Positions 1-64,000 of a stretch of DNA of 64,000 nucleotides are shown here, piece by piece (position 1 is the first letter of the stretch; every line of letters starts with the position of its first letter). A model generated the notes under the pieces. The model was not told the origin of the DNA. It saw nothing but the letters and a program-made list of their open reading frames with translations, and did not search any database. A program made the position numbers and the translations under genes. This DNA comes from Henricia sp. BOLD:AAB3569 (lineage: Eukaryota > Echinodermata > Asteroidea > Spinulosida > Echinasteridae): assembly GCA_037783545.1 (NCBI GenBank), contig JBBELK010000540.1, positions 434,001-498,000 of the forward strand, in the 5' to 3' direction.

Positions 1-2110
1 TCCGCCTCCCCCTGCGCTCCAGGACTCCTTCCGGACGATAAGATCAGAGGCCCAGTGCACAGGCACCGGACGTGTTAGCTGTGTTGCAGTTACGGCAACT
101 GCCGTGGCGATCGCCGGGGCAGTGCCGCCTGGTCCACCAGGTCTGGTTATGGGTGGTAACGGATGCCGCACCGGGCATCCCCGCCTACCCTGAATGGTGC
201 GTGGGGTGGCGCCCCCGACAGCCGTACCACCGGCTGAAGGGGGGCGGGCCAAAAAGGAACTTAACCGTCGGTGCGGGCACCGCGGAAGTCTGCACCACAA
301 ACCAGCCGGCTCCCGCACGGGTCGTGCGTAGGGAGGCCGGATTTTCCGGCGTGCTGTGGAAAGGCAAGCTTCCAAGGGGAACGGCCTGAGCCACTGGCCC
401 CGCCCACCACGCCAGCTCCGTTGGAACTAGCAGGTGGGACGCACGTCGGCAGCGCGTAACCGAAGTGTCCATAGAGGCGCCAACTAGCACCGGAGACACA
501 ACTTCTCCCGGCGTGCTGAGAAAAGACAAGCTTTCCTGGGAATAGCCCCGAGGGACTGTCCCCGCCTGGACGCCAGCTCCGATGTGGAGCTAGTAGGCGG
601 CCGCACGTCGGAGGAGCGGTCACGCTCTTAGAGTTGTCCTGCGTGTTGTAGAAAGGTAAACCTTCTTGGGGGTTGTCCCGAAGGACTGGCCCCGCCCGCC
701 CGCCTCGCCAGCTCTGATGGAGCTAGCAGGTGGGCCGCACGTTAACTTTCCGGGCGTGCTTAGGAAAAGCAAGCTTTCCCGGGGGTTGCCCACGAGGGAC
801 TGGCCCTGCCCGCCACGCCAGCTCCGCCATGGAGCTAGCAGGCGTGCCGCACGTCGGACCGGGGCGGACACGCTCTGTTTCTTCCCCGGTGTGCTGAGGA
901 AAGGCAAGCTTCCCTGGGAATTGCCCGCGAGGGCTGACCCCGCCCGCCACGTCAGTTCCGTTGTGGAGCTGACAGGTGGGCTGCACATCGAAGGCGCGTA
1001 ACCGCAGGGGAGGTCTGAGCCTAGCCCGGAACCCGAGCGGCCACGCTCTGGCATCGTGGACCAGGGAGCTCCGTCCCTGGTCCACCTGGCCCGGCTCTGG
1101 GGGGTGGAGCGGCCAATATACATTGGCATCTCCGTCTCCCTTGCGCGGTGCGTGGGGTCCCACCGCCGAATACTCGGCTGCCAGGGGAACCACCGGGACT
1201 TTACTGTCGGTGAGACCACCGAGGAAGTCTGCACCGCGAGCCAGCCGCTTGCGCGGTGCGTGGGAGGTCCCACAGCCGAATACTCGGCTGTAAGGAAAAC
1301 CACCGGGACCTTTATCGTCGGTGAGTCCACCGAGGAAGTCTGCACCGCGTGCCAGCTGCCCGGCGTGCTGTGGAAAGGCAAGCTTCCCTGGGGTTAGTCT
1401 CGGAAGACGGACCCCGCCCGCCACGCTAGCTCCAACATGGAGCTAGAAGGCGGGCCGCACGCCGGGGTGCGTAACCGCGTAGGGGATCCGAGCCTAGCCC
1501 GGAACCCTGAGCGGTCACGTCTTGCCGGCCCAGAAAACTCTGCGACGGTGAAACCCCTAGGGTAGCACCGAGCTGAGCTCCCTCGACCAGCTGCCCGCCG
1601 TGCTGTGGAAAGGCAAGCTTCCCTTGGGTTTGTCTCGGAAGACTGACCCCGCCCGCCACGCTAGCCCCAACATGGAGCTAGAAGGCGGGCCGCACGCCGG
1701 GGTGCGTAACCGCGTGGGGGATCCGAGCCTAGCCCGGAACGGTCACGTCTTGCCGGCCCAGAAAACTCTGCGTCGGTGAAACCCCTAGGGAAACACCGAG
1801 CTGAGCTCCCTCGACCAGCGACAGCAGTCCCCCTGGGGGTCGCTTTGCTGGTCGACGGCCGGAGGTGTAGCGTGAGCAGAAGAGGACAGATCACCTCCGT
1901 CCTCCTCGCAGGTTGTACACCGCGAGTCCCCTGCTTGAATCGGCCTGACCAATCCCGCTGGGGTCTCGCCTTTCGTGCCCGTAGCGGTACCAGCAAGTAC
2001 CGCAGGCACGAGGACCGGAGCCCCGTTAGGGTTAGAGACGGTTCTGGAGCCCCTTGGGCAACGTCCCCATCAGAAACCCCCAAACTTCCCTTGTCCCTCC
2101 CCTAGCGCGC
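1..2110. repeat. GC-rich decayed tandem repeat array
   Basis: This stretch is much richer in G and C than the rest of the window. A unit of roughly 110-240 bases recurs. Each unit pairs a segment like AAAGGCAAGCTTCCCTGGG (near 360, 900, 1375 and 1610) with a hairpin-forming segment built on CAGCTCC...GGAGCTAG (near 411, 572, 706, 818, 947, 1424 and 1660). The two last units (about 1426-1620 and 1662-1800) are nearly identical, including the flanking GGGGATCCGAGCCTAGCCCGG, so they duplicated most recently. Open frames on both strands follow the repeats and read as low-complexity Pro/Arg/Ser protein, so I do not call a gene. It could be a satellite, a spacer array, or the repeated 5' region of a large transposon. 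I do not recognise the family. Confidence 0.6.
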
Positions 2111-2930
2111 TCGCGATGGAGGCTCTATCACCACGAGCAGTTAACAATGGGAAATGGGCACACACCACCGTTAACAACGGTGGTCTGCGCCCAATCTCCA
2201 CCGTGAGTCGCTCATAGTGTATGCGGCTTACGCTAGACCACAGAGAAATTTGTTCGATGGTCGAGCTGCGCGACGGTAAGCCCAGAGCAGCACAGAAGCA
2301 CTGGGCTAACGGAACACGGCCCGGGAGCGCGAAGACAGGGTAAGGGACTGGGGAAAAAGGGCGCGAGCAGTAGTGAATTGCAACGCGCCGAGGCGGGGGC
2401 GGTACCAGGTGGATATGCACGCCGCTGAAGCTGCAATAAAAATCTTAACCGAGTGTCGAACTGTTCGATACTGTCCGCTCCCGAGAACTAACAAGAGCAA
2501 GGGGTTAAGGAAATGCAGTGGCGTAAGCACATCGACAAAAACATTACTGTATTCTAACACAGAGTACACAGAGGCCGGTTCCCAACGCTATTTAACAAAA
2601 ATGGCGTCGGGTCAGGCCGCTACTACGTGCGAGTCTAAAACTGAAAATTCGCACGATCACTAAAAGGATATAGAGGTGAAATCCGTCCCAGAGTCGCTTC
2701 GTTTTCCAGGAGATTGGTAGGAGAAGAAACTTGGGTAGAATCTGGGGAAGACTCTCTTCGGAAGACTATCAGAAAACCGATCTCGAAATTGGCTGAACAC
2801 CGGAGCACTACAGACGTACGTCTGGCCAGGGTGAAGCCAAACGAAAAGTGAGGATGATTGTTGGGCCACATGGCATGACCTGGGGTCATAGGGCTAGACC
2901 ACATGGGCTAGAGGGGGTGTTTTTTGTGTT
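2111..2930. other. Unrecognised GC-to-AT transition segment
   Basis: The tandem array gives way to unique-looking sequence with no repeat I can name. A 20-codon open frame starts at 2601 (MASGQAATTCES...) and ends at a stop near 2661. A longer translated stretch to about 2851 has no family signature. It could be a first exon or 5' end of something whose remainder I cannot trace, or the edge of the element that carries the array. No function is assigned. Confidence 0.3.
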
Positions 2931-3873
2931 TATTTGGGTGATTCCATTCTCGCGAAAGGAATGCAATTGTTCAGTCAACTATGGAACAAGGTAAGCAGTT
3001 CAGTGTAATAATCTAGGGAATAGGGCTGTAAATACATTTTGCTTATTTGCAGTACTTTAGGCAACTATTTTTGCATGAGTCAAACGATAACAGCGTACCG
3101 CATTTATAAAGCCCCACCCGGCAACAACATTTGACCCGACTGTTTCCAGAATTCAAAGCGAAACCCTGTATCGTTCGTTTTGCATCTTCTGGAAGCTTCC
3201 CCCTGTGTAAACCCCCTGTTAGTGTTACACGGTGTAAGCGTCTCATATGCCCATATTCAAACCCACAGCATACGATCGATCCACTCCGCCATGTACACTC
3301 CACTAAAACTGGGGTGAAATGATGAATAATTTAAAAATTACCTCCTAGCCTGGCTCCAACCTCGATGACTGCTGTTCGTCCTCCCATGCCTTCTTCATGG
3401 AATTAGGACACATTTTCTCCCTTGCTCTAGAATCTCTGCATTGCATGCATCTATAAAAAAAAAAACATGAAATGCCATGTAAGTCTTAGATATATAAGGA
3501 TCGGTAAAGGGCGGCCATGACGGGCAGAAATCTGCCCGTGGTCACATGGTTATTTTGTATGTTTTTTTAGTAAGTGCGTATATTTTGAATTGGTATTTGT
3601 AACCCTGCCGTGCATGTCGAACATATCCAAATGTAAATAAAGTACATTGCCTAAAGCAAAGGGCTTCGCCAATTAAAAAATATAAAACACACAATGCGTA
3701 CGCGCAAAGACGCCCTTTACCTGTTCTTATACTCTCCTATGTGAAATATGTGGACGGGAACCAGTCTACGTAAGTTTGTGTTTATTAAACCTAGAGATGC
3801 AAACATTACAATTTGAAAAAGAGTAATTTGCCACAGGGTACTCGCTTTGGACACAACTTACACACAAGCCCTA
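2931..3873. other. Intergenic, no gene seen
   Basis: AT-rich sequence without a credible coding exon. The segment around 3130-3250 (TTGCATCTTCTGGAAGCTTC and flanks) resembles 52190-52260 in inverted orientation, so it is probably a dispersed repeat fragment. A small inverted repeat, GGGCAGAAATCTGCCC, lies near 3523. Confidence 0.4.
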
Positions 3874-4890
3874 TTTAAAGGCCCTGTAGATGATCTGTTT
3901 TTGAGCGATTTTGCGAATAAAACCATTATAAATTAAAAGAAAGACATCAACAAACTCATCCGAAGAAATTTCAGCTTTGTCAAATGTACCACGTTTAAAA
4001 AAAAGCATGAAAATCTATGTGCGTTTTCCTGGTCTTGGCAGGGTGTTTCAAATATTCGTTCTCAGTTGATCGGGTACTACACATACATGCACTTTGTGGC
4101 GCACATCATATACTGCGTGTGCGCGCGATCCATAAAAATTACATCGCGTTGGAACACGCACACGCAGTACACACCGCCCATGCATTTTGGACTGCGTACA
4201 TGCGAACCAAAAATAAGTAAATTGTTTGCAAACAATTTAAATAATTTCATCTTTACGGATTATTTTCTGGTAAAATTATATAATTTTGAGCGGAAACCTT
4301 TCATTAGGTAGTTGCTATTAATTCAATCTTTACTTTCAGAACTTTTCCCCTGTAAACTCGTCAATTACTTTTTGGGGTCATTGCAAATGATACACTGGGC
4401 CTTTAACTGAAACAACTGTACAAGCTAGAGATACGCCTAAACCATACCAATAGATGTCGGCATCTCTGTAAACCTAACTCCTGTGATGGTGTGTAAAAAT
4501 TGCATTGATTTTGGAGGATTGAGGAATGTTTGGGTTGAAGGCTTTTTAAAACAGGAACAACAGCATTACATAATGTTGATACATGGATGTAAACTGCCTT
4601 GAACATAGAAATTTCAGCCACATACATGTAGATGCAGTAACACTAAAACATGAAAACAATGCATGGTTTTTGCGTTGAATAAATAGTAAAAACATTGTCT
4701 GCAGACAATTATTGTTTAAAAGCACCTTCAGTTGGCAATTTCTCCCACAAAGGTACCATTTTACAAGGAAAAAAACTCATGTGGTGTTTGTTACCATTGC
4801 TATCAACACTTTTAGTTCGAATTTTCTTGTTAACTCGTAAAGTAAACATATTTGGGTAACTAAAAATGATGTATTGGGGCTTTAACAGAA
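3874..4890. mobile_element. TTAA-target MITE copies
   Basis: Two degenerate members of a family found again at about 42008-42362, 53519-53839, 54683-55013 and 56330-56577. The first runs from TTAAAGGCCC at 3874 to GGGCCTTTAA at 4404. The second continues to the GGGGCTTTAA near 4888 and carries the family phrases TCATGTGGTGTTTGTTACC and TTGTTAACTCGTAAAG. No protein is encoded. The TTAA at each end suggests a piggyBac-like target, which is inference. Confidence 0.5.
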
Positions 4891-4912
4891 AGTAGACATT
4901 TCGTCTTATGCT

Positions 4913-5338
4913 TATACAGTATAAAGGGGGCATTTTGGCAACACAAGACCATATTTTCCAGAAAATACCTTCGTCTGGTCTCAAAATAAAATAAATAAGT
5001 TTTAGTTGTTCTGAAGAGATAACTTAGGCCCAAAAAGGGTTACAAATAGTGTGACAACATGCCTTTTTAAAAACCCTGTGTACAACTTCTTAATATACGC
5101 TCGTAACCGGGACAGCCTAAAATGTAACACAAGTGTCTGTCCCAGTTACAAAAAAAATTGGAAATTTGTACACAGGGTTTTTAGAAAGGCATGTTGTCAC
5201 ACTATTTGTAACCCTTTTTGGGCCCAAGTTATCTCTTCAGAACAATTTAAACTTCTTTCTTTTATTTTGAGACCAGACAAAGGTATTTCCTCGAAAATAT
5301 GGTCTGTGTTGCCAAAATGCCCCCTTTACTGTGCAAAG
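4913..5338. mobile_element. Long palindromic foldback element, copy 1
   Basis: The two halves are inverted copies of each other, with arms of about 170 bases. AAAGGGGGCATTTTGGCAAC near 4923 is answered by TTGCCAAAATGCCCCCTTTA near 5310. The centre holds the phrase AATGTAACACAAGTGTCTGT. A second copy lies at 55518-55905. It is a non-coding foldback DNA transposon relic. Confidence 0.7.
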
Positions 5339-5599
5339 ACCGTCTTCTCTTCCAATACTCATTCCAAAAAAGAAATGCAGTTTTCTTATAATACTAATTC
5401 ATTGGAAAACAAGGCACCGATTAACAAATTACTTTGAAATATTTTTCAATTTGTTTCCGCCTCGGAAATTTCCTCTAGGTCCATTAGGAATTGCTTGGAT
5501 AAAGCGATTCCCACAAAATATTTCAGTTTCAGGAAGAATCCTGCAGTTTAAGGGTTCTCAGAAAACCAATTTTGTTGGGTTACCACTGCATACCAGCTG

Positions 5600-5750
5600 A
5601 CCACTGCATCCGTGCATCTCCCAAGCCCTAGAGCAGGAGCTCAGGGAGGAACTTCAGGCAGAGTGGTGCACCCTGCCTCAGTGGCTCTTACGGAGGCTGG
5701 TGCAGTCAGCCTTGCCACAAATGGTGGTCACACACGTCACTGACTGATAA
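5600..5750 (+). pseudogene. Possible transposase C-terminal fragment
   Basis: An open stretch ends at a stop near 5746. It reads ...ALEQELREELQAEW, then LPQWLLRRLVQS, which resembles the C-terminal helix of Tc1/mariner transposases (an EEW...IPQ...LxxLxxSM pattern). No N-terminal or catalytic part is visible nearby. It could be chance, so confidence is low. Confidence 0.3.
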
Positions 5751-5762
5751 CAAAATGTTACA

Positions 5763-5985
5763 TTTTGCCATCTTCCTGTCGCAAGGGTCTTGAGCTAGGC
5801 TGTATTCGGCACATATCAGTATATGAATTAGCAAGTGGCATTGATCGCAACCGACTAATCACGCGCCGCGTAACATTTTTTGTCGGTCAACCTTGTTTCT
5901 CATTGGTCAAACAGCCCAGGGATTAAATACAGCTTAGCTCAACTCGATGCAGCAAGGACCCTTGAGAAAGGAAGATGCATTTTGC
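5763..5985. mobile_element. Inverted-repeat MITE
   Basis: Ends are inverted repeats of about 40 bases. TTTTGCCATCTTCCTGTCGC on the left matches the reverse of the right end, ...AAGGAAGATGCATTTTGC. No coding capacity. Confidence 0.55.
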
Positions 5986-7088
5986 AGACTCCTTGATCTT
6001 TTGGTCAGAGTGTATTTTGCATCTTTTTTTAAAAGTGTATACGTGCAAAACACTGGAACTACATGTACATGTAGATGACTAGAAGCACCTGGCATTATAT
6101 GTCAAGTGCAACCAGCACATCCGTAAGGTGTTAGTCAAGTTGGCATACTATAGTGTAGTCCAGACTCGTGTTGCAGAAATGTCATGCACGTAATGCCAGA
6201 CCACGGGTGTCATCAGCACTGTATCTCATGCATGATGCATGGTGTAATGTTGACTTGTATGTGGTGATGAGTGAAGATCACATCTACGTACACTGTATGT
6301 ATACCAATACCAAATATCTGCTTCATGGAAACCCAATCGAGGAGAGCTTTACTTGGGAAATTCTAGCTTTCAGTCTTAGCATTCTACGAAAGCTAGCTAT
6401 TTCACGCACGGCCTAGATCACACCTGAAGAAAGACTTGTACTTTTTTTATACATGTATTTTGTACATGAGGAACTAGTTTGGCATGAATGTATTTCAACT
6501 TTAAGGTGCACTCCCATTGCCTCCAGTGTGCTCCAAAAATACATAGATAATGAAAACCCCCCAAAAACAAAAAACAAAAAAACAAAATAACAGACCTTTT
6601 CAAATCTTTCTTAGATTCAAATTCCCCATATAAATATGTAATAAGAAAGGTATATTACTGTGCTGGTTAACTAGTCCGTCCACACTATCAGATTTTTGTC
6701 TGACAAACAATTGTTTGATGTTGTTTGACTTTGTTTCAGGACTTCGTCTACACTTTGTCTACTTTGTTTTGTAACTTGGGACTGCCATTTTGTTTGATCA
6801 TGTGACCACTCAAAAGCAACATCAAACTGTCTGGCTGTTGTCTGTCCAGACTTTAGGTTGTCTTCAGAAATTTGTCTGCAAATTTAGCTGCACATTGGCA
6901 GACAAGTTTGATCTTATCTGCCAAAAGAAAATATGTGGTCCGACAGTGTCTGAATAGTGATGGTGTCCGACTTGCAGTCCACACACCCAGACTTTAGTCG
7001 GACAGACATGATGACAGACCAATCTGATAGGCAGGCCTTAACTTTTTCATTAAACTTTAAAAATTCTATAGAAACATTTTTAGAAATA
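5986..7088. other. Intergenic, one possible MITE
   Basis: No gene is seen. About 6668-7035 is rich in GTCTGACAAA/TTTGTCTG words in both orientations and starts AGTCCGTCCACACTATCAGA. This looks like a decayed hAT-like MITE, but its ends are not clear. The remainder is AT-rich unique sequence. Confidence 0.35.
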
Positions 7089-7689
7089 GGTCATTTCATG
7101 AAGTTGAGGAACAAAGTGTGACATTTCTCCATTTCCACAAAAATGGTAAATAAGCATGATAAGGGAGCAATGAATCACCATTTATATAACGATGTTGCAT
7201 AATGTGGTGGCTTACACGTTTGGGGGTAATTTGGGGGTATTCAGTGTTAACAAAGTGCCTCCATTTTGAATTATTTAACAAAGTGGTGGTTGTGGATGTA
7301 CATTGTAACATGGAAACCAATACAGTTTTCACTCCAACTACAAATGTTTTCATGTTGAATTTGAAATTAACACACAGTTCTCTAACTAAACAATCCTTTT
7401 TAATTTGAATTTTAAGGATTCTAGCTTAAATTTCTGTGTGATTCAAGAAAATCTGTTAAAAAGCACCAAATGTTACACCTACATGTAAACAAAATTTTAT
7501 TTAGTTGACTTCTATAAATTTAAATCCATGAGGATTTTGTTACAAGTAATGAATGTTTTTAATTTCTCTCATCCAACAGTTTGAATTTCTGAATAGTATT
7601 GATTCATGGGGTTATCAAGGGCAAAACAAAAATAAAAAATGGATGTGGATGTAACATGGAAACCGTGTTCCTCAACTTCATGGAATGAC
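7089..7689. mobile_element. MITE with 26-bp inverted ends
   Basis: GGTCATTTCATGAAGTTGAG at the left end is matched by the inverse of CTCAACTTCATGGAATGACC at the right end. The interior is AT-rich and non-coding. Short phrases such as GGATGT.....AACATGGAAACC recur inside it. Confidence 0.65.
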
Positions 7690-8683
7690 CCAAATATTAA
7701 CTTCAGTTTAGAATGAACATGTACATATTATGTAACAAATCATCCTCTTGCAACAGTGACTCTTTAATAATGCACTTCCCTACTCGTGCGTCCCGAGGCC
7801 TTGTTGAAATCCGCCCCATTTCACTGTGGAAGCAGCGACAGAAATCTTGTCGCCGCTCTGGGCCAATCAGGACGCTTGGCTGCACATTGCGTGCATTCAA
7901 ATACACACACGCAGATTGTACAAGTACATTGTAAGTTTACACAGTACAATGTAATACTCAGTTGCGCAAGCCGTATCCGCGTTGGTGATATGGCTGCTAT
8001 TTAAAGCCTACTGGGAATTCCGTTCCTTTCACGTTTGTCATCATGAACCCTGGTATTAATTTGAAAAACTGCGGAGTAAATAAAAACATTGCCGGAAATT
8101 TTGGTAGGAAGAGGTACTGTCATGAAGAACAAAAACCCAATCCAATTTTTAGAAAGAGTAGGAATTGTTTTGCTTCACATGACCAAATTTATTAAATTAC
8201 ACAGCAAAATGACTCGTGTGTTTGTATATAGCTATGGTACATCTTGTCTAAATTGGTGAATGCCTATTTCTTCTTAAAATGCGTGCTACATATATGTACT
8301 CACTCTATTTTATCGTAATGCTGGCCCCTTAGTCGTCTGTCGTATCTCCAGTACATGTAGTTAACCATGATTTTACGTACGTCTGACGGATGAAAAAAGC
8401 CTTGCAATGGAAAAAATACAAGAATAGGGATTAGAAAATACAGATGAAAAGCAATTCCATGCAGTGGAAGAAATAAAAAACATAGGTGTCGAGAATGCAG
8501 TTGCCAAGTATAATACGTACAGTATATTGGCCATGGGCATGGCGCAAGACACAGCTACATGTACAGTGTACTTGCAATTTTGCTCATGTGTACCCCCTCC
8601 GGCTTTGCGCCCCCCTCTTCGCTTCTTAAAGGAGCATGTACATGTAATTACCTCCTGGAATCAACAGATTATAATCTAATTTG
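7690..8683. other. Intergenic, no gene seen
   Basis: No coding exon, RNA gene or clear transposon end was found. Short ACATGTAC-type palindromic runs occur, as through most of the window. Confidence 0.4.
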
Positions 8684-8923
8684 ATATTCTTCCCACTTGC
8701 ACTTTTGTCGCAAATGTTGCTTTTCTGTAGAAAAATCACATTTTCTCCTTTAAAAATTGCATTCAGTTAGTGCACAAGATAACCATTCACGCGCATGCGC
8801 AGCGCCCTCTGTTGTTGCGCTTACACACGGACCACTCGCGCCGTAATTTTGTGCATTACTTTAGGCGGTAATTTTATCATTTATTTGTCACAGAAATGCA
8901 ACATTTGCAAGTGGGAAGAATAT
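8684..8923. mobile_element. MITE with 25-bp inverted ends
   Basis: ATATTCTTCCCACTTGCA at the left is the inverse of TGCAAGTGGGAAGAATAT at the right, and the match continues into CAAATGTTGC/GCAACATTTG. About 240 bp, non-coding. Confidence 0.65.
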
Positions 8924-9533
8924 TGTCTAGTATGTACGTACTCCGTCCAGTGAAGTTTTACGCAATAAACCTTATCGACGTTCTCAAAGCATCATGGGAT
9001 TGGATGACAAGTGAAGCTGGCAATTTTCACACAAACCTATGGGGCTCTGGGGACATGACAATGTTCATTGATTTTTATATTCTCGTTTCTGTGAAGCGAT
9101 TGATCTTCTCACGCATTCTTCATCAAGGAAAAATGCAATTTTTGAATACAAAAATAGGGGTAACCGTTGTATTCTAACTGTAGTAAAATAAATAGATCAA
9201 ATTTTAAAAAATGCACAGCACCAGTTTGCACCTGATTGGCTCTAACGTGGTAGCTCAACCCTGGCTCAACCAATCGTGACAGCCCTTCTATTAATGGTAC
9301 AAACTGGCGCCGTTCAAAAAGTCGAGTTTTCTTGGTTTATTTCATCTAAGCTCAATTAAAATAAAAATTATATTTGTCAAAAGTTGCATCTTTCCTTGAT
9401 CAAAAGCGTGTGAGAAGATCACATGTTAATCGCTTCACAGAAATGAGAATGAAATAAACCTTATCGACGTTCTCAATGCATTTATTTATGGGATTGGATG
9501 ACAAAATTGCCCGGCCAAATGTGCATAAAACCT

Positions 9534-9580
9534 TACCCCTAGAACTATGGGGGATATACTCCCCCATAGTTCTAGGGGTA
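9534..9580. mobile_element. 47-bp perfect palindrome with 10-bp direct repeats
   Basis: A 21-bp stem (TACCCCTAGAACTATGGGGG plus A) closes on a five-base loop, TATAC, with no mismatch. CATAAAACCT lies immediately on both sides. This is the footprint expected of an inserted minimal foldback element with target-site duplication, although its 47-base length is unusually short. Confidence 0.7.
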
Positions 9581-9806
9581 CATAAAACCTATGAGGCGGA
9601 CACCAACTAGGCAACTTTTTTACTCATTTTCACGAAAACCAAAAAGAGTTCAAGAATCAACCTCCCACCACTTTATCTTTGACACATATCAAACATACTG
9701 ACAAACATGTCCCGAAACAGAAATGTTGCAAATGCGAGAAATCATCGGGGATTCCCTTCGTATCGGTAGAGTCCGAGTACCACGCTCGCAGCTCGGTATG
9801 CGCTAT

Positions 9807-9972
9807 AAGCCAGTTCGGAATCTCGCGCGCGCAATGAACGTCTATGGGATTGTGTCAAGGTCATTTGAGATAAACACAGGTCATTTGAGATAAACACAAT
9901 GCATACCGCTTTGTTTATCTCAAACCAAAGTCGGGAGACGCATGCGCAGTCGAGACTCCGAACTGGCTTATT
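9807..9972. mobile_element. Small MITE with imperfect inverted ends
   Basis: ATAAGCCAGTTCGGA at the left is inverted as TCCGAACTGGCTTAT at the right. The arms continue as TCTCGCGCGCGC against CGCATGCGCAGTCGA. A short tandem duplication, GGTCATTTGAGATAAACACA, sits inside near 9862. Confidence 0.6.
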
Positions 9973-10105
9973 ATTTATGCAACACACGCCGTATCGGCAC
10001 TGCGAGTACAGTACATACAGTGCGTCCGTCCTCACGGACTCGCAGTGCCAATAAACGATGTCATGTCATGTCCCCAGAGCCCCATAGGTTTGTGTGAAAA
10101 TTCCC

Positions 10106-10286
10106 AGGGGCCAATTTCATAAAGCATGTTAGCAGAAAAATTTGTGTTTTTAGCAAGAATAGCAGATATTCTTGTGAAAAACACAAGTTGACATGCAATT
10201 TCGATTATTGACCCATTTTTATAAAGCAAACCAATTTTTGATTAAGCAAAAATCTCTGCTAAACATGCTTTATGAAATTGGCCCTG
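10106..10286. mobile_element. MITE nested in the composite block
   Basis: GGGGCCAATTTCATAAAGCA at one end is the inverse of TGCTTTATGAAATTGGCCC at the other. The interior is full of TTAGCA/AAGCAAA words. It interrupts the third copy of the surrounding repeat, so it is the younger insertion. Related elements are at 39786-40306 and about 60930-61190. Confidence 0.7.
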
Positions 10287-10359
10287 TGCTTCATCTGTCA
10301 TCCAATCCCATAATGCATTGAGAAGTCGATAAGGTTTATTACGCCGGACGGGCACACAT

Positions 10360-13300
10360 ATGAGAAGTATGGACGTGGAGGCGATTGTGCAGACCATTTT
10401 TGGCTTGTTTCGGCGTTACGGCTCACTCAGTGGGTTATTTGGGAGATCCAATAACGCAGACTGAGCACATGGTGCAGTGTGCAATGCTTGCTGAACAAGA
10501 TGGCAGTCCAACTCAGGTGCCGTTTCATATGTCCTCGGGCTACCATATTATTATTATTGATCACAATCAAGCAACCAAAAAGAACCAGTTTTGGCTCCTT
10601 TGTCAGATTCCTTATGTCCAACCCTATACCTGGGAGTAAAATTTAAAGAAAGAGCAACGTCGCCGTACGACGCTAGCTTTGTTTTTGCAAACACATGCAA
10701 AAGTAGACTTGCCAAAATTACGTGACGTAAATTCGTTCCCTAGTCACATGTCACACTACGGTGTCCCCGTCGTGCCCAGTGGCGTGCCCAGTATCAGTGG
10801 CGTGCTTTCTAATAACTATGATCCAGTACATTACTTAATGACATAATTGAAAGATTATTTGAGTTTTGGAGATGATTCAGTCATATACAATTAAACTGCA
10901 CGCTTTTTCTGGGACATCTATTACCAAAACCAGCAGTGAAGTCGACTGATGGAGGGCGGAATGGCTCAGGTCGGCTATAATATTGCCGTTGAATTCATTT
11001 TTAAATGAAGCCTTCTGTTTTTTTGTTTTTATCATGTGTTATTATCTGTTTGTATTTTCTTGGTCTGTCTCCCTTGTGGGATGAGAAAAAACACGAAATT
11101 GTAAATTATAAGTAAATTATTATGATTATGAATTTACCAATGTTTGACGAAATAATTTAGTTAGAACACTCAAACAAGAATATGACACCATCAGAGATTG
11201 ATTTTATATAATGCACAATATCCACAAATATTGTATCGTATTTACCCACAAGAATAATAATAATTTTGTTTATTTAATCAAAGCTAATCTGGTCCACACA
11301 CACTTAAGCAAATAATGACACAGCAGCCCTGCAGGTGAAAACAAATAAATTTAGCTACACTTTGTACAGATCACAGAGCAAGGATATAGCTGTTTCCTTG
11401 CCGGCCCTATGTACAGGTAAGTATTATTACAAAATGAGTGGAGATATTTAAAACGTCTTGCCGTAATTTTTAATTTACAACTTATTTTCTTAGAAAAATT
11501 ACGAAATATTAAGGAAGCTAGAATTACATTGTGTAGTCCAAATTGACTCAAATTTCTTAAGCAGTAAATTTCGAATTGAAAAGCTATAAGACACATGTCT
11601 TTCCTTAAGCCCCGTACCTTTCAAAGCGCCCTCTTTTGGAAAGTGAAACCTAATCAATATTGTTTTTTAGTGCCTGGAGACTGAGTAGACGATCGGTGGT
11701 AAAAGTTTTCGTGAATTTTAAAGATTTCTCAGAACCATTTTGATTGTAGTATTTTATACCTAGTCTATAACTAAACACCTCAACAAAAGTAAGTTCCCCC
11801 CTAAACAATTGATTATATCTCCCAAAGTAAATTTCGGAATTACACGAAACTTGGTGTGAATGATTAGTGCAATGCATGGAATGTGCATTTCAAGTGGTGG
11901 GTCTACTGTTATGCATGTATGAGCAGCATTTCAAGGTGAAATGGACACTTTTCAAAAATTGCAAAATGCAGTCAGCAAATTAATCACAATTCTTTTAACA
12001 CATGACAAGTACAATTTTGGTCCTCAGTCTCTTGTGTAACCACCATGATTTTGTAACACATGATAACATCGATCGCGCATATTGTGTCGATAAGACGGGT
12101 GATCCTCCGCTGCAAAAAGGGTAATCCACTCCTGCAGCATCTGGGCCTGGGGAAAGTCCCGGAGTGTTGTTTGATCACCAGTTCTCTGATCAAATGTCCG
12201 CTTCAGGTGATATCCCACAAATGTTCTAAGGGAGATCTGGGGAGTTTGCTGGCCATATCATCCGGTCAATTTCTTTAATCTCTAAAAGCTCATTGCCCAC
12301 TCTTGCCCTGTGTGGACGTGCATTGTCATAAATTGATCGTCTGCAGGGGTAGCAACGTTTGGTCGACCAGTTCTTGGCAAGTCTGCGACAGGTCCAATCA
12401 ATTCGAATTTTTAATGCAATTTTCTTATTTGGCCAGACTTCCATCCTACGGTCTGGTCTCTAACAGGCCTATATGGCAATGGCCCCGTCTTGGATAGACA
12501 TGCGTGGCATTTTCTTAAGTTAAACTGCTTAGTGCAGTCACGGTGCACGAACACCACGATATACTGAAAACCAAAACTTTACTTGTCATGTGTGAAAAAA
12601 ATTAGAAAATTGTTGACTGCATTTTGCAATTTTTGAAAAGAGTCAATTTCACCTTTAAATGCTGCCCATTCATGCATGGCATAAGGTATGGACCCACCAC
12701 TTGAAATACACGTTCCATGCATTGCACTAATCATTCACACAAAATTTCGTGTGATTCCGATATTTACTTTGGGAGATACAATCAATTGTTTAGGGGGGAA
12801 CTTACTTTTGTTGAGGTGTTTATAAGGTAGAATTTTGTACCCTAAATTAACAGTTATTCAATTACTTACTGAGAAACCCTTAATTTTTCTCATTTGCATG
12901 CAAATTAAAAGATGATGTGACAAACAACTTTCAAGAAAAATTAGACGTCAGTGCGTGATTTTGTTGAGAAGATACGCCGAGGAAAGCGTCAGCCTGCAAA
13001 ATTACGAGCGCGCGAATTTAGGTGCCTGCAGGATACATGTATTGAGCTCATGCCAATGACGTCATTTTGGGAGTAAACAATGCCGCGTCGTTGTGGAAGC
13101 AATGTGCGTGCGCGTTGTGTGTCCATAGCGCGCGTAACGCGCTATGATGAGGCTCCCATTGGTGAACTAAACTGCGTTACGCCCACCAGAGACACACACA
13201 AAGCGCACGCACATTGCTTCCACAATGACTCGGCATTATTTGACTCCCAAAATGGCATATTCGCACGTGTTCGAAATGGGTCAATACCAAGCACGATATG

Positions 13301-16300
13301 TGGCAAAGCCGAGGACAGGAGACGGAATATCAGGCCAGGTAGAGCGCGCGACAGACGTTATACATAGACATGAATACAACAAAAGCTTGTTATGGTTGTT
13401 GAGCATGCACTGTATTCAATACATGACTCGAGCTTTTGTTGTATTCATGCCTATGTATAACGTCTGTCGCTCTACCCGGCCTGATATTCCGTCTCCCCAA
13501 AGGGACACCCCCTCCCGCCCTCCCCCCCGCCCCCCATCCCCCCCCCCCCCCCCCGCCCCCCCCCCCCCCCCCCCCGCCCCCCTCCGTAACGCCCTATGCC
13601 TCAACACAATATGAATTCCTACCATATTTTGTGTGTGCATGTTACAGGTTGTCTTAGGAGCTCTCTTCCATGACATTGGACATCTTGTTGGCGTGGCCCA
13701 GGGCAGAGAACGCATGGAGACAGATGGGCTAGTTCTAGGTGTCCCACAGCACGACATTGTGGGTCAACAATTCCTAGAGGATCATGGTATCCCGCGCTCT
13801 GTCAGTGTCTTCACTAAGGGCCACGTGGACGCCAAACGCTACCTCGTGTATAAAGATAAAACCTATTATGAAAGTAAGCTACCTATCAAAAAGTCACCAT
13901 CACCCCACAATCTTAAAGGGCCTGTGACATGCTAAACAACTTTGTGCCTAAGCTTTGCTTCATAATGACGGATTGCTTGTTCAGCAAGACATAGGCCTAC
14001 TATTGTTCGTTTAGATGTAAAATCAATAAAAGGTGGCCTTTTTCAACTTTGAAGATTTGACTGCAATAAATCACAGACAGAGGGCGTTGTTTTGAGTGCA
14101 TCACATAAGGAAGACAGAAGGGAAAAGTTAAGAAAAAGCATAAGACTTCAAGTTGGACTTGTGGCAAATTGCTGCAGTTTCTACCCCCAGTTTTGTCATG
14201 GCTTACAGCAGGCAACATGTAAAACAAACTCAAACAGCCATGGATTACAAAGGTTTCAGGAAAATTTAGAAAAAAGTGGAATCTTTCGTGCACAGTTTAA
14301 TGTGATTTTCCTGTTTGCCTCTTGTGACATCGTGACCTTGGTCATGAATATGCATATTTTCATTAGCATAAAAACTAAAAACCTTTGTTTTAACCCCCAA
14401 AGCAAGCTCCAAATAGGATTGTTATGACTTTAACTGAGTAGAGTGGTTTTAAAGCATATATTTCATTGATAAAAATCCTAAATAAGGGGCCCTTTAAAGC
14501 ACTCGAACAAACCTGTCCTATATGGGTGATTTTACATCCGAAACTGTTGTTACGTATTATAACAAAGTGAGCCGCAGACATTTGCCCATTTTTCCTTTAT
14601 GGGATACTTTCAAGCACCAATCACATAAGGCTTTAGCGAACACTGGCATACTTTTGCCAGAATATTATAAGAAGCGCACTGCTTCACATAGTCTTCCCTA
14701 TATACTTACTCCTTAAGGGGGTTGTAAGAAACATTCCAATCGCGGTTCAAATCCCGGTGAAGCCAAGTTGCTTTTCACTGCATCTAGATTTCCTAAACCC
14801 AGCTGAGGTCCATCCTCCCCACACCCCCTCCCCCCCCCCCCCCCCCCTCCCCCCCCCCCCTCCCCCCATTTGAAATTCGAAAATTTGTATTTTTCATAAT
14901 TTTACAACCTTTCTATATTCAGCATTTTAGACTCTATAAGACTGACTAAAGATACCCAATTAACCCTTTCTAACGAGTGAATATAGAATATACAGCTAGG
15001 GTGGATCAAAAAAAACGAAACCGAGATATTATTGCTAATTGTGACTGAAGTAGGGCACGTATGAATGAACGGGAGATATCATTCTGTTAGGGTGGAATCT
15101 CCTCTTGAAAATGACACCTAAGCATGTCAATCCGGTTGACTGAGCAGTTGTCAATGTTATGCAAGGGTCTAGTTTGGGATTTGCGCCACTTTCTTCAATG
15201 GCGTCCAGTCATGGCCTGAACCATGGCATGGCCTGTTTGGACGATCAAGTATCCATTGGCTAAACCTAAGATGCCTCTGAAGATCGCCAGAAAGCAGTTG
15301 ATGTCTATACGAGCCACAATTCTGTAAGGGTACAACCGAACAAATGTGTTGAACATGGTTAGGGCCAGTCCCGGCTAAACCATTTAGTCTATGACTGCTG
15401 CGTTCTCCCTGCTGCATGCAGGGCTTGTTGAATTGCATTAATGTTCTCGGATTACCGACCAGTTCTCCTTCGCCCAGACCTTGGACTCAACAAAAAACTC
15501 GCTGCATTCCCATGTAGGAAAATGCAGGTTTTTCCCCACCAACATTTTTATCGACATTTTTATCGTCCTTGGCTACTGGATACTTGGTGCGGCGTCCAAA
15601 CAGGCTATGCCATATGCATTAAAGAAAGTGGCGCAAATCCATAACTAGACCCTTGCATAACATTTATCACTGCTCAGTCAACCGGAAACATAATGACATG
15701 ATCAGGGTGTCATTTTAAAGAGGAGATTCCATCCTCACAGATCATATCTCCCGTTCATTCATGCCTTACTTCAGTTACAATTAGCAATAATATGGAGTAA
15801 ATATGACAATTTGATCGTGGGAGAGATTTGAGTAAATATTATCAAGATCATATTCAGGGTTGTGAAAAATCCGTTAAAAATGTGTCCTCTCCAGGACAGC
15901 AGTTAATTGTAATTAACATGTCAACCATGATTGAAATATTTAATGTTAGGTTTGTAAAATTAACAGTACCATTCCTTCTGTGTTTAACAAAATGTCCTCT
16001 CCAGACAACCAATTACGAATCATTACTTCATTGGGAAAAAAAACATGTTAATCATAATGCCACGCTCTGATATTTTAGGAATTATTAGTATACATCCTGT
16101 AGTTTTTAGATCAACAGAGTTTTTGTGAGTTGGACAAGTTTGAAATTTGACTCCCATTTGCCAGTGAGACTGAAAGTGTACACTTATTGTGAAATAGCCC
16201 ATATGCAACAAATGAAGAATCTGGAATATGTGTAAAGATCCGTTTTAAGAATATGAAGACTGAAAGTTCCGTGGATTGAATAAAGTACGCCATCGTGCGA

Positions 16301-16601
16301 TTCCAGAAGATTCTTTGTGAGTTATATCCGTTTGATACGTGCTTATGGAATACATATCCTCAAGCCCCGTTTCTGATGCTCTTTTGTAGAGCTCTCAAAT
16401 GCAAGCAAGATGACTTTGGAGCACCAGGGAGGACCAATGACGGCTGAGGAGGCAGCGCTATTTGAGGCTGAACCACAACATGATGCCATACTCCAGATGC
16501 GACATTGGGACGAAATGGCCAAGGACCCTAACGTTACTATTGAACCTCTAGAGAAGTACCAGGAGATGTGCAGGCAGTTCCTTCAACTGCACGCGGGATA
16601 A
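10360..16601 (+). CDS. PhnZ/TmpB-like HD-domain phosphonate oxygenase, frame break in exon 1
   Basis: Three exons: 10360-10516, 13648-13873 and 16390-16601, splicing in compatible phases (0, then 1). Encoded protein is about 197 residues; bacterial PhnZ is about 190. PhnZ and TmpB are mixed-valent di-iron enzymes that split the C-P bond of 1-hydroxy-2-aminoethyl-type phosphonates. Visible family motifs in order: YLGDPITQTEH, FHDIGH, PQHDIVG, KGHVDAKRYL and WDEMAK. These place His, His-Asp, His, His and Asp at the positions of the metal ligands, and His and Lys at the phosphonate-binding positions. The Glu of the PhnZ YxxE pair is Asp here. The start is the ATG at 10360; a second in-frame ATG is at 10369. 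The N-terminal helix (MRSMDVEAIVQTIFGLFRR) and the YLGDP motif lie in frames one base apart around 10430-10440. An extra G in a GGG run, a sequencing error or a real disabling change are all possible. The exon 1 donor, CAG|GTGCCG, is weak. No PhnY-like partner is in the window. Confidence 0.82.
10517..11769. other. Start of PhnZ-like intron 1, no element recognised
   Basis: AT-rich intron sequence. No coding exon, RNA gene or clear transposon end was found before the Tc1/mariner remnant. Confidence 0.4.
11770..12822 (-). mobile_element. Tc1/mariner-type transposon remnant
   Basis: Long inverted terminal repeats of about 220 bases: AACACCTCAACAAAAGTAAG at the left is inverted as CTTACTTTTGTTGAGGTGTT at the right. 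Between them, the minus strand carries the C-terminal half of a transposase at about 12000-12450. It shows DNARPHRARV, WPANSPDLP and a tail with LQEWI...NHGGYT, the usual Tc1/mariner order. The catalytic Asp of the DNARPHR motif is kept. The N-terminal DNA-binding region and first catalytic Asp are absent, and the frame is interrupted, so the copy is dead. It lies in intron 1 of the PhnZ-like gene, opposite to it. Confidence 0.8.
13080..13230. mobile_element. GC-rich foldback element
   Basis: GTTGTGGAAGCAATGTGCGT on the left is answered by ACGCACATTGCTTCCACAAT on the right, with arms of about 40 bases and a CG-rich centre. Non-coding, within intron 1 of the PhnZ-like gene. Confidence 0.6.
13288..13612. 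mobile_element. C-run repeat with nested foldback
   Basis: This is an inverted member of the family also at 22728-22993 and 32898-33831. It starts with AAGCACGATATGTGGCAAAG, and its interior is an almost uninterrupted C run (about 13520-13580). A second palindrome (about 13309-13497) is inserted after CAAAG. Its arms are GGAGACGGAATATCAGGCC and its inverse, and CAAAG recurs on its far side. The C run makes artificial poly-proline open frames. It ends about 35 bases before exon 2 of the PhnZ-like gene. Confidence 0.6.
13913..14497. mobile_element. TTAA-target MITE in PhnZ-like intron 2
   Basis: TTAAAGGGCC at the left end is inverted as GGGCCCTTTAA at the right. About 585 bp, non-coding. It begins 39 bases after the exon 2 donor. 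Confidence 0.5.
14498..15025. repeat. SINE fragment and C-rich simple repeat
   Basis: About 14735-14770 contains GCGGTTCAAATCCCGGTGAA, a tRNA T-arm (box B)-like sequence, probably a truncated tRNA-derived SINE. A mostly-C run of about 45 bases follows at 14825-14868. No gene is seen in this part of intron 2. Confidence 0.45.
15026..15792. mobile_element. Long-TIR transposon remnant, possibly Tc1/mariner
   Basis: ATATTATTGCTAATTGTGAC at the left is inverted as TACAATTAGCAATAATAT at the right, and the arms run about 190 bases with scattered differences. The minus strand between the arms gives SYRHQLLSGDLQRHLRFSQW, which resembles the helix-turn-helix end of a Tc1-like transposase, but no catalytic region is seen. 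Probably internally deleted. Confidence 0.6.
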
Positions 16602-16962
16602 ATCCGCATGCGCCATCCTAGGCCTAAGTGCATGCTTTTCACACACAGTCCACTTTTAAAAATATCAGATCTGGCGCTGCACGTGTCTAGCAATACAATT
16701 TTGACATTCCTGGCACATCAGGAACAGCCGGCCAAAAGAAATATCATGTTCCTGACAAGTGTTTCTGTTACTTTTTAAGTATACATTATACTTAGCAGGT
16801 TTAACAATGAAATAACACGGCGCACCCATTCGTATTTTTGTTTTCTTAACCGAAGAACCACTTATAGACGATGCTCCCTCTGACGTCAAAGCAAAACCAA
16901 AACATGCCCGGCGTTATGGTTCATTCCATGAGGTTGGGTATATAAAAAATATATATTATACC
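16602..16962. other. 3' flank of PhnZ-like gene
   Basis: Presumed 3' UTR and flank. I see no canonical AATAAA close to the stop at 16599-16601 and no other feature. Confidence 0.35.
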
Positions 16963-17616
16963 TAAGTCACAATTAAAGCGGAGGCCGGGCGGCGTGTGCG
17001 ATTTATAGGCATCGGCCGGCGTGTAGAGGTCGGCGAAAGATCGCGCGATTGGGCGGTCACAGTCACAATTAAAAGTGCCCCGCACGCTGCCATGACGGAA
17101 TGGGGTCGATTTCTTGGCCCGTTTATCGGCCGGTGTACGGCAAGCACTCGTCCGATGTCCGGCAGGCACTCGTCCGATGTCCGGCCGATGTCCTGCCTAT
17201 GTCACTGCGATACCCCGGCCGATGTCTTGCCGATTTCCGGCCGGGCGCCGCCAAGTCGGCCGGGCGCCGCCAAGTCGGCCGGACGCCGGACGGGGCCCGG
17301 CCGGCGTCTGAGCAGCCTCTGGGCGGCGCCTGGCCGATATGTGGATTGTCTGGGTTGTCAAAAATTTGGCCCGGAGCCCGCCTGATGTGTGCGATGCCCT
17401 GCCGGACATCGGCCAGGCATCGACCGATTTATTGGCGATCAGTTTGCGATGCGAAACGCCGCACCAGGTTTTAAGTCCGAGTTAAAAGTAACTCGATGCC
17501 CGCCCGATGCCCAAAAATGACCCGGCAGCCGCAAGGAGTCCCGTGAGGCCCCGGCCGAAAATGCCTAGAAATCCGTCGCAAACTACTCGCAAACCCATCG
17601 CAAGCTAATTGTGACT
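16963..17616. mobile_element. GC-rich inverted-end element with GGCCGATGTCC repeats
   Basis: The ends are TAAGTCACAATTAA and its near-inverse, TAATTGTGACT. The body is extremely GC-rich beside AT-rich flanks and is built from shuffled short words such as GGCCGATGTCC, GTCGGCCGG and GCGCCGCCAAG. A second AGTCACAATTAAAA occurs inside at about 17063. Open frames here are by-products of the repeats. I do not recognise the family. Confidence 0.5.
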
Positions 17617-17974
17617 GTGGTATTACTACGAGTATATTTTGGAGGTCTGTAGTTTTGTTATAATGTGATGTAAATACTTCTATTGCAGTGTAACATGTTT
17701 CTTTATGAAATGAATATACTTACTAAAGTAGCTGCAGGGGCTGGAATGTTAATCATATTTAAGATCTGGTATATTTCACACTTTTTGTACCCAACCTCGT
17801 GCTGGGAATGACCCTTATGCGCATGCATGTTTTACACAAATTTTGTTTAGGAATGAGGTTGCATACCTTTGGCATCATTACCAAACCAAATTTATGGAAA
17901 ACAGGATGCGCGCGCATAACGATGACTAATTTTTAACAGATGGCGCTTTAAATACAAATGGGACATCGTCTATA

Positions 17975-18444
17975 GGGCGCTTTCACAGGGATCAAAAGGT
18001 TACGGGTCACTATTGCTTGTCCTCCAGATCGGAAGAGAACAATAGAGCCACGTGCTTTTCTGCTAGCAGCCACCATCGATATATATACACTGGATGAAGT
18101 ATGCAATTGGCTATACGAGAATTAATTGAAGCCACGCGCCGGCTGCCATTGTACCCCACGAACAATACTTGGCCTAGACTGCTCCCCGGTCCGTGCGATC
18201 GCTTGCATTCCACTTAACACATGTAGACCATGACGTAGACTAGTGAAGACAGTATGACCATGTCTAGGCAATGCATTGTATTAGGTGGCGGACGGTGGCT
18301 TCAATTTTAGACGTCGTTGCTTCATCCAGTGTATATATATATATCGATGGCAGCCACGTCCGTTTCCCCACGTGACTTTATTGTTCTCTCTTGAAGACAA
18401 GCAATAGTGACCCGTGACCTCTTGACCCCCCTGTGAAAGCGCCC
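17975..18444. mobile_element. hAT-like MITE
   Basis: GGGCGCTTTCACAGGGATCA at the left is inverted as TTGACCCCCCTGTGAAAGCGCCC at the right, and the arms continue through GGTCACTATTGCTTGTC. A segment inside (18085-18215) recurs inverted at 54062-54190. The GGGCGCTTTCACA-type end suggests hAT; a clear target duplication was not seen. Confidence 0.6.
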
Positions 18445-20936
18445 ACAACAGCTCATTTTAAAGTCCAGACCGTTGCTCTATTTTAGTGTGTATGCATTGG
18501 TTATCGCTCTTTTTTATTCGTATTAGTTCGGTCCCTTGAAGAGCACTACAATGAGTTTACTGTAATTCTAAAACACGCACAGGTAATATACTGACGTCAT
18601 TTTAGAGAATTTGTCAAGTTTGTCATCATGGATGCTAGAAAACGCATGAAACAAAAATGTTCTCTTGTCTAGCTTTCTGACTGTACTCCAGATTAAACCT
18701 CATACGCAACAAGTACCAAGTAATTCAACATTCAGCTACTTGTGAAATATTTACGTATAATTTATTGAAATCTTCATATCAAGCATAAAAACGTCAAATT
18801 CAGTTAAGTACAGGTGTACTTGATTGATTGAAATTGTACTTAAAATTGATTATGTAGTAGTGTGCAATTGATGTAAATTTCTCAATCTGATGTTTTGAAT
18901 CCCGCATGTATTCAAAATTGTTTTTATTACAGAAATGCCAAAATAAAGCTTAGTTGCTAAAATGTATAGCCCTACTTTAAATGCTTTATAATGCTCTAAT
19001 GAAATGCCTCATTAAAAATAATTTCTAAAATTTTACATTTTTTTCTTTTGGCAAAAATTGGCCCACAGTAAAACTGATAAACAGTTCCGATTTTCATCAA
19101 CATAAGATTTGTTTACTATGTGCGTTTGAAGAAAAATTGAAATCGTCAGTTTAAAATGAGTTAATTGTCTGTCAAAAAATATACCAAGCAAAAATTGTGT
19201 TCAGCTTTGAGCTATGTTTAATATGTGTGTGGTATTAGATGTAGAGCACACCACGCGCCCGGCCGTGCGATCCCCAGTGGAATGGCCAGAGTGAGCGCAT
19301 CAATCGCACTCTTGGTGATTTAAAGTACTGCCAACTGAAGTCCACATACATTGACTGGTCGCTAAAGCTTGCAATACAGTACAGGCTCATTAACATAGTT
19401 CTTGGGGACTCTGCAGATTACTTTGTTATAATAGAAACCTTGTATAAACTGGGATACAAAAAATTAAGGGTGCTCGTATACTATCGAGTTTTGACTGTAT
19501 TGGTTATGTAACCGAGCGAAGCGACAAATGAACTGGACACTCGCTTGGAAATACAGGTCCGACAACTACCGTTTATTGAATTATACATATATGCCCGATC
19601 AACTCACAAATTTACAAGGCAAAAACTACAATCAGGAGAACAAGGACAACAAGGCTACCAGATCGCGATGGGGATCTGAAATGCAATAAAGAATAACTAA
19701 TGAATGCATGTATAATATGAACTTTGTTTGCACCATTAATTATTATACATGTACTATCGGTTCATTTATATAAACTAATTATCAAGTGGTCTAGTGCATG
19801 CTTAAATGAAAATTAACTCTTACTGTTTCAAATTGTATTATGGCGATTATTTAAAATAAAACATTTCAAGCTGTGGCCCAAAATTGTTTCCAGTTATTTT
19901 CAATTTATGCACTTTCAATTCCAAATTACACGTATTCACTAAACTAAACCTCATCATACCTGAAGCACTCTTAAGACTGTAGCTGGAGCAACAGTTTAGA
20001 CAAATGCCACCAGCCACGGCTCCATGCAGTATAGTGTTACATCAACAAGAGGAATCCTGCCAAATCTGCACACCGTCTGTCGTCTCAACATGAACCATTA
20101 TACAAGGAGAACTCGGCAATCAAAGGCAGAAATTTAACTTAGAAAACCCAAAGGCCAAACTCAGAACAATCAGAGAACTAAAATGAATTGCTGCCTACAT
20201 CTTTCCCGGGCGACGGCGAGAGCAAGAATGGGAAGGGACCCGTTCCTGATACAGGACGCCCTCATGGTCTAACGAACGCAAACTATGCCAGGCACCTACT
20301 TTTTTGGAAAGCGCTCCCGAGATAAATATTTTAAAAAAAAATAAAATATATGCACCCTTGTTCTTATAAAGTTCGTGAACAATCGACAACAAAAATTAAA
20401 TTTCTATAGGTCGCTTGGTCGCAGTTATGAACGTTTATGTTCGAGGGTAGGCCTACGTGGACATATAGATATAGCCTCAACTACAGAGTGACACAGCTGT
20501 ACTACGCCCAGAAACTTTGGGAGATGTAGAATGGGTAACAGCCAAATCCAAGCCCACCGTATGGTCATTGTACTATGGACTACAGGCTGTGGTTTAACAC
20601 TAAGGTCAGCTCCTATAAAAAATATTCCGTATAGTATTTTTAAATCTTTTATTTTACTGATGACTTTGTTTTGTTTGTAAAAGACAAAACGTACAACCAT
20701 CTGGCGAGGCTCGCTTTGTCCACTGCAACAAAAAGCTGCCATTCCGAAGTACACTGATACAGTGTTTGAAGACCATCTGACCTTTATTTTGATTAGTTTT
20801 GATACAACCATCCGATTCATTATCCCTAATCATTTTCTTGTATCATTCATAGAATTCTTGGAATCTGCCGAAAGAGATTTTTAATTATCCCTTTGGGATT
20901 GACTAGAACTGACTCCGAGTTAGTTAGCCCAAAGGC
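18445..20936. other. Intergenic between two genes, no gene seen
   Basis: AT-rich sequence with no credible exon or RNA gene. A TTTATT at 20783-20788 is a possible polyadenylation signal (AATAAA on the minus strand) for the racemase-like gene ending at 20937. Confidence 0.4.
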
Positions 20937-23900
20937 TTATCTGAGGATAAACCCCTTTCCCAAAGGGTCATCGTCCTCCATCGTGTAGGTTGCCTCTCCG
21001 GTGTAATACGCTCTCCCAGCTACCTCCACAGTGACTGCATCTAGAGACCCACATTTGGTCGTTTGGACCACCTTGGCTGTAAAGGGTGCACCGGTGACAC
21101 CACTGTCAAACTGGCGGCTCTGTTGTAGGGCTATCTCGCCTTTAGCATGCTGGGCAGCCACACGGGCCACAACGCCTGACCCACAGGGGCTACGGTCAAC
21201 CTGGAGGTTGAAGGAAATATGAAAGGTCCAGTCAATGTCTTAGTCCAGATTTATTTCGCTCGTAGCCCTTATAGGGCGCTGGAATGGGCTAATGTGCTTC
21301 ACATTTTTTTTGTGAAGGAAATACGGGGTCACAGCTACAGACGCGCGGAGCATTGTGGGAGTCAAACTCGCAACAACAAGTTTTTACCAGAGTGTTGCGC
21401 GGCAACAACCCAAACCATATATTTTTTTTATAGAGCAAATATCTCGTGGGTATTAAGGACTATTAAAGGAGCGTGTGCATATCATATTTTGAGCCCCTAT
21501 TTTTCCCCATGGGTGTTAAGATATTGCCACCATGTCATTTGTCTGATTTATCCGGTTCCATAAAGCGGTGCAGTAATTACACCAGCCTTTTTGCTTCCAC
21601 ATCCAATTTAGAGATTGCAGATTTCATGTTTTCTTCTCATGGATAGTATTTGGGGAAAGTATTTTATACGATTGTTAGGTTAAAATGAAATCCATTTTGT
21701 TGGAAAAAAACGAACACGCTCCTTTAAGAGATATAGTTCTTACTCCAGCATCAGCAAAGACGCAGATATTAGCAGTAGGTTTATCGCTCCAGGCATCCTG
21801 ACCGTCGGTTACAATCACTCCATACAGGAAATTCATGTCTGGTTCCTTGCTCTCCGGATGCTTTATTTGATGTTGGGCCCTGACGGCTTTCTTAACAGCA
21901 GTAGCAGCATCCACAATCTCCCGAATACGACTTGCTCGCACATCAAGCCCAAGTGCCTGGGCTGGGACAATGGCATAGAAGGCACCTCCATATGCAATGT
22001 CGACTTTGACAGAGCCATGCCCTTTCACGGTCACCTCAGCATCTGCAGTTGAAATCAATGCACATTTGTGACCCCCATTTTTCCCATGGGTGTTGAGATT
22101 TTGATACCATATCATTTGTCATATTTTTCTCATTACCATTCTGAAATTTCGCGTTCTCTATTCGTATATTTTCGAGATATTAGGGAGGTTTCGGTCGCAT
22201 ACGGTTAGGCAAAACGACGACTATTAGTGAATTTTACGTCATCGATTTGTGCGTACTTGTGGCGTTTACACAAATATCCCAAGTGTTGTTTTGTTGTTTA
22301 CACTGATAGCAACGCCTCTATACCTTAGTGAGAAACGGACAGCGAAAGGTAACGATTTTGAGGTTTGGCTAATCGTAGTCGTAATCACTAACCGTGCACA
22401 CCGAAACCTCACTATTGTCAAAAAAACAAACAAATGTCTGGTTTCATAAAGCAGTGCAGTAGTTCCATGGTTACACCAACCCTTTTGCTTCCACGTTGAA
22501 ATTGGAGATTGTATTACATGTTTTCTTCCCAAGGATAGTATTTTGGTGAGGTATTTTATATGATTTTCAGTTTAAAACAAAGTCCATTTTCTAGAGAAAC
22601 AAAAAATGGAACACGCTCCTTTAATGGGGAGCAGAGGTGTGACGAGGATTGCCATGTAATTAGCCACCCAAATAGCATCTGGTGTAACATACATGTAATT
22701 CCTTTCACAAGCACACTTAGTCATATGCAGCACGATATGTGGCAAACAGACTCCCCCTATCATTGTTCCCCTATTGTGTCTCAAACATCCAAGGAATTTC
22801 CAAGGAATTCCTTTCAAATTTTAGGGGTTATTGGTGCATTATTACAAAAGGGAAGAGTGTGTTGAGGTATAGGGAGTTAGGGGGAAGGGGAAGGGGAGGG
22901 GGGGGGGAGGGGGCAGGGGAGGGGGGGGGGGGGGGGGCGGGGGGGGGGGGCAGGGATGGGGGGCGGGGGGTCCCTCTGCCACATATCGTGCTGGGTATAC
23001 ACTTAGTATCCACTTGACCACACCATTTTGTTGTTATGTGGTGCACGCTGCAGGTGTGAAGTACAGAATCAATACCATATGTTCACCATGAGAGAGAATG
23101 GCATAAAGGCAACGAGACTGTTGGATGATAGGCAATGGCATGCATGTAGCAACAGCATAGTACATGTATGTATAAAGGCTAATAAATATGGAGCCGTTGG
23201 CTAAAGCATCCACTCCAAAAGCACTGGGACATGGTTCAGTGATTTGAGTGCAGATCGAGCCATTGTCTGGGCAACTGCATGTAACAAAAGGTGACGCGAC
23301 ATATTCACTTTGACAGTCTATATCATTTTGCCCTTTGTAACGAACCAAAACACATACTGGAAGATAACGAATGCATTATGGTGCCTTTTGGTGCAGTGCT
23401 AATGAAATGTGTATTGATTCGGATTGATTTTTGTTTGTGGTACTTATCGTGGATAATAACAAACGAGTAAGAAAGAGTTGAGAAGTTGATCAGAATAGTT
23501 TTCCCTTTAAAATTACTTATCAAATATCGGTAAGTGCAGATTTGATGAAAAACTCAAATTTTGGAGTGAGAAATTTGTAGGATTTTGTGAGGAAACAACT
23601 CAAAATTGTTCAGCCAGTCTCATGTTTTGCACACTTCACGTATCATAAGGTCTGAACTCCGAAGCCACGATCAACTTCTCAATAGACAGCCAAAGTGTGA
23701 CGTGGATGCCATGGTAATTGGCTCTAAACATCATGGCCGTCGGCAAAAGTACCATTGCAAAAGCACAGAGACACAGTTCAGTGATTTTTAGTTTAGAGCC
23801 AATTGCCTCGGCAACTAACACAAAAGTGACCTATTCACTTCATCAGTCTATTCTTTCCCATTATTATAGACTGCCGAAGTGAATAGATCATCTTTTGTTG

Positions 23901-24548
23901 GTTGCTTGGCCGGGCAATTGTCTCTAAACTAAAAATCACTGAACCATGTCCCTGTGCTTTTGCAATGGTAGCCTACTTTTCCGACGGCCACGTTAGTTTA
24001 GAGCCAATTGCCATGGCAACACGTCACACTTCGGCTGTCTATAGCCTACCTAAAGCAATTGCAAAGGCTGGGACACAATGGAAACGCACGTGACCGGTCT
24101 TCTTTTGGCTGGCGCTGTACTCCACAAATGTCTTTACCAGTCCACACGGGCACTGCACGTTCACCTCGGTTTCCGGTTCTTGCGGCTTGACGTACCCAAA
24201 GTCCAAAGCAAGTCTGCCTAAAGCAATGACCCCATGGCCGCACATTGTACTGTAGCCTTCGTTGTGAGTGAAAAGGACCGCTATATCAGCACTAGGATGA
24301 TCGGGTTCAACCAATATCGCACCGTACATGTCGTAGTGGCCCCGTGGCTCGAACATAAGCATTTTGCGCAGATGGTCCAACTTTTCCCGCGCAAACCGCC
24401 GCTTTTCCAGGATGGTAGTCCCCTCAAAAGGTGGATAGCCCGATATTACGATTCTCAGTGGTTCTCCTGCAGTGTGCATTTCAACAGTTTTAATTCTAAT
24501 AGTAATAGTGCTGCCGGGCACAAACGTTTTGCCATCGTGGGATGCCAT
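20937..24548 (-). CDS. l3hypdh: Proline racemase / trans-3-hydroxyproline dehydratase family enzyme
   Basis: Minus strand, three exons: 24548-24050, 22042-21744 and 21200-20937, all GT-AG with phases 1 and 0. They give 353 residues; human L3HYPDH has 354. The start is the ATG at 24546-24548. Family motifs: EMHTAGEPLRIV near residue 23, EGYSTMCGHG with Cys103, VDIAYGGAFYA, NICVFADAGVDRSPCGSG with Cys272, and EDDDPLGKGF at the C-terminus. The human dehydratase has Thr at the position of Cys272. Here both catalytic cysteines of proline racemases and hydroxyproline 2-epimerases are present, so racemase or epimerase chemistry is more likely than pure dehydration. The symbol marks the family and position, not a proven activity. 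Likely cytosolic; no signal peptide seen. Intron 2 is largely a MITE, and a MITE also adjoins the exon 1 donor. Confidence 0.93.
21463..21727. mobile_element. TTAA-target MITE next to exon 2 donor
   Basis: TTAAAGGAGCGTGT at the left is inverted as AACACGCTCCTTTAA at the right. It makes up about half of intron 2 of the racemase-like gene and ends 16 bases from the exon 2 donor. Related copies are at about 22050-22624 and 24940-25227. Confidence 0.7.
22050..22624. mobile_element. Second copy of the GCTCCTTTAA MITE family
   Basis: Shares CCATTTTTCCCATGGGTGTT, TTTCATAAAGCAGTGCAGTA and ACACGCTCCTTTAA with the copy at 21463. Its left end is eroded and lies within about 10-25 bases of the exon 2 acceptor, so it may contribute to that acceptor region. 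Confidence 0.55.
22728..22993. mobile_element. G-run repeat with CACGATATGTGGCA ends
   Basis: CAGCACGATATGTGGCA at the left is inverted as TGCCACATATCGTGCTG at the right. About 22880-22970 is almost pure G with scattered A and C, able in principle to form G-quadruplex structures. It produces artificial glycine-rich and proline-rich open frames. It lies in intron 1 of the racemase-like gene. Confidence 0.65.
22994..23682. other. Intron 1 of racemase-like gene, no element recognised
   Basis: No exon, RNA gene or clear transposon end between the G-run repeat and the foldback at 23683. Confidence 0.4.
23683..24042. mobile_element. Foldback MITE abutting exon 1 donor
   Basis: Arms of about 165 bases: TAGACAGCCAAAGTGTGACG on the left against CGTCACACTTCGGCTGTCTA on the right, each with TTTAGTTTAGAGCCAATTG-type sequence. 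It is flanked by TA and ends seven bases from the exon 1 donor at 24049. The right arm contains TTGCCATGGCAAC. Confidence 0.75.
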
Positions 24549-24939
24549 GTTTACGCCAAAAACCGCGCATCACATCACACTGTGTGCCACCAAAAACTTC
24601 CTCCATGGTGCCACGTGCTCGCTCGTGCATACATCGATCGAGGTACGCGCCCACCGAACACGTGCCAAGTTCAAATTTAACCTTGCCTCAAGTCGTGAAT
24701 GTGGACACCGTGTACAAGTTCACGTTGTACTCGTAGGCTACACACAAATTTCAAATACTCCGTGGACTTGTATAATGGGCAAAACAATTTTGTGTAAAGG
24801 TATTTGATCACTGGACACTATATTTTTGTAACATGGCCAAAGAACACATCTTTTTCGGGATGCTCTGTGAGCTCAAAATCGCCCAATCTCTGGCTTAAAG
24901 GATCATCACTAGACCACTTGTTGACACCATGGATCCCGC
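24549..24939. promoter_or_regulatory. Presumed promoter of racemase-like gene
   Basis: Sequence upstream of the minus-strand start at 24548. It holds several CACGTG-like words (GTGCCACGTGCTCG near 24607, AACACGTGCC near 24657), but no TATA box that I would trust. Assigned by position only. Confidence 0.3.
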
Positions 24940-25227
24940 CCCCACACCTCCCGCCCCACACTTAATACCTATATTTTCAAGGATTTTGTAAAAAAAAAAC
25001 CACTATACGTTTTAGTGTTTTGTAAACTAATTTATCCGGTTATATAAAGCAGTGCAGTGATCGATTACAACCCCGGGATTACAACTTTGTCTGCTTCGAC
25101 ATTCCAAATTGGAGATTGCAAGTTTCCCTTTGTTTTCTCATGGATAGTATTTTGGGGAGATGTGTTACATGATTGTTAAGTTAAAACGAAATCAATTTTC
25201 TGGAAAAATATTAACAAGCTCCTTTAA
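24940..25227. mobile_element. Third copy of the GCTCCTTTAA MITE family
   Basis: Shares ATATAAAGCAGTGCAGTG, TGTTTTCTCATGGATAGTAT and AAGCTCCTTTAA with the copies at 21463 and 22050. Its left end is not clear. Confidence 0.55.
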
Positions 25228-25795
25228 CTTAAAAGTAGCTTTAATATAACACAACACACTCAAATATTTCGGCTTTAAAATATTTGCTCTTCGAAATGCT
25301 ACAAATGAATATGCATGTATTAAAGGCAAGGCTCGTCAGCAATGATTTTTGTCATGCATGAATGATCTCAAACTCAACAAAATCACTTGAGGGTTGTTCA
25401 GCAAAATAGAAAATGTAGGTACACAGTGATCCAGTTAAGTGAAAAACACCTTGCTCCCTAAACCGTTTGGAGTAGTGTATAATGAACATTCTGGGCAGTA
25501 TACCAGGTAGCCGCCCAGAATTTCCGTATTTTCGTATTTTAATGATAATCATGGATCACCTGCTGATTTCTAGAACTGCATGGTCACAACAACTTTGTCT
25601 AGACAGCCCTACATCATACCCATTGTGCCAAATCGAGTCACATGGTACAAGCAAATAAAGTGTTCATTTGTTACAGTAAAGAAAGATACATTATAATTTG
25701 GTAGTTAGGAGCTATGAGTGATGTTCCCTATGGCAAACATAGTGGCGTTTGTTGTAATACTCCACTGTCAACCTGCCCTGGTGTAAAGATTAACA
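25228..25795. other. Intergenic, no gene seen
   Basis: AT-rich sequence with no supported exon, RNA gene or element end. Confidence 0.4.
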
Positions 25796-26730
25796 GTTAA
25801 CCACTTGACGCCCGAGGATGGAAAAAAACACGTTCTGGCAATGTATAGTCACAGGGGTGCCTTGACAAGTTAAAATGTCAGTACGTGTTGCCGCTGTCTT
25901 CCATGGTTGACGTGTAAACACGTTCATTGTTCACCATTTGTATACAAAGTGTTGTGAACTTCAACTGACAGCCTGTCAGTTCAGTGTAGCAAATCTTGCT
26001 CTGTGGTGGCTGCCTTCAGGGACGGATCTCGCTTTTGGTTAAGGGTTGGGTTTGTTGCTCCTACTATGTGCCGAAAATACCCTGCTAGGGGGAGCCCGGA
26101 AAATTTGGAAATTTAGGTGCATTCTCCTGCAATCTAAGGCACATCAGGGACTTTTTAAAAGGTTTCAGGAAAATATTTTATTTATTTCTTCATTAAACAT
26201 TAGTTCACTGCAGCGCTCAAGGGTTCCCCTGAAAAGGTTGTCTGAAGTGCTATATAGTCTTCGAGAAATGAGTAAAACAATTAGTTTTCGTCTCATGAGA
26301 CGGAAATTCATTTTGCCCCAAAAACATTTCGCCCAATTAATTAAGGGTCATATCGCCCCCAAACCACTTCGCCCGAGTGCCATTTCGCCCCAAACACTAC
26401 ATCGCCCAAATGCTACTTCGCCCCTACTTCGTGCACAGGCCGTGGTTCAGGGCAAAATGGTTCAGGGCGAAGTGGTTTTGGGGCGAAATGACTGCAAACC
26501 CTTTTTGACTGTTTTCTCAAGAGTTAGACGAAGTACGGAGCTGGTTTTTGCTCAGGTTGGTTTTAATCATGCATATCTTCAATCACACAGGGGGATAAAA
26601 CTATTTGTAACAGTTTACCTAGTATCATGTATACTGTCTTTAACCTGGTCTTAACTTATGGCCAATCACATTTGCCTTTACAAAAAAACAAAAATTTTGC
26701 TACAAATAATCCTGGTGTCAACTGGTTAAC
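25796..26730. mobile_element. GTTAACCA-ended MITE carrying a nested MITE
   Basis: Left end GTTAACCACTTGACGCC, right end GTGTCAACTGGTTAAC. A shorter relative lies at 43526-43913 and shares GTATAGTCACAGGGGTG, CAGTGTAGCAAATCT and GGCCAATCACATTTG. A TTCGCCCC-family copy (26215-26643) interrupts this one, so that family was active later. Confidence 0.6.
26215..26643. mobile_element. TTCGCCCC MITE, copy A
   Basis: Contains GAAATGAGTAAAACAATTAG, the TTCGCCCC/CCACTTCGCCC internal repeat and the standard right end ...AACAGTTTACC...TGTCTTTAA. The left terminal part is missing. The 202-codon open frame across it is a by-product. Confidence 0.65.
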
Positions 26731-26873
26731 ATATTGGCCTTGTGGTCAATTTCACAAAACGTTAAGATTTATCCCAGGAAGGGTTACTCGTCTTATGGTT
26801 TGGACTTGTCTTAAATCCTGGGACACATTGTCAGCTTCAATATAGCTTCAGTTACTGCAATTAATGGGCTCCT

Positions 26874-27509
26874 TTAAAGGCAGTATACATCATTGGTAAT
26901 CTCGAAAATCAGAAATATGTTCACAGATTTACGCCTAACTTAGGCCTACACAATATAAACATGACGACCCTAGAAAACTTCCCCTGAAATGGTTTTGTCT
27001 GAAGTGCTATAGTCTTTGAGAAATGAGTAAAACATTTAGTTTTCGTCTTGTGAGACGAAAATTCAATTCGCCCCAAAACCATTTCGCCCAAGTGCCATTT
27101 TGCCCCAAACCACTTCGGCCGAGTGCCATTTCGCCCCAAATCACTTCGTCCAAATACTACATCGCCAAATGCCACTTCGCCCCAAAACCACTTCTCGCCC
27201 AAATGCCATTTCGCCCCAAACCACTTCTCGCCCGAGTGCCTTTTCGCCCCAAATCACTTCGTCTAAACACTACATCGCCAAATGCCACTTCGCACCAAAA
27301 CCACTTCGTGCACAGGCCGTGGTTCAGAGCGAAATGCTTCAGGGCGAAGTGGTTTTGGGGTGAAATGATTGCAAACCCTTTTTTGACCGTTTTCTCAAAA
27401 GTTAGACGAAGTACGGAGCTGGTTTTTGCTCAGGTTGGTTTTAATCATGCATATCTTCAATCACACAGGGGGGTAAAACTATTTGTAACAGTTTACTAAT
27501 CATCTTTAA
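26874..27509. mobile_element. TTCGCCCC MITE, copy B (longest)
   Basis: The most complete member: TTAAAGGCAGTATACATCAT at the left, ...GTTTACTAATCATCTTTAA at the right, and TTAA at both ends. Its centre is a degenerate tandem of about 17-20-base units (CCCCAAACCACTTCGCCCGA type) with more units than other copies. Other copies: 31847-32358, 35602-36040, 39050-39240 and 42547-42925. Confidence 0.75.
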
Positions 27510-27738
27510 CAGTTGCGTTCAAAACAAGACTCTACATGCCGCTTGCATACATCACATTTTACATTGGATAACCAACATAGTAACAGGCAGTACACAGCTC
27601 TTGCATGTACTGCCTGTTCAGCCAACATGGCAGTTCACAGCAAGGAGTGAATAGCTTCTGGAGCCGCGCAGAGACTAGAATAGTTACTATGTCCAAGTAA
27701 AATGCCATTGTAAATTTAACAGGCAATGGTTACATGTT

Positions 27739-30700
27739 TCAATCTTTGATCTCTTTTGGACGTTCGTCTTCATCTTCGGATGATGATGAGGATAATTCGG
27801 ATGCAGTTGATGACGACGATGATGGCATAACACTGCCTTCAGGTGGAGCTTGGAGGTGGTCTGGCATCTTCTCAAGAGCACACTAAAAAAAAATAAGACC
27901 GGGGTCACACAGGAAAATTATCATAATTACTCTTTTGTAATACGCATGTAATACGATAGTAATATTTCCTGCGACGACCAGGGTCACACGACATATATTT
28001 TAATCGGATTGTAATCATATTATAATAAAGTTGGGTCACGCGTGCACACACAAGTTGATTACGAGGTCATAATGGACTTGTGGCATGGACAAACACGCGT
28101 GTTGAGCATCAAGCATCTGACACTCTGAATTGCTCTGTTTGGTTAAAAAAAACAAATTTGCCACACAGAGCATTCCAAGCATCATTTTCAAGCAGGGGCT
28201 TGTGGAATGGATTGTAATACGATTACGAGATGGGGTCACACACATTTTTTGTCAACTTATTACAATCCGGTTACAATCGAAAACAACTCACCGATGAGAA
28301 ATCACGTCGTTCGCCGATTATAAAACAATTACAATAAATTTGGGATCACCGGTAACAGGAACAAAATCTCGTAATCGCACTATACTAATACTACAATAAA
28401 TTAGGTCGTCGTAATTCGTGTGACCCCTGACTAAGACTCAACAAATGAACTCATTCTCAGAGGCACTGACTAGTGACTATATGTACATGTAGGGAAAGTA
28501 AACCCTCTAGAAGAATTTAACAAGTCTAAAAATCTATGATGTTGCCATCAATAAAGCCAGTGAATGGATGTGGTTATAGGCTGAGCTAAATTAGCAATTA
28601 TGTCAGAAACATGTCTCTGAACATGGTTGCCAAAAGAGGCCCAAAGATTGGTTCGATTTTGACTAAAGTCTATTAAAGGCACAGGCTCGTCAGCATTGCG
28701 CGCGCGCCAAATTCGTGCCACGAATTACGCAGCTCCATGCATTAGCTTTGGAGCTGCATATTTCGTGGCACGAATTTGGTGCGCGCGCATTGCTGACGAG
28801 CCTGTGCCTTTAAGTGATCTGATACTTTCATCTTGTCTACATCTTTGGAAACTGTTCAGTCAACAGCACAGTCAGAAAATTCCCATTTAAAGCTGGGTGG
28901 AAATATCCCTTCACTTTCATGGTTTTCAACAGTATTCCTCTCTTTATATAGTCCTTTATGTACCAAGAACATTATATTCAGAATTTCATCCTGGAAAGGT
29001 CAGAAAATTTCAGTCTTTTTCCCGCGACCTTTTCACGCGAAACTGAAAACAGATTTTCCATACAGTTGCAAGTGTTACCACCAACAAGGCACGAAGCTGG
29101 CATTTTATTAATATCAAAAATTAATTCAGTGTAACAACCACTTAGAAAATACACCGAAAACTTTGAAAACCTTTACAGAAAAATAACGTCTGGTGGTTTA
29201 TGCTATGCAGAAAGCATGCAACTTGCTATGCAAAAGTGTGACCGTCTCCTCGCTATGACGTAGCGGGGTCAATGTATATCATTATGACGTTATTACCCCG
29301 TTTTTCATTTTGGCCTGTGGCTGGTTGATGAACACGGTCTAGTTTTTAATTTTTCTCTCTAATTAAAGTTAGCAATAAAGATAACAAAAACTCAACTTTA
29401 TCAAGTAACATCTGTTTTATAAAATAACTTTCTTCCTCGCCAAGTAGCTTCCAGCTTTCAGCCCGGCTTTAAATTTGTACTTTTTGTTTCTGCTTTAAAA
29501 AAATGATGTGTACCTACCTTGGTGACTTGGAGTGCAACTCCTTCGGGTAGGTTCCTTTCAATATACTCCACAAAAACGTCAGCTGTACTTCCAGTTAAGT
29601 GAATAAGCTTTCCAAGGAGAAGTAAAGACAGAGACAAAAAAAAAACCAAACAAACAAACACAAAAATTAGCTTTAAAGGTTCAACGTACAGAAAACTCAT
29701 TATACCACTCTTCAAGGGACTGAACTAATGCAAGCCTTTATTAGTTCAATGCATACACAATGAACAGAATACACTACTCACACTAAGTTAGGGATATTGG
29801 TATGTTGTCAATTTGGGATTTCTTTTCTTCAAATAACCGTTTTCACCTAATCCTGTGACAAGGTGTGTCTGTCATGCAGATACAATTGTCTAATCATATA
29901 CAAATTCATTCAAGTGGAATCTATACCCTCAAAATATCTGCGTAAAATTCTACACCCCACAATATCCCTAACTTATTGTGAGTAGTGTAAATGATGTCTT
30001 ATATAGCGCACACCTATCCTGAGGGATTCTCATGATGCTTTACAACAGTATTACCCTGGTCATTGGGCACAACTCTCTGGGGAGTATGCAGCCCCGGCAG
30101 CCCGACACAAGCGCTCAAAGGCTGCAACCCTTGCAGGTGCCCAATTACTCCTGGTTGGAGAGAGGCAACTTGTGGCAAAGTGCCTTGCTCAAGGGTACAA
30201 GCACCATGGACGCAACCGTATAATTAGGCACGGTCTTGAGTTCAATGCACCAAACCGCTCGGCCACGGTACTCCACAGTATGGGCCGGGGCTTTGAAAAT
30301 TTTTTAATTTTTTTTATTAGACAGACCTTTATATCAGGTGTTCTAATAAAGAGTTTATTGTAGTGTTTCAAGTATGCATGCAAGTCTGATGCATTTTAAT
30401 ACCAACTGCAGCCAATGATTTCTGCAGCCAATTTCACGAATCCTTACGCACTGCATAAGCCTGCTTGTGCAACTTTTTTATTGCGTAAGCTGCGCAACAT
30501 TTCTGTGATAACTACACGCAAGCCTCTGGGGCTTATGCCATTTTCAAAAATTGCGCAAGCTACAAAATTTTTGCGTGAAATCGGGTGCTGTTCTTTCTAA
30601 ATAAGCATACAAACTCGAAGCTTACAAACTCAAACTTTACTTAATAAACTAAGCATTTACCTTGATAATTCTGAAGTATGTTCGCATTTCATACTGCACT

Positions 30701-33700
30701 CTGTGCTTTTTATAAATGTGCCTGGACTTCAGCACTGTCAACCAACTGATCTTTTTTATTGGCCTTGATCTAAAAATGTGGGAAAATATCGAAAATTACA
30801 CTGCAAAAGAGAAACAAAAAACCTGGTTTTGCCGAAATCCAGCAAGACAAAAACCTCCATGTTTAAATGTTTTTAAAGTAAATAATTGACCATTATGAAA
30901 CGCCACGATAATTTCAATATTTGTTGAACCAGCAATCAATTTGTTTGCTGGCCAAGGTTCAGTTGGCCAAGGTCAAGAAAAACGAGCTGTGTTTACCATA
31001 AACCGCCCAATCTGGAAAATCATGCAGGACCAACTTTCTTTTTATTGACAGATCAACAAAATGTTTATCCCCTTAAAATTTAAAGAAGTGGCTCACTCTT
31101 ATGTGATTTTATCCACATTTACATGTACATGCGTTTATTCTCAACCCTTGTGGATATGAAGAGTTTCATCGCAAAATGCTGTAAAAACGCCAGGTCCAAA
31201 AAATTAGATAATGGTGTCAGTACATTCTTGATTGGTGGATTCTATACATTTGTCAAATAGATTATTGGCAAAAAGTATTATATCCCACTAAAAAAAATGT
31301 GTTACTTATTGGAATTTGACATTCAGTGTAGTGCTTAATTGTAATGTAAAATGGCAGTTTTCTCCAAATGGCAAAAATGGACACTATTTTCAGCTAAAAT
31401 TAGAACCACAAAAAAATAATTTGCACATAGTTGCTGACGCACATGTATAAAGAACCAATTAGTTGTTGAAACTTTTTTTCCTAAAATTAGCTCCGACTCT
31501 GAGCGCATCTTTAACCACAGTAAAGTTCTCACTAGTTAATAATGTAAACACACAAATGGCAAAAAATAGCACTACACTATCTTGTTATCTGTGAGTGTGG
31601 GAAAAAGTACGAATAAAATAATTCTTCAAAAGAAAATTATCAAAGCAATGCTTACACACGTTGCACAGTAATGTTCAGTTCTTTCGCTGCCATGAATACA
31701 AACTTCTGGTAGCTATTCAGAACGGCATCATCATGACCTTTGACCTTCAACTCAACTGACTTGTACAGGTTCTCCATTTCTTCTGTGCTCTCCTTCAATT
31801 CAAATATACATGCCCTTCAATTATGGTTTTAGTTAAAAAGTATTCTTTAAAGATAGTATACATGATTGGTAAACTGTTACAAATAGTTTTATCCCTCTGT
31901 GTGATTGAAGATATGCATGATTAAAACCAACCTGAGCAAAAACCAGCTCCGTACTTCGTCTAACTTTTGAAAAAACGGTCAAAAAAGGGCTTGCAGTCAT
32001 TTCGCCCCAAAACCACTTCGCCCTGAACCATTTCGCCCTGAACCACGGCCTGTGCACGAAGTAGTTTTGGGGCGAAGTGGCATTTGGGCGATGTAGTGTT
32101 TGGGCGAAATGGCACTCGGGCCAAGTGGTTTGGGGCGAAATATGGCACTTGGGCGAAATGGTTTTGGGGCGAATTGAATTTTCGTCTCATGAGACGAAAA
32201 CTAATTGTTTTACTCATTTCTCAAAGACTATAGAACTTCAGACAAAACCATTTAAGGGGAAGTTTTCTACGGTCATCATGTTTATATTGTGTAAATTAGG
32301 CGTAAATCTGTGAACATTTCTGATTTTCGAGATTACCAATGATGTATACCGCCTTTAATACAATTTCCATGTAATTTTTTCCTGTCTAAAATGCTATCTA
32401 GAGAACATTAAAACATTTGCAGAAAAATATCTCAATTGCTAAAATGGGCTCTAGACGTGTACAAAAAGAAGCTGCTTTGCGTACCTGATTACTGGAAGTG
32501 CTGCTATCTGAAGTCTCATGACTTGTTAATATGCTTAGTGGTTGCAGACACGCTTGATGTGCACTTGAATGCAAACATGGTTGATAAAATGCTGGTTGTA
32601 CAGGAAAAGAAAAACAGGAGTGATATTGCGTGATATTCCAACACAAAGTACTTTGATATTCCAACACACTGTTCTTTTAATTTCAGAGTTTTCAACATAA
32701 ATGTTTATTCTTTTAATCACAGTAATATGCAAATATAACAATGGTTTGAGTTTTGACAGTCGATATTACATGTAGCTCCCCGAAGCGAACACCAAGGGGA
32801 GCTGATATTTTACCATATCTCTATACATATCTATACATATTCTTCCCCCAAAACCACACCAAAAGTGCAGGGGCCTTTTCACACTATTGCCCATATGCAG
32901 TACGATATGTGGCAGAGGGTATCCCCCCTACCATTGTTACCCCATTAGGCCTTTTCCCACTACCCACCTCCGACCAGGGTAACTTTTCTACCCGGGTAGC
33001 GGTAAATAACCTGGGTTACATTTAACCTGGAGTTTCTTTTCACACGACAAGCGTTAACCCGGAGAAGCACTTACCCGGGTCGTCTCTTACACGGGTACAA
33101 CAGCGACCCTTTTCCCACGGCATTACTGCATGCGCACGTACCCGGGTACACCAATCAGCACAAATACCCAGATCGATCGATCAGGCTGCACGCGCACACA
33201 CAAACATGGCAGACGACACAGAAACATCGCTGGCAATTTTGCTGTTAATATTTCGCATGTTTAATAATATTTATCGATGTGTGCTTTGTCACTGGCCCCA
33301 CACGTATTTTGTTGTACACTACCTTCAGAAGAGTACCAGTTTGACAGTGCCATTCAAGCGCGGGCGCACTTGCAACCTTTGACCCAATCATTGTTGCGGC
33401 AAGAATTTAACTCGCTAAATACCAGGTAGGCTATTGTCGTCGTTTCCCACGACAAACGTTTACCCGGAGAATCGTCTCAAGGTCGCCGTTAACCCTGAGA
33501 TTGGTGGGTTAACCCACCTCCCAAGCAGGGCTAGAAATTACCCGGGTTAAGTGGCTTTTTTGGCCAGATAACCCGGGTAATTCGTAACCCCGAGATTTGC
33601 CGTGGGAAACGAACCCTTAAGCCGGATAATCTCGGGGTTAAATCTTTCTGTTACCCAGGTTATTTCGGGGTTAAAGTGTTGTGGGAAAAGGCCTATAGTG

Positions 33701-36700
33701 TCTCAAACAACCAAGTTATTTCCAAAGAATTCCTTTCAGTTTTTAGAGGGGTTGTGTGCTAACAAAAGAGAAGAGTGTGTTGAGGTATAGGGGTGTTAGG
33801 GGGAGAGTCCCTTTGCCACATATTCCTGCTGGGTATACTATTGCCATGTGTTTAAAACCTATACACATCTCAGAATATTTTTTACCCAAATACAGTTCAA
33901 AATATGGGTCAACCATACAATGTACACTGCTTTCATCCTACTAAATGCACATGTGATGCCAGTTGGTAATGTAAAACGTCCATTACTAAAGCGTAGGGAA
34001 ACAGTTCACTGGTTTTAGTGTAGACCCAGTAACCTTGGCAACACAGTATAGGGCGACGTTTTCACTTTAGTACTCTACTCTACTTACATGTACATGTGAA
34101 TGGAAATTTCTGTGTTGAACAGTACAATGTCTGGTGGACTGGAAGTCTGAGAGAAAAAACAATTAAAAGAACTTTGTAAGATTTTACGTATTGCCTAAAC
34201 CATGACGTCCATTCCTGGAAACCAGATTTGCGGATATGGTACTGGGAACAATAGACCCTTTGCACAGACGGCCATGACAGGGGGTAAGTTTTCATATTTA
34301 AATGATGTGACAATAGATTCACAAAGTGCCTACTCGTGCTTGACGCATGGTGACAATGTAACTGCCCCCTGTCATGGCCGCCCGTCTATTCAAACGCAGA
34401 TACATGTAACTCTTTCACTACGGCTCACAGCGTCTCGAGAAATGTCTACTTCCGGATTGAGAGCGGCTGCCAGCGGCTCGCCTTTACACATAAACAAACG
34501 GTGGCCTTTAATTAATTACGTCACAGACCTTAAACAAATTACGTAGTGAAAGAGTCAATTCTATGGAAAAGTACTTCGGCATTGTATAAGGACAAATTAC
34601 ATCCTTTTAACGCCGCATGGATTGACACAAACAATTTACTTATTTTATGCTCCATTTATGGTGCAAGAGAATAAAATTTGACTTGCAAAGATTTTTCCCG
34701 ATAAAATAGTTGACTTTTCAAATATTTTTGTACAATTTTAATCTTTTATTTATTTATCTGGGTTTATTACCATGCACGGACACCCAGAATTTTCCTTGTT
34801 ATGACATATAAACCATGTAAAATTTTTAGTTTGATGATAAAATCGCAAATTTAGGAGGGAAAAGTGAAATAAATTTAGTAAGGAAACAATTTACTAAGGA
34901 AATTGTCTTTTAGGAATTGTTCCAAGCATAGGTTTAGCTTTATGGGGGTCTATTGGGTCCATGCATGGTAATCTTTCCATCTATCCTATTTATTTGAATT
35001 TGTTTAGGCCTATTTATTTATTATTTATTTATTAATTGTTTTATATTGCTCAATCCAAGCTCGAATTCGGGCATTTCACAATAGGGGTATTACCAAGCGT
35101 TTCATGCGGAAAGGCTACATTCGATGTGCGCGCGCATTAGGGGAAAAAGGTCAACACGATCATTGCTAGACGTGTGAAAAAAGCATATTAATAATGTTTA
35201 TTCTCAAGAAAAGAGCATAGATTTAATTTTTTCTTTGCAAACATTGTTAACTGTGTTTAAATAATCTAGGCTTCCTAAATAAACTTTTCAAATCAAATCC
35301 GATATGTTTGTGCAGTAAACGAATAAACCGATGTAAACTGCTCATGCCCTCTCCGACAGAAACGCTTGGTGGCGCTCTTATTGTGAATTGCCTGAATTAA
35401 GGAGATTTGAAAATTACCGCTGATGACAGTGACTCCATCTTATTATTATTCCCAGTCTCAAAACTGTTGGGGTGTTATTCCTCAAAAGCTCCACCTACAC
35501 AGAGTAAACAAACTTCAACAAGTAAAACTGCAAACGTTTCGGCATTCATTCCGTTCACTTGTCGCCACTGAGTTGCCGTGTGGCAAGTCTATGGAACATG
35601 TTTAAAGATAGTATACATGTACATGATTGGTAAACTGTTACAAATGGAAGATATGCACGATTAAAACCAACCTGAGCAAAAACCAGCTCCTTACTTCGTC
35701 TAACTTTTGAGAAAACAGTCCCGGACCATGACCTGTGCATGAAGTGGTTTTGGGGCGAAATGGCACTTGGGCGAAATGGCACTTGGGCGAAGTGGTTTGG
35801 GGGCGAAATGGCACTTGGGCGAAATAGTTTTGGGGCGAATTGAATTTACGTCTTGCGAGATGAAAAATAATTGTTTTGCTCATTTCTCGAAAACTACATG
35901 TACATGTACATGTATAGCACTTCAGACAAAACCATTTCAGGGGATGTTTTCATGTTACCATGTTTATATTGTGTACGTTATGTGTAAATCTGTGAACATT
36001 TCTGATTCTTCGAGATACCAATCATGTGTACTGCCTTTAAGTATTTTCACGGAAATTGTTATATGTTCTTCACTCCTAAATTCACTTCCCTTTAAAATAT
36101 TAACACTTTTTGATGGTTATTGTGTCATATTAAAGAAAATAAGTGGCGACCAGTAAACATAATTCTTTCCGACATTTTATTACACGAAAAGATTACCATG
36201 CACGGACACCCACTGGGACCCCACGCACTAAACCTATGAGACTACTCTGAGAAATTCTGAAAAGGTTTTTCCTTAGTAAATCGTGACACTATTCCTGCTT
36301 AATTTTGTGTTTTTACACACTTTATCAATCATAAAAAGGCAAATCCTGGGTGTCTGTGCATGGTAATTCACAAAATATTAACATTTTGGGTTCATAAACA
36401 TGCACAGACACCCACTGGGACCCAGGATTTTCCTTTTTATGACATACAAGCCATGTAAAAATGTTAGTTTGATGATAAAAAAAGAAAATTATGAGGGAAA
36501 AGAGTCATCAATTTCAAGGAGAAACTTATAATTTTGGAGAGTTGTCCCATAGGTTTAGCGCATGGGGTCTCAGAGGGTGTCCGTGCATGGTAATATTTCC
36601 AAAATTATTATAAACTTCTATTAGTATTACCACCCTTCCCCTCCCCTCTCTTCACCCTTCCTCCATGCTTCACCACACGCCCCCACCGCCCGCGCCCGCC

Positions 36701-36942
36701 CACAGGCCAAAACCTCATCTCCCGCGGCCCGCGGCAAACGGCGCGCGCGGCAAACACTCTTCGTAGTCGTAGATGACGAATTTAATAAGCGTTTTAAAAA
36801 TTCTTTATTTCTGGAAAAGACAGCACTCCCACTGACAAGACTGACAATATTTGGCGAAACATAAAGAGGTATTTACTGCTTTGAAACTGCTGAAAACTCC
36901 ACCAATCTTTTTCGAAAACACACTCCGCATGAAGGCTGCCAT
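27739..36942 (-). CDS. mrps10: Mitochondrial ribosomal protein S10 (uS10m)
   Basis: Minus strand, six exons: 36942-36846 (or 36837), 32591-32485, 31792-31656, 30769-30661, 29607-29518 and 27882-27739, with consistent phases. Product is about 227 residues; human MRPS10 has 201. It is a small-subunit protein of the mitochondrial ribosome. The N-terminus, [20 protein letters not shown], is a basic, serine-rich presequence lacking acidic residues. The S10 core is plain: [35 protein letters not shown], then [20 protein letters not shown], very close to human. The tail is serine/acid-rich ([12 protein letters not shown]) and longer than in human. Exons 3-6 are secure. Exon 2 is supported by a good acceptor and matching phase. 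Exon 1 rests on start context, presequence character and phase, with two possible GTCAGT donors. Confidence 0.92.
27899..28428. mobile_element. GGGGTCACAC-ended MITE (hAT-like)
   Basis: GGGGTCACAC at the left is inverted as GTGTGACCCC at the right. The interior is full of GTAATACGATTA-type words in both orientations. It lies 17 bases from the last mrps10 acceptor. A relative at 61606-61868 starts GGTTCACACGAATCCCAA. Confidence 0.6.
28673..28813. mobile_element. Palindromic TTAA MITE (CACAGGCTCGTCAGCA), copy 1
   Basis: A near-perfect palindrome of about 140 bases. TTAAAGGCACAGGCTCGTCA is inverted as TGACGAGCCTGTGCCTTTAA, with TTAA at each end. Other copies are 41524-41663 and a half copy at 56192-56290. 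Confidence 0.75.
29995..30300. repeat. SINE-like repeat, copy 1
   Basis: Contains TTGGAGAGAGGCAACTTGTG, AAGTGCCTTGCTCAAGGGTA and CGCTCGGCCACGGTACTCCA. Related, more decayed copies lie at 50560-50710 and 58395-58560. The last reads GGGTATCGAACCTGCAACCC, a tRNA T-arm-like stretch in antisense. The phrases match a type widespread in marine animals, as I recall it. In mrps10 intron 4. Confidence 0.5.
30418..30592. mobile_element. GCGTAAG palindromic MITE, copy 1
   Basis: CAGCCAATTTCACGAATCC at one end, TTGCGTGAAATCGG at the other; the interior has GCGTAAGCTGCGCAA and GGGGCTTATGC. An inverted copy lies at 51957-52090. Confidence 0.6.
30770..31655. other. mrps10 intron 3, nothing recognised
   Basis: AT-rich intron sequence without a visible transposon end, RNA gene or extra exon. 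Confidence 0.4.
31847..32358. mobile_element. TTCGCCCC MITE, copy C
   Basis: Full-length inverted copy: TTAAAGATAGTATACATGAT at the left, ACCAATGATGTATACCGCCTTTAA at the right. In mrps10 intron 2, ending 55 bases upstream of exon 3 on the minus strand. Confidence 0.75.
32898..33831. mobile_element. CACGATATGTGGCA element split by a nested MITE
   Basis: The ends and the phrase GAAGAGTGTGTTGAGGTATA match the copy at 22728-22993, but this one lacks the long G run. The element at 32947-33694 is inserted into it. Confidence 0.6.
32947..33694. mobile_element. AGGCCTTTTCCCAC-ended MITE
   Basis: AGGCCTTTTCCCAC at the left is inverted as GTGGGAAAAGGCCT at the right. The interior is packed with ACCCGGGTAA/TTACCCGGGT words in both orientations. 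Nested in the element at 32898-33831. About 750 bp, non-coding. Confidence 0.65.
33832..34265. other. mrps10 intron 1, no element recognised
   Basis: No exon or transposon end recognised in this part of the intron. Confidence 0.35.
34266..34387. mobile_element. Short MITE, GGCCATGACAGGGGG ends
   Basis: AGACGGCCATGACAGGGGG at the left is inverted as CCCCCTGTCATGGCCGCCCGTCT at the right. About 120 bp. Confidence 0.6.
34408..34555. mobile_element. Short MITE, ACTCTTTCACTACG ends
   Basis: ACTCTTTCACTACG at the left is inverted as CGTAGTGAAAGAGT at the right. About 148 bp, non-coding. Confidence 0.6.
34766..34972. mobile_element. ATTACCATGCACGGACACCC MITE, copy 1
   Basis: ATTACCATGCACGGACACCC at the left; GGGTCCATGCATGGTAAT, a near-inverse, at the right. 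Two further copies lie at 36192-36367 and 36393-36593, all in mrps10 intron 1. Confidence 0.7.
34973..35601. other. mrps10 intron 1, AT-rich, nothing recognised
   Basis: Includes TTTATTTATTATTTATTTAT-type simple sequence near 35015. No exon or element was recognised. Confidence 0.4.
35602..36040. mobile_element. TTCGCCCC MITE, copy D
   Basis: TTAAAGATAGTATACATGTA at the left, TGTGTACTGCCTTTAA at the right. Shorter internal TTCGCCCC-type repeat than copy B. In mrps10 intron 1. Confidence 0.7.
36192..36593. mobile_element. Two adjacent ATTACCATGCACGGACACCC MITE copies
   Basis: Copies at 36192-36367 and 36393-36593, separated by about 25 bases. Both have GGACACCC/GGGTGTC-type inverted ends. 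The second shares TTATGACATACAAGCCATGT with the copy at 34766. Confidence 0.65.
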
Positions 36943-37471
36943 CTTGACTGGCTTTAAAGTTGTTTGAGATCACTATTCGTATTTTTCGAGGTTGGAATAT
37001 ATTTCTTTTCGTTTTTCATACAATAAAAATTCCGTTACATTTCTGTAATTTATAATGATTTATTTTTTTTGTTATATTGTCAGAAAAACGCCTCAACAAT
37101 AGATAGACCACTAATAGGAACAGTACGAGGATGTTTTCATCACCATAGCTCCCATGCATGCTGAGCTAGTGCTAGCTAGCTACAGGCTTGCATAACTTTA
37201 CATAGGGCCTAAACTGTGTATGTACTGTGTTTAATGCATGACAGATACAAAATAATCTAATGCCATGCCGCAGTTGTACATTGTCTTAACTCAATTAACT
37301 GCAAATATTGTCTATGTTTAACTATAGTGTTGCCTCTAACATTAACAAGTATAACGTCGTTAAAAAAGCCTCATCTACAAAGACAAAGTACAAGACAGCC
37401 CAGGCAAACCTTTTACCGACCATGCAGTAAAAGTTATTTTGATGAGTAGTTTAGTTATTAGATGATACACA
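36943..37471. promoter_or_regulatory. Shared divergent promoter interval, mrps10 and dnal1
   Basis: About 530 bases separate the start codons of mrps10 (minus) and dnal1 (plus), so both promoters must lie here or in the short leaders. The mrps10 start sits in CAAGATGGCAGCC, close to the AAGATGGCGGC (YY1-type) motif common at start sites of housekeeping genes. I see no strong X-box for the ciliary gene. Assigned by position. Confidence 0.45.
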
Positions 37472-40400
37472 ATGTCAATGGTAAGTATTAGACTAGAGCA
37501 TTAATAATAATAAATGTTTCTTGGTTACCTAGTAATTGTGTTATTAAAATTGTTTGTAGGCCTATTAGTATTGTAACATCAAAAGTACGGCATTTTTATA
37601 TAGTTTGACACCTCTTTTTAAATACATAATTATGTATTTTACAGTTGATTTTTTTTTAAAAATCAATTTTTATGACAACAATCAACTCTTCTTCAGTCCT
37701 ACATATGAAAAAAGCGTGAATAAGTCCAATGCGATATAAAATTTTGTTCCTGTTCAATGTTTATTAAAGGTTTTGTTTTGAAAGGAAATATGAAACAGTT
37801 GTTCATTACTCATACTCTTATCTTAGTCATAGCCATACCTTCTAAGTTCTATCTTGCAGCAATTGTAATTTTACAATGGGTGAGGTCATAATTCTGTGTG
37901 TGTTACGTGTTAGTGTTAGTTTAACCATGGTTTAACAGATCTGTTAACACGGCATTTATCTCGACCTCTAACGGAACGTCCAGGTTAACACCATGTTAAC
38001 AGATCTGTTAGCAAGGTGTTAACACCTTGTTAATTCTCTGCACTGTACATAGGGCGAAATCACAACTCTGGGTTGCGTGTTAGTGTAACAGATCTGTTAA
38101 CTTAATCAAAATTGTGACCTCAGAACGAACACCGTGTTAACTCGATGTTAACGTGATGTTTAGGACATTTGAGATAACCATCAAATGTTTAGACCCAATT
38201 TAATTGCACCTGACATCACACTTTAGTATTGTGATATTACTGTGGCATTATTATTATCAATATTGCATTTTTTTGTGGGACACCCAAGTTGTCATGTTGA
38301 TTGGTCCAGGCGAAGTTTGTTCCCTTTTTAGTTTTAAAGTACACATTTATCCAAGCTCTTTTTGCTTTGCTCTTTCTTACAGTCAAAAGGAACAACAATA
38401 AAAGATGCTCTCGCCAAATGGGTAAGTATAAATCATCTTGGACGTGCTAGCTGAATATCAATCTTACACGCCTATACACCTCCTTGGGCTGGACACACTG
38501 CAGTCACGGAGAGAACAATTGTGTCTCTCCTTTGCCAAACCAGTACCAAATTCTGTGTTAAAGAAACATCTTCCTTCAAAATTTGAGACTAATACATGTA
38601 TCGTTTACGAAACACGAATTGTTATCGTGCGTTCCGTTGCAGAACTGAACGTTTTAAAAAGAGCCCTATGCTGCATATTATTCAACTGCTTAACAACTCT
38701 TAGAGGAAATTTGGTATCAAGCTCATCTTAAATCACAATCCGCATTAAATTTGTTTGTTGTACCGGTAATTGTTTCGATATTGTGAGGATGTTTTTAAAG
38801 CTGTATTTTTATTTATGTATTTTTAATGTACTCTAATCTCTGCAATTCAGCCACAGCTGCGATTCAGATAATGTGCAATAAACCTGAAATGAATGAATGA
38901 ATGAATGGATGAAGAAAGCTGTTTAAAAATTGTTAATTTCTTCCTGTAAATAACAACAAAATAAATGCAGTGGTCCTCCATGTATGATGCATTAAATATA
39001 CAGTTAGATTATTTTGGGCCTAAATGCAGTCTTATCAGCGATTGGAAATGGTTTTGGGGCGAATTGAATTTACGTCTCATGAGACGAACAATAATTGTTT
39101 TGCTCATTTTTCAAAGACTATAGCACTTCAGTCAAAACCATTTCAGGGAAAGTTTTCTGCCATCATCATGTTTATATCGTGTAAGTTATGTGTACATCTG
39201 TGAACATTTCTGATTCTTCGAGATACCAATCCGGTATACTACTATTTGTAATGTTTTTATGTGTTGAATAAATTATAGGCAGAGAAGGAAAAACAGGAGC
39301 AGGGGGGTGAAGTCAAAGTGAGTGATGCCAAGGTGGTTAAGCTGTACTTCCAGATACCTCCTATTGAGAAGATGGATGCTTCACTATCTACGCTCACATC
39401 ATGCGAGTAAGTAGTGCTCAATGCTAACTCACGCAACCAAGTCTAAATTTCATAATGCTGCTGGGTCTTTCTATAAATTAGGGGTCCAAATGTGTGGCAT
39501 TTAGTGTCCCCCGTTACACCTGATATGTGTTATTTTTCGTACAAAAATCATTAAAATGGCCTTTAAACCATTTTTAAACCTAACCCACTCTTTGAGATGG
39601 AAAGTATTTAAAGAATGTGTCCTGAATTTACAAAAACAAGATGTAAAATGCAACGGGAGACACCAACATTGGACCCCTAATTTATAGAAAGACCTAATTG
39701 CTTTTAGAGAGATTGTACAGATTTTAAAAATGTGCATAGATGTGGTTTTTAAATGTCTTGAGTTGTGGACTATCTTCCTGAACTAGGGCCAATTTCATGG
39801 CACTGGTTAGTCTGTGCTACTCTGTAGATTTGTGGGCGGAACCGGACTGCGCTATTGACCTACGGTACTCACGTAAGAGATGACGGAGGTCATATGCAAA
39901 TTTGGCCTCGCACTGCTGCAATGTTGCTACCTTATCAGTATCACGTGGTGCCCATTCTATGGACTGTATACAATGCAGTGCGTGTTTACTGTACGAACAT
40001 TAGTAGCCAGACCTTCGTAGAAGTCATATGGTCAAAAAGGTAAGAATCGATACAACATTGAAACAATCGCACAGCAGAATCGGCACGCTACGAGAAAAAA
40101 CAAACGACAAAGGTCTTGTAGCCAATATAGGCACTGTTAAGCTCAAATATTTGCTTGGAAAAGAATTTATTTGCCAAAATTGTATGTAAACAAAACTGTG
40201 AAATTGTGTGCTTGGAATCAGTGTCAAAATATCGATAAATGCACATCACAAATGATTTTGGATGGTAACCCATTTTTGTGCTTAACAGCGCCATGAAATT
40301 AGCCCCATAACCAGGACTTGAAATACCCTCTGAGCATTGGTCTTAAGCATTGGTCTAGTGCTTTACGTTACTGTATTAGACTGATAGTTGGGTGCCTAAT

Positions 40401-43400
40401 TCAAACATCAAACGTGTGTGTTTTCCTGGTAAAACTCGTAAAAAGTTATATTATGGAGCATTTGAGCCAGCCCTGTGGTTTTATAGATTTTTACAATATG
40501 TACTAGCCCTGGTAATAAAATATATAATCCTTCCAGACTATGAACAATTATTTAGTTGAATATTAATTTGTATCCTTGCAGGCAGCTGTCCTTGTCAACC
40601 AACTGCATAGAGAAGATTGCTAATCTGAATGGATTGAGTAAGTTGAAACAAAGAAATTAAGTCTTGATTCAGAAGACCTTATGAAAGAGACATTTTGCAG
40701 AACTACCAACATTGATCTTTATAGCCCATGATGGGCTTGGTAAAGCAGGCCAATTGAATTATACTTTAAATTAAAACTGACCAGGCGCACTTTTTATTCA
40801 TTTTAAGTGTGCAAAGAAATTGGGCTGAATCCGGATATGAACCCAATTAAGACTCATGTTTAATGTACCAACACTAGCTCTGCCAACTGAGCCATCTACC
40901 AACTCCCAAATGCGTCAAGCTCTCCAACGCTTGTGATTTTGTGTTTAAATCCAAAGTTAAAAACAACTACAGGTATAAACATCTTTACCTCTTAAATTGC
41001 AGTAAACATGCCACATTCCCCTTAAACTCAACTGAAGATTTATTTCCTTTGTTACTTAGCAGATCGGAGTGAAAAACCCCTTAAACAATATTTCATTGTG
41101 TTGGGGCCCCTGAAACAGGCCTTTATCAGGTAATAGACCTTTATCACGGTGCGTCCATCTTTGTCTTGTTCCCCACTGCATACGTGTACATGTCGGGCAC
41201 GATCAGTGCGTGTGCGTGTCTGCGCGATAGAGAGAATCATTGTCCGCGCTGCGCGTTTTCTTGATCGCATCGTGCGCATGTCATTGTGATGCACACATAG
41301 CTCCATGGATGCACACAATGAACATTTTCAACAAGGGGCCAAACTATTTTATTTCGGCAAGCCTCGCTTTGGTTACGTTAATTTTAATAGGGGAAAAGGA
41401 AAGATGGCCGCACCGTGATAAAGGTCTATTGCCTGTGGGCCAGGAGGATTAAGCCCTGTTTCAGGGGTTCTACACAATGGAATCATGTTAACGGACTTTT
41501 CACTCCACATAATTCACCTGAGTTTAAAGGCACAGGCTCGTCAGCAATGCGCGCTCGCCAAATGTGTGCCACGCAATACGCAGCTCCATAGCAAAGGCAT
41601 GGAGCTGCGTGTTTCAAGCACGAATTTGGCGGGCGCGCATTGCTGACGAGCCTGTGCCTTTAAGGGAAAAGTGGCAATTAACTCACCGCAATTTAAGGGG
41701 TAAATATCACAGCAAGGCTTCATGATGTGTTTGTGTGAATGGTAGAGGCATGGTACAGGGTCTTCACAAAGTTAATTTTTTATTTTTAATCAGCAAAGCC
41801 AGTAATTTCTCAGTTTGTATTTTTTGTGTACAGAAAACTTGAAGGTTCTTTCTCTGGGACGAAATAACATCAAGAACTTGAATGGTCTGGTAAGTTCAGA
41901 CGTGTGCTGTGATTTTTGTCATGGATTAATTATGATTTTTTTTTTTTAAGTGTTTATTTCGTTTTTTGTTGTTTTGTTTTTTTACATTTAACCGTCATCT
42001 GGTCTAAAAGCCCATTTGCAGTGACCCAAAATTTTACTTCTTGAGTTGACAAGAAAAATCTTACCCATTGTTGATAGCAATTAATGGTAACAAATGCCAC
42101 ATGAATTTATTTCTGTCCAAAATTGTACTTTCTTTACAACTGAACGTGTTTTGTTTTTGTTTTAAATGTATATGTGCACAAACATTTCTTACCATTCACT
42201 AAACACACAAACCATGAATAGATTTTAAAGGTTTTTTCGAGCATTGATGCATCTATAGCTGAAATTTCTGCATTCGAGTTTAACAACATTCTTCTTTAGA
42301 TACCGTATGTTCCTGGAATCTGTAACAAGTTTCATCTTGCAAATGATACATTGAGCCTTTAATCAAATGATTGCATGTCTTTTATTGTCATTTGGCTTGT
42401 CTTCTTCATGCAGGATGCAGTGGCTGACACACTGGAGCAACTCTGGATCTCATATAACTACATTGAAAAACTCAAGCCCATACAAAATCTCAAAAAGCTC
42501 AAGGTAGGATCGAGTACATTGTTTATTTGAAATGTGAAATGTGAGATTAAAGGCAGAACACATAATTGGTAAGGCCGTTACAAATAGTTTTATCTCCCTG
42601 TGTGATTGAAGATATGCATGATTAAAACCAACCTGAGTAAAAGTCAGTTCCGTACGTCATCTAACTTTTGAGAAAACAGTCAAAATAGCTTTACAGTCAA
42701 TTCGCCCAAAAACCACTTCGCCCTGAACCACTTTGCCCTGAACCATGGCCTGTGCACGAAGTGTGTTCGGGGCGAAGTGGCATTCGGGCGAAGTGGTGTT
42801 TAGGCGAAGTGGTTTTGGGGAGAAGTGAATTTTCATCTTACTCATTTCTCAAAGACTATAGCACTTCAGACAAAACCATTTTAGGGGAAGTTTACTGACC
42901 GTCATCATGTTTATATTGTGTAAGTTATGTGGTTTTGGAGGATTGAGGAATGTTTTAAGAAAACAGAAAGTTGCATTCATAATAGCCCAATGCATAGTTC
43001 CGATTTTGCCCAGTTAACCCCGCCCCCTTGGACATTGTTGCTATGGCTCACACGCTATCGTCAAAATTGGCGACACGCAACGCACAAAGCAATGGGACTT
43101 TTAACGGAAAGCACAGATTCATTGAAGAAAACTCAAAGGTATTCATGTTTCAGGGTCAACAGTTATCTTATAACACACTGAGTAAATTAGGGCCAGTAAT
43201 ACAGGGATGTCATATCATGAAATACGTGCTTTCGTACCTTTGAACAACGAAACGACCGGCCTTGAAACCAAAAATTCACCCGGATCGTCACATACAACAC
43301 TGTACAAATTGTATGGGGCCGGCAGAACATATCGCGTGATCATGTTGTTGTGAGCGTAGTGCACTTTGACCTATGTGGGTGACATCTGCTAGCTCTGTTG

Positions 43401-46400
43401 TGATTGGTCGGCGGGTTCGGTTGATTGACAGGTCAGAACTATCTGACATGTGAGACTCTAATGATTTTTTTTCTGAACCTACTTCACTATTTTTTTTTCT
43501 CCCTCCGTTGCTGTTCTCTTTCACATTAACCACTTGACGCCTGAGAAGACGTGTAAACTATACATTCTGGCAGTGTATAGTCACAGGGGTGGTTGATGAT
43601 CGAGTTAAAACATCACCTTTGCCGCTGTCTCCCACGGTTAACGTGTTTAAATACGTCCATCACCCTTCATTTTGTACACACCGTGTTTTGCACTTGAACT
43701 TGATGGCTGTGGATGGCCTGTTCAGTGTAGCAAATCTGACTTTGTGGCGGCCGCCTCGGAATGTTGCAAAGTATAATCTTTTAGTGAATGTAGAAATGAC
43801 TCTCAAGAGTCGGTAGTTGTGGTGCTGGACCTGGTCTGAACTTTTGGCCAATCACATTTGTCTTTTAAAAAAAAAAATTTTTTTTGCCCAAAATTATCCC
43901 GGCATTAACTGCTGAAATCTATTTTTTTGCAAAACTTGACTGATCGTGGCTGCCCTGTACAAAATTGAGTACTGACAACCTAACATTAGTTTGTTTGGAT
44001 GTCAACCAGGTGCTGTACATGTCCAACAATATGGTGAAGGACTGGGGTGAAATGGAGAAGCTGTCTGCCCTAAGCTGCCTCGTGGAGTTACTCATGGTGA
44101 ATAACCCATTGGAGGAGAAACACACATCAGATGGTGACTGGAGGGATAGGGTGATTAAGATACTACCCAACCTCAGGAAGCTGGATGGTATGTATTCAAT
44201 TAACCTGTTATTTCTCCACCTACGGCTTGAATGCGAGACATCCGTCAGGTAGAATAATGTCCTCCAGTGGCTAGTGGGCGTTGTCAATAATAAAGATGAA
44301 TTCTTATATCACTCACTAATCCACCAAGCAAGGTGCTCAGGGTACTAACATCATTAATTAACCCTTGTAACTGGGCTCAATTATAATGCATAGTTCCGAG
44401 ATTGCCCAGTTAACCCTGCCCCTTAGATATTACTATGTGCTCACAAGCCATCGCAAAAAATGGCGACACACAACGTACAAAGCAACGGGACTCGGCATGG
44501 AAAGCACAGATTCATTGGAGAAAACTCAAAGGTATTTATGTTTTAGGGTCGACAGTTACCGTGGCACACACTGAGCAAAGGGCTAGTAATTAATGCAGGG
44601 ATATGCCATCTATCCTTAAAAATGCGCTTTCCTACCTTTGAACAGCTAATCGCCCGACATTGAAACAAAAATTCACCCGAAAAAATTTAAGTGTATATGG
44701 GCAGAAAATCGCGTGATTGTTTGTGAGGCAATGCACTTTGACCTATGTGGGCGCTGTCTGATCTGCTAGCTCTGTTGTGATTGGTCGGCGGGTTCGGTTT
44801 GATTGACAGGTCGGAACTATGCATTCCATCAACTCTCTTGGGGGTGCTGTGGTGGAGCGGTCTAGTGGATGGTATTAAAAACCTGGGTTAGCTCCAAAGG
44901 TAGTGGGTTCGAATCCCAGTCCGGTCCATCTATCAAATTTTATCACTCAATGATAAAATTATTTATAAACAGGAAGGGAGGTGTGTTTTGTTCACACAGG
45001 ATATTGATATTTGGTCTTGCTTACTGGCAATTTGACTGTACAAGTATGTTGTGTAAATTTCCAATGGCTGTTTAGGTTTTGGGTGGTTTTAGCTTGTGTG
45101 TGTGACTGTAACAGGAGTACCTAGCCTAATCTGGCCTAGGCCAATGAGAGCTAGGTACATTCACAGTGTGTAGGATTTAGGCGGAAAGCTATAGCCATGT
45201 GGTCACTTTTGTCTCAGCCTTAAACTGCACAACATCTATTAATGAAAAGCTACATTCAGAATTAATTTTTTGAGTCTATTGTACATCAGCCTTTAACTGC
45301 ACAACATACGTACGGGTGGATAATCAAGGATAGCGTCTGAAAGGATAGCGTCGTTAATCTCAAAACTAGAAGGATTAATTAGCACAGCAGGCAGACGTCG
45401 GGTATCCATTGAGTTACGGCTTGACGACTTTGTCTAGTCTGTGGACAAGAGACTTAGGAATATTAGGTTCCAACATGCCACGACCAAAGCGACAGGCAAG
45501 ACCTTCTGCGAAGATGCGGGAAGCAGAAATGCACACACCTCCCAAGAAGCGGCGAGGGAACCGTCAGGTCCACCCGGGGAGTGCTCCTGGGCAAGACGTG
45601 CCGGACATACATGTACATGTACCATATGCGCCAGTATCGGGGGGAGGACTGTCATCACAAGGCATTGGAGAGACGTCTCAGGACCGTGGTGGTGAGTCCG
45701 TCCAGGTTGATGCTGTCACGAACATTAATACTAGTAATTTTAGTACAGGTAATAGTTGTACTGCTAAGTCATGTGCTGGCGATTGTAATCCATTCCTAAG
45801 TCAAGGCACCAATTTGACTACCGGTTTGCCAGAGATTGAGGCCCCAGTTATGTTATCTAACACATCCACCCCACTAGGCTATCAGGTCCCACTTTCCATT
45901 AAGGAAAAGATCTGGAAGAGCGAATATGTTGATTTCGCTCTTCTTTACAATGATGTAGGCGCGGCTGTTTTTAATAAAGCAGATGATGACGAGTTCAAAC
46001 TGGTCGTTGAGGGTAGCCAAATGGTTGTTCGAAAGGCCTCGGCTACTCGTGCCAAAAAGATTGACTCGATCGATAAATGGGCCTCTGCATTTCATACATT
46101 TATGTCAATCTTTGTCACACGCCATCCAAGTCGTGCGGTCGAGCTGTTAAAGTATGCAGAGACAGTTCGGCTGGCAGCCCGTCAATTCCCAGGGATGGGA
46201 TGGCGAAATTATGACGAACAGTTTCGTCTTCGCCAAGAGCATGACCCATCTCGTCCTTGGGGGGGTAATTGACACTGAGCTCTGGCTAACTGTTGCTGCA
46301 GCTGCAACAGTTTCTTCAATGGTTGGTAATACAAACACGAGCATTTCACAGTGCCTCCCATTTGACAGATTTTCGAATTCACAGAAAGGGGTGTGCTTTG

Positions 46401-49400
46401 CATTTAATGGCCCCCATGGCTGCCATTATCGCACATGCAAATTTGCGCACAAATGTAGTTCATGTAACCGCACTGGCCATGGGGCCAATATGTGTAGAGT
46501 GGGAAGTGTTAATTCTGGCAACCACTTCTCGTGGCGTAAAGACACCCAGCCTCGCAGGGCCTCGGCAGGCGAGGCCACGCAGCACCCACGCAAGGCCATT
46601 AGCCAAAGTGCAACCTCAGGGCAGTCCAAAAATGGCCTTCTGCCCTCTGGCAATTCTTTTCGTCCCTCCAACACCAATTAAAATCTTTGTTCTCAAAAAA
46701 TGGCTGGAGGGCTACCCAAACAAAGGAGACGCAAATATTTTGGACACAGGATTTTCATCTGGTTTTTCCCTGCATTATAGAGGACCGAGATGTAGCCGGC
46801 AGGCCGACTGCCTTTCTTCGGCAGCGGCAAGACCGGAAATCGTTTCAGAGAAATTAGCAAAAGAAATTAGCCTTAATCAAATCGCGGGTCCATTTGACAC
46901 CCCACCATTACAAAATTTCCAGTGCTCTCCTTTTGGACTCGTGCCTAAACGTGAACCGAATTCATGGCGCCTCATTCACCATCTCTCTTTTCCTTCTGGC
47001 GAATCCATAAATGATTTCATTGACAAAAAAGAATGTACCGTCCATTACGCTTCATTTGATGAGGCAGTTGACTTAGCAATGTCAGTGGGGCCAGGTGCTT
47101 GGCTAGCCAAATCTGACATTAAATCGGCTTTTAGACTGCTCCCCGTTTCCCCACAGGATTTCGATCTGTTGGGTTTTACCTTCAAGGGTAAATACTATTT
47201 TGACAAATGCCTGCCAATGGGCTGTTCTATCTCTTGCTCCCTTTTCGAGAAATTTAGCACCTTTCTTGAATTCAAAGTGAAAGAATTGGCACAAAGCCAG
47301 TCTGTCACCCACTACTTGGACGATTTTCTTTTCGTTGGACCAAACGCGGTTTTTTGTGGCGCACTCCTTGGTGTGTTTGAGTCCACATGTGCAGCACTGG
47401 GGGTGCCAATTGCACGGGAAAAAACTGAGGGTCCCCAACAAAAACTTACATACTTGGGGCTTGAAATTGACACCGTTCACAGGCAGGTCCGGGTACCACT
47501 GGCAAAGGTGCACGTGCTCAATGAGCAGCTGCAGAAAACACTGTGTAAGCACAAGATCACTCTTGTGAAAATGCAGTCCTTAATTGGATCACTTAACTTT
47601 GTTTGTAAAGCAGTTGCGCCGGGCCGGGAATTTTTAGGTCGCCTCATTTCACTGACCCGTGGAATCACTCGACCACACCATAAGATTAGGCTTAACAAAG
47701 GGGCTAAACTTGACCTCCTTATGTGGATCGAATTTTTAAGTCATTTCAATGGGGTGTCCATGTTCCAGGATCGAGAATGGCGATCAAATGCATCCCTGCA
47801 ATTGTTTACTGATGCAGCAGCAAGCATTGGTTTTGGGGCATGTTTTCAGAACAAGTGGTTTCAGGGTAGATGGCAAACCAAGGTATTTAAGGACCCCCCA
47901 TCCATTGCATTCCTGGAATTTTACCCGATCTTGGTGGCCGTTAAGTGCTGGGGACAGGAACTAGCTAATCAGCGGGTATTCTTCCATTGTGATAACATGG
48001 CAGTGGTTCACATAATTAACGGACAGACATCTCGCTGCCCAAAGATAATGCACCTCTTGCGAATGTTTGTAATTGAATGCTTGAAATTTAATATTCAGTT
48101 TAAAGCAGTTCACGTACCCGGAATTAACAATGATTCAGCCGATGCTCTGTCTCGTTTCCAGAACGAAATATTCCGAACAACACATCCGGGGGCAGCAGCT
48201 GTTATGACTCCATTGCCAATTCTCCCTCAAATCTTGTAAACAGTACAGAGATAAACCGCTTGTTGACAGTGGCTTTCTCACCTCACACTCAAAGGTCATA
48301 TATGCTTCTGGTTGGAATGCATTTTTAAGGTTCAGGCACGGTGAACAAATGTTCTTGCCAGCTTCACCCCGGGAAATTAGGGAGTTTGTAGCATGGCTTT
48401 CATTAGAAGGTTTGGCCCCAGCCACAATTTCCTCTTACATTGCTGGAGTGGGATTCTACCATACAATTCGAGGATGGGCGGATCCCACAAAAGACTTTGT
48501 TGTTTCCAAACTTTTGGAAGGTTGCCGTAGGGACCGAAAATCGATTGACAAGCGCTTGCCAATAACTGTGCCACTCCTTGCCAAGATCACGCAGGCATTT
48601 CCACATGTGTGTGTTTCAGCTTATGAATCCACACTTTTCACATCCGCTGTACTTTGTGCCTTTTTTGGTTTCATGCGTTTGGGAGAATTTTCGGCAAATT
48701 CAAAACATAAAGTTCAAGATTCCCTGCTGCATACATCGAACATTCACTTTTCCAAGGAGGGTATACACGACCAATGTCAGTCATACTTTCCTTTCCGTGC
48801 AGCAAGAATAACAAAACCGGTTCCCCCCAACGAATTCGTCTAACTGAGTCCAATGATTCATCATTGTGTCCAGTGATTGCATTACAGAAGTACATGGCAA
48901 TCCGCCCCCCTGGGTCCGGCCCATTGTTTATTCACTTTGATGGGTCACTGATGACTGCGTATCAATTCAATGCACTGCTCAAAAAAGCATTGGCCTTTTC
49001 TGGACTGGAAGGTTCACATTACCGTGCCCATTCATTTCGTATTGGGGCAGCAACCACAGCCCATGAATTAGGGGTCCCACCAACGGACATTCAACAAATG
49101 GGCCGTTGGAGATCTCGGGCTATGTTTACCTATATTCGTCCAACCCCGGTTGTGCACATGCCGGGGATTTAATCAGCTAGTGTTTTTCATCTGAAGCAGA
49201 TATGCACGTCTGCTTCATTTTAAATTGATCATCCATGTTCTTACAGGCCCTGTTTGGATCATTGGTGATTCACTTATCCGCTGGGCAGCAGGACCCCTGG
49301 ACCCCAACTTTTCAGTGTTGTGGCAGGGCAGGAGTGGAGCTGGTCTGCCCGATTTACCCGACCTACTGCAGAAAATTCAAGGCCCTCCCCCTTCCATAAT

Positions 49401-51527
49401 CATTGTCCACTTAGGCACAAATGATCTTGGGAAAGTTGATTTTTTCTCCATACGGCAACGGGTGATTGTTTGTATGCACTCATGTAAAAATAAATTCCCC
49501 AATGCAACTCTACTGTGGTCCGAAATACTGCCACGAGCATTTTATTTTGGGGCAAATCCTCAAGAAAGGATGGAAAAGCAAAGACGAGCTGTAAACAGGT
49601 GGGCCAGGTCTCGGTGTGGCAGACTTGGCGCCACTAGTGTTAGGCATGAGCAGTTCACTTGGACGGATTTCAGTTTGTTTAGACGTGATGGGGTTCACCT
49701 TTCACCCAAAGGAAATTCCATTCTTAGGGAAAACTTTCTCACAGCCATCAGACACTTGTATTAGTCATGGGGCTAGTATCGTCGGATTTTAGTGCTGGGT
49801 CTTCCTTGGGCCACGCATTGCGTGTATGGCATTTTTGAGGCGGAATAAGCCAGCACAGTGTCTGTGGCTGAACTTTACTATTCTCACTTTCACATTTTAA
49901 GTTAGCACTTTTAGACAATGCACCTTTTGTATATTAATGTAGTTTAATCTAAATACGGAGTAATTTTTCCCCAGTGTTACAAGTATCAACTTTTCCCCTG
50001 AATCAGTGCAACAGGGGAGGAGAACCGTTCTTTCTTTCTGTATGTGCAAACGTTGGAAAAGAACGGGGTCTGAAATACATGTATTCGAACAAAAGTTTGA
50101 TAAAGGTTTGATTCACAAATATATTGTACAATTTGTATGATATGGCATTTTTCTTCGCTAAAGTTGGAATCATTCAACAAATGATTGGCCTGATTGTGTG
50201 TGGAATTGAGATGAGTGTGTTTTCTGGTTTATGCGTTTTGGAGCTGCCCCTTGCATCGAGCTGTGGTGCTCTGAGTTATTGGTGCTCAGAGCTTGTGGTG
50301 CTCTTGGGCTTTTGGTGCCCATACCATGCAAGGGGTCTTGCTAAAATTTGTACAAATGGATGGTGATACACGATTGTTTTGTCCCATAACCCCCTTTAAC
50401 AAAAGGGGTAGGGAATGAAGTGCTTTAAATAAACTTTTTGGCTGAGGCGTGTAATCACAACAAAAAGCTGGCTGTGTTTGTTTTATTCCTTGTCTGCTTA
50501 TAAATGGTGCGTGTACCCTTGAGCAAAGTACTTTGTCAAACACAACACCTTCACTGCTGTCGCAGGTAGGCTTACCCATTTGCTTGTGGGTGGTGGAGAG
50601 AGGCAACTTATGGCAAATTAAGTACCTTGTGCATGTGCACCATATAGCATCGCCTGGATGAATCAAACAAGTGTTGATTACAATGCACCAGAGTACTTGA
50701 CCACAGTACGACCATAAAGAGGGAAGGGGAGCTGGGGCCGATTTCTCGAAGCGCTACAATCCTTCGTTATTCACTACGATGGTAACGAGTAACGTGCATT
50801 TTGAGTTACAAAGGATCATAGCGCTTAGTGAAATTGACCTCTAATTATGTTAGATGAAATACTTGATCACAGATATGAATACGGGACTGAGTTTCCTAAT
50901 GATATGAAGAGTTGTGTCATTTGTTTCACATTTTATCCATTTGTCACCGAAAAATGCCCAGTCAAGAGTTCTACAAGCCAGCAATGATAACATCATATGG
51001 GTCGACCACAAGTCAAACTGCAACTTGATAAGGATGTATATGGCTCTTGGCCTGGCTGACCAACAGAATCTTGGGCCTTGTAGCTGGCCTTGTTGAAAGT
51101 TTCATCAACTACATGTACATGATTGTAATGCTTGTAATATATACTGCAGGCATTGACATTAACCCTGCAGCTAGGCCACACATATGTGCCCTGTTGAATT
51201 GGCCTTGATACCTCAAATGATAGACCCTTTCTTCAGGCGCCAAATTGGCCAGCACGTCCTACTATAAATTTCCCGTAGCTTGTATACACTAATAACCACT
51301 ACGAATTTGTAACAAAGTTGGCCATGGTGCCCCTCCAGTTGGCCTCACGCAGTGCTCTTCACTTGGCCATAGTGCACTTTGAATTTTGGACAAAATTAAG
51401 GCAACAGTGATGACCTGCCCTTATTTTCTTTATGTTGAGACTCGATGTGCTTCTATAGATCAATTTTTTTCTCTCGTCAGGGGAACCAGTGATTAAGCAG
51501 GATGAAGAGGAGGATCAGGATGATTAG
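37472..51527 (+). CDS. dnal1: Axonemal dynein light chain 1 (leucine-rich repeat)
   Basis: Eight exons: 37472-37480, 38383-38421, 39279-39406, 40582-40637, 41834-41889, 42414-42503, 44010-44187 and 51481-51527. All are GT-AG and every phase fits. They give 200 residues; human DNAL1 has 190. DNAL1 binds the motor domain of the outer-arm dynein heavy chain and tethers it to the microtubule in cilia and flagella. The N-terminus is [16 protein letters not shown], then [14 protein letters not shown]. Leucine-rich repeats follow from about residue 61 to 155 ([56 protein letters not shown]), then NPLEEKH, LRKLDG and an acidic tail, DEEEDQDD. Exon 1 is only nine coding bases and is the least certain part. 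The last intron (7.3 kb) contains an Ngaro retroelement in the same orientation. AATAAA occurs at 51812 and 51875. Confidence 0.96.
37881..38170. repeat. GTTAACA-rich inverted repeats in dnal1 intron 1
   Basis: AACAGATCTGTTA occurs at about 37936, 38008 and 38088, among many GTTAACA/TGTTAAC words. The outer part starts GGTGAGGTCATAATTCTG and ends near AAAATTGTGACCTCAG, suggesting a decayed palindromic MITE. Confidence 0.45.
39050..39240. mobile_element. TTCGCCCC MITE, copy E (partial)
   Basis: Only the right half is present, from TTTTGGGGCGAATTGAATTT to AGATACCAATCCGGTATACT. It ends about 40 bases before dnal1 exon 3. Confidence 0.65.
39786..40306. mobile_element. GGGCCAATTTCATGG MITE in dnal1 intron 3
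   Basis: GGGCCAATTTCATGGCACTG at the left; CAGCGCCATGAAATTAGCCC, its near-inverse, at the right. Related to 10106-10286. Confidence 0.65.
41131..41430. mobile_element. AATAGACCTTTATCACGGTG MITE
   Basis: AATAGACCTTTATCACGGTG at the left is inverted as CACCGTGATAAAGGTCTATT at the right. It is nested between GGGGCCCCTGAAACAGGC and GCCCTGTTTCAGGGG, which look like the arms of an older inverted repeat. Confidence 0.7.
41524..41663. mobile_element. Palindromic TTAA MITE (CACAGGCTCGTCAGCA), copy 2
   Basis: Same structure as 28673-28813 with TTAA at both ends. In dnal1 intron 4. Confidence 0.75.
42008..42362. mobile_element. TTAA-target MITE in dnal1 intron 5
   Basis: Reverse-oriented relative of the 3874-4890 family. 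It shares TGACCCAAAATTTTACTTC, GGTAACAAATGCCACATGAA and the right end CAAATGATACATTGAGCCTTTAA. It ends about 50 bases before dnal1 exon 6. Confidence 0.5.
42547..42925. mobile_element. TTCGCCCC MITE, copy F
   Basis: TTAAAGGCAGAACACATAAT at the left; ends near ATATTGTGTAAGTTATGTGG without the usual terminus, so it is truncated on the right. In dnal1 intron 6. Confidence 0.65.
42988..43445. mobile_element. ATGCATAGTTCCGA MITE, copy 1
   Basis: Shares ATTGGTCGGCGGGTTCGGTT, GCACAGATTCATTG and GTGCACTTTGACCTATGTGG with the copy at 44384-44825. The ends are inverted (ATGCATAGTTCCGA / TCAGAACTAT). It lies upstream of dnal1 exon 7. Confidence 0.65.
43526..43913. mobile_element. GTTAACCA-ended MITE, copy 2
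   Basis: Uninterrupted relative of 25796-26730. It ends about 95 bases before dnal1 exon 7. Confidence 0.55.
44384..44825. mobile_element. ATGCATAGTTCCGA MITE, copy 2
   Basis: AATGCATAGTTCCGA at the left is inverted as TCGGAACTATGCATT at the right. Downstream of dnal1 exon 7, in the same orientation as copy 1. Confidence 0.7.
44845..44990 (+). repeat. tRNA-derived SINE
   Basis: A tRNA-like start, TGGTGGAGCGGTCTAGTGG (box A-like), is followed 55-60 bases on by GGGTTCGAATCCCAGTCC (box B) and then an AT-rich tail with TCACTCAATGATAAAATT. The spacing is too irregular and the acceptor stem too poor for a working tRNA. It lies just upstream of the Ngaro element. A fragment with the same box B is at 56955-57010. 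Confidence 0.6.
45409..46690 (+). other. Ngaro gag-like region (fossil part)
   Basis: The N-terminal part is basic ([20 protein letters not shown]), followed by a helical region with [13 protein letters not shown]. Next comes a cysteine/histidine cluster ([19 protein letters not shown], then [14 protein letters not shown]), which resembles a zinc finger followed by a nucleic-acid-binding knuckle. Assigned by position and motif. Confidence 0.65.
46690..48239 (+). other. Ngaro reverse transcriptase and RNase H region (fossil part)
   Basis: Recognisable RT blocks: [34 protein letters not shown] and the catalytic box [10 protein letters not shown]. An RNase H domain follows ([15 protein letters not shown], then [16 protein letters not shown], and [10 protein letters not shown] at the end). 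This combination is typical of DIRS/Ngaro elements. Confidence 0.88.
48240..49175 (+). other. Ngaro tyrosine recombinase region (fossil part)
   Basis: The helical DNA-binding domain ([20 protein letters not shown]) is followed by the catalytic domain, in which [20 protein letters not shown] and the terminal TYIRP supply the His-x-x-Arg, second Arg and Tyr pattern. This recombinase replaces the DDE integrase of LTR elements. Confidence 0.85.
49225..49764 (+). other. Ngaro SGNH-type hydrolase region (fossil part)
   Basis: An open region of about 180 codons with [10 protein letters not shown] (nucleophile Ser block), HLGTNDLG (Asn block) and [11 protein letters not shown] (Asp-x-x-His block), the GDSL/SGNH esterase signature. 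Such a hydrolase accompanies some Ngaro-group elements, as I recall; its role in the element is unknown. Confidence 0.8.
50001..51480. other. 3' part of dnal1 intron 7
   Basis: No exon. A short direct-repeat patch of GGTGCTC words lies at about 50265-50325. A decayed SINE-like copy (GGAGAGAGGCAACTTATGG) is at 50560-50710, and a small inverted repeat around GATTTCTCGAAGCGCTACAA / ATAGCGCTTAGTGAAATTGA at about 50740-50840. The rest is plain AT-rich sequence. Confidence 0.4.
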
Positions 51528-51811
51528 GAGTCTTTCTGCATGAGGTCAAAGGTCAGACATTGTGGAGATGATCGAGGTATCCAAACCATGTCAGTCGCTA
51601 TGCAAACACGTGTGATAACTGGAGTGCATGTATCCATCATACAACCATGCTGAGGAATAATTTGTTTTGTCTGGGTCCGAATCCTAATTTTGTCAGGAAT
51701 TATCAGGATTTGGGAACAAATGAAACTGCTCACAATGTTTAGACATTGTAGTAAAAGCATACTGATCCATTATGTTCAGATACTACACTAAAACCAGTAT
51801 AGCTTCAGTTC

Positions 51812-51880
51812 AATAAAAAAAATCTGATGCGCGCTGCGATAATGAGTCAGTTATTGTGTGGCAGATCCAGGATCAATAAA
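51812..51880 (+). terminator. dnal1: Polyadenylation signals for dnal1
   Basis: AATAAA at 51812-51817 and again at 51875-51880, 285-350 bases after the stop codon. Either would give a short 3' UTR. Confidence 0.5.
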
Positions 51881-51956
51881 ATACAATGGAAATTCCACGG
51901 GGAATCCGAGTACCGCCACAAATTTCCATTACGCATTCATATTTTAAAGAGCATGC

Positions 51957-52090
51957 AGCCAATTTCACGAAAAATGTCGTAGCTTGCGCAACTTTTGAAA
52001 ATTGCATAAGCCCCATAGGCTTGCGAGTAATTATCACAGAAATATTGCGCAGCTTACGCAGTGCGTAAGGATTCGTGAAATCGGCCGCTG
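51957..52090. mobile_element. GCGTAAG palindromic MITE, copy 2
   Basis: Inverted copy of 30418-30592, with GCCAATTTCACGAAAAAT at one end and GGATTCGTGAAATCGGC at the other, in the 3' flank of dnal1. Confidence 0.6.
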
Positions 52091-52557
52091 GATTTGCTGC
52101 TGATTTTTAGTTATGGTCACAAAAATTTGGCCCTGGCTGTGTGAGAAGCAACTCATTTTTGCCATAATATGCATTTGATTAACTTACACCGGGGAAGCTT
52201 TCAGAGATGCAAAACGAGTGTCACAAGATTTTGCTTTGAACTCTTCTCTTGTTTGACTCGAGGGAAAAATGGAGCCGGCGCCATGTAGAATTAGTTGCTC
52301 AATTGTTAATAATGTCCACAGACATAAATTGATTTGAGGAAAATGCATGTACAATTTTGTCATAAACCTGTTCAATACCATATTTCCGTACTTGCGTCAC
52401 GATTCCATATTGTTCACCATGGTTCCCTTCCGCACAGTTATCAGGTGATGCCATTACATATGTATATACACCAAGCGTTCCACCAGAGGCGAGCTTGGGA
52501 AGTGGTGGCGGACACGGGAGCAGACACGGGTATAACGTGATAGCAAATTAAACGCTC

Positions 52558-52930
52558 TGTCACATACACGACGTACATGTAAGACACATTGAGACTACCG
52601 GTACCTTGTATTTTCACAAGCTTACCGAAGATCAAATTAATTTAAAAAAATAAAATTCCAATCCGTCCTTTTTATTAATCCTTGTACCGTAAATATTGCT
52701 AGGAGTTTGATTTGTATACTGTAAAGTTTTCAGTATTGCTGTCGCATACACGTAAGACACATTGAGACTACATGTATTTCCACAAACTTACTGAAGACCT
52801 AGTTAATTTTGTTTTTAAAAAACTAATAATAATCCAGTCCGTCCTTTTCATTATTCCTTGTACTGTAAATATTGCTAGGAGTTTGATTTATAATTACTTG
52901 TATACTGTACTTCCTAGGGTTTTCAATTTC
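52558..52930. repeat. Tandem duplication of about 185 bp
   Basis: The units 52558-52742 and 52743-52930 share GTAAGACACATTGAGACTAC, CCAGTCCGTCCTTTT-like sequence and AAATATTGCTAGGAGTTTGA in the same order, with moderate divergence. Non-coding. Confidence 0.7.
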
Positions 52931-53113
52931 AGAAATGTTTGCAGTTTATATGTAAATTTGTAAAGCGATGATGTATACTGTTAAGTTTAGTCTTGGCAAA
53001 ACTACATTGTAAATTACTCCCTGCATTTTTAACCTGAAACCGATCTTAATGTTGAAGTAAAATATTGAAAATTGTTACCGTAATCAGGGTTTGTTTTGCC
53101 CTTATCCGACGTA

Positions 53114-53304
53114 ACTTGGTTAGTACTGTATGCTTCCCCAAGACACAATGAGAAAAAACTTCATAGCGTGCTCGGGTGCGACTCAAACCCACGACCTCCT
53201 GTATTGTGTGCAGGAGGTCGTGGGTTCCAGTCCTACCTTAGCAAGCTATGAGGTTTTTCTCATAGTGTCTTGGGGAAGCACTGAGCATACAGCGCTTACC
53301 AAGT
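53114..53304. repeat. Palindrome with tRNA-like centre
   Basis: Arms of about 95 bases: ACTTGGTTAGTACTGTATGC inverts to AGCATACAGCGCTTACCAAGT, and AAACCCACGACCTCCTG inverts to CAGGAGGTCGTGGGTT. The GTGGGTTCCAGTCCTACC in the right arm looks like a tRNA T-arm. Probably two head-to-head SINE copies or a tRNA-derived foldback. Confidence 0.6.
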
Positions 53305-53518
53305 GTTATGTTGGGTAGGGGCAAAACGGACCCTATTTAACATCCATTTTCCCCGATGCAATCACATTCCCTCGCTGTTGAAAAACTGTTTACATGTATA
53401 TTAAAACATAGTGTTGGTTGTTTGAACTCGTGATAAGTGTGGTAACATTGCTGCAGAAACCACATTACAGTAAAAATGTTATATTCTCAAAAGGAGCATT
53501 GGATCCTACCATCGATAT

Positions 53519-53839
53519 TTAAAGGTAGAGTACATATACAAAGGGCGTTATTTCCACTCGTGATTAAAAGCCAATGTTTATAGAAATTTATGCCACATGG
53601 AGGCAGTAATACTTCAGAAATCCATTCATGGCTTTTGTGTTGAGTTGAATGGTATAAGTCTTTTTTGAAAAACCACCTTCAGTTGCTAATTTCTCACACA
53701 AAATACCATTTTCAACAGAAATAAATTCATGTGGTGTTCGGTACCATTTTTAATAACTCTTTTAGTGAAGTTTTTCTTGTCAACTCGTGGAAAAAAATAA
53801 AAATTTGGGGTCACTGCAAATGATGTACTCTACCCTTAA
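53519..53839. mobile_element. TTAA-target MITE, best-preserved copy of the 3874 family
   Basis: TTAAAGGTAGAGTACAT at the left is inverted as ATGTACTCTACCCTTAA at the right. The interior shares TCATGTGGTGTTCGGTACC and TTGTCAACTCGTGG with other copies. Confidence 0.7.
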
Positions 53840-53916
53840 TCACTGGAAAAGGCAACGCCTTCTACAGTCGCCATCTTGTTCTGGGAGTACTTGCCCAGAC
53901 TTATATTATCTTTGCT

Positions 53917-54062
53917 ATAGACCGTATTGAATAGCCGCCATTTCGTGGGGCACCTTTTGTTATTTAAACTGTTCAACAATGGAAGCACAATATGTGGAAC
54001 CATGCATATCCTCAAGGAACAAAGAAACTGCCCTACGGAATGGCAGCTATTTGATACGTGTT
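53917..54062. mobile_element. TAGACCGTATTGAATA MITE, copy 1
   Basis: TAGACCGTATTGAATAGCCG at the left; the right end reads GGCAGCTATTTGATACG. Copies at 56003-56151 and 58816-58971. The adjoining 54062-54190 is an inverted relative of part of the hAT-like MITE at 17975. Confidence 0.65.
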
Positions 54063-54190
54063 AAGTGGAGTGCAAGCAATCTTATGGACCGGGCAGCAGT
54101 CTAGGGAATACTAAGATGGCCGGCACGTGGCTTCAATTCTCGTATAGCCAGCTGCTATTGCATATTTAATCCACTTTATAGATACTGATG

Positions 54191-54682
54191 GATCCTACAT
54201 GTACACACACATCTTGAAGAGTAAAAAATAAGACTTTATTCGATTATTCTCTTATATGTACAAGTTTAGATATAGAGATATTTACAGCCTGCTGTCATTC
54301 ACCAACAGAAGGCATTAATTACAATTACACAGCTGAAATTTATAACAAATGTTTGTAATTATAATCCTGCAAAGAAAAGCACAGCTCCATGCAAAAAGTT
54401 TAAACTACAGAGTGGTGCAAAAAATACAACCCGTCACAATATATTGATGCTTTTAGGTGGCCCTTTTCGGGGTCACCCTGTACGAAATACACAGTTGATT
54501 TCCCAAAAAAAACCAAGTTTTATCTACCATTGACAAAGCTAACATGAAAAGAATATTTCAAATGAATTTTAGAGGCAAAAACAAAATATTTTAGAGGAAC
54601 CCTCCAGGTAATTTGCTACTCAACAAAATTGAAGGAAAATACTTTATTTCCCCTCAAAATGTTTTTGGGCACAAGTGATCCC
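54191..54682. other. Intergenic, nothing recognised
   Basis: AT-rich sequence with no supported gene or element end. Confidence 0.35.
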
Positions 54683-55013
54683 TTAAAGAGAGGGTACATA
54701 ATTGGTAAACTATTAAAAGCGGTGTTATTTCCACTCGTAATTAAAAGCCATGTCGAGAAAACTGCCTTGAAGAAATTTCAGCCACACAGATGCAGTAATA
54801 CTACAGAAAATCTTGAATGAATAGTAAAAAAGTTGTCTGCAGATAACTTTTTTACTATTCATTCAAGATTTTTCAGGTTATCTGCAGACAACTTTTTTAA
54901 AGAAGCACCTACAGTCGACAATTGCTATCAACACTTTTAGTCGGTTTTTCCTTGTCAACTATTGAAGTAAAATTTTGGGTAACTACCAATTATGTATTTG
55001 AGCTTGAAGCGTA
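54683..55013. mobile_element. TTAA-target MITE with internal hairpin
   Basis: Family member sharing GTTATTTCCACTCGTAATTA and TTGTCAACTATTGAAG. A palindrome, AAAAAAGTTGTCTGCAGATAACTTTTTTA, with a larger surrounding inverted repeat occupies about 54825-54900. Confidence 0.55.
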
Positions 55014-55517
55014 TGCTGTGAGACACAATGGGGGACAATAGTAGGGGGAGTCTCTGCCACATATCGTGCTGCATATGGTATGCCGAGCTCCAGTGGAACT
55101 TATGAGGTTTGTGTTCTGTTGACCACTTGGTAACCAATCACGATAACAGTGATTTATGTTCATAATAAAAGTCTGATTCTTCAATTCCGTTGAGTAGTGT
55201 ATAAGTACACCATTGTAACTCCACAAACAGTTAACTGTATGTGGTAAAATATTTGACAACCCGTCACCTTATCAATTGCGCCCAAGCAAGAAATTTCTTG
55301 AATGCAGAATTATACATCAGTTGCTTTAAAAATTGTTTTAAATATGCAGTATTTCATCTTAAGCAAGGACAATTTAAAAAAAACATGACAACTTTTCAAT
55401 AAATACAAGAGGAGATAAAAGTTTGGCTACCAGTACAAAAAATGACCTTTACATGATGAAAAATGTACATTGTATCACTGACTGACTAGCTCATTTCTAC
55501 ATGAACATGGGTCTTAA
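55014..55517. other. Intergenic with a short CACGATATGTGGCA fragment
   Basis: About 55015-55075 carries GAGACACAATGGGGGACAAT and CTGCCACATATCGTGCTGC, a fragment of the G-run repeat family. The rest is AT-rich and without a gene. Confidence 0.4.
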
Positions 55518-55905
55518 CACAGTAAAGGGGGCATTTTGGCAACACAGACCATATTTTCGAGGAAATACCTTTGTCTGGTCTCAAAATAGAAGAAATAAGA
55601 TTCAGGCCCAAAAAGGATTAAAAATAGTGTGACAACATGCCTTTCTAAAAACCATGTGTACAAATCTCCAATACGCTCGGGACGGACACTTGTGTTACAT
55701 TTTAGGCCATCCTGGTTACGAGCGTATATTGGAAATTTGTACACAGGGTTTTTAGTAAGACATGTCACACTATTTGTAACAATTTGTTGGGCCCAAGTTA
55801 TCTTTTTGGAACAACTGAAACTTATTTCTTTTCATTTGAGACCAGACAAAGGTATTTTCTGGAAAATATGATCTGTGTTGCCAAAATTCCCCCTTTACTG
55901 TGGAA
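55518..55905. mobile_element. Long palindromic foldback element, copy 2
   Basis: Matches 4913-5338, with GGGGGCATTTTGGCAACACA at the left, inverted at the right, and ACACTTGTGTTACATTTTAG near the centre. Confidence 0.7.
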
Positions 55906-56002
55906 AGACTCGCATTTACCATCAGTTACCGTATAACAAGTTCATTTGGTCCACAGATTAATTTTTTTGTACATGACTGAGAAAACACTAATCAGCAGAT
56001 GC

Positions 56003-56151
56003 TATGGACCGTATTGAATAGCAGCCATCTTGTTGGGCAGTTTCTTTGTTCTGTGAGGACATGCATGGTTGCACATTTTGTGCTTACATTGTTGACCAAT
56101 ATAAACAAGACAAGTTGCCCTACAAGATGACAGCTATTTGATACGTTCTAT
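56003..56151. mobile_element. TAGACCGTATTGAATA MITE, copy 2
   Basis: TATGGACCGTATTGAATAGC at the left; ACAGCTATTTGATACGTTCTA at the right. Confidence 0.6.
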
Positions 56152-56191
56152 TCACATGATGCCACACTTCATTGAAATAGTCTTGCTTAAA

Positions 56192-56577
56192 GTTAAAAGG
56201 CACAGGCTCGTCAGCAATGTGCGTGCGCCAAATTCGTACCACGAAATACGCAGCTCCATAGCAAATGCATGGAGCTGCGTATTTTCGTGGCCAAAGTATC
56301 ATTTGCAAAATGAAACCTTTTATTGAAGAATGCAGCAATGCTTCAGAAAACCTTCAAAATTCATGCATGGTTTTTGTGTTACGTGAATGGTAAAAAAAAA
56401 ATGTTTGTATACATGCATTAAAAAAAACTTTCAGTTGTAAATTTATTACATCTTGGCCAGAAATATTCTTTCATGTGGTGTTTGTTTCCATTTCTATCAA
56501 CACTTTGATTAAGTTTTCTTGTTAACTCATAAAGTAACATTTCGGGTCATTTCAAATGATACAATGGGCTTTAACGG
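56192..56577. mobile_element. Half palindromic MITE joined to a TTAA MITE
   Basis: About 56192-56290 is a half copy of the CACAGGCTCGTCAGCA palindrome. It runs directly into a 3874-family TTAA MITE (to the GGGCTTTAA near 56577). The missing half suggests a deletion or a template switch at the junction. Confidence 0.5.
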
Positions 56578-57761
56578 TCAAGACGACCCATCCAGTGTTT
56601 CAGGCAATACCAGTCTGCTGTGCCTCTTGCACTACTGTATTTCAGATACTTGGTGCAGCTTGCCACACATCTTATTGGAGCCAGTTGAGTTAATCTCAAA
56701 AATATGCAGTGTTGTTTTTGATGATATAACAATTGACTAATCATTTTGGAAAAACCAATTGTTTTTAGAAATTTAATTTAATCTCCGACTCCTGCTTCAA
56801 ATGCCTGGATTTTGGGGCTATAATTAATACAGCAGATGCTTTCATCAACCTGCTTAAAATTTAATTTCCTTCGGTGTATTTTGAATCATCATCCTTTTTG
56901 CCAAGTGTGCCCGATAACACTAACTTGTTATATAATGTTCTGGCACAATACCTAAAGGGTTGTAGTGGTCTAAATCCACATGGGTTGTGGGTTCGAATCC
57001 CATCCGGGCCCGTTTAGGATACAGATGCCTTTGGGAAAGGTATTTTGCCATAAACTGCCTCCCCACCCTGGAGGAAATAGGCACGTGCATGTGAATTCAT
57101 TTTTTTTTTTAATTGGCAACTTGAAATGCAAATGTAACAAACTAACATTTTGGCTCCTGTTTTTATGGAAAGACCCACATATAAAGACGAAACAGACCGT
57201 CTGTTTTGTGACAAAAATAACAGCAATTATTCTAGCAATGGAATGGCATTTGCCATAATTTCTTCGTCCTCGAATTCATTCATCAACAAATGCCAGTGCC
57301 TTTTAAATTTCCAACAAACTCCAAGATTTACTACACATGATAAATTGGGTAAACATTTTACACAATTTACACTGAATACGCTCCAATCTACATATACAAG
57401 TTTGGTAGTTTTCTGTACATTTTCATAAAAAATTCCAATCTTTATAAAGTTTTTAACATGAAACAAGAGGTATAAACGCATATTTTATGCACATTAGAAT
57501 GTTAAACTGTTCATTTCATTTATGACCGATGATGAGTAAATGTTGTCTACACCCTCACAAAAATTAGCCTTTTTTACAATGTACAAAATATTCACTTTTT
57601 TAATTACCTTCTTTGTACAATTTGTTTAAACCTTCGATAACCATTTCTTATTTTCAATATCTCATGGGAAAAATAGTCATTTTTCTCACACACAATTAAT
57701 AAAAAAGGTAGTTTAAGTAGAGATAGATTTCTATTTACAAAACTTTATCAGAATAAACCCT
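56578..57761. other. Intergenic, one SINE fragment
   Basis: No credible exon. About 56955-57010 contains GTGGGTTCGAATCCCATCCG, a tRNA box B and part of a tRNA-derived SINE. Several open frames of 70-92 codons in AT-rich sequence show no family motif. Confidence 0.4.
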
Positions 57762-57928
57762 TTCACGGTTATTGATGCCATGTTGCTCAGGGGGCAAAAG
57801 AACACCGTTGCTATGCTCACGTGTTCAGTAGAATATTTTTGTTACGATCCGCGCACGCACGCACATGGCAACGCGTGTTCACAGTGCCCCGTGAACAAGA
57901 TGGCGTTGATAACCGTAAAAGGGTTTAT
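57762..57928. mobile_element. AATAAACCCTTTCACGGTTAT MITE
   Basis: AATAAACCCTTTCACGGTTA at the left; TAACCGTAAAAGGGTTTATT at the right, with GATGCCATG/GATGGCGTTG continuing the arms. About 165 bp. Confidence 0.7.
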
Positions 57929-58815
57929 TTAGATTCTCAAAGTCAGCCACTCAAATCAAACACCGTTTGAAAAGAAATGAAGACCCAATTAAACGAAATT
58001 GTTAAAAGAGACACCATGAATCTTTCAAAGAAAAAAATGCTGTACAACTATTTATGGGAAGCCACTGGTGGGAAATCAATAAGCACTTCGTGTGGTTAAG
58101 TTAATGTCTGGGAAACCAAGTTTATGGTGGGCCAATTGCACGGTGCTGCTAAAAGGGAAGTATGTGTGGACTCAAAAAAAAACCATAGACAACTATGACC
58201 CACTGAAAAGCAGATTATTATTATTACTTCTTTCTGATACTGAAATCAAGGATTTCTCAAAAGTGCCCATTGCACTGTCGCTCGCAAATGTGAGGAAACC
58301 TATCAGGAGAAGACGATGAATTGGAAACAGCCAGAGACACCGGGGAATCCCCTTGCTCTTCACGAAAGAATGCTCTGGCATCTTTAAAGTGCGTTACCTA
58401 ACACACTGGACCAACAGCTTTACATCCCTTTCGCAGGATGAAGCAAGTGTGTTTAAGTGCCTTGCTCAAGGGCACAGGTACCCCGCCGGGTATCGAACCT
58501 GCAACCCCAAGTTTTCACCCGAGTCAGTGACCCAAACCACTCGGCCACGGTACCCCACATAACAGATACAACCTTTACAAAGAATGGCAGTGATGCCTTG
58601 TATTATGGGCGGCACCATTTTGTCCAAATACTGGGCGAAGAATAACGGAGTTGTACACAAAATGTCATTCGTTGCCCAGTTTTCAGACAAAATGAAGACC
58701 CCTTTATACAAGGCATCGTCGCAATTGCTATTCTTTGTGAAGTTCGTATCTGCTTTTCATTAAGTCATAGTTCTTGTTCTTTGTATAACAAGCTGCACTT
58801 GTTTCGCACCGTCTA
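57929..58815. other. Intergenic with a SINE-like fragment
   Basis: About 58395-58560 is a copy of the repeat at 29995 (GTGCCTTGCTCAAGGGCACA ... ACTCGGCCACGGTACCCCAC). No exon or RNA gene was seen in the rest. Confidence 0.4.
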
Positions 58816-58971
58816 TAGACCGTATCGAATAATCGCCATTTCGTGGGGCAGTTCATTTGTTCCTTGATGACATGCATGGTTGCACATATTGTGCTTCCAT
58901 TGTTAAACGGTTTAAGTAACAAAAGGTGGCCCACGAAATGGTGGCTATTTGATACAGTCTATTGTTTCTTC
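58816..58971. mobile_element. TAGACCGTATTGAATA MITE, copy 3
   Basis: TAGACCGTATCGAATAATCG at the left is inverted as GGTGGCTATTTGATACAGTCTA at the right; the best-preserved ends of the three copies. Confidence 0.65.
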
Positions 58972-59603
58972 GGCGCACTTTAACAACAGGGTTCAGTTTT
59001 TTTAAGGATGTTGTAAGGTGAAGGAGTGCTTAGGGTGCGGGGTAAAAAAATGGCATTGTTAAATATTCATGAAGCTGTCAGTGTACAACCTCCCATAACA
59101 TATTTCTTCTCTTTTAAAAACGTTCAACAATTTTGGAAGTAAAATTACACAATTCTAAAATTCTGCCCTGCAAAATAATTTTCAATGGAAATTCAATTTT
59201 AAATCATTTAGCACCAGTCACCTCAGCAATAGAAAATACATATCACCCATCTTAAGTTCAAATGAATTGCTATAATATACAGAGCCGGTTTTAGTTTCAT
59301 TATGCACAGCTGTATAGTATATAAACTTGCACAAAAAATGTAAAAATGAAACTGAAAGTAAAGGAAGATATGTACACATGTACATGTTTATTGTTGCGTC
59401 AACTGATTATAAACAAAACCCAACATTTTATGTGATTAATCTGAGCATGTGATAAACATTATCTAACAGGCTAAGGTCATGAAAAATGTTGACTAAGCAG
59501 GCCCATTGTGGGTTGCTTTTCAACTGTTGTGCGTTCATTTCTCTCCATCCAAGTGACTACTACAAAATTATTTTCTGTGTTGGAGTCAATTACATTTTGA
59601 GCA
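58972..59603. other. Intergenic, no gene seen
   Basis: AT-rich sequence with no supported exon or element end. Confidence 0.35.
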
Positions 59604-60210
59604 GGCCTTGAAATACACTCCTTTCGCAGTGGTTTCCGCGCCCCACTAGTTCGTCCGCTCCAACCACTGCTGAACTTGGCAGGGTTTTCTGCGAAGCCAA
59701 TCAAGTCGTCAGGATTGTTGCAAGGATAGCCAATCACACTAGGGTATTGCACCGCGCCTCCTAGTTCATGCATATGCATACACTGCGTTGCTCAACATGG
59801 ATTATTATTTCCAAATCGCGACCGTTTTTCAACCCGGAGTTGATGTTATTCCATCTGATTTACACCTTCTGACGGATGTAGAGTGATCATAAGGAGGGAT
59901 TAGTGATTTCCGTGAAACAACTACTTATACTGTATAAAGCCACACTGACAACAACCAGGACGAAACTATACTGCAGTCGACGCGACAGTGGGCAGAGCAA
60001 CATGCCGAGTGCAGTGTTGACGTGGGCGCAGCCATGTTTACTGTGTCAGGAGACAGAATCCAGCCAATCATGGCAAGTGTCATCCAGGCCTGGTCTTAGG
60101 TGACGACTCGCACGCGCTTTACAGAAAACCCTTCTAAGTTCAGCATTGGTTGAAGCGGACGCACTAGTGGGGGCGGAAACCAGCGCGAAAGGAGTGTAGC
60201 CTTGAAATTA
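59604..60210. mobile_element. Inverted-repeat element of about 600 bp
   Basis: CCTTGAAATACACTCCTTTC at the left is inverted as GAAAGGAGTGTAGCCTTGAAA at the right. The arms run about 90 bases, including CCACTAGTTCGTCCGCT against AGCGGACGCACTAGTGG. A 100-codon minus-strand open frame crosses the left arm and is a by-product. Confidence 0.65.
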
Positions 60211-61605
60211 ACCGAGGCAATCAAATCCGAGGCATTGGCCCTAATGCCCCTTCAAGATGCACTTTCTTGGCCAGCATGCGCTATAATGAAACACTACGAA
60301 GGAAAAGATAAATGTAAATAATGACAAAAAAAACACCTTTAGCCTGTCTTTAAAAACAAATTCAAAATTGAAGCTACATTGTATACAGTTGTCTATGGAT
60401 GCTACATGTACAGGTATTTTAGGAAATATTGCACACAAGTTGGTAATGCTAAATAGGTCATAACAGTAAGCTCCTGGTTCTTTTTTAAACAAAAATTCAA
60501 ATTCAAAACTTGGCATAATGCCACACAAATAATAATAATCAACTTCACAGTTTATCGGATGCGAGTCATCAGCAGATTGGATGTTCACAAACAAGGAAAA
60601 CATGGTTAGTATTATAAAAGGGAAAAGTAAAGTATGGGCAAAGTTAACTAATTTGTTATTGCAAATTTTTTTTTGCGAAAAGGGAATGCCCAAATTCAAT
60701 ATCCTAAACAAAATTTCAAATAGATTGGGAATGACATATTTCATTGTTTACGAAGCATAAAAGCCTTTCACTGTTATCCCATTCTCAGTGAATGTCATAC
60801 TACACTTCCGAATTTTCTTTTCTCGATAACCGCAAATACATTTTATTTTTTACTGGAGTTCTGAGCATGACAGTCACTAAGAAGTTGTTTCTTGTCAACT
60901 TGACGCCGAGCCAAACTTAACACTAAGCAAAACCTGATTCTAAGCAAAACCAGGGAACATTTTCATGGTAATGCTAAGCGCAAAAATTTGCTTAGCACTT
61001 TAAATTTTATTTGCTTTGCGTAAATGGGTTACTAGCCTAAATTGCAAGACAACTTAGCAACAGTAGTAGAACACTGGTCAATCGTAAAACATGTTACATA
61101 CAGTTTTGGCTGGTAACCCATTTTTTTGCTAAGATAAATTTGTTCAGCTAAGCCAATTTTGCATTTAGCGCCATGGAATTAGTCCCTGACCACACTTGAC
61201 ACTGAGCAAAACCTGACACTAAGCCAGATTTTACATTCAGCCAAACTCAGCAAACATGGCTTTGCACTAAGGCAGCAAGCACTATTGCACAATGATAGAA
61301 GGCCCCCTAGCCAGCTAGGTAGCCTTCTATCCACCATCTTTGTCAAACCTCATTTCTCATCTTTTTTTAACACTTCCTCCGTTACTGCTGTTGCTGCCTG
61401 TGTAATTCTACACTGCTTACAAAAAAATAAGACTCAAACGAAAATTTAAAAATAAAAATAAATTTCAGCCTTAATTTTTTTCATGACGAGTTTACGTTAT
61501 TCATTAAATATGCTTTTTTTCTGTATCACTTGCTGTAGAAAACACGAAAACAAATTGAAATGATACAATGGGCCTTTAAATATCCTGCGGCATGACTAGG
61601 GCAGG
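60211..61605. other. Intergenic with a decayed MITE
   Basis: About 60930-61190 has repeated CTAAGCAAAACC/GCTTAGCA words and ends GCGCCATGGAATTAGTCCCT, a relative of the GGGCCAATTTCATGG family. A 167-codon minus-strand open frame at 60241-60744 is AT-rich, hydrophobic and without a recognisable domain; I do not call it a gene. Confidence 0.4.
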
Positions 61606-61868
61606 GTTCACACGAATCCCAACTTATTGTAGTATTACCATAGTATTACCAGATTTTGCACGTTTGACTGCAAATTTATTGTGATTGTATCATAATCAGT
61701 GAATGACGAGAATTCTCATCGTTGTTATCGATTGTAATCCATATGTAATATATTGGCAAACTTGTGCGACCCCGTCTCGTCGTCATATTACAATACATTC
61801 CATGAGCCCCAACTTCAAAACAACTCTTGTAATGCTCCCTGTTGCAACACGCCACTCGTGTGAACGTA
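61606..61868. mobile_element. GGTTCACACGAATCC MITE (hAT-like)
   Basis: GGTTCACACGAATCCCAACT at the left; CGCCACTCGTGTGAACG at the right. Related in words (TTGTAATACAAT type) to 27899-28428. Confidence 0.55.
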
Positions 61869-61929
61869 ATCTAGGACCAATAGGCTTGGAAGGGCATGCA
61901 GGGTCTTGGATACACACTGCGATTCAGCA

Positions 61930-62356
61930 TGGCACCTCACATCATTGGTTCCCCAGTGTTCGAATTCCCCGTCTCACCATCACTTTCCCCATAGCTGCTG
62001 CTGCTGCAGTTGTAAGGGCTTGCAGGACCTTGGATACATAAACGCTTCACATCATTGGGTCCCCAGTGTCCGAGTTTCCCGTTTCACTGTCACTTTCCCC
62101 ATAGCTGCTGCTGGACTTGTGAGGGCTTGCAGGGCCTTGGATACATAACGCCTCACATCATTGGTTCCCCAGTGTCCGAGTTCACCGTCTCACCATCACT
62201 TTTCCTCATAGCTGCTGCTGGACTTGTAAGGGCTTGCAGGACCTTGGATACATAATGCTTCACATCATTGGGTCCCCAGTGTCCGAGTTTCCCGTCTCAC
62301 TGTCACTTTCCCCATAGCTGCTGCTGGACTTGTGATGGCTTGCAGGGCTTTAGATA
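61930..62356 (-). repeat. Four tandem copies of the terminal-exon tail
   Basis: Four units of about 107 bases, with the shared CCCCAGTGT at 61951, 62061, 62167 and 62274, downstream of the terminal exon on the minus strand. On that strand most start after CACAAG or CAACTG with TCCAGCAGCAGCTATGGGG. The unit nearest the exon reads SSSSYGESDSETGNSDTGDPMM then stop, closely matching the SSSYGDSDSETGNSDTGEP of the real exon. They may be extra terminal exons or non-coding 3' duplications; the AG before each has a poor pyrimidine tract. Units nearest each other differ at few sites. Confidence 0.75.
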
Positions 62357-62508
62357 CTGTAAAAAACCCTGTATAAGGCGCACTTTTTTCCTCTTGGCAA
62401 ATAATCGTGATGCGCCTTAATGGGTATAAGGCACAATGTACCAGCTGTCTTCAGTTGGAGGTGCGCCTTATAGATAAGTGCGCCTTTAATATACACTGAT
62501 TTTACGGG
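62357..62508. mobile_element. TA-target MITE with GGCGCACTT inverted ends
   Basis: CTGTAAAAAACCCTGTATAA...GGCGCACTT at the left; AAGTGCGCC...GATTTTACGG at the right; flanked by TA on both sides. 152 bp, Tc1/mariner-like by target and size. It is inserted between the terminal exon and its tandem copies and contains the last Pro codon and the stop codon of the exon. Confidence 0.75.
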
Positions 62509-62832
62509 TACATAACACTTGGTTCCCCAGTGTCCGAATTCCCTGTTTCGCTATCACTGTCCCCATAGCTACTACTGCCGCTGCTATCGCTGCAACTTCC
62601 CGACCGGCCGCTCGTACTACTCCCGTCGTCCGGACAGCCTGCCTCGTTGGGGAAATCGTCATCTTCATCCATGTCCTCGTCCTCCGAGTTATCCACGTAG
62701 TGATTGATTGGCTCAGTACCAAACTCCGGGGGCGAGTTCTCTAGCGGTGATAGGGACGGCACTTTCTTGACGAGTTCTGGTTTGCGGTGGCTCTTCATGT
62801 GGGCACTCCTACTCTTCACTTTGTAAAACACC
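62502..62832 (-). CDS. Terminal exon of TRERF1/MIDEAS-like corepressor gene
   Basis: Minus-strand exon with acceptor TTCAG at its start (62832, phase 2) and stop at 62502-62504. It encodes about 110 residues beginning VFYKVKSRSAHMKSHRKP, the C-terminal half of a C2H2 zinc finger. This sequence is characteristic of the TRERF1/MIDEAS/ZNF541 group: ELM2-SANT proteins that scaffold HDAC1/2 (MiDAC-type) complexes in the nucleus. The tail is PLENSPPEFGTEP, then an acid run (DNSEDEDMDEDDDF), then Ser/Gly/Asp-rich sequence ending GEPSVMYP. The rest of the gene, with the ELM2 and SANT domains, must lie beyond the right edge. The final Pro and stop come from an inserted MITE. Which paralog it resembles most cannot be decided from this exon. 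Confidence 0.85.
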
Positions 62833-64000
62833 CTGAATTACAAAAAGATAAAGTAATCGTACTGTGATCTTGAAACTGCTACATTTATTTCCAATGATAG
62901 ATGCATAATGCTTTGAGTTTTAAATCCAGGCAGACAGGACTTTGAGATTACAAAACAGAACTTTAGTACTCAGTGTGAGACTAAGCTTGGGCTGTACGTA
63001 CATCGACCTGTGATTTCCTTGAAACTCATCTGTGGAATGACTGGAGAAAGTTCATTTTTACTGAAAGAAATTCTCATCAAATCACATTGTTTCTTTGTAC
63101 TTAAAATTAGTGTGACCTTGTTTGATTTTTGTTGTTTGGAAAGAATCAGACTTTTTTACATTCACAGATATAGACCGGCAGCCCAGAGGGTTTTGGTTAA
63201 ACGAACGAGGTACCAACAACCGAGGGCAGGAACATTTAGGAAGTGACCTAGTATTTGCAGATCTGGACGTCTGCCGGGGTCCCTCTGCTGCGTTTGACCC
63301 CTGGGGATCCCCAAAGGGGGCCAAAAACTGCGCTGGGTCAAACATTCGAGGTACCACATGAAACTAGGTTTAGATGAAAGAGCACATCACATAAAGTACA
63401 GAATGGCCCTCGCCAGACGAATTTTCTGCTGCAAAAGTCCCGCCAGACGCCCGCCAAAATTTAATTCCATATAATAAATGCAAGATACAACGGCCGTCGA
63501 CAAACGCGTCCATTTGTTTTGAACGGGTAGCTTTGACAGACGGCTGTTTCATCCGGCGTAAATCTGGGAGCGCTGTGATTGACTATGTTGAGTGGAGGTC
63601 TCGGGTACTGGGTTGGCACAAAAAGTGGACACAGTATCCATATACCATGTACCAAAATAATAACTTTCTTAATTCAGCTTTGTCCATTTGTTTGCGAATT
63701 CACTGAAGAAGAGACAAGAACCGGGTGAGATTATGTACAGCGCAAGAATTTCTTGGTTGGTCACCATGGGTTATGTAGACAGAAAGAGACATTAGTACCT
63801 GAATACTCAATGTATATAAAAAATTGACGCGCGTCGATGTGAGAAAAAGCGACGTGGACAGAATATTGTAAGACACAAAATCAAGTTGGGCGAAAATGTT
63901 GATGTGGTTATCACAACGTCGTTTCACTCCAAATTTCCAGTCCAAACCGCTTTCTGTGAAGCGACGCGTGTCGAATTTACGCATAAAAAGGCTAGTGTGT
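62833..64000. other. Intron of the TRERF1/MIDEAS-like gene
   Basis: Sequence upstream of the terminal exon, hence presumably intron. No further exon with a zinc-finger CxxC or SANT motif was found on the minus strand. The open frames here show no family motif. Confidence 0.4.

Follow-up and report, generated by a model that had tools for sequence, protein, structure and literature searches.

The window, a 64 kb stretch of DNA from an echinoderm genome (contig C540, bases 434001-498000), carries a row of three genes: mrps10 on the minus strand, dnal1 on the plus strand, and the 3' exon of a corepressor gene of the MIDEAS/TRERF1/ZNF541 family on the minus strand. The corepressor gene was followed beyond the window by reading a further 100 kb of the contig, and positions past 64 kb are given in window numbering. 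Genome-wide searches were conducted against an assembly of 740.7 Mb in 2104 contigs. The features of the window are as follows.

20.9-24.6 kb: L3HYPDH-type gene of the proline-racemase family (most similar to trans-3-hydroxyproline dehydratase), an outer neighbour of the row
27739..31801 (5' edge approximate), minus strand: mrps10, the gene of mitochondrial ribosomal protein uS10m, with four of its exons identified
31661-31786, 30658-30765 and 29518-29595, minus strand: stretches of mrps10 matched by tblastn with human MRPS10
27739-27882, minus strand: last exon of mrps10, read by eye
38383..51527, plus strand: dnal1 (dynein axonemal light chain 1), seven coding exons
38383-38421, 39279-39406, 40582-40637 and 41834-41889, plus strand: exons 1-4 of those seen in dnal1
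42414-42503, 44010-44187 and 51481-51527, plus strand: exons 5-7 of those seen in dnal1
45379..49761, plus strand: retroelement, its frames lying in the last intron of dnal1 (44188-51480)
46290-48236, plus strand: RVT_1 frame of the retroelement (Pfam E 4.9e-15)
49195-49761, plus strand: GDSL/SGNH hydrolase frame of the retroelement (Pfam Lipase_GDSL_2, E 6.2e-10)
62505..62837 (splice edge not exact), minus strand: frame of the corepressor gene's last coding exon, with half a C2H2 finger VFYKVKSRSAHMKSHR and an acidic tail

Identity of the three genes

Human MRPS10 had three matches in the whole genome, all three of which are mrps10 on C540. The hand-joined protein contains the Pfam domain Ribosomal_S10 (E 2.7e-25) and its best match in the PDB is mitochondrial uS10m (E 1.1e-43), with weaker matches to mL48 (E 1.7e-7) and, as the first non-mitochondrial S10, at E 3e-8. 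The final base of the stop codon is position 27739 on the minus strand. One or more 5' exons were not found in addition to the four exons seen between 27739 and approximately 31.8 kb.

The seven exons of dnal1 share a single open frame throughout and are separated by introns with GT-AG boundaries (6/6). The protein is closest to dynein axonemal light chain 1 among PDB chains (E 1.4e-75), and no other leucine-rich-repeat protein there scored better than E 1e-33. A genome-wide search with DNAL1 returned seven matches, three of which are dnal1 itself; the remaining four (26-37% identity) are taken to be other leucine-rich-repeat proteins. The first exon, carrying the ATG, was not found beside the seven coding exons at 38383-51527. 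The retroelement in the last intron also has a weak RVT_3 match that falls under the cut-off (Pfam E 0.019) and two more long frames (45379-46269 and 48208-48840) without a Pfam match. We rejected its placement as an intergenic insert because it is flanked by dnal1 exons at 44010-44187 and 51481-51527, the latter being the last exon, which stands beyond it.

The third gene is represented in the window by its terminal coding exon, whose frame includes position 62832. On its own this exon matched no Pfam family (0 families), and 13 of 17 residues (76%) of the VFYKVKSRSAHMKSHR finger are the same as in the MIDEAS finger. A search of the extended contig with the C-terminal half of MIDEAS (E<=10) gave 11 matches, four of which are collinear on the minus strand. 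These four, and further exons of the same gene, are as follows.

81.6-81.7 kb and 80.0 kb, minus strand: further C2H2 exons, upstream of ELM2
76.4 kb, minus strand: start of ELM2 INVGSEFQAKIPDL, MIDEAS query match
74.5 kb (piece 74.4-74.5 kb), minus strand: end of ELM2 VTNFLQLATSAALPGG, MIDEAS query match
69.3 kb, minus strand: SANT KSVKEIVEYYYRWKK, MIDEAS query match, the C-terminal part alone seen
62.8 kb, minus strand: last finger RVFYKVKSRSAHMKSHR, MIDEAS query match

ELM2, SANT and a C-terminal C2H2 finger thus follow one another on one strand in the expected order. The joined partial ELM2-SANT sequence is closest to MIDEAS among PDB chains (6z2j, E 7.9e-8; 9r4i, E 3.4e-7), the next being MTA1 (E 0.0063); the MIDEAS structure match is short and partial, and either domain alone is weak. 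Pfam scored the ELM2 domain at 24.7 bits (cut-off 21.7) and reported no SANT domain in the joined ELM2-SANT pieces. The initial annotation had assigned the 62.5 kb exon to a relative of TRERF1 and MIDEAS and had proposed extending the contig as a check. The extension, with its collinear SANT, ELM2 and C2H2 exons and a best match to MIDEAS, confirmed that the gene belongs to the MIDEAS/TRERF1/ZNF541 (MiDAC scaffold) family. The same collinear exons, together with the MIDEAS structure match, led us to reject an origin of the terminal exon from an unrelated zinc-finger gene.

The corepressor gene runs past the window to at least 81.8 kb and so spans at least 19 kb. Upstream of its exons, the stretch 104.0-105.7 kb is a long frame of low complexity; if this frame, which resembles the gene by strand and style only, is part of it, the gene would extend over 43 kb. 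The C-terminal C2H2 finger is a feature in common with the MIDEAS sequence, and the order of ELM2 followed by SANT is that described for the MiDAC family (PMC4344507). According to the same source, MIDEAS, TRERF1 and ZNF541 are three closely related ELM2-SANT proteins, with little homology outside ELM2-SANT and the 80 residues preceding it. The pair of paralogues named in the initial annotation, TRERF1 and MIDEAS, is incomplete, ZNF541 being the third member (PMC4344507). Where human has three genes (PMC4344507), we found one in the echinoderm, and this gene has C2H2 fingers before ELM2 as well.

Nothing recognisable as a further gene was seen inside the two gaps of the row. The gap from mrps10 to dnal1 and the one from dnal1 to the last corepressor exon hold 41 frames of at least 75 aa, none of which matched Pfam at E<=0.01. 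A codon-usage scan of the gaps, trained on kinase sequence (16 stretches) and on 10 exons from the region, found no segment scoring at least 13, the top score being 11.6 at 59947-60090. The three genes are consecutive in the sense that no Pfam-recognised gene was seen between them, as had been claimed from the letters of the window, and the claimed orientations also hold (mrps10 minus, dnal1 plus, the corepressor gene minus and convergent with dnal1).

A chimeric contig that joined the three genes artificially would be the most trivial explanation of the row. The assembly does contain near-duplicate contigs, as seen in paired kinase matches with equal or nearly equal scores. Against such an artefact, there are no Ns (0) in the joined 264 kb of the contig that carries the row, and a random join would not be expected to reproduce the two mammalian adjacencies described below. 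We regard this explanation as extremely improbable.

Two mammalian adjacencies in one echinoderm row

The initial annotation had placed MRPS10 next to TRERF1, and DNAL1 near MIDEAS, in human. The first adjacency is printed for cattle, in a list for chromosome 23 that reads GUCA1A, MGC137036, C23H6orf132, GUCA1B, MRPS10, TRERF1; the longest cattle row gives TRERF1 as TERF1, followed by U6 and UBR2 (PMC8396740). The second appears in a list of genes within a human 14q24.3 duplication (ACOT2, ACOT4, ACOT6, DNAL1, PNMA1, C14orf43, which is MIDEAS, PTGR2, ZNF410; PMC10137620) and in a run on pig chromosome 7 (ACOT6, DNAL1, PNMA1, MIDEAS, PTGR2, ZNF410; PMC12189728). We infer that these printed lists follow map order. 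Both adjacencies are thus in print for mammals, with PNMA1 standing between DNAL1 and MIDEAS in the human and pig lists. The echinoderm row interleaves the two mammalian pairs, and its order matches that of the printed lists. For human, we take MRPS10 and TRERF1 to lie side by side at 6p21 in this order and ZNF541 to lie on 19q13, and we assume that DNAL1 is on the plus strand and that MIDEAS, MRPS10 and TRERF1 are on the minus strand. With these assumed strands, the echinoderm row also keeps the orientation of both pairs.

The copy number of the corepressor gene in the echinoderm is as expected for a gene that predates the vertebrate duplications. A long corepressor exon matched itself alone in the genome at E<=0.001, and MIDEAS at E<=1 matched the corepressor gene (E 0.03) and, more weakly, a frame on contig C9 (E 0.08). 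A Pfam search identified two other ELM2 exons in the assembly. One of these (L002) matches MTA1 chains alone among solved structures (E 4.1e-6); the other (L001) matches no solved chain at E<=10 and is presumably similar to RERE/atrophin. Neither matches MIDEAS, and a second MIDEAS-type gene at either place was rejected. There is a single detectable place in the genome for MRPS10, and likewise for the MIDEAS-type ELM2-SANT gene, which is probably the pro-orthologue of MIDEAS, TRERF1 and ZNF541.

In the open-licence literature, MRPS10, DNAL1 and synteny were not found together, nor were L3HYPDH, ATL1 and DNAL1. Among the matches listed, the ohnolog and paralogon papers did not include TRERF1, and the synteny and microsynteny papers included neither TRERF1 nor DNAL1. 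Among the matches listed, the papers that mention both MRPS10 and TRERF1 comprised a review, GWAS work on livestock and studies of cancer or methylation.

A probable ancestral order, the role of chance and possible shared regulation

The genome is that of an echinoderm and therefore serves as an unduplicated outgroup to the vertebrates. As the two mammalian adjacencies interleave in one echinoderm row, the best reading is that the row preserves an ancestral order which underwent differential loss after the two rounds of vertebrate genome duplication (2R). We give this reading, which comes from one non-vertebrate genome, a probability of roughly 0.85. The adjacency would then be common to echinoderm and mammals by descent, the row of MRPS10 (minus), DNAL1 (plus) and the corepressor pro-orthologue (minus) having been present already in their common ancestor. 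In stem vertebrates, two genome duplications would have copied the row whole. The ELM2-SANT corepressor would have been kept in at least three copies (MIDEAS at 14q24, TRERF1 at 6p21 and ZNF541 at 19q13), while DNAL1 may have returned to a single copy beside MIDEAS and MRPS10 to a single copy beside TRERF1. This loss history is probable in outline. The initial annotation had likewise proposed an ancestral order that was later divided by loss between two chromosomes. The interleaved adjacencies support the ancestral order; the division must be modified, since a vertebrate family of three members implies loss across at least three copies and not a simple two-way split.

Chance has to be weighed against this reading. 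In chordate linkage groups the internal gene order is mostly scrambled while linkage is kept (PMC7269912), so that the fair null is random order within one group. The three genes may have belonged to one ancestral linkage group with scrambled order, in which a local row arose by chance and was noticed among the many windows read. We computed the expected number of such cases on the assumption that a group has 500-1000 genes and that 1500-3500 families were retained. A strict match, in which the nearest 3' neighbour is common and the second lies within two places, in the orientations seen, is expected 0.0045-0.042 times per genome. A permissive match, in which any neighbour within two places counts and any gene may be the anchor, is expected 0.12-0.48 times per genome if a linkage group has 1000 or 500 genes, which leaves chance some room; group sizes and family numbers are assumed in both counts. 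Under genome-wide randomness (20,000 genes) the figures fall to 1e-5 to 3e-5 for the strict match and 3e-4 for the permissive match.

We searched the 294 kb surrounding the row for ten genes taken as neighbours in human, four presumably at 6p21 (UBR2, by its box, GUCA1A, MED20 and TAF8) and six presumably at 14q24 (NUMB, LIN52, ISCA2, ENTPD5, ALDH6A1 and PSEN1); the test left out ACOT, PTGR2 and ZNF410. None of the ten matched at E<=0.05, and DNAL1, the positive control, was found. UBR boxes are located on contigs C901 and C288 and not on the contig of the row, GCAP-like matches are on contigs C1409, C204, C216 and C454, and the GLTSCR1 domain of BICRA/BICRAL is on contig C40. A wider shared block around the row was looked for in this way and not found (0/10 neighbours local). 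On the far side of the corepressor gene there are leucine-rich-repeat, TRP-like and atlastin exons, the last at 186.8 kb. Both L3HYPDH and ATL1 are, we assume, on human 14q, and the presence of an L3HYPDH-type gene and an atlastin gene on this contig therefore makes linkage without order plausible. Their position agrees with a shared linkage group, though not with a shared order.

These outer neighbours, the 0/10 result, the general scrambling of order within chordate linkage groups (PMC7269912) and the permissive count all favour the chance explanation. Against it stand the low strict expectation and the match of two pairs in order and, by the assumed human strands, in orientation. A coincidence inside one scrambled linkage group is unlikely, though less clearly so by the permissive expectation than by the strict one.

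Shared cis-regulation would supplement the ancestral row rather than replace it. Enhancers of the MIDEAS/TRERF1 gene may be situated within DNAL1 and MRPS10 or on their far side. These two genes would then be bystanders in a regulatory block, and each corepressor copy would have retained, after 2R, the bystander bearing its enhancers. Taken jointly, these two parts form a reading that we consider unlikely. Deleting 22 bp at the PNMA1/ELMSAN1 locus of human K562 cells lowered the expression of ELMSAN1 (LFC -1.61, P 0.007) and of DNAL1 (LFC -0.95, P 0.036), whereas a larger deletion of 261 bp gave no more than a trend for ELMSAN1 (LFC -0.89, P 0.064) (PMC8760939). This hint comes from one deletion in one cell line, with MRPS10 and TRERF1 outside its scope. 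Echinoderm TADs contain ancient microsyntenic pairs (PMC13317027), a further point in favour, as is the length of the corepressor gene (at least 19 kb, or 43 kb with the frame ending at 105.7 kb). On the other side, TRERF1, ELMSAN1, DNAL1 and MRPS10 do not appear in the main text of PMC13317027, and passive persistence would account for the row equally well. The stronger version, an ancient regulatory block in which enhancers of the MIDEAS/TRERF1/ZNF541 ancestor lay inside and near DNAL1 and MRPS10 before being split between the paralogues after 2R, is doubtful. If it were true, the bystander beside each copy would mark the ancestral regulation which that copy inherited.

The preferred reading, an ancestral row with later loss, resembles two known systems. 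As in the post-2R segments of Simakov et al. 2020 (PMC7269912), one unduplicated row has its counterparts in several vertebrate segments, each holding a subset of its genes; that work concerns whole linkage groups with order disregarded, whereas the present case is about three neighbouring genes whose order and orientation are both considered. As in metazoan microsynteny and regulatory blocks (PMC8851819, PMC13317027), unrelated neighbours are kept together across deep divergences among animals and one of them is a transcriptional regulator; unlike those blocks, the row is known from gene order alone. The main texts of both papers make no mention of TRERF1, DNAL1 or MRPS10 (PMC8851819, PMC13317027). 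In its kind, the row is a fresh example of a well-known pattern and not a new kind of pattern. Ancient metazoan microsynteny and genomic regulatory blocks were reportedly described by Irimia et al. in 2012.

If the ancestral order is correct, a single invertebrate row would account for two vertebrate neighbourhoods that now lie apart, and would trace 6p21 and 14q24, presumably together with 19q13, back to one ancestral segment. The row would also offer a small test of bystander retention after duplication against division of a regulator's enhancers. Without a regulatory link, it would be one more case of a well-documented process.

The mitochondrial COX1 of this genome was compared with human COX1 (389/507 aligned residues identical). 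With so many residues in common, flatworms, the other known users of the echinoderm code, are an unlikely source. Of 13 aligned AAA codons, 9 stand opposite Asn, and ATA is opposite Ile at 13 of 26 sites and opposite Met at none (0/26). AGA and AGG are opposite Ser in 4 of 6 cases and TGA is opposite Trp in 13 of 14. Judged by these codons, mitochondrial codon use is of the echinoderm type.

Genes of the left part of the window and the dnal1 intron

The gene mrps10, which encodes mitochondrial ribosomal protein uS10m, is adjoined by a proline-racemase-family gene, and the last intron of dnal1 (dynein axonemal light chain 1; window 44188-51480) houses a retroelement. A further gene lies in the left part of the window.

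Window 13657-16598, plus strand: HD-domain oxygenase of phosphonate-degradation type, two exons (NCBIfam)
Window 20943-24569, minus strand: proline-racemase-family gene (Pfam, NCBIfam)
Window 45379-49761, plus strand: retroelement (reverse transcriptase, weak RNase-H-like match, GDSL/SGNH hydrolase frame)

The proline-racemase-family gene was matched in Pfam (E 6.4e-48 and 2.4e-25) and is nearest to trans-3-hydroxy-L-proline dehydratase (NCBIfam E 3.1e-40, from a partial protein). Its human relative, L3HYPDH, is located on 14q. The retroelement resembles Ngaro-type elements.

HD-domain oxygenases of phosphonate-degradation type are a mostly bacterial family; here the gene is found in an animal genome and is split into exons. 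Its hand-joined partial protein matched TIGR03276 (E 6.9e-29) and a TmpB-like model (E 8.1e-19) in NCBIfam, both with scores below the curated cut-offs. At the window start (about 221-1761), long frames overlap on both strands, and a Pfam search of two minus-strand frames (623-1393 and 726-1442) gave no match.

Exons in the contig flanks

Two features were annotated beyond the window on contig JBBELK010000540.1 (C540), in extended window numbering.

-84331 to -78230, minus strand: tyrosine-kinase-like exons, left flank (Pfam)
186754-186933 (C540:620754-620933), plus strand: atlastin exon, right flank (PDB, Pfam)

The right-flank exon matched Atlastin-1 in the PDB search (E 2.1e-15) and Pfam GBP, and a second atlastin exon, recognised by eye, is likely at 188268-188441; human ATL1 (atlastin) is on 14q. 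One of the tyrosine-kinase-like exons matched PK_Tyr_Ser-Thr (Pfam E 5.1e-26) and another had no Pfam match.

COX1 copies and paired contigs of the assembly

Contig C955 carries COX1 three times, 16,221 bases apart, the kind of spacing that mitochondrial copies joined head to tail would give; contig C2104 carries it once. Many of the kinase matches fall in contig pairs with equal or nearly equal scores, which suggests that these pairs are uncollapsed haplotypes.
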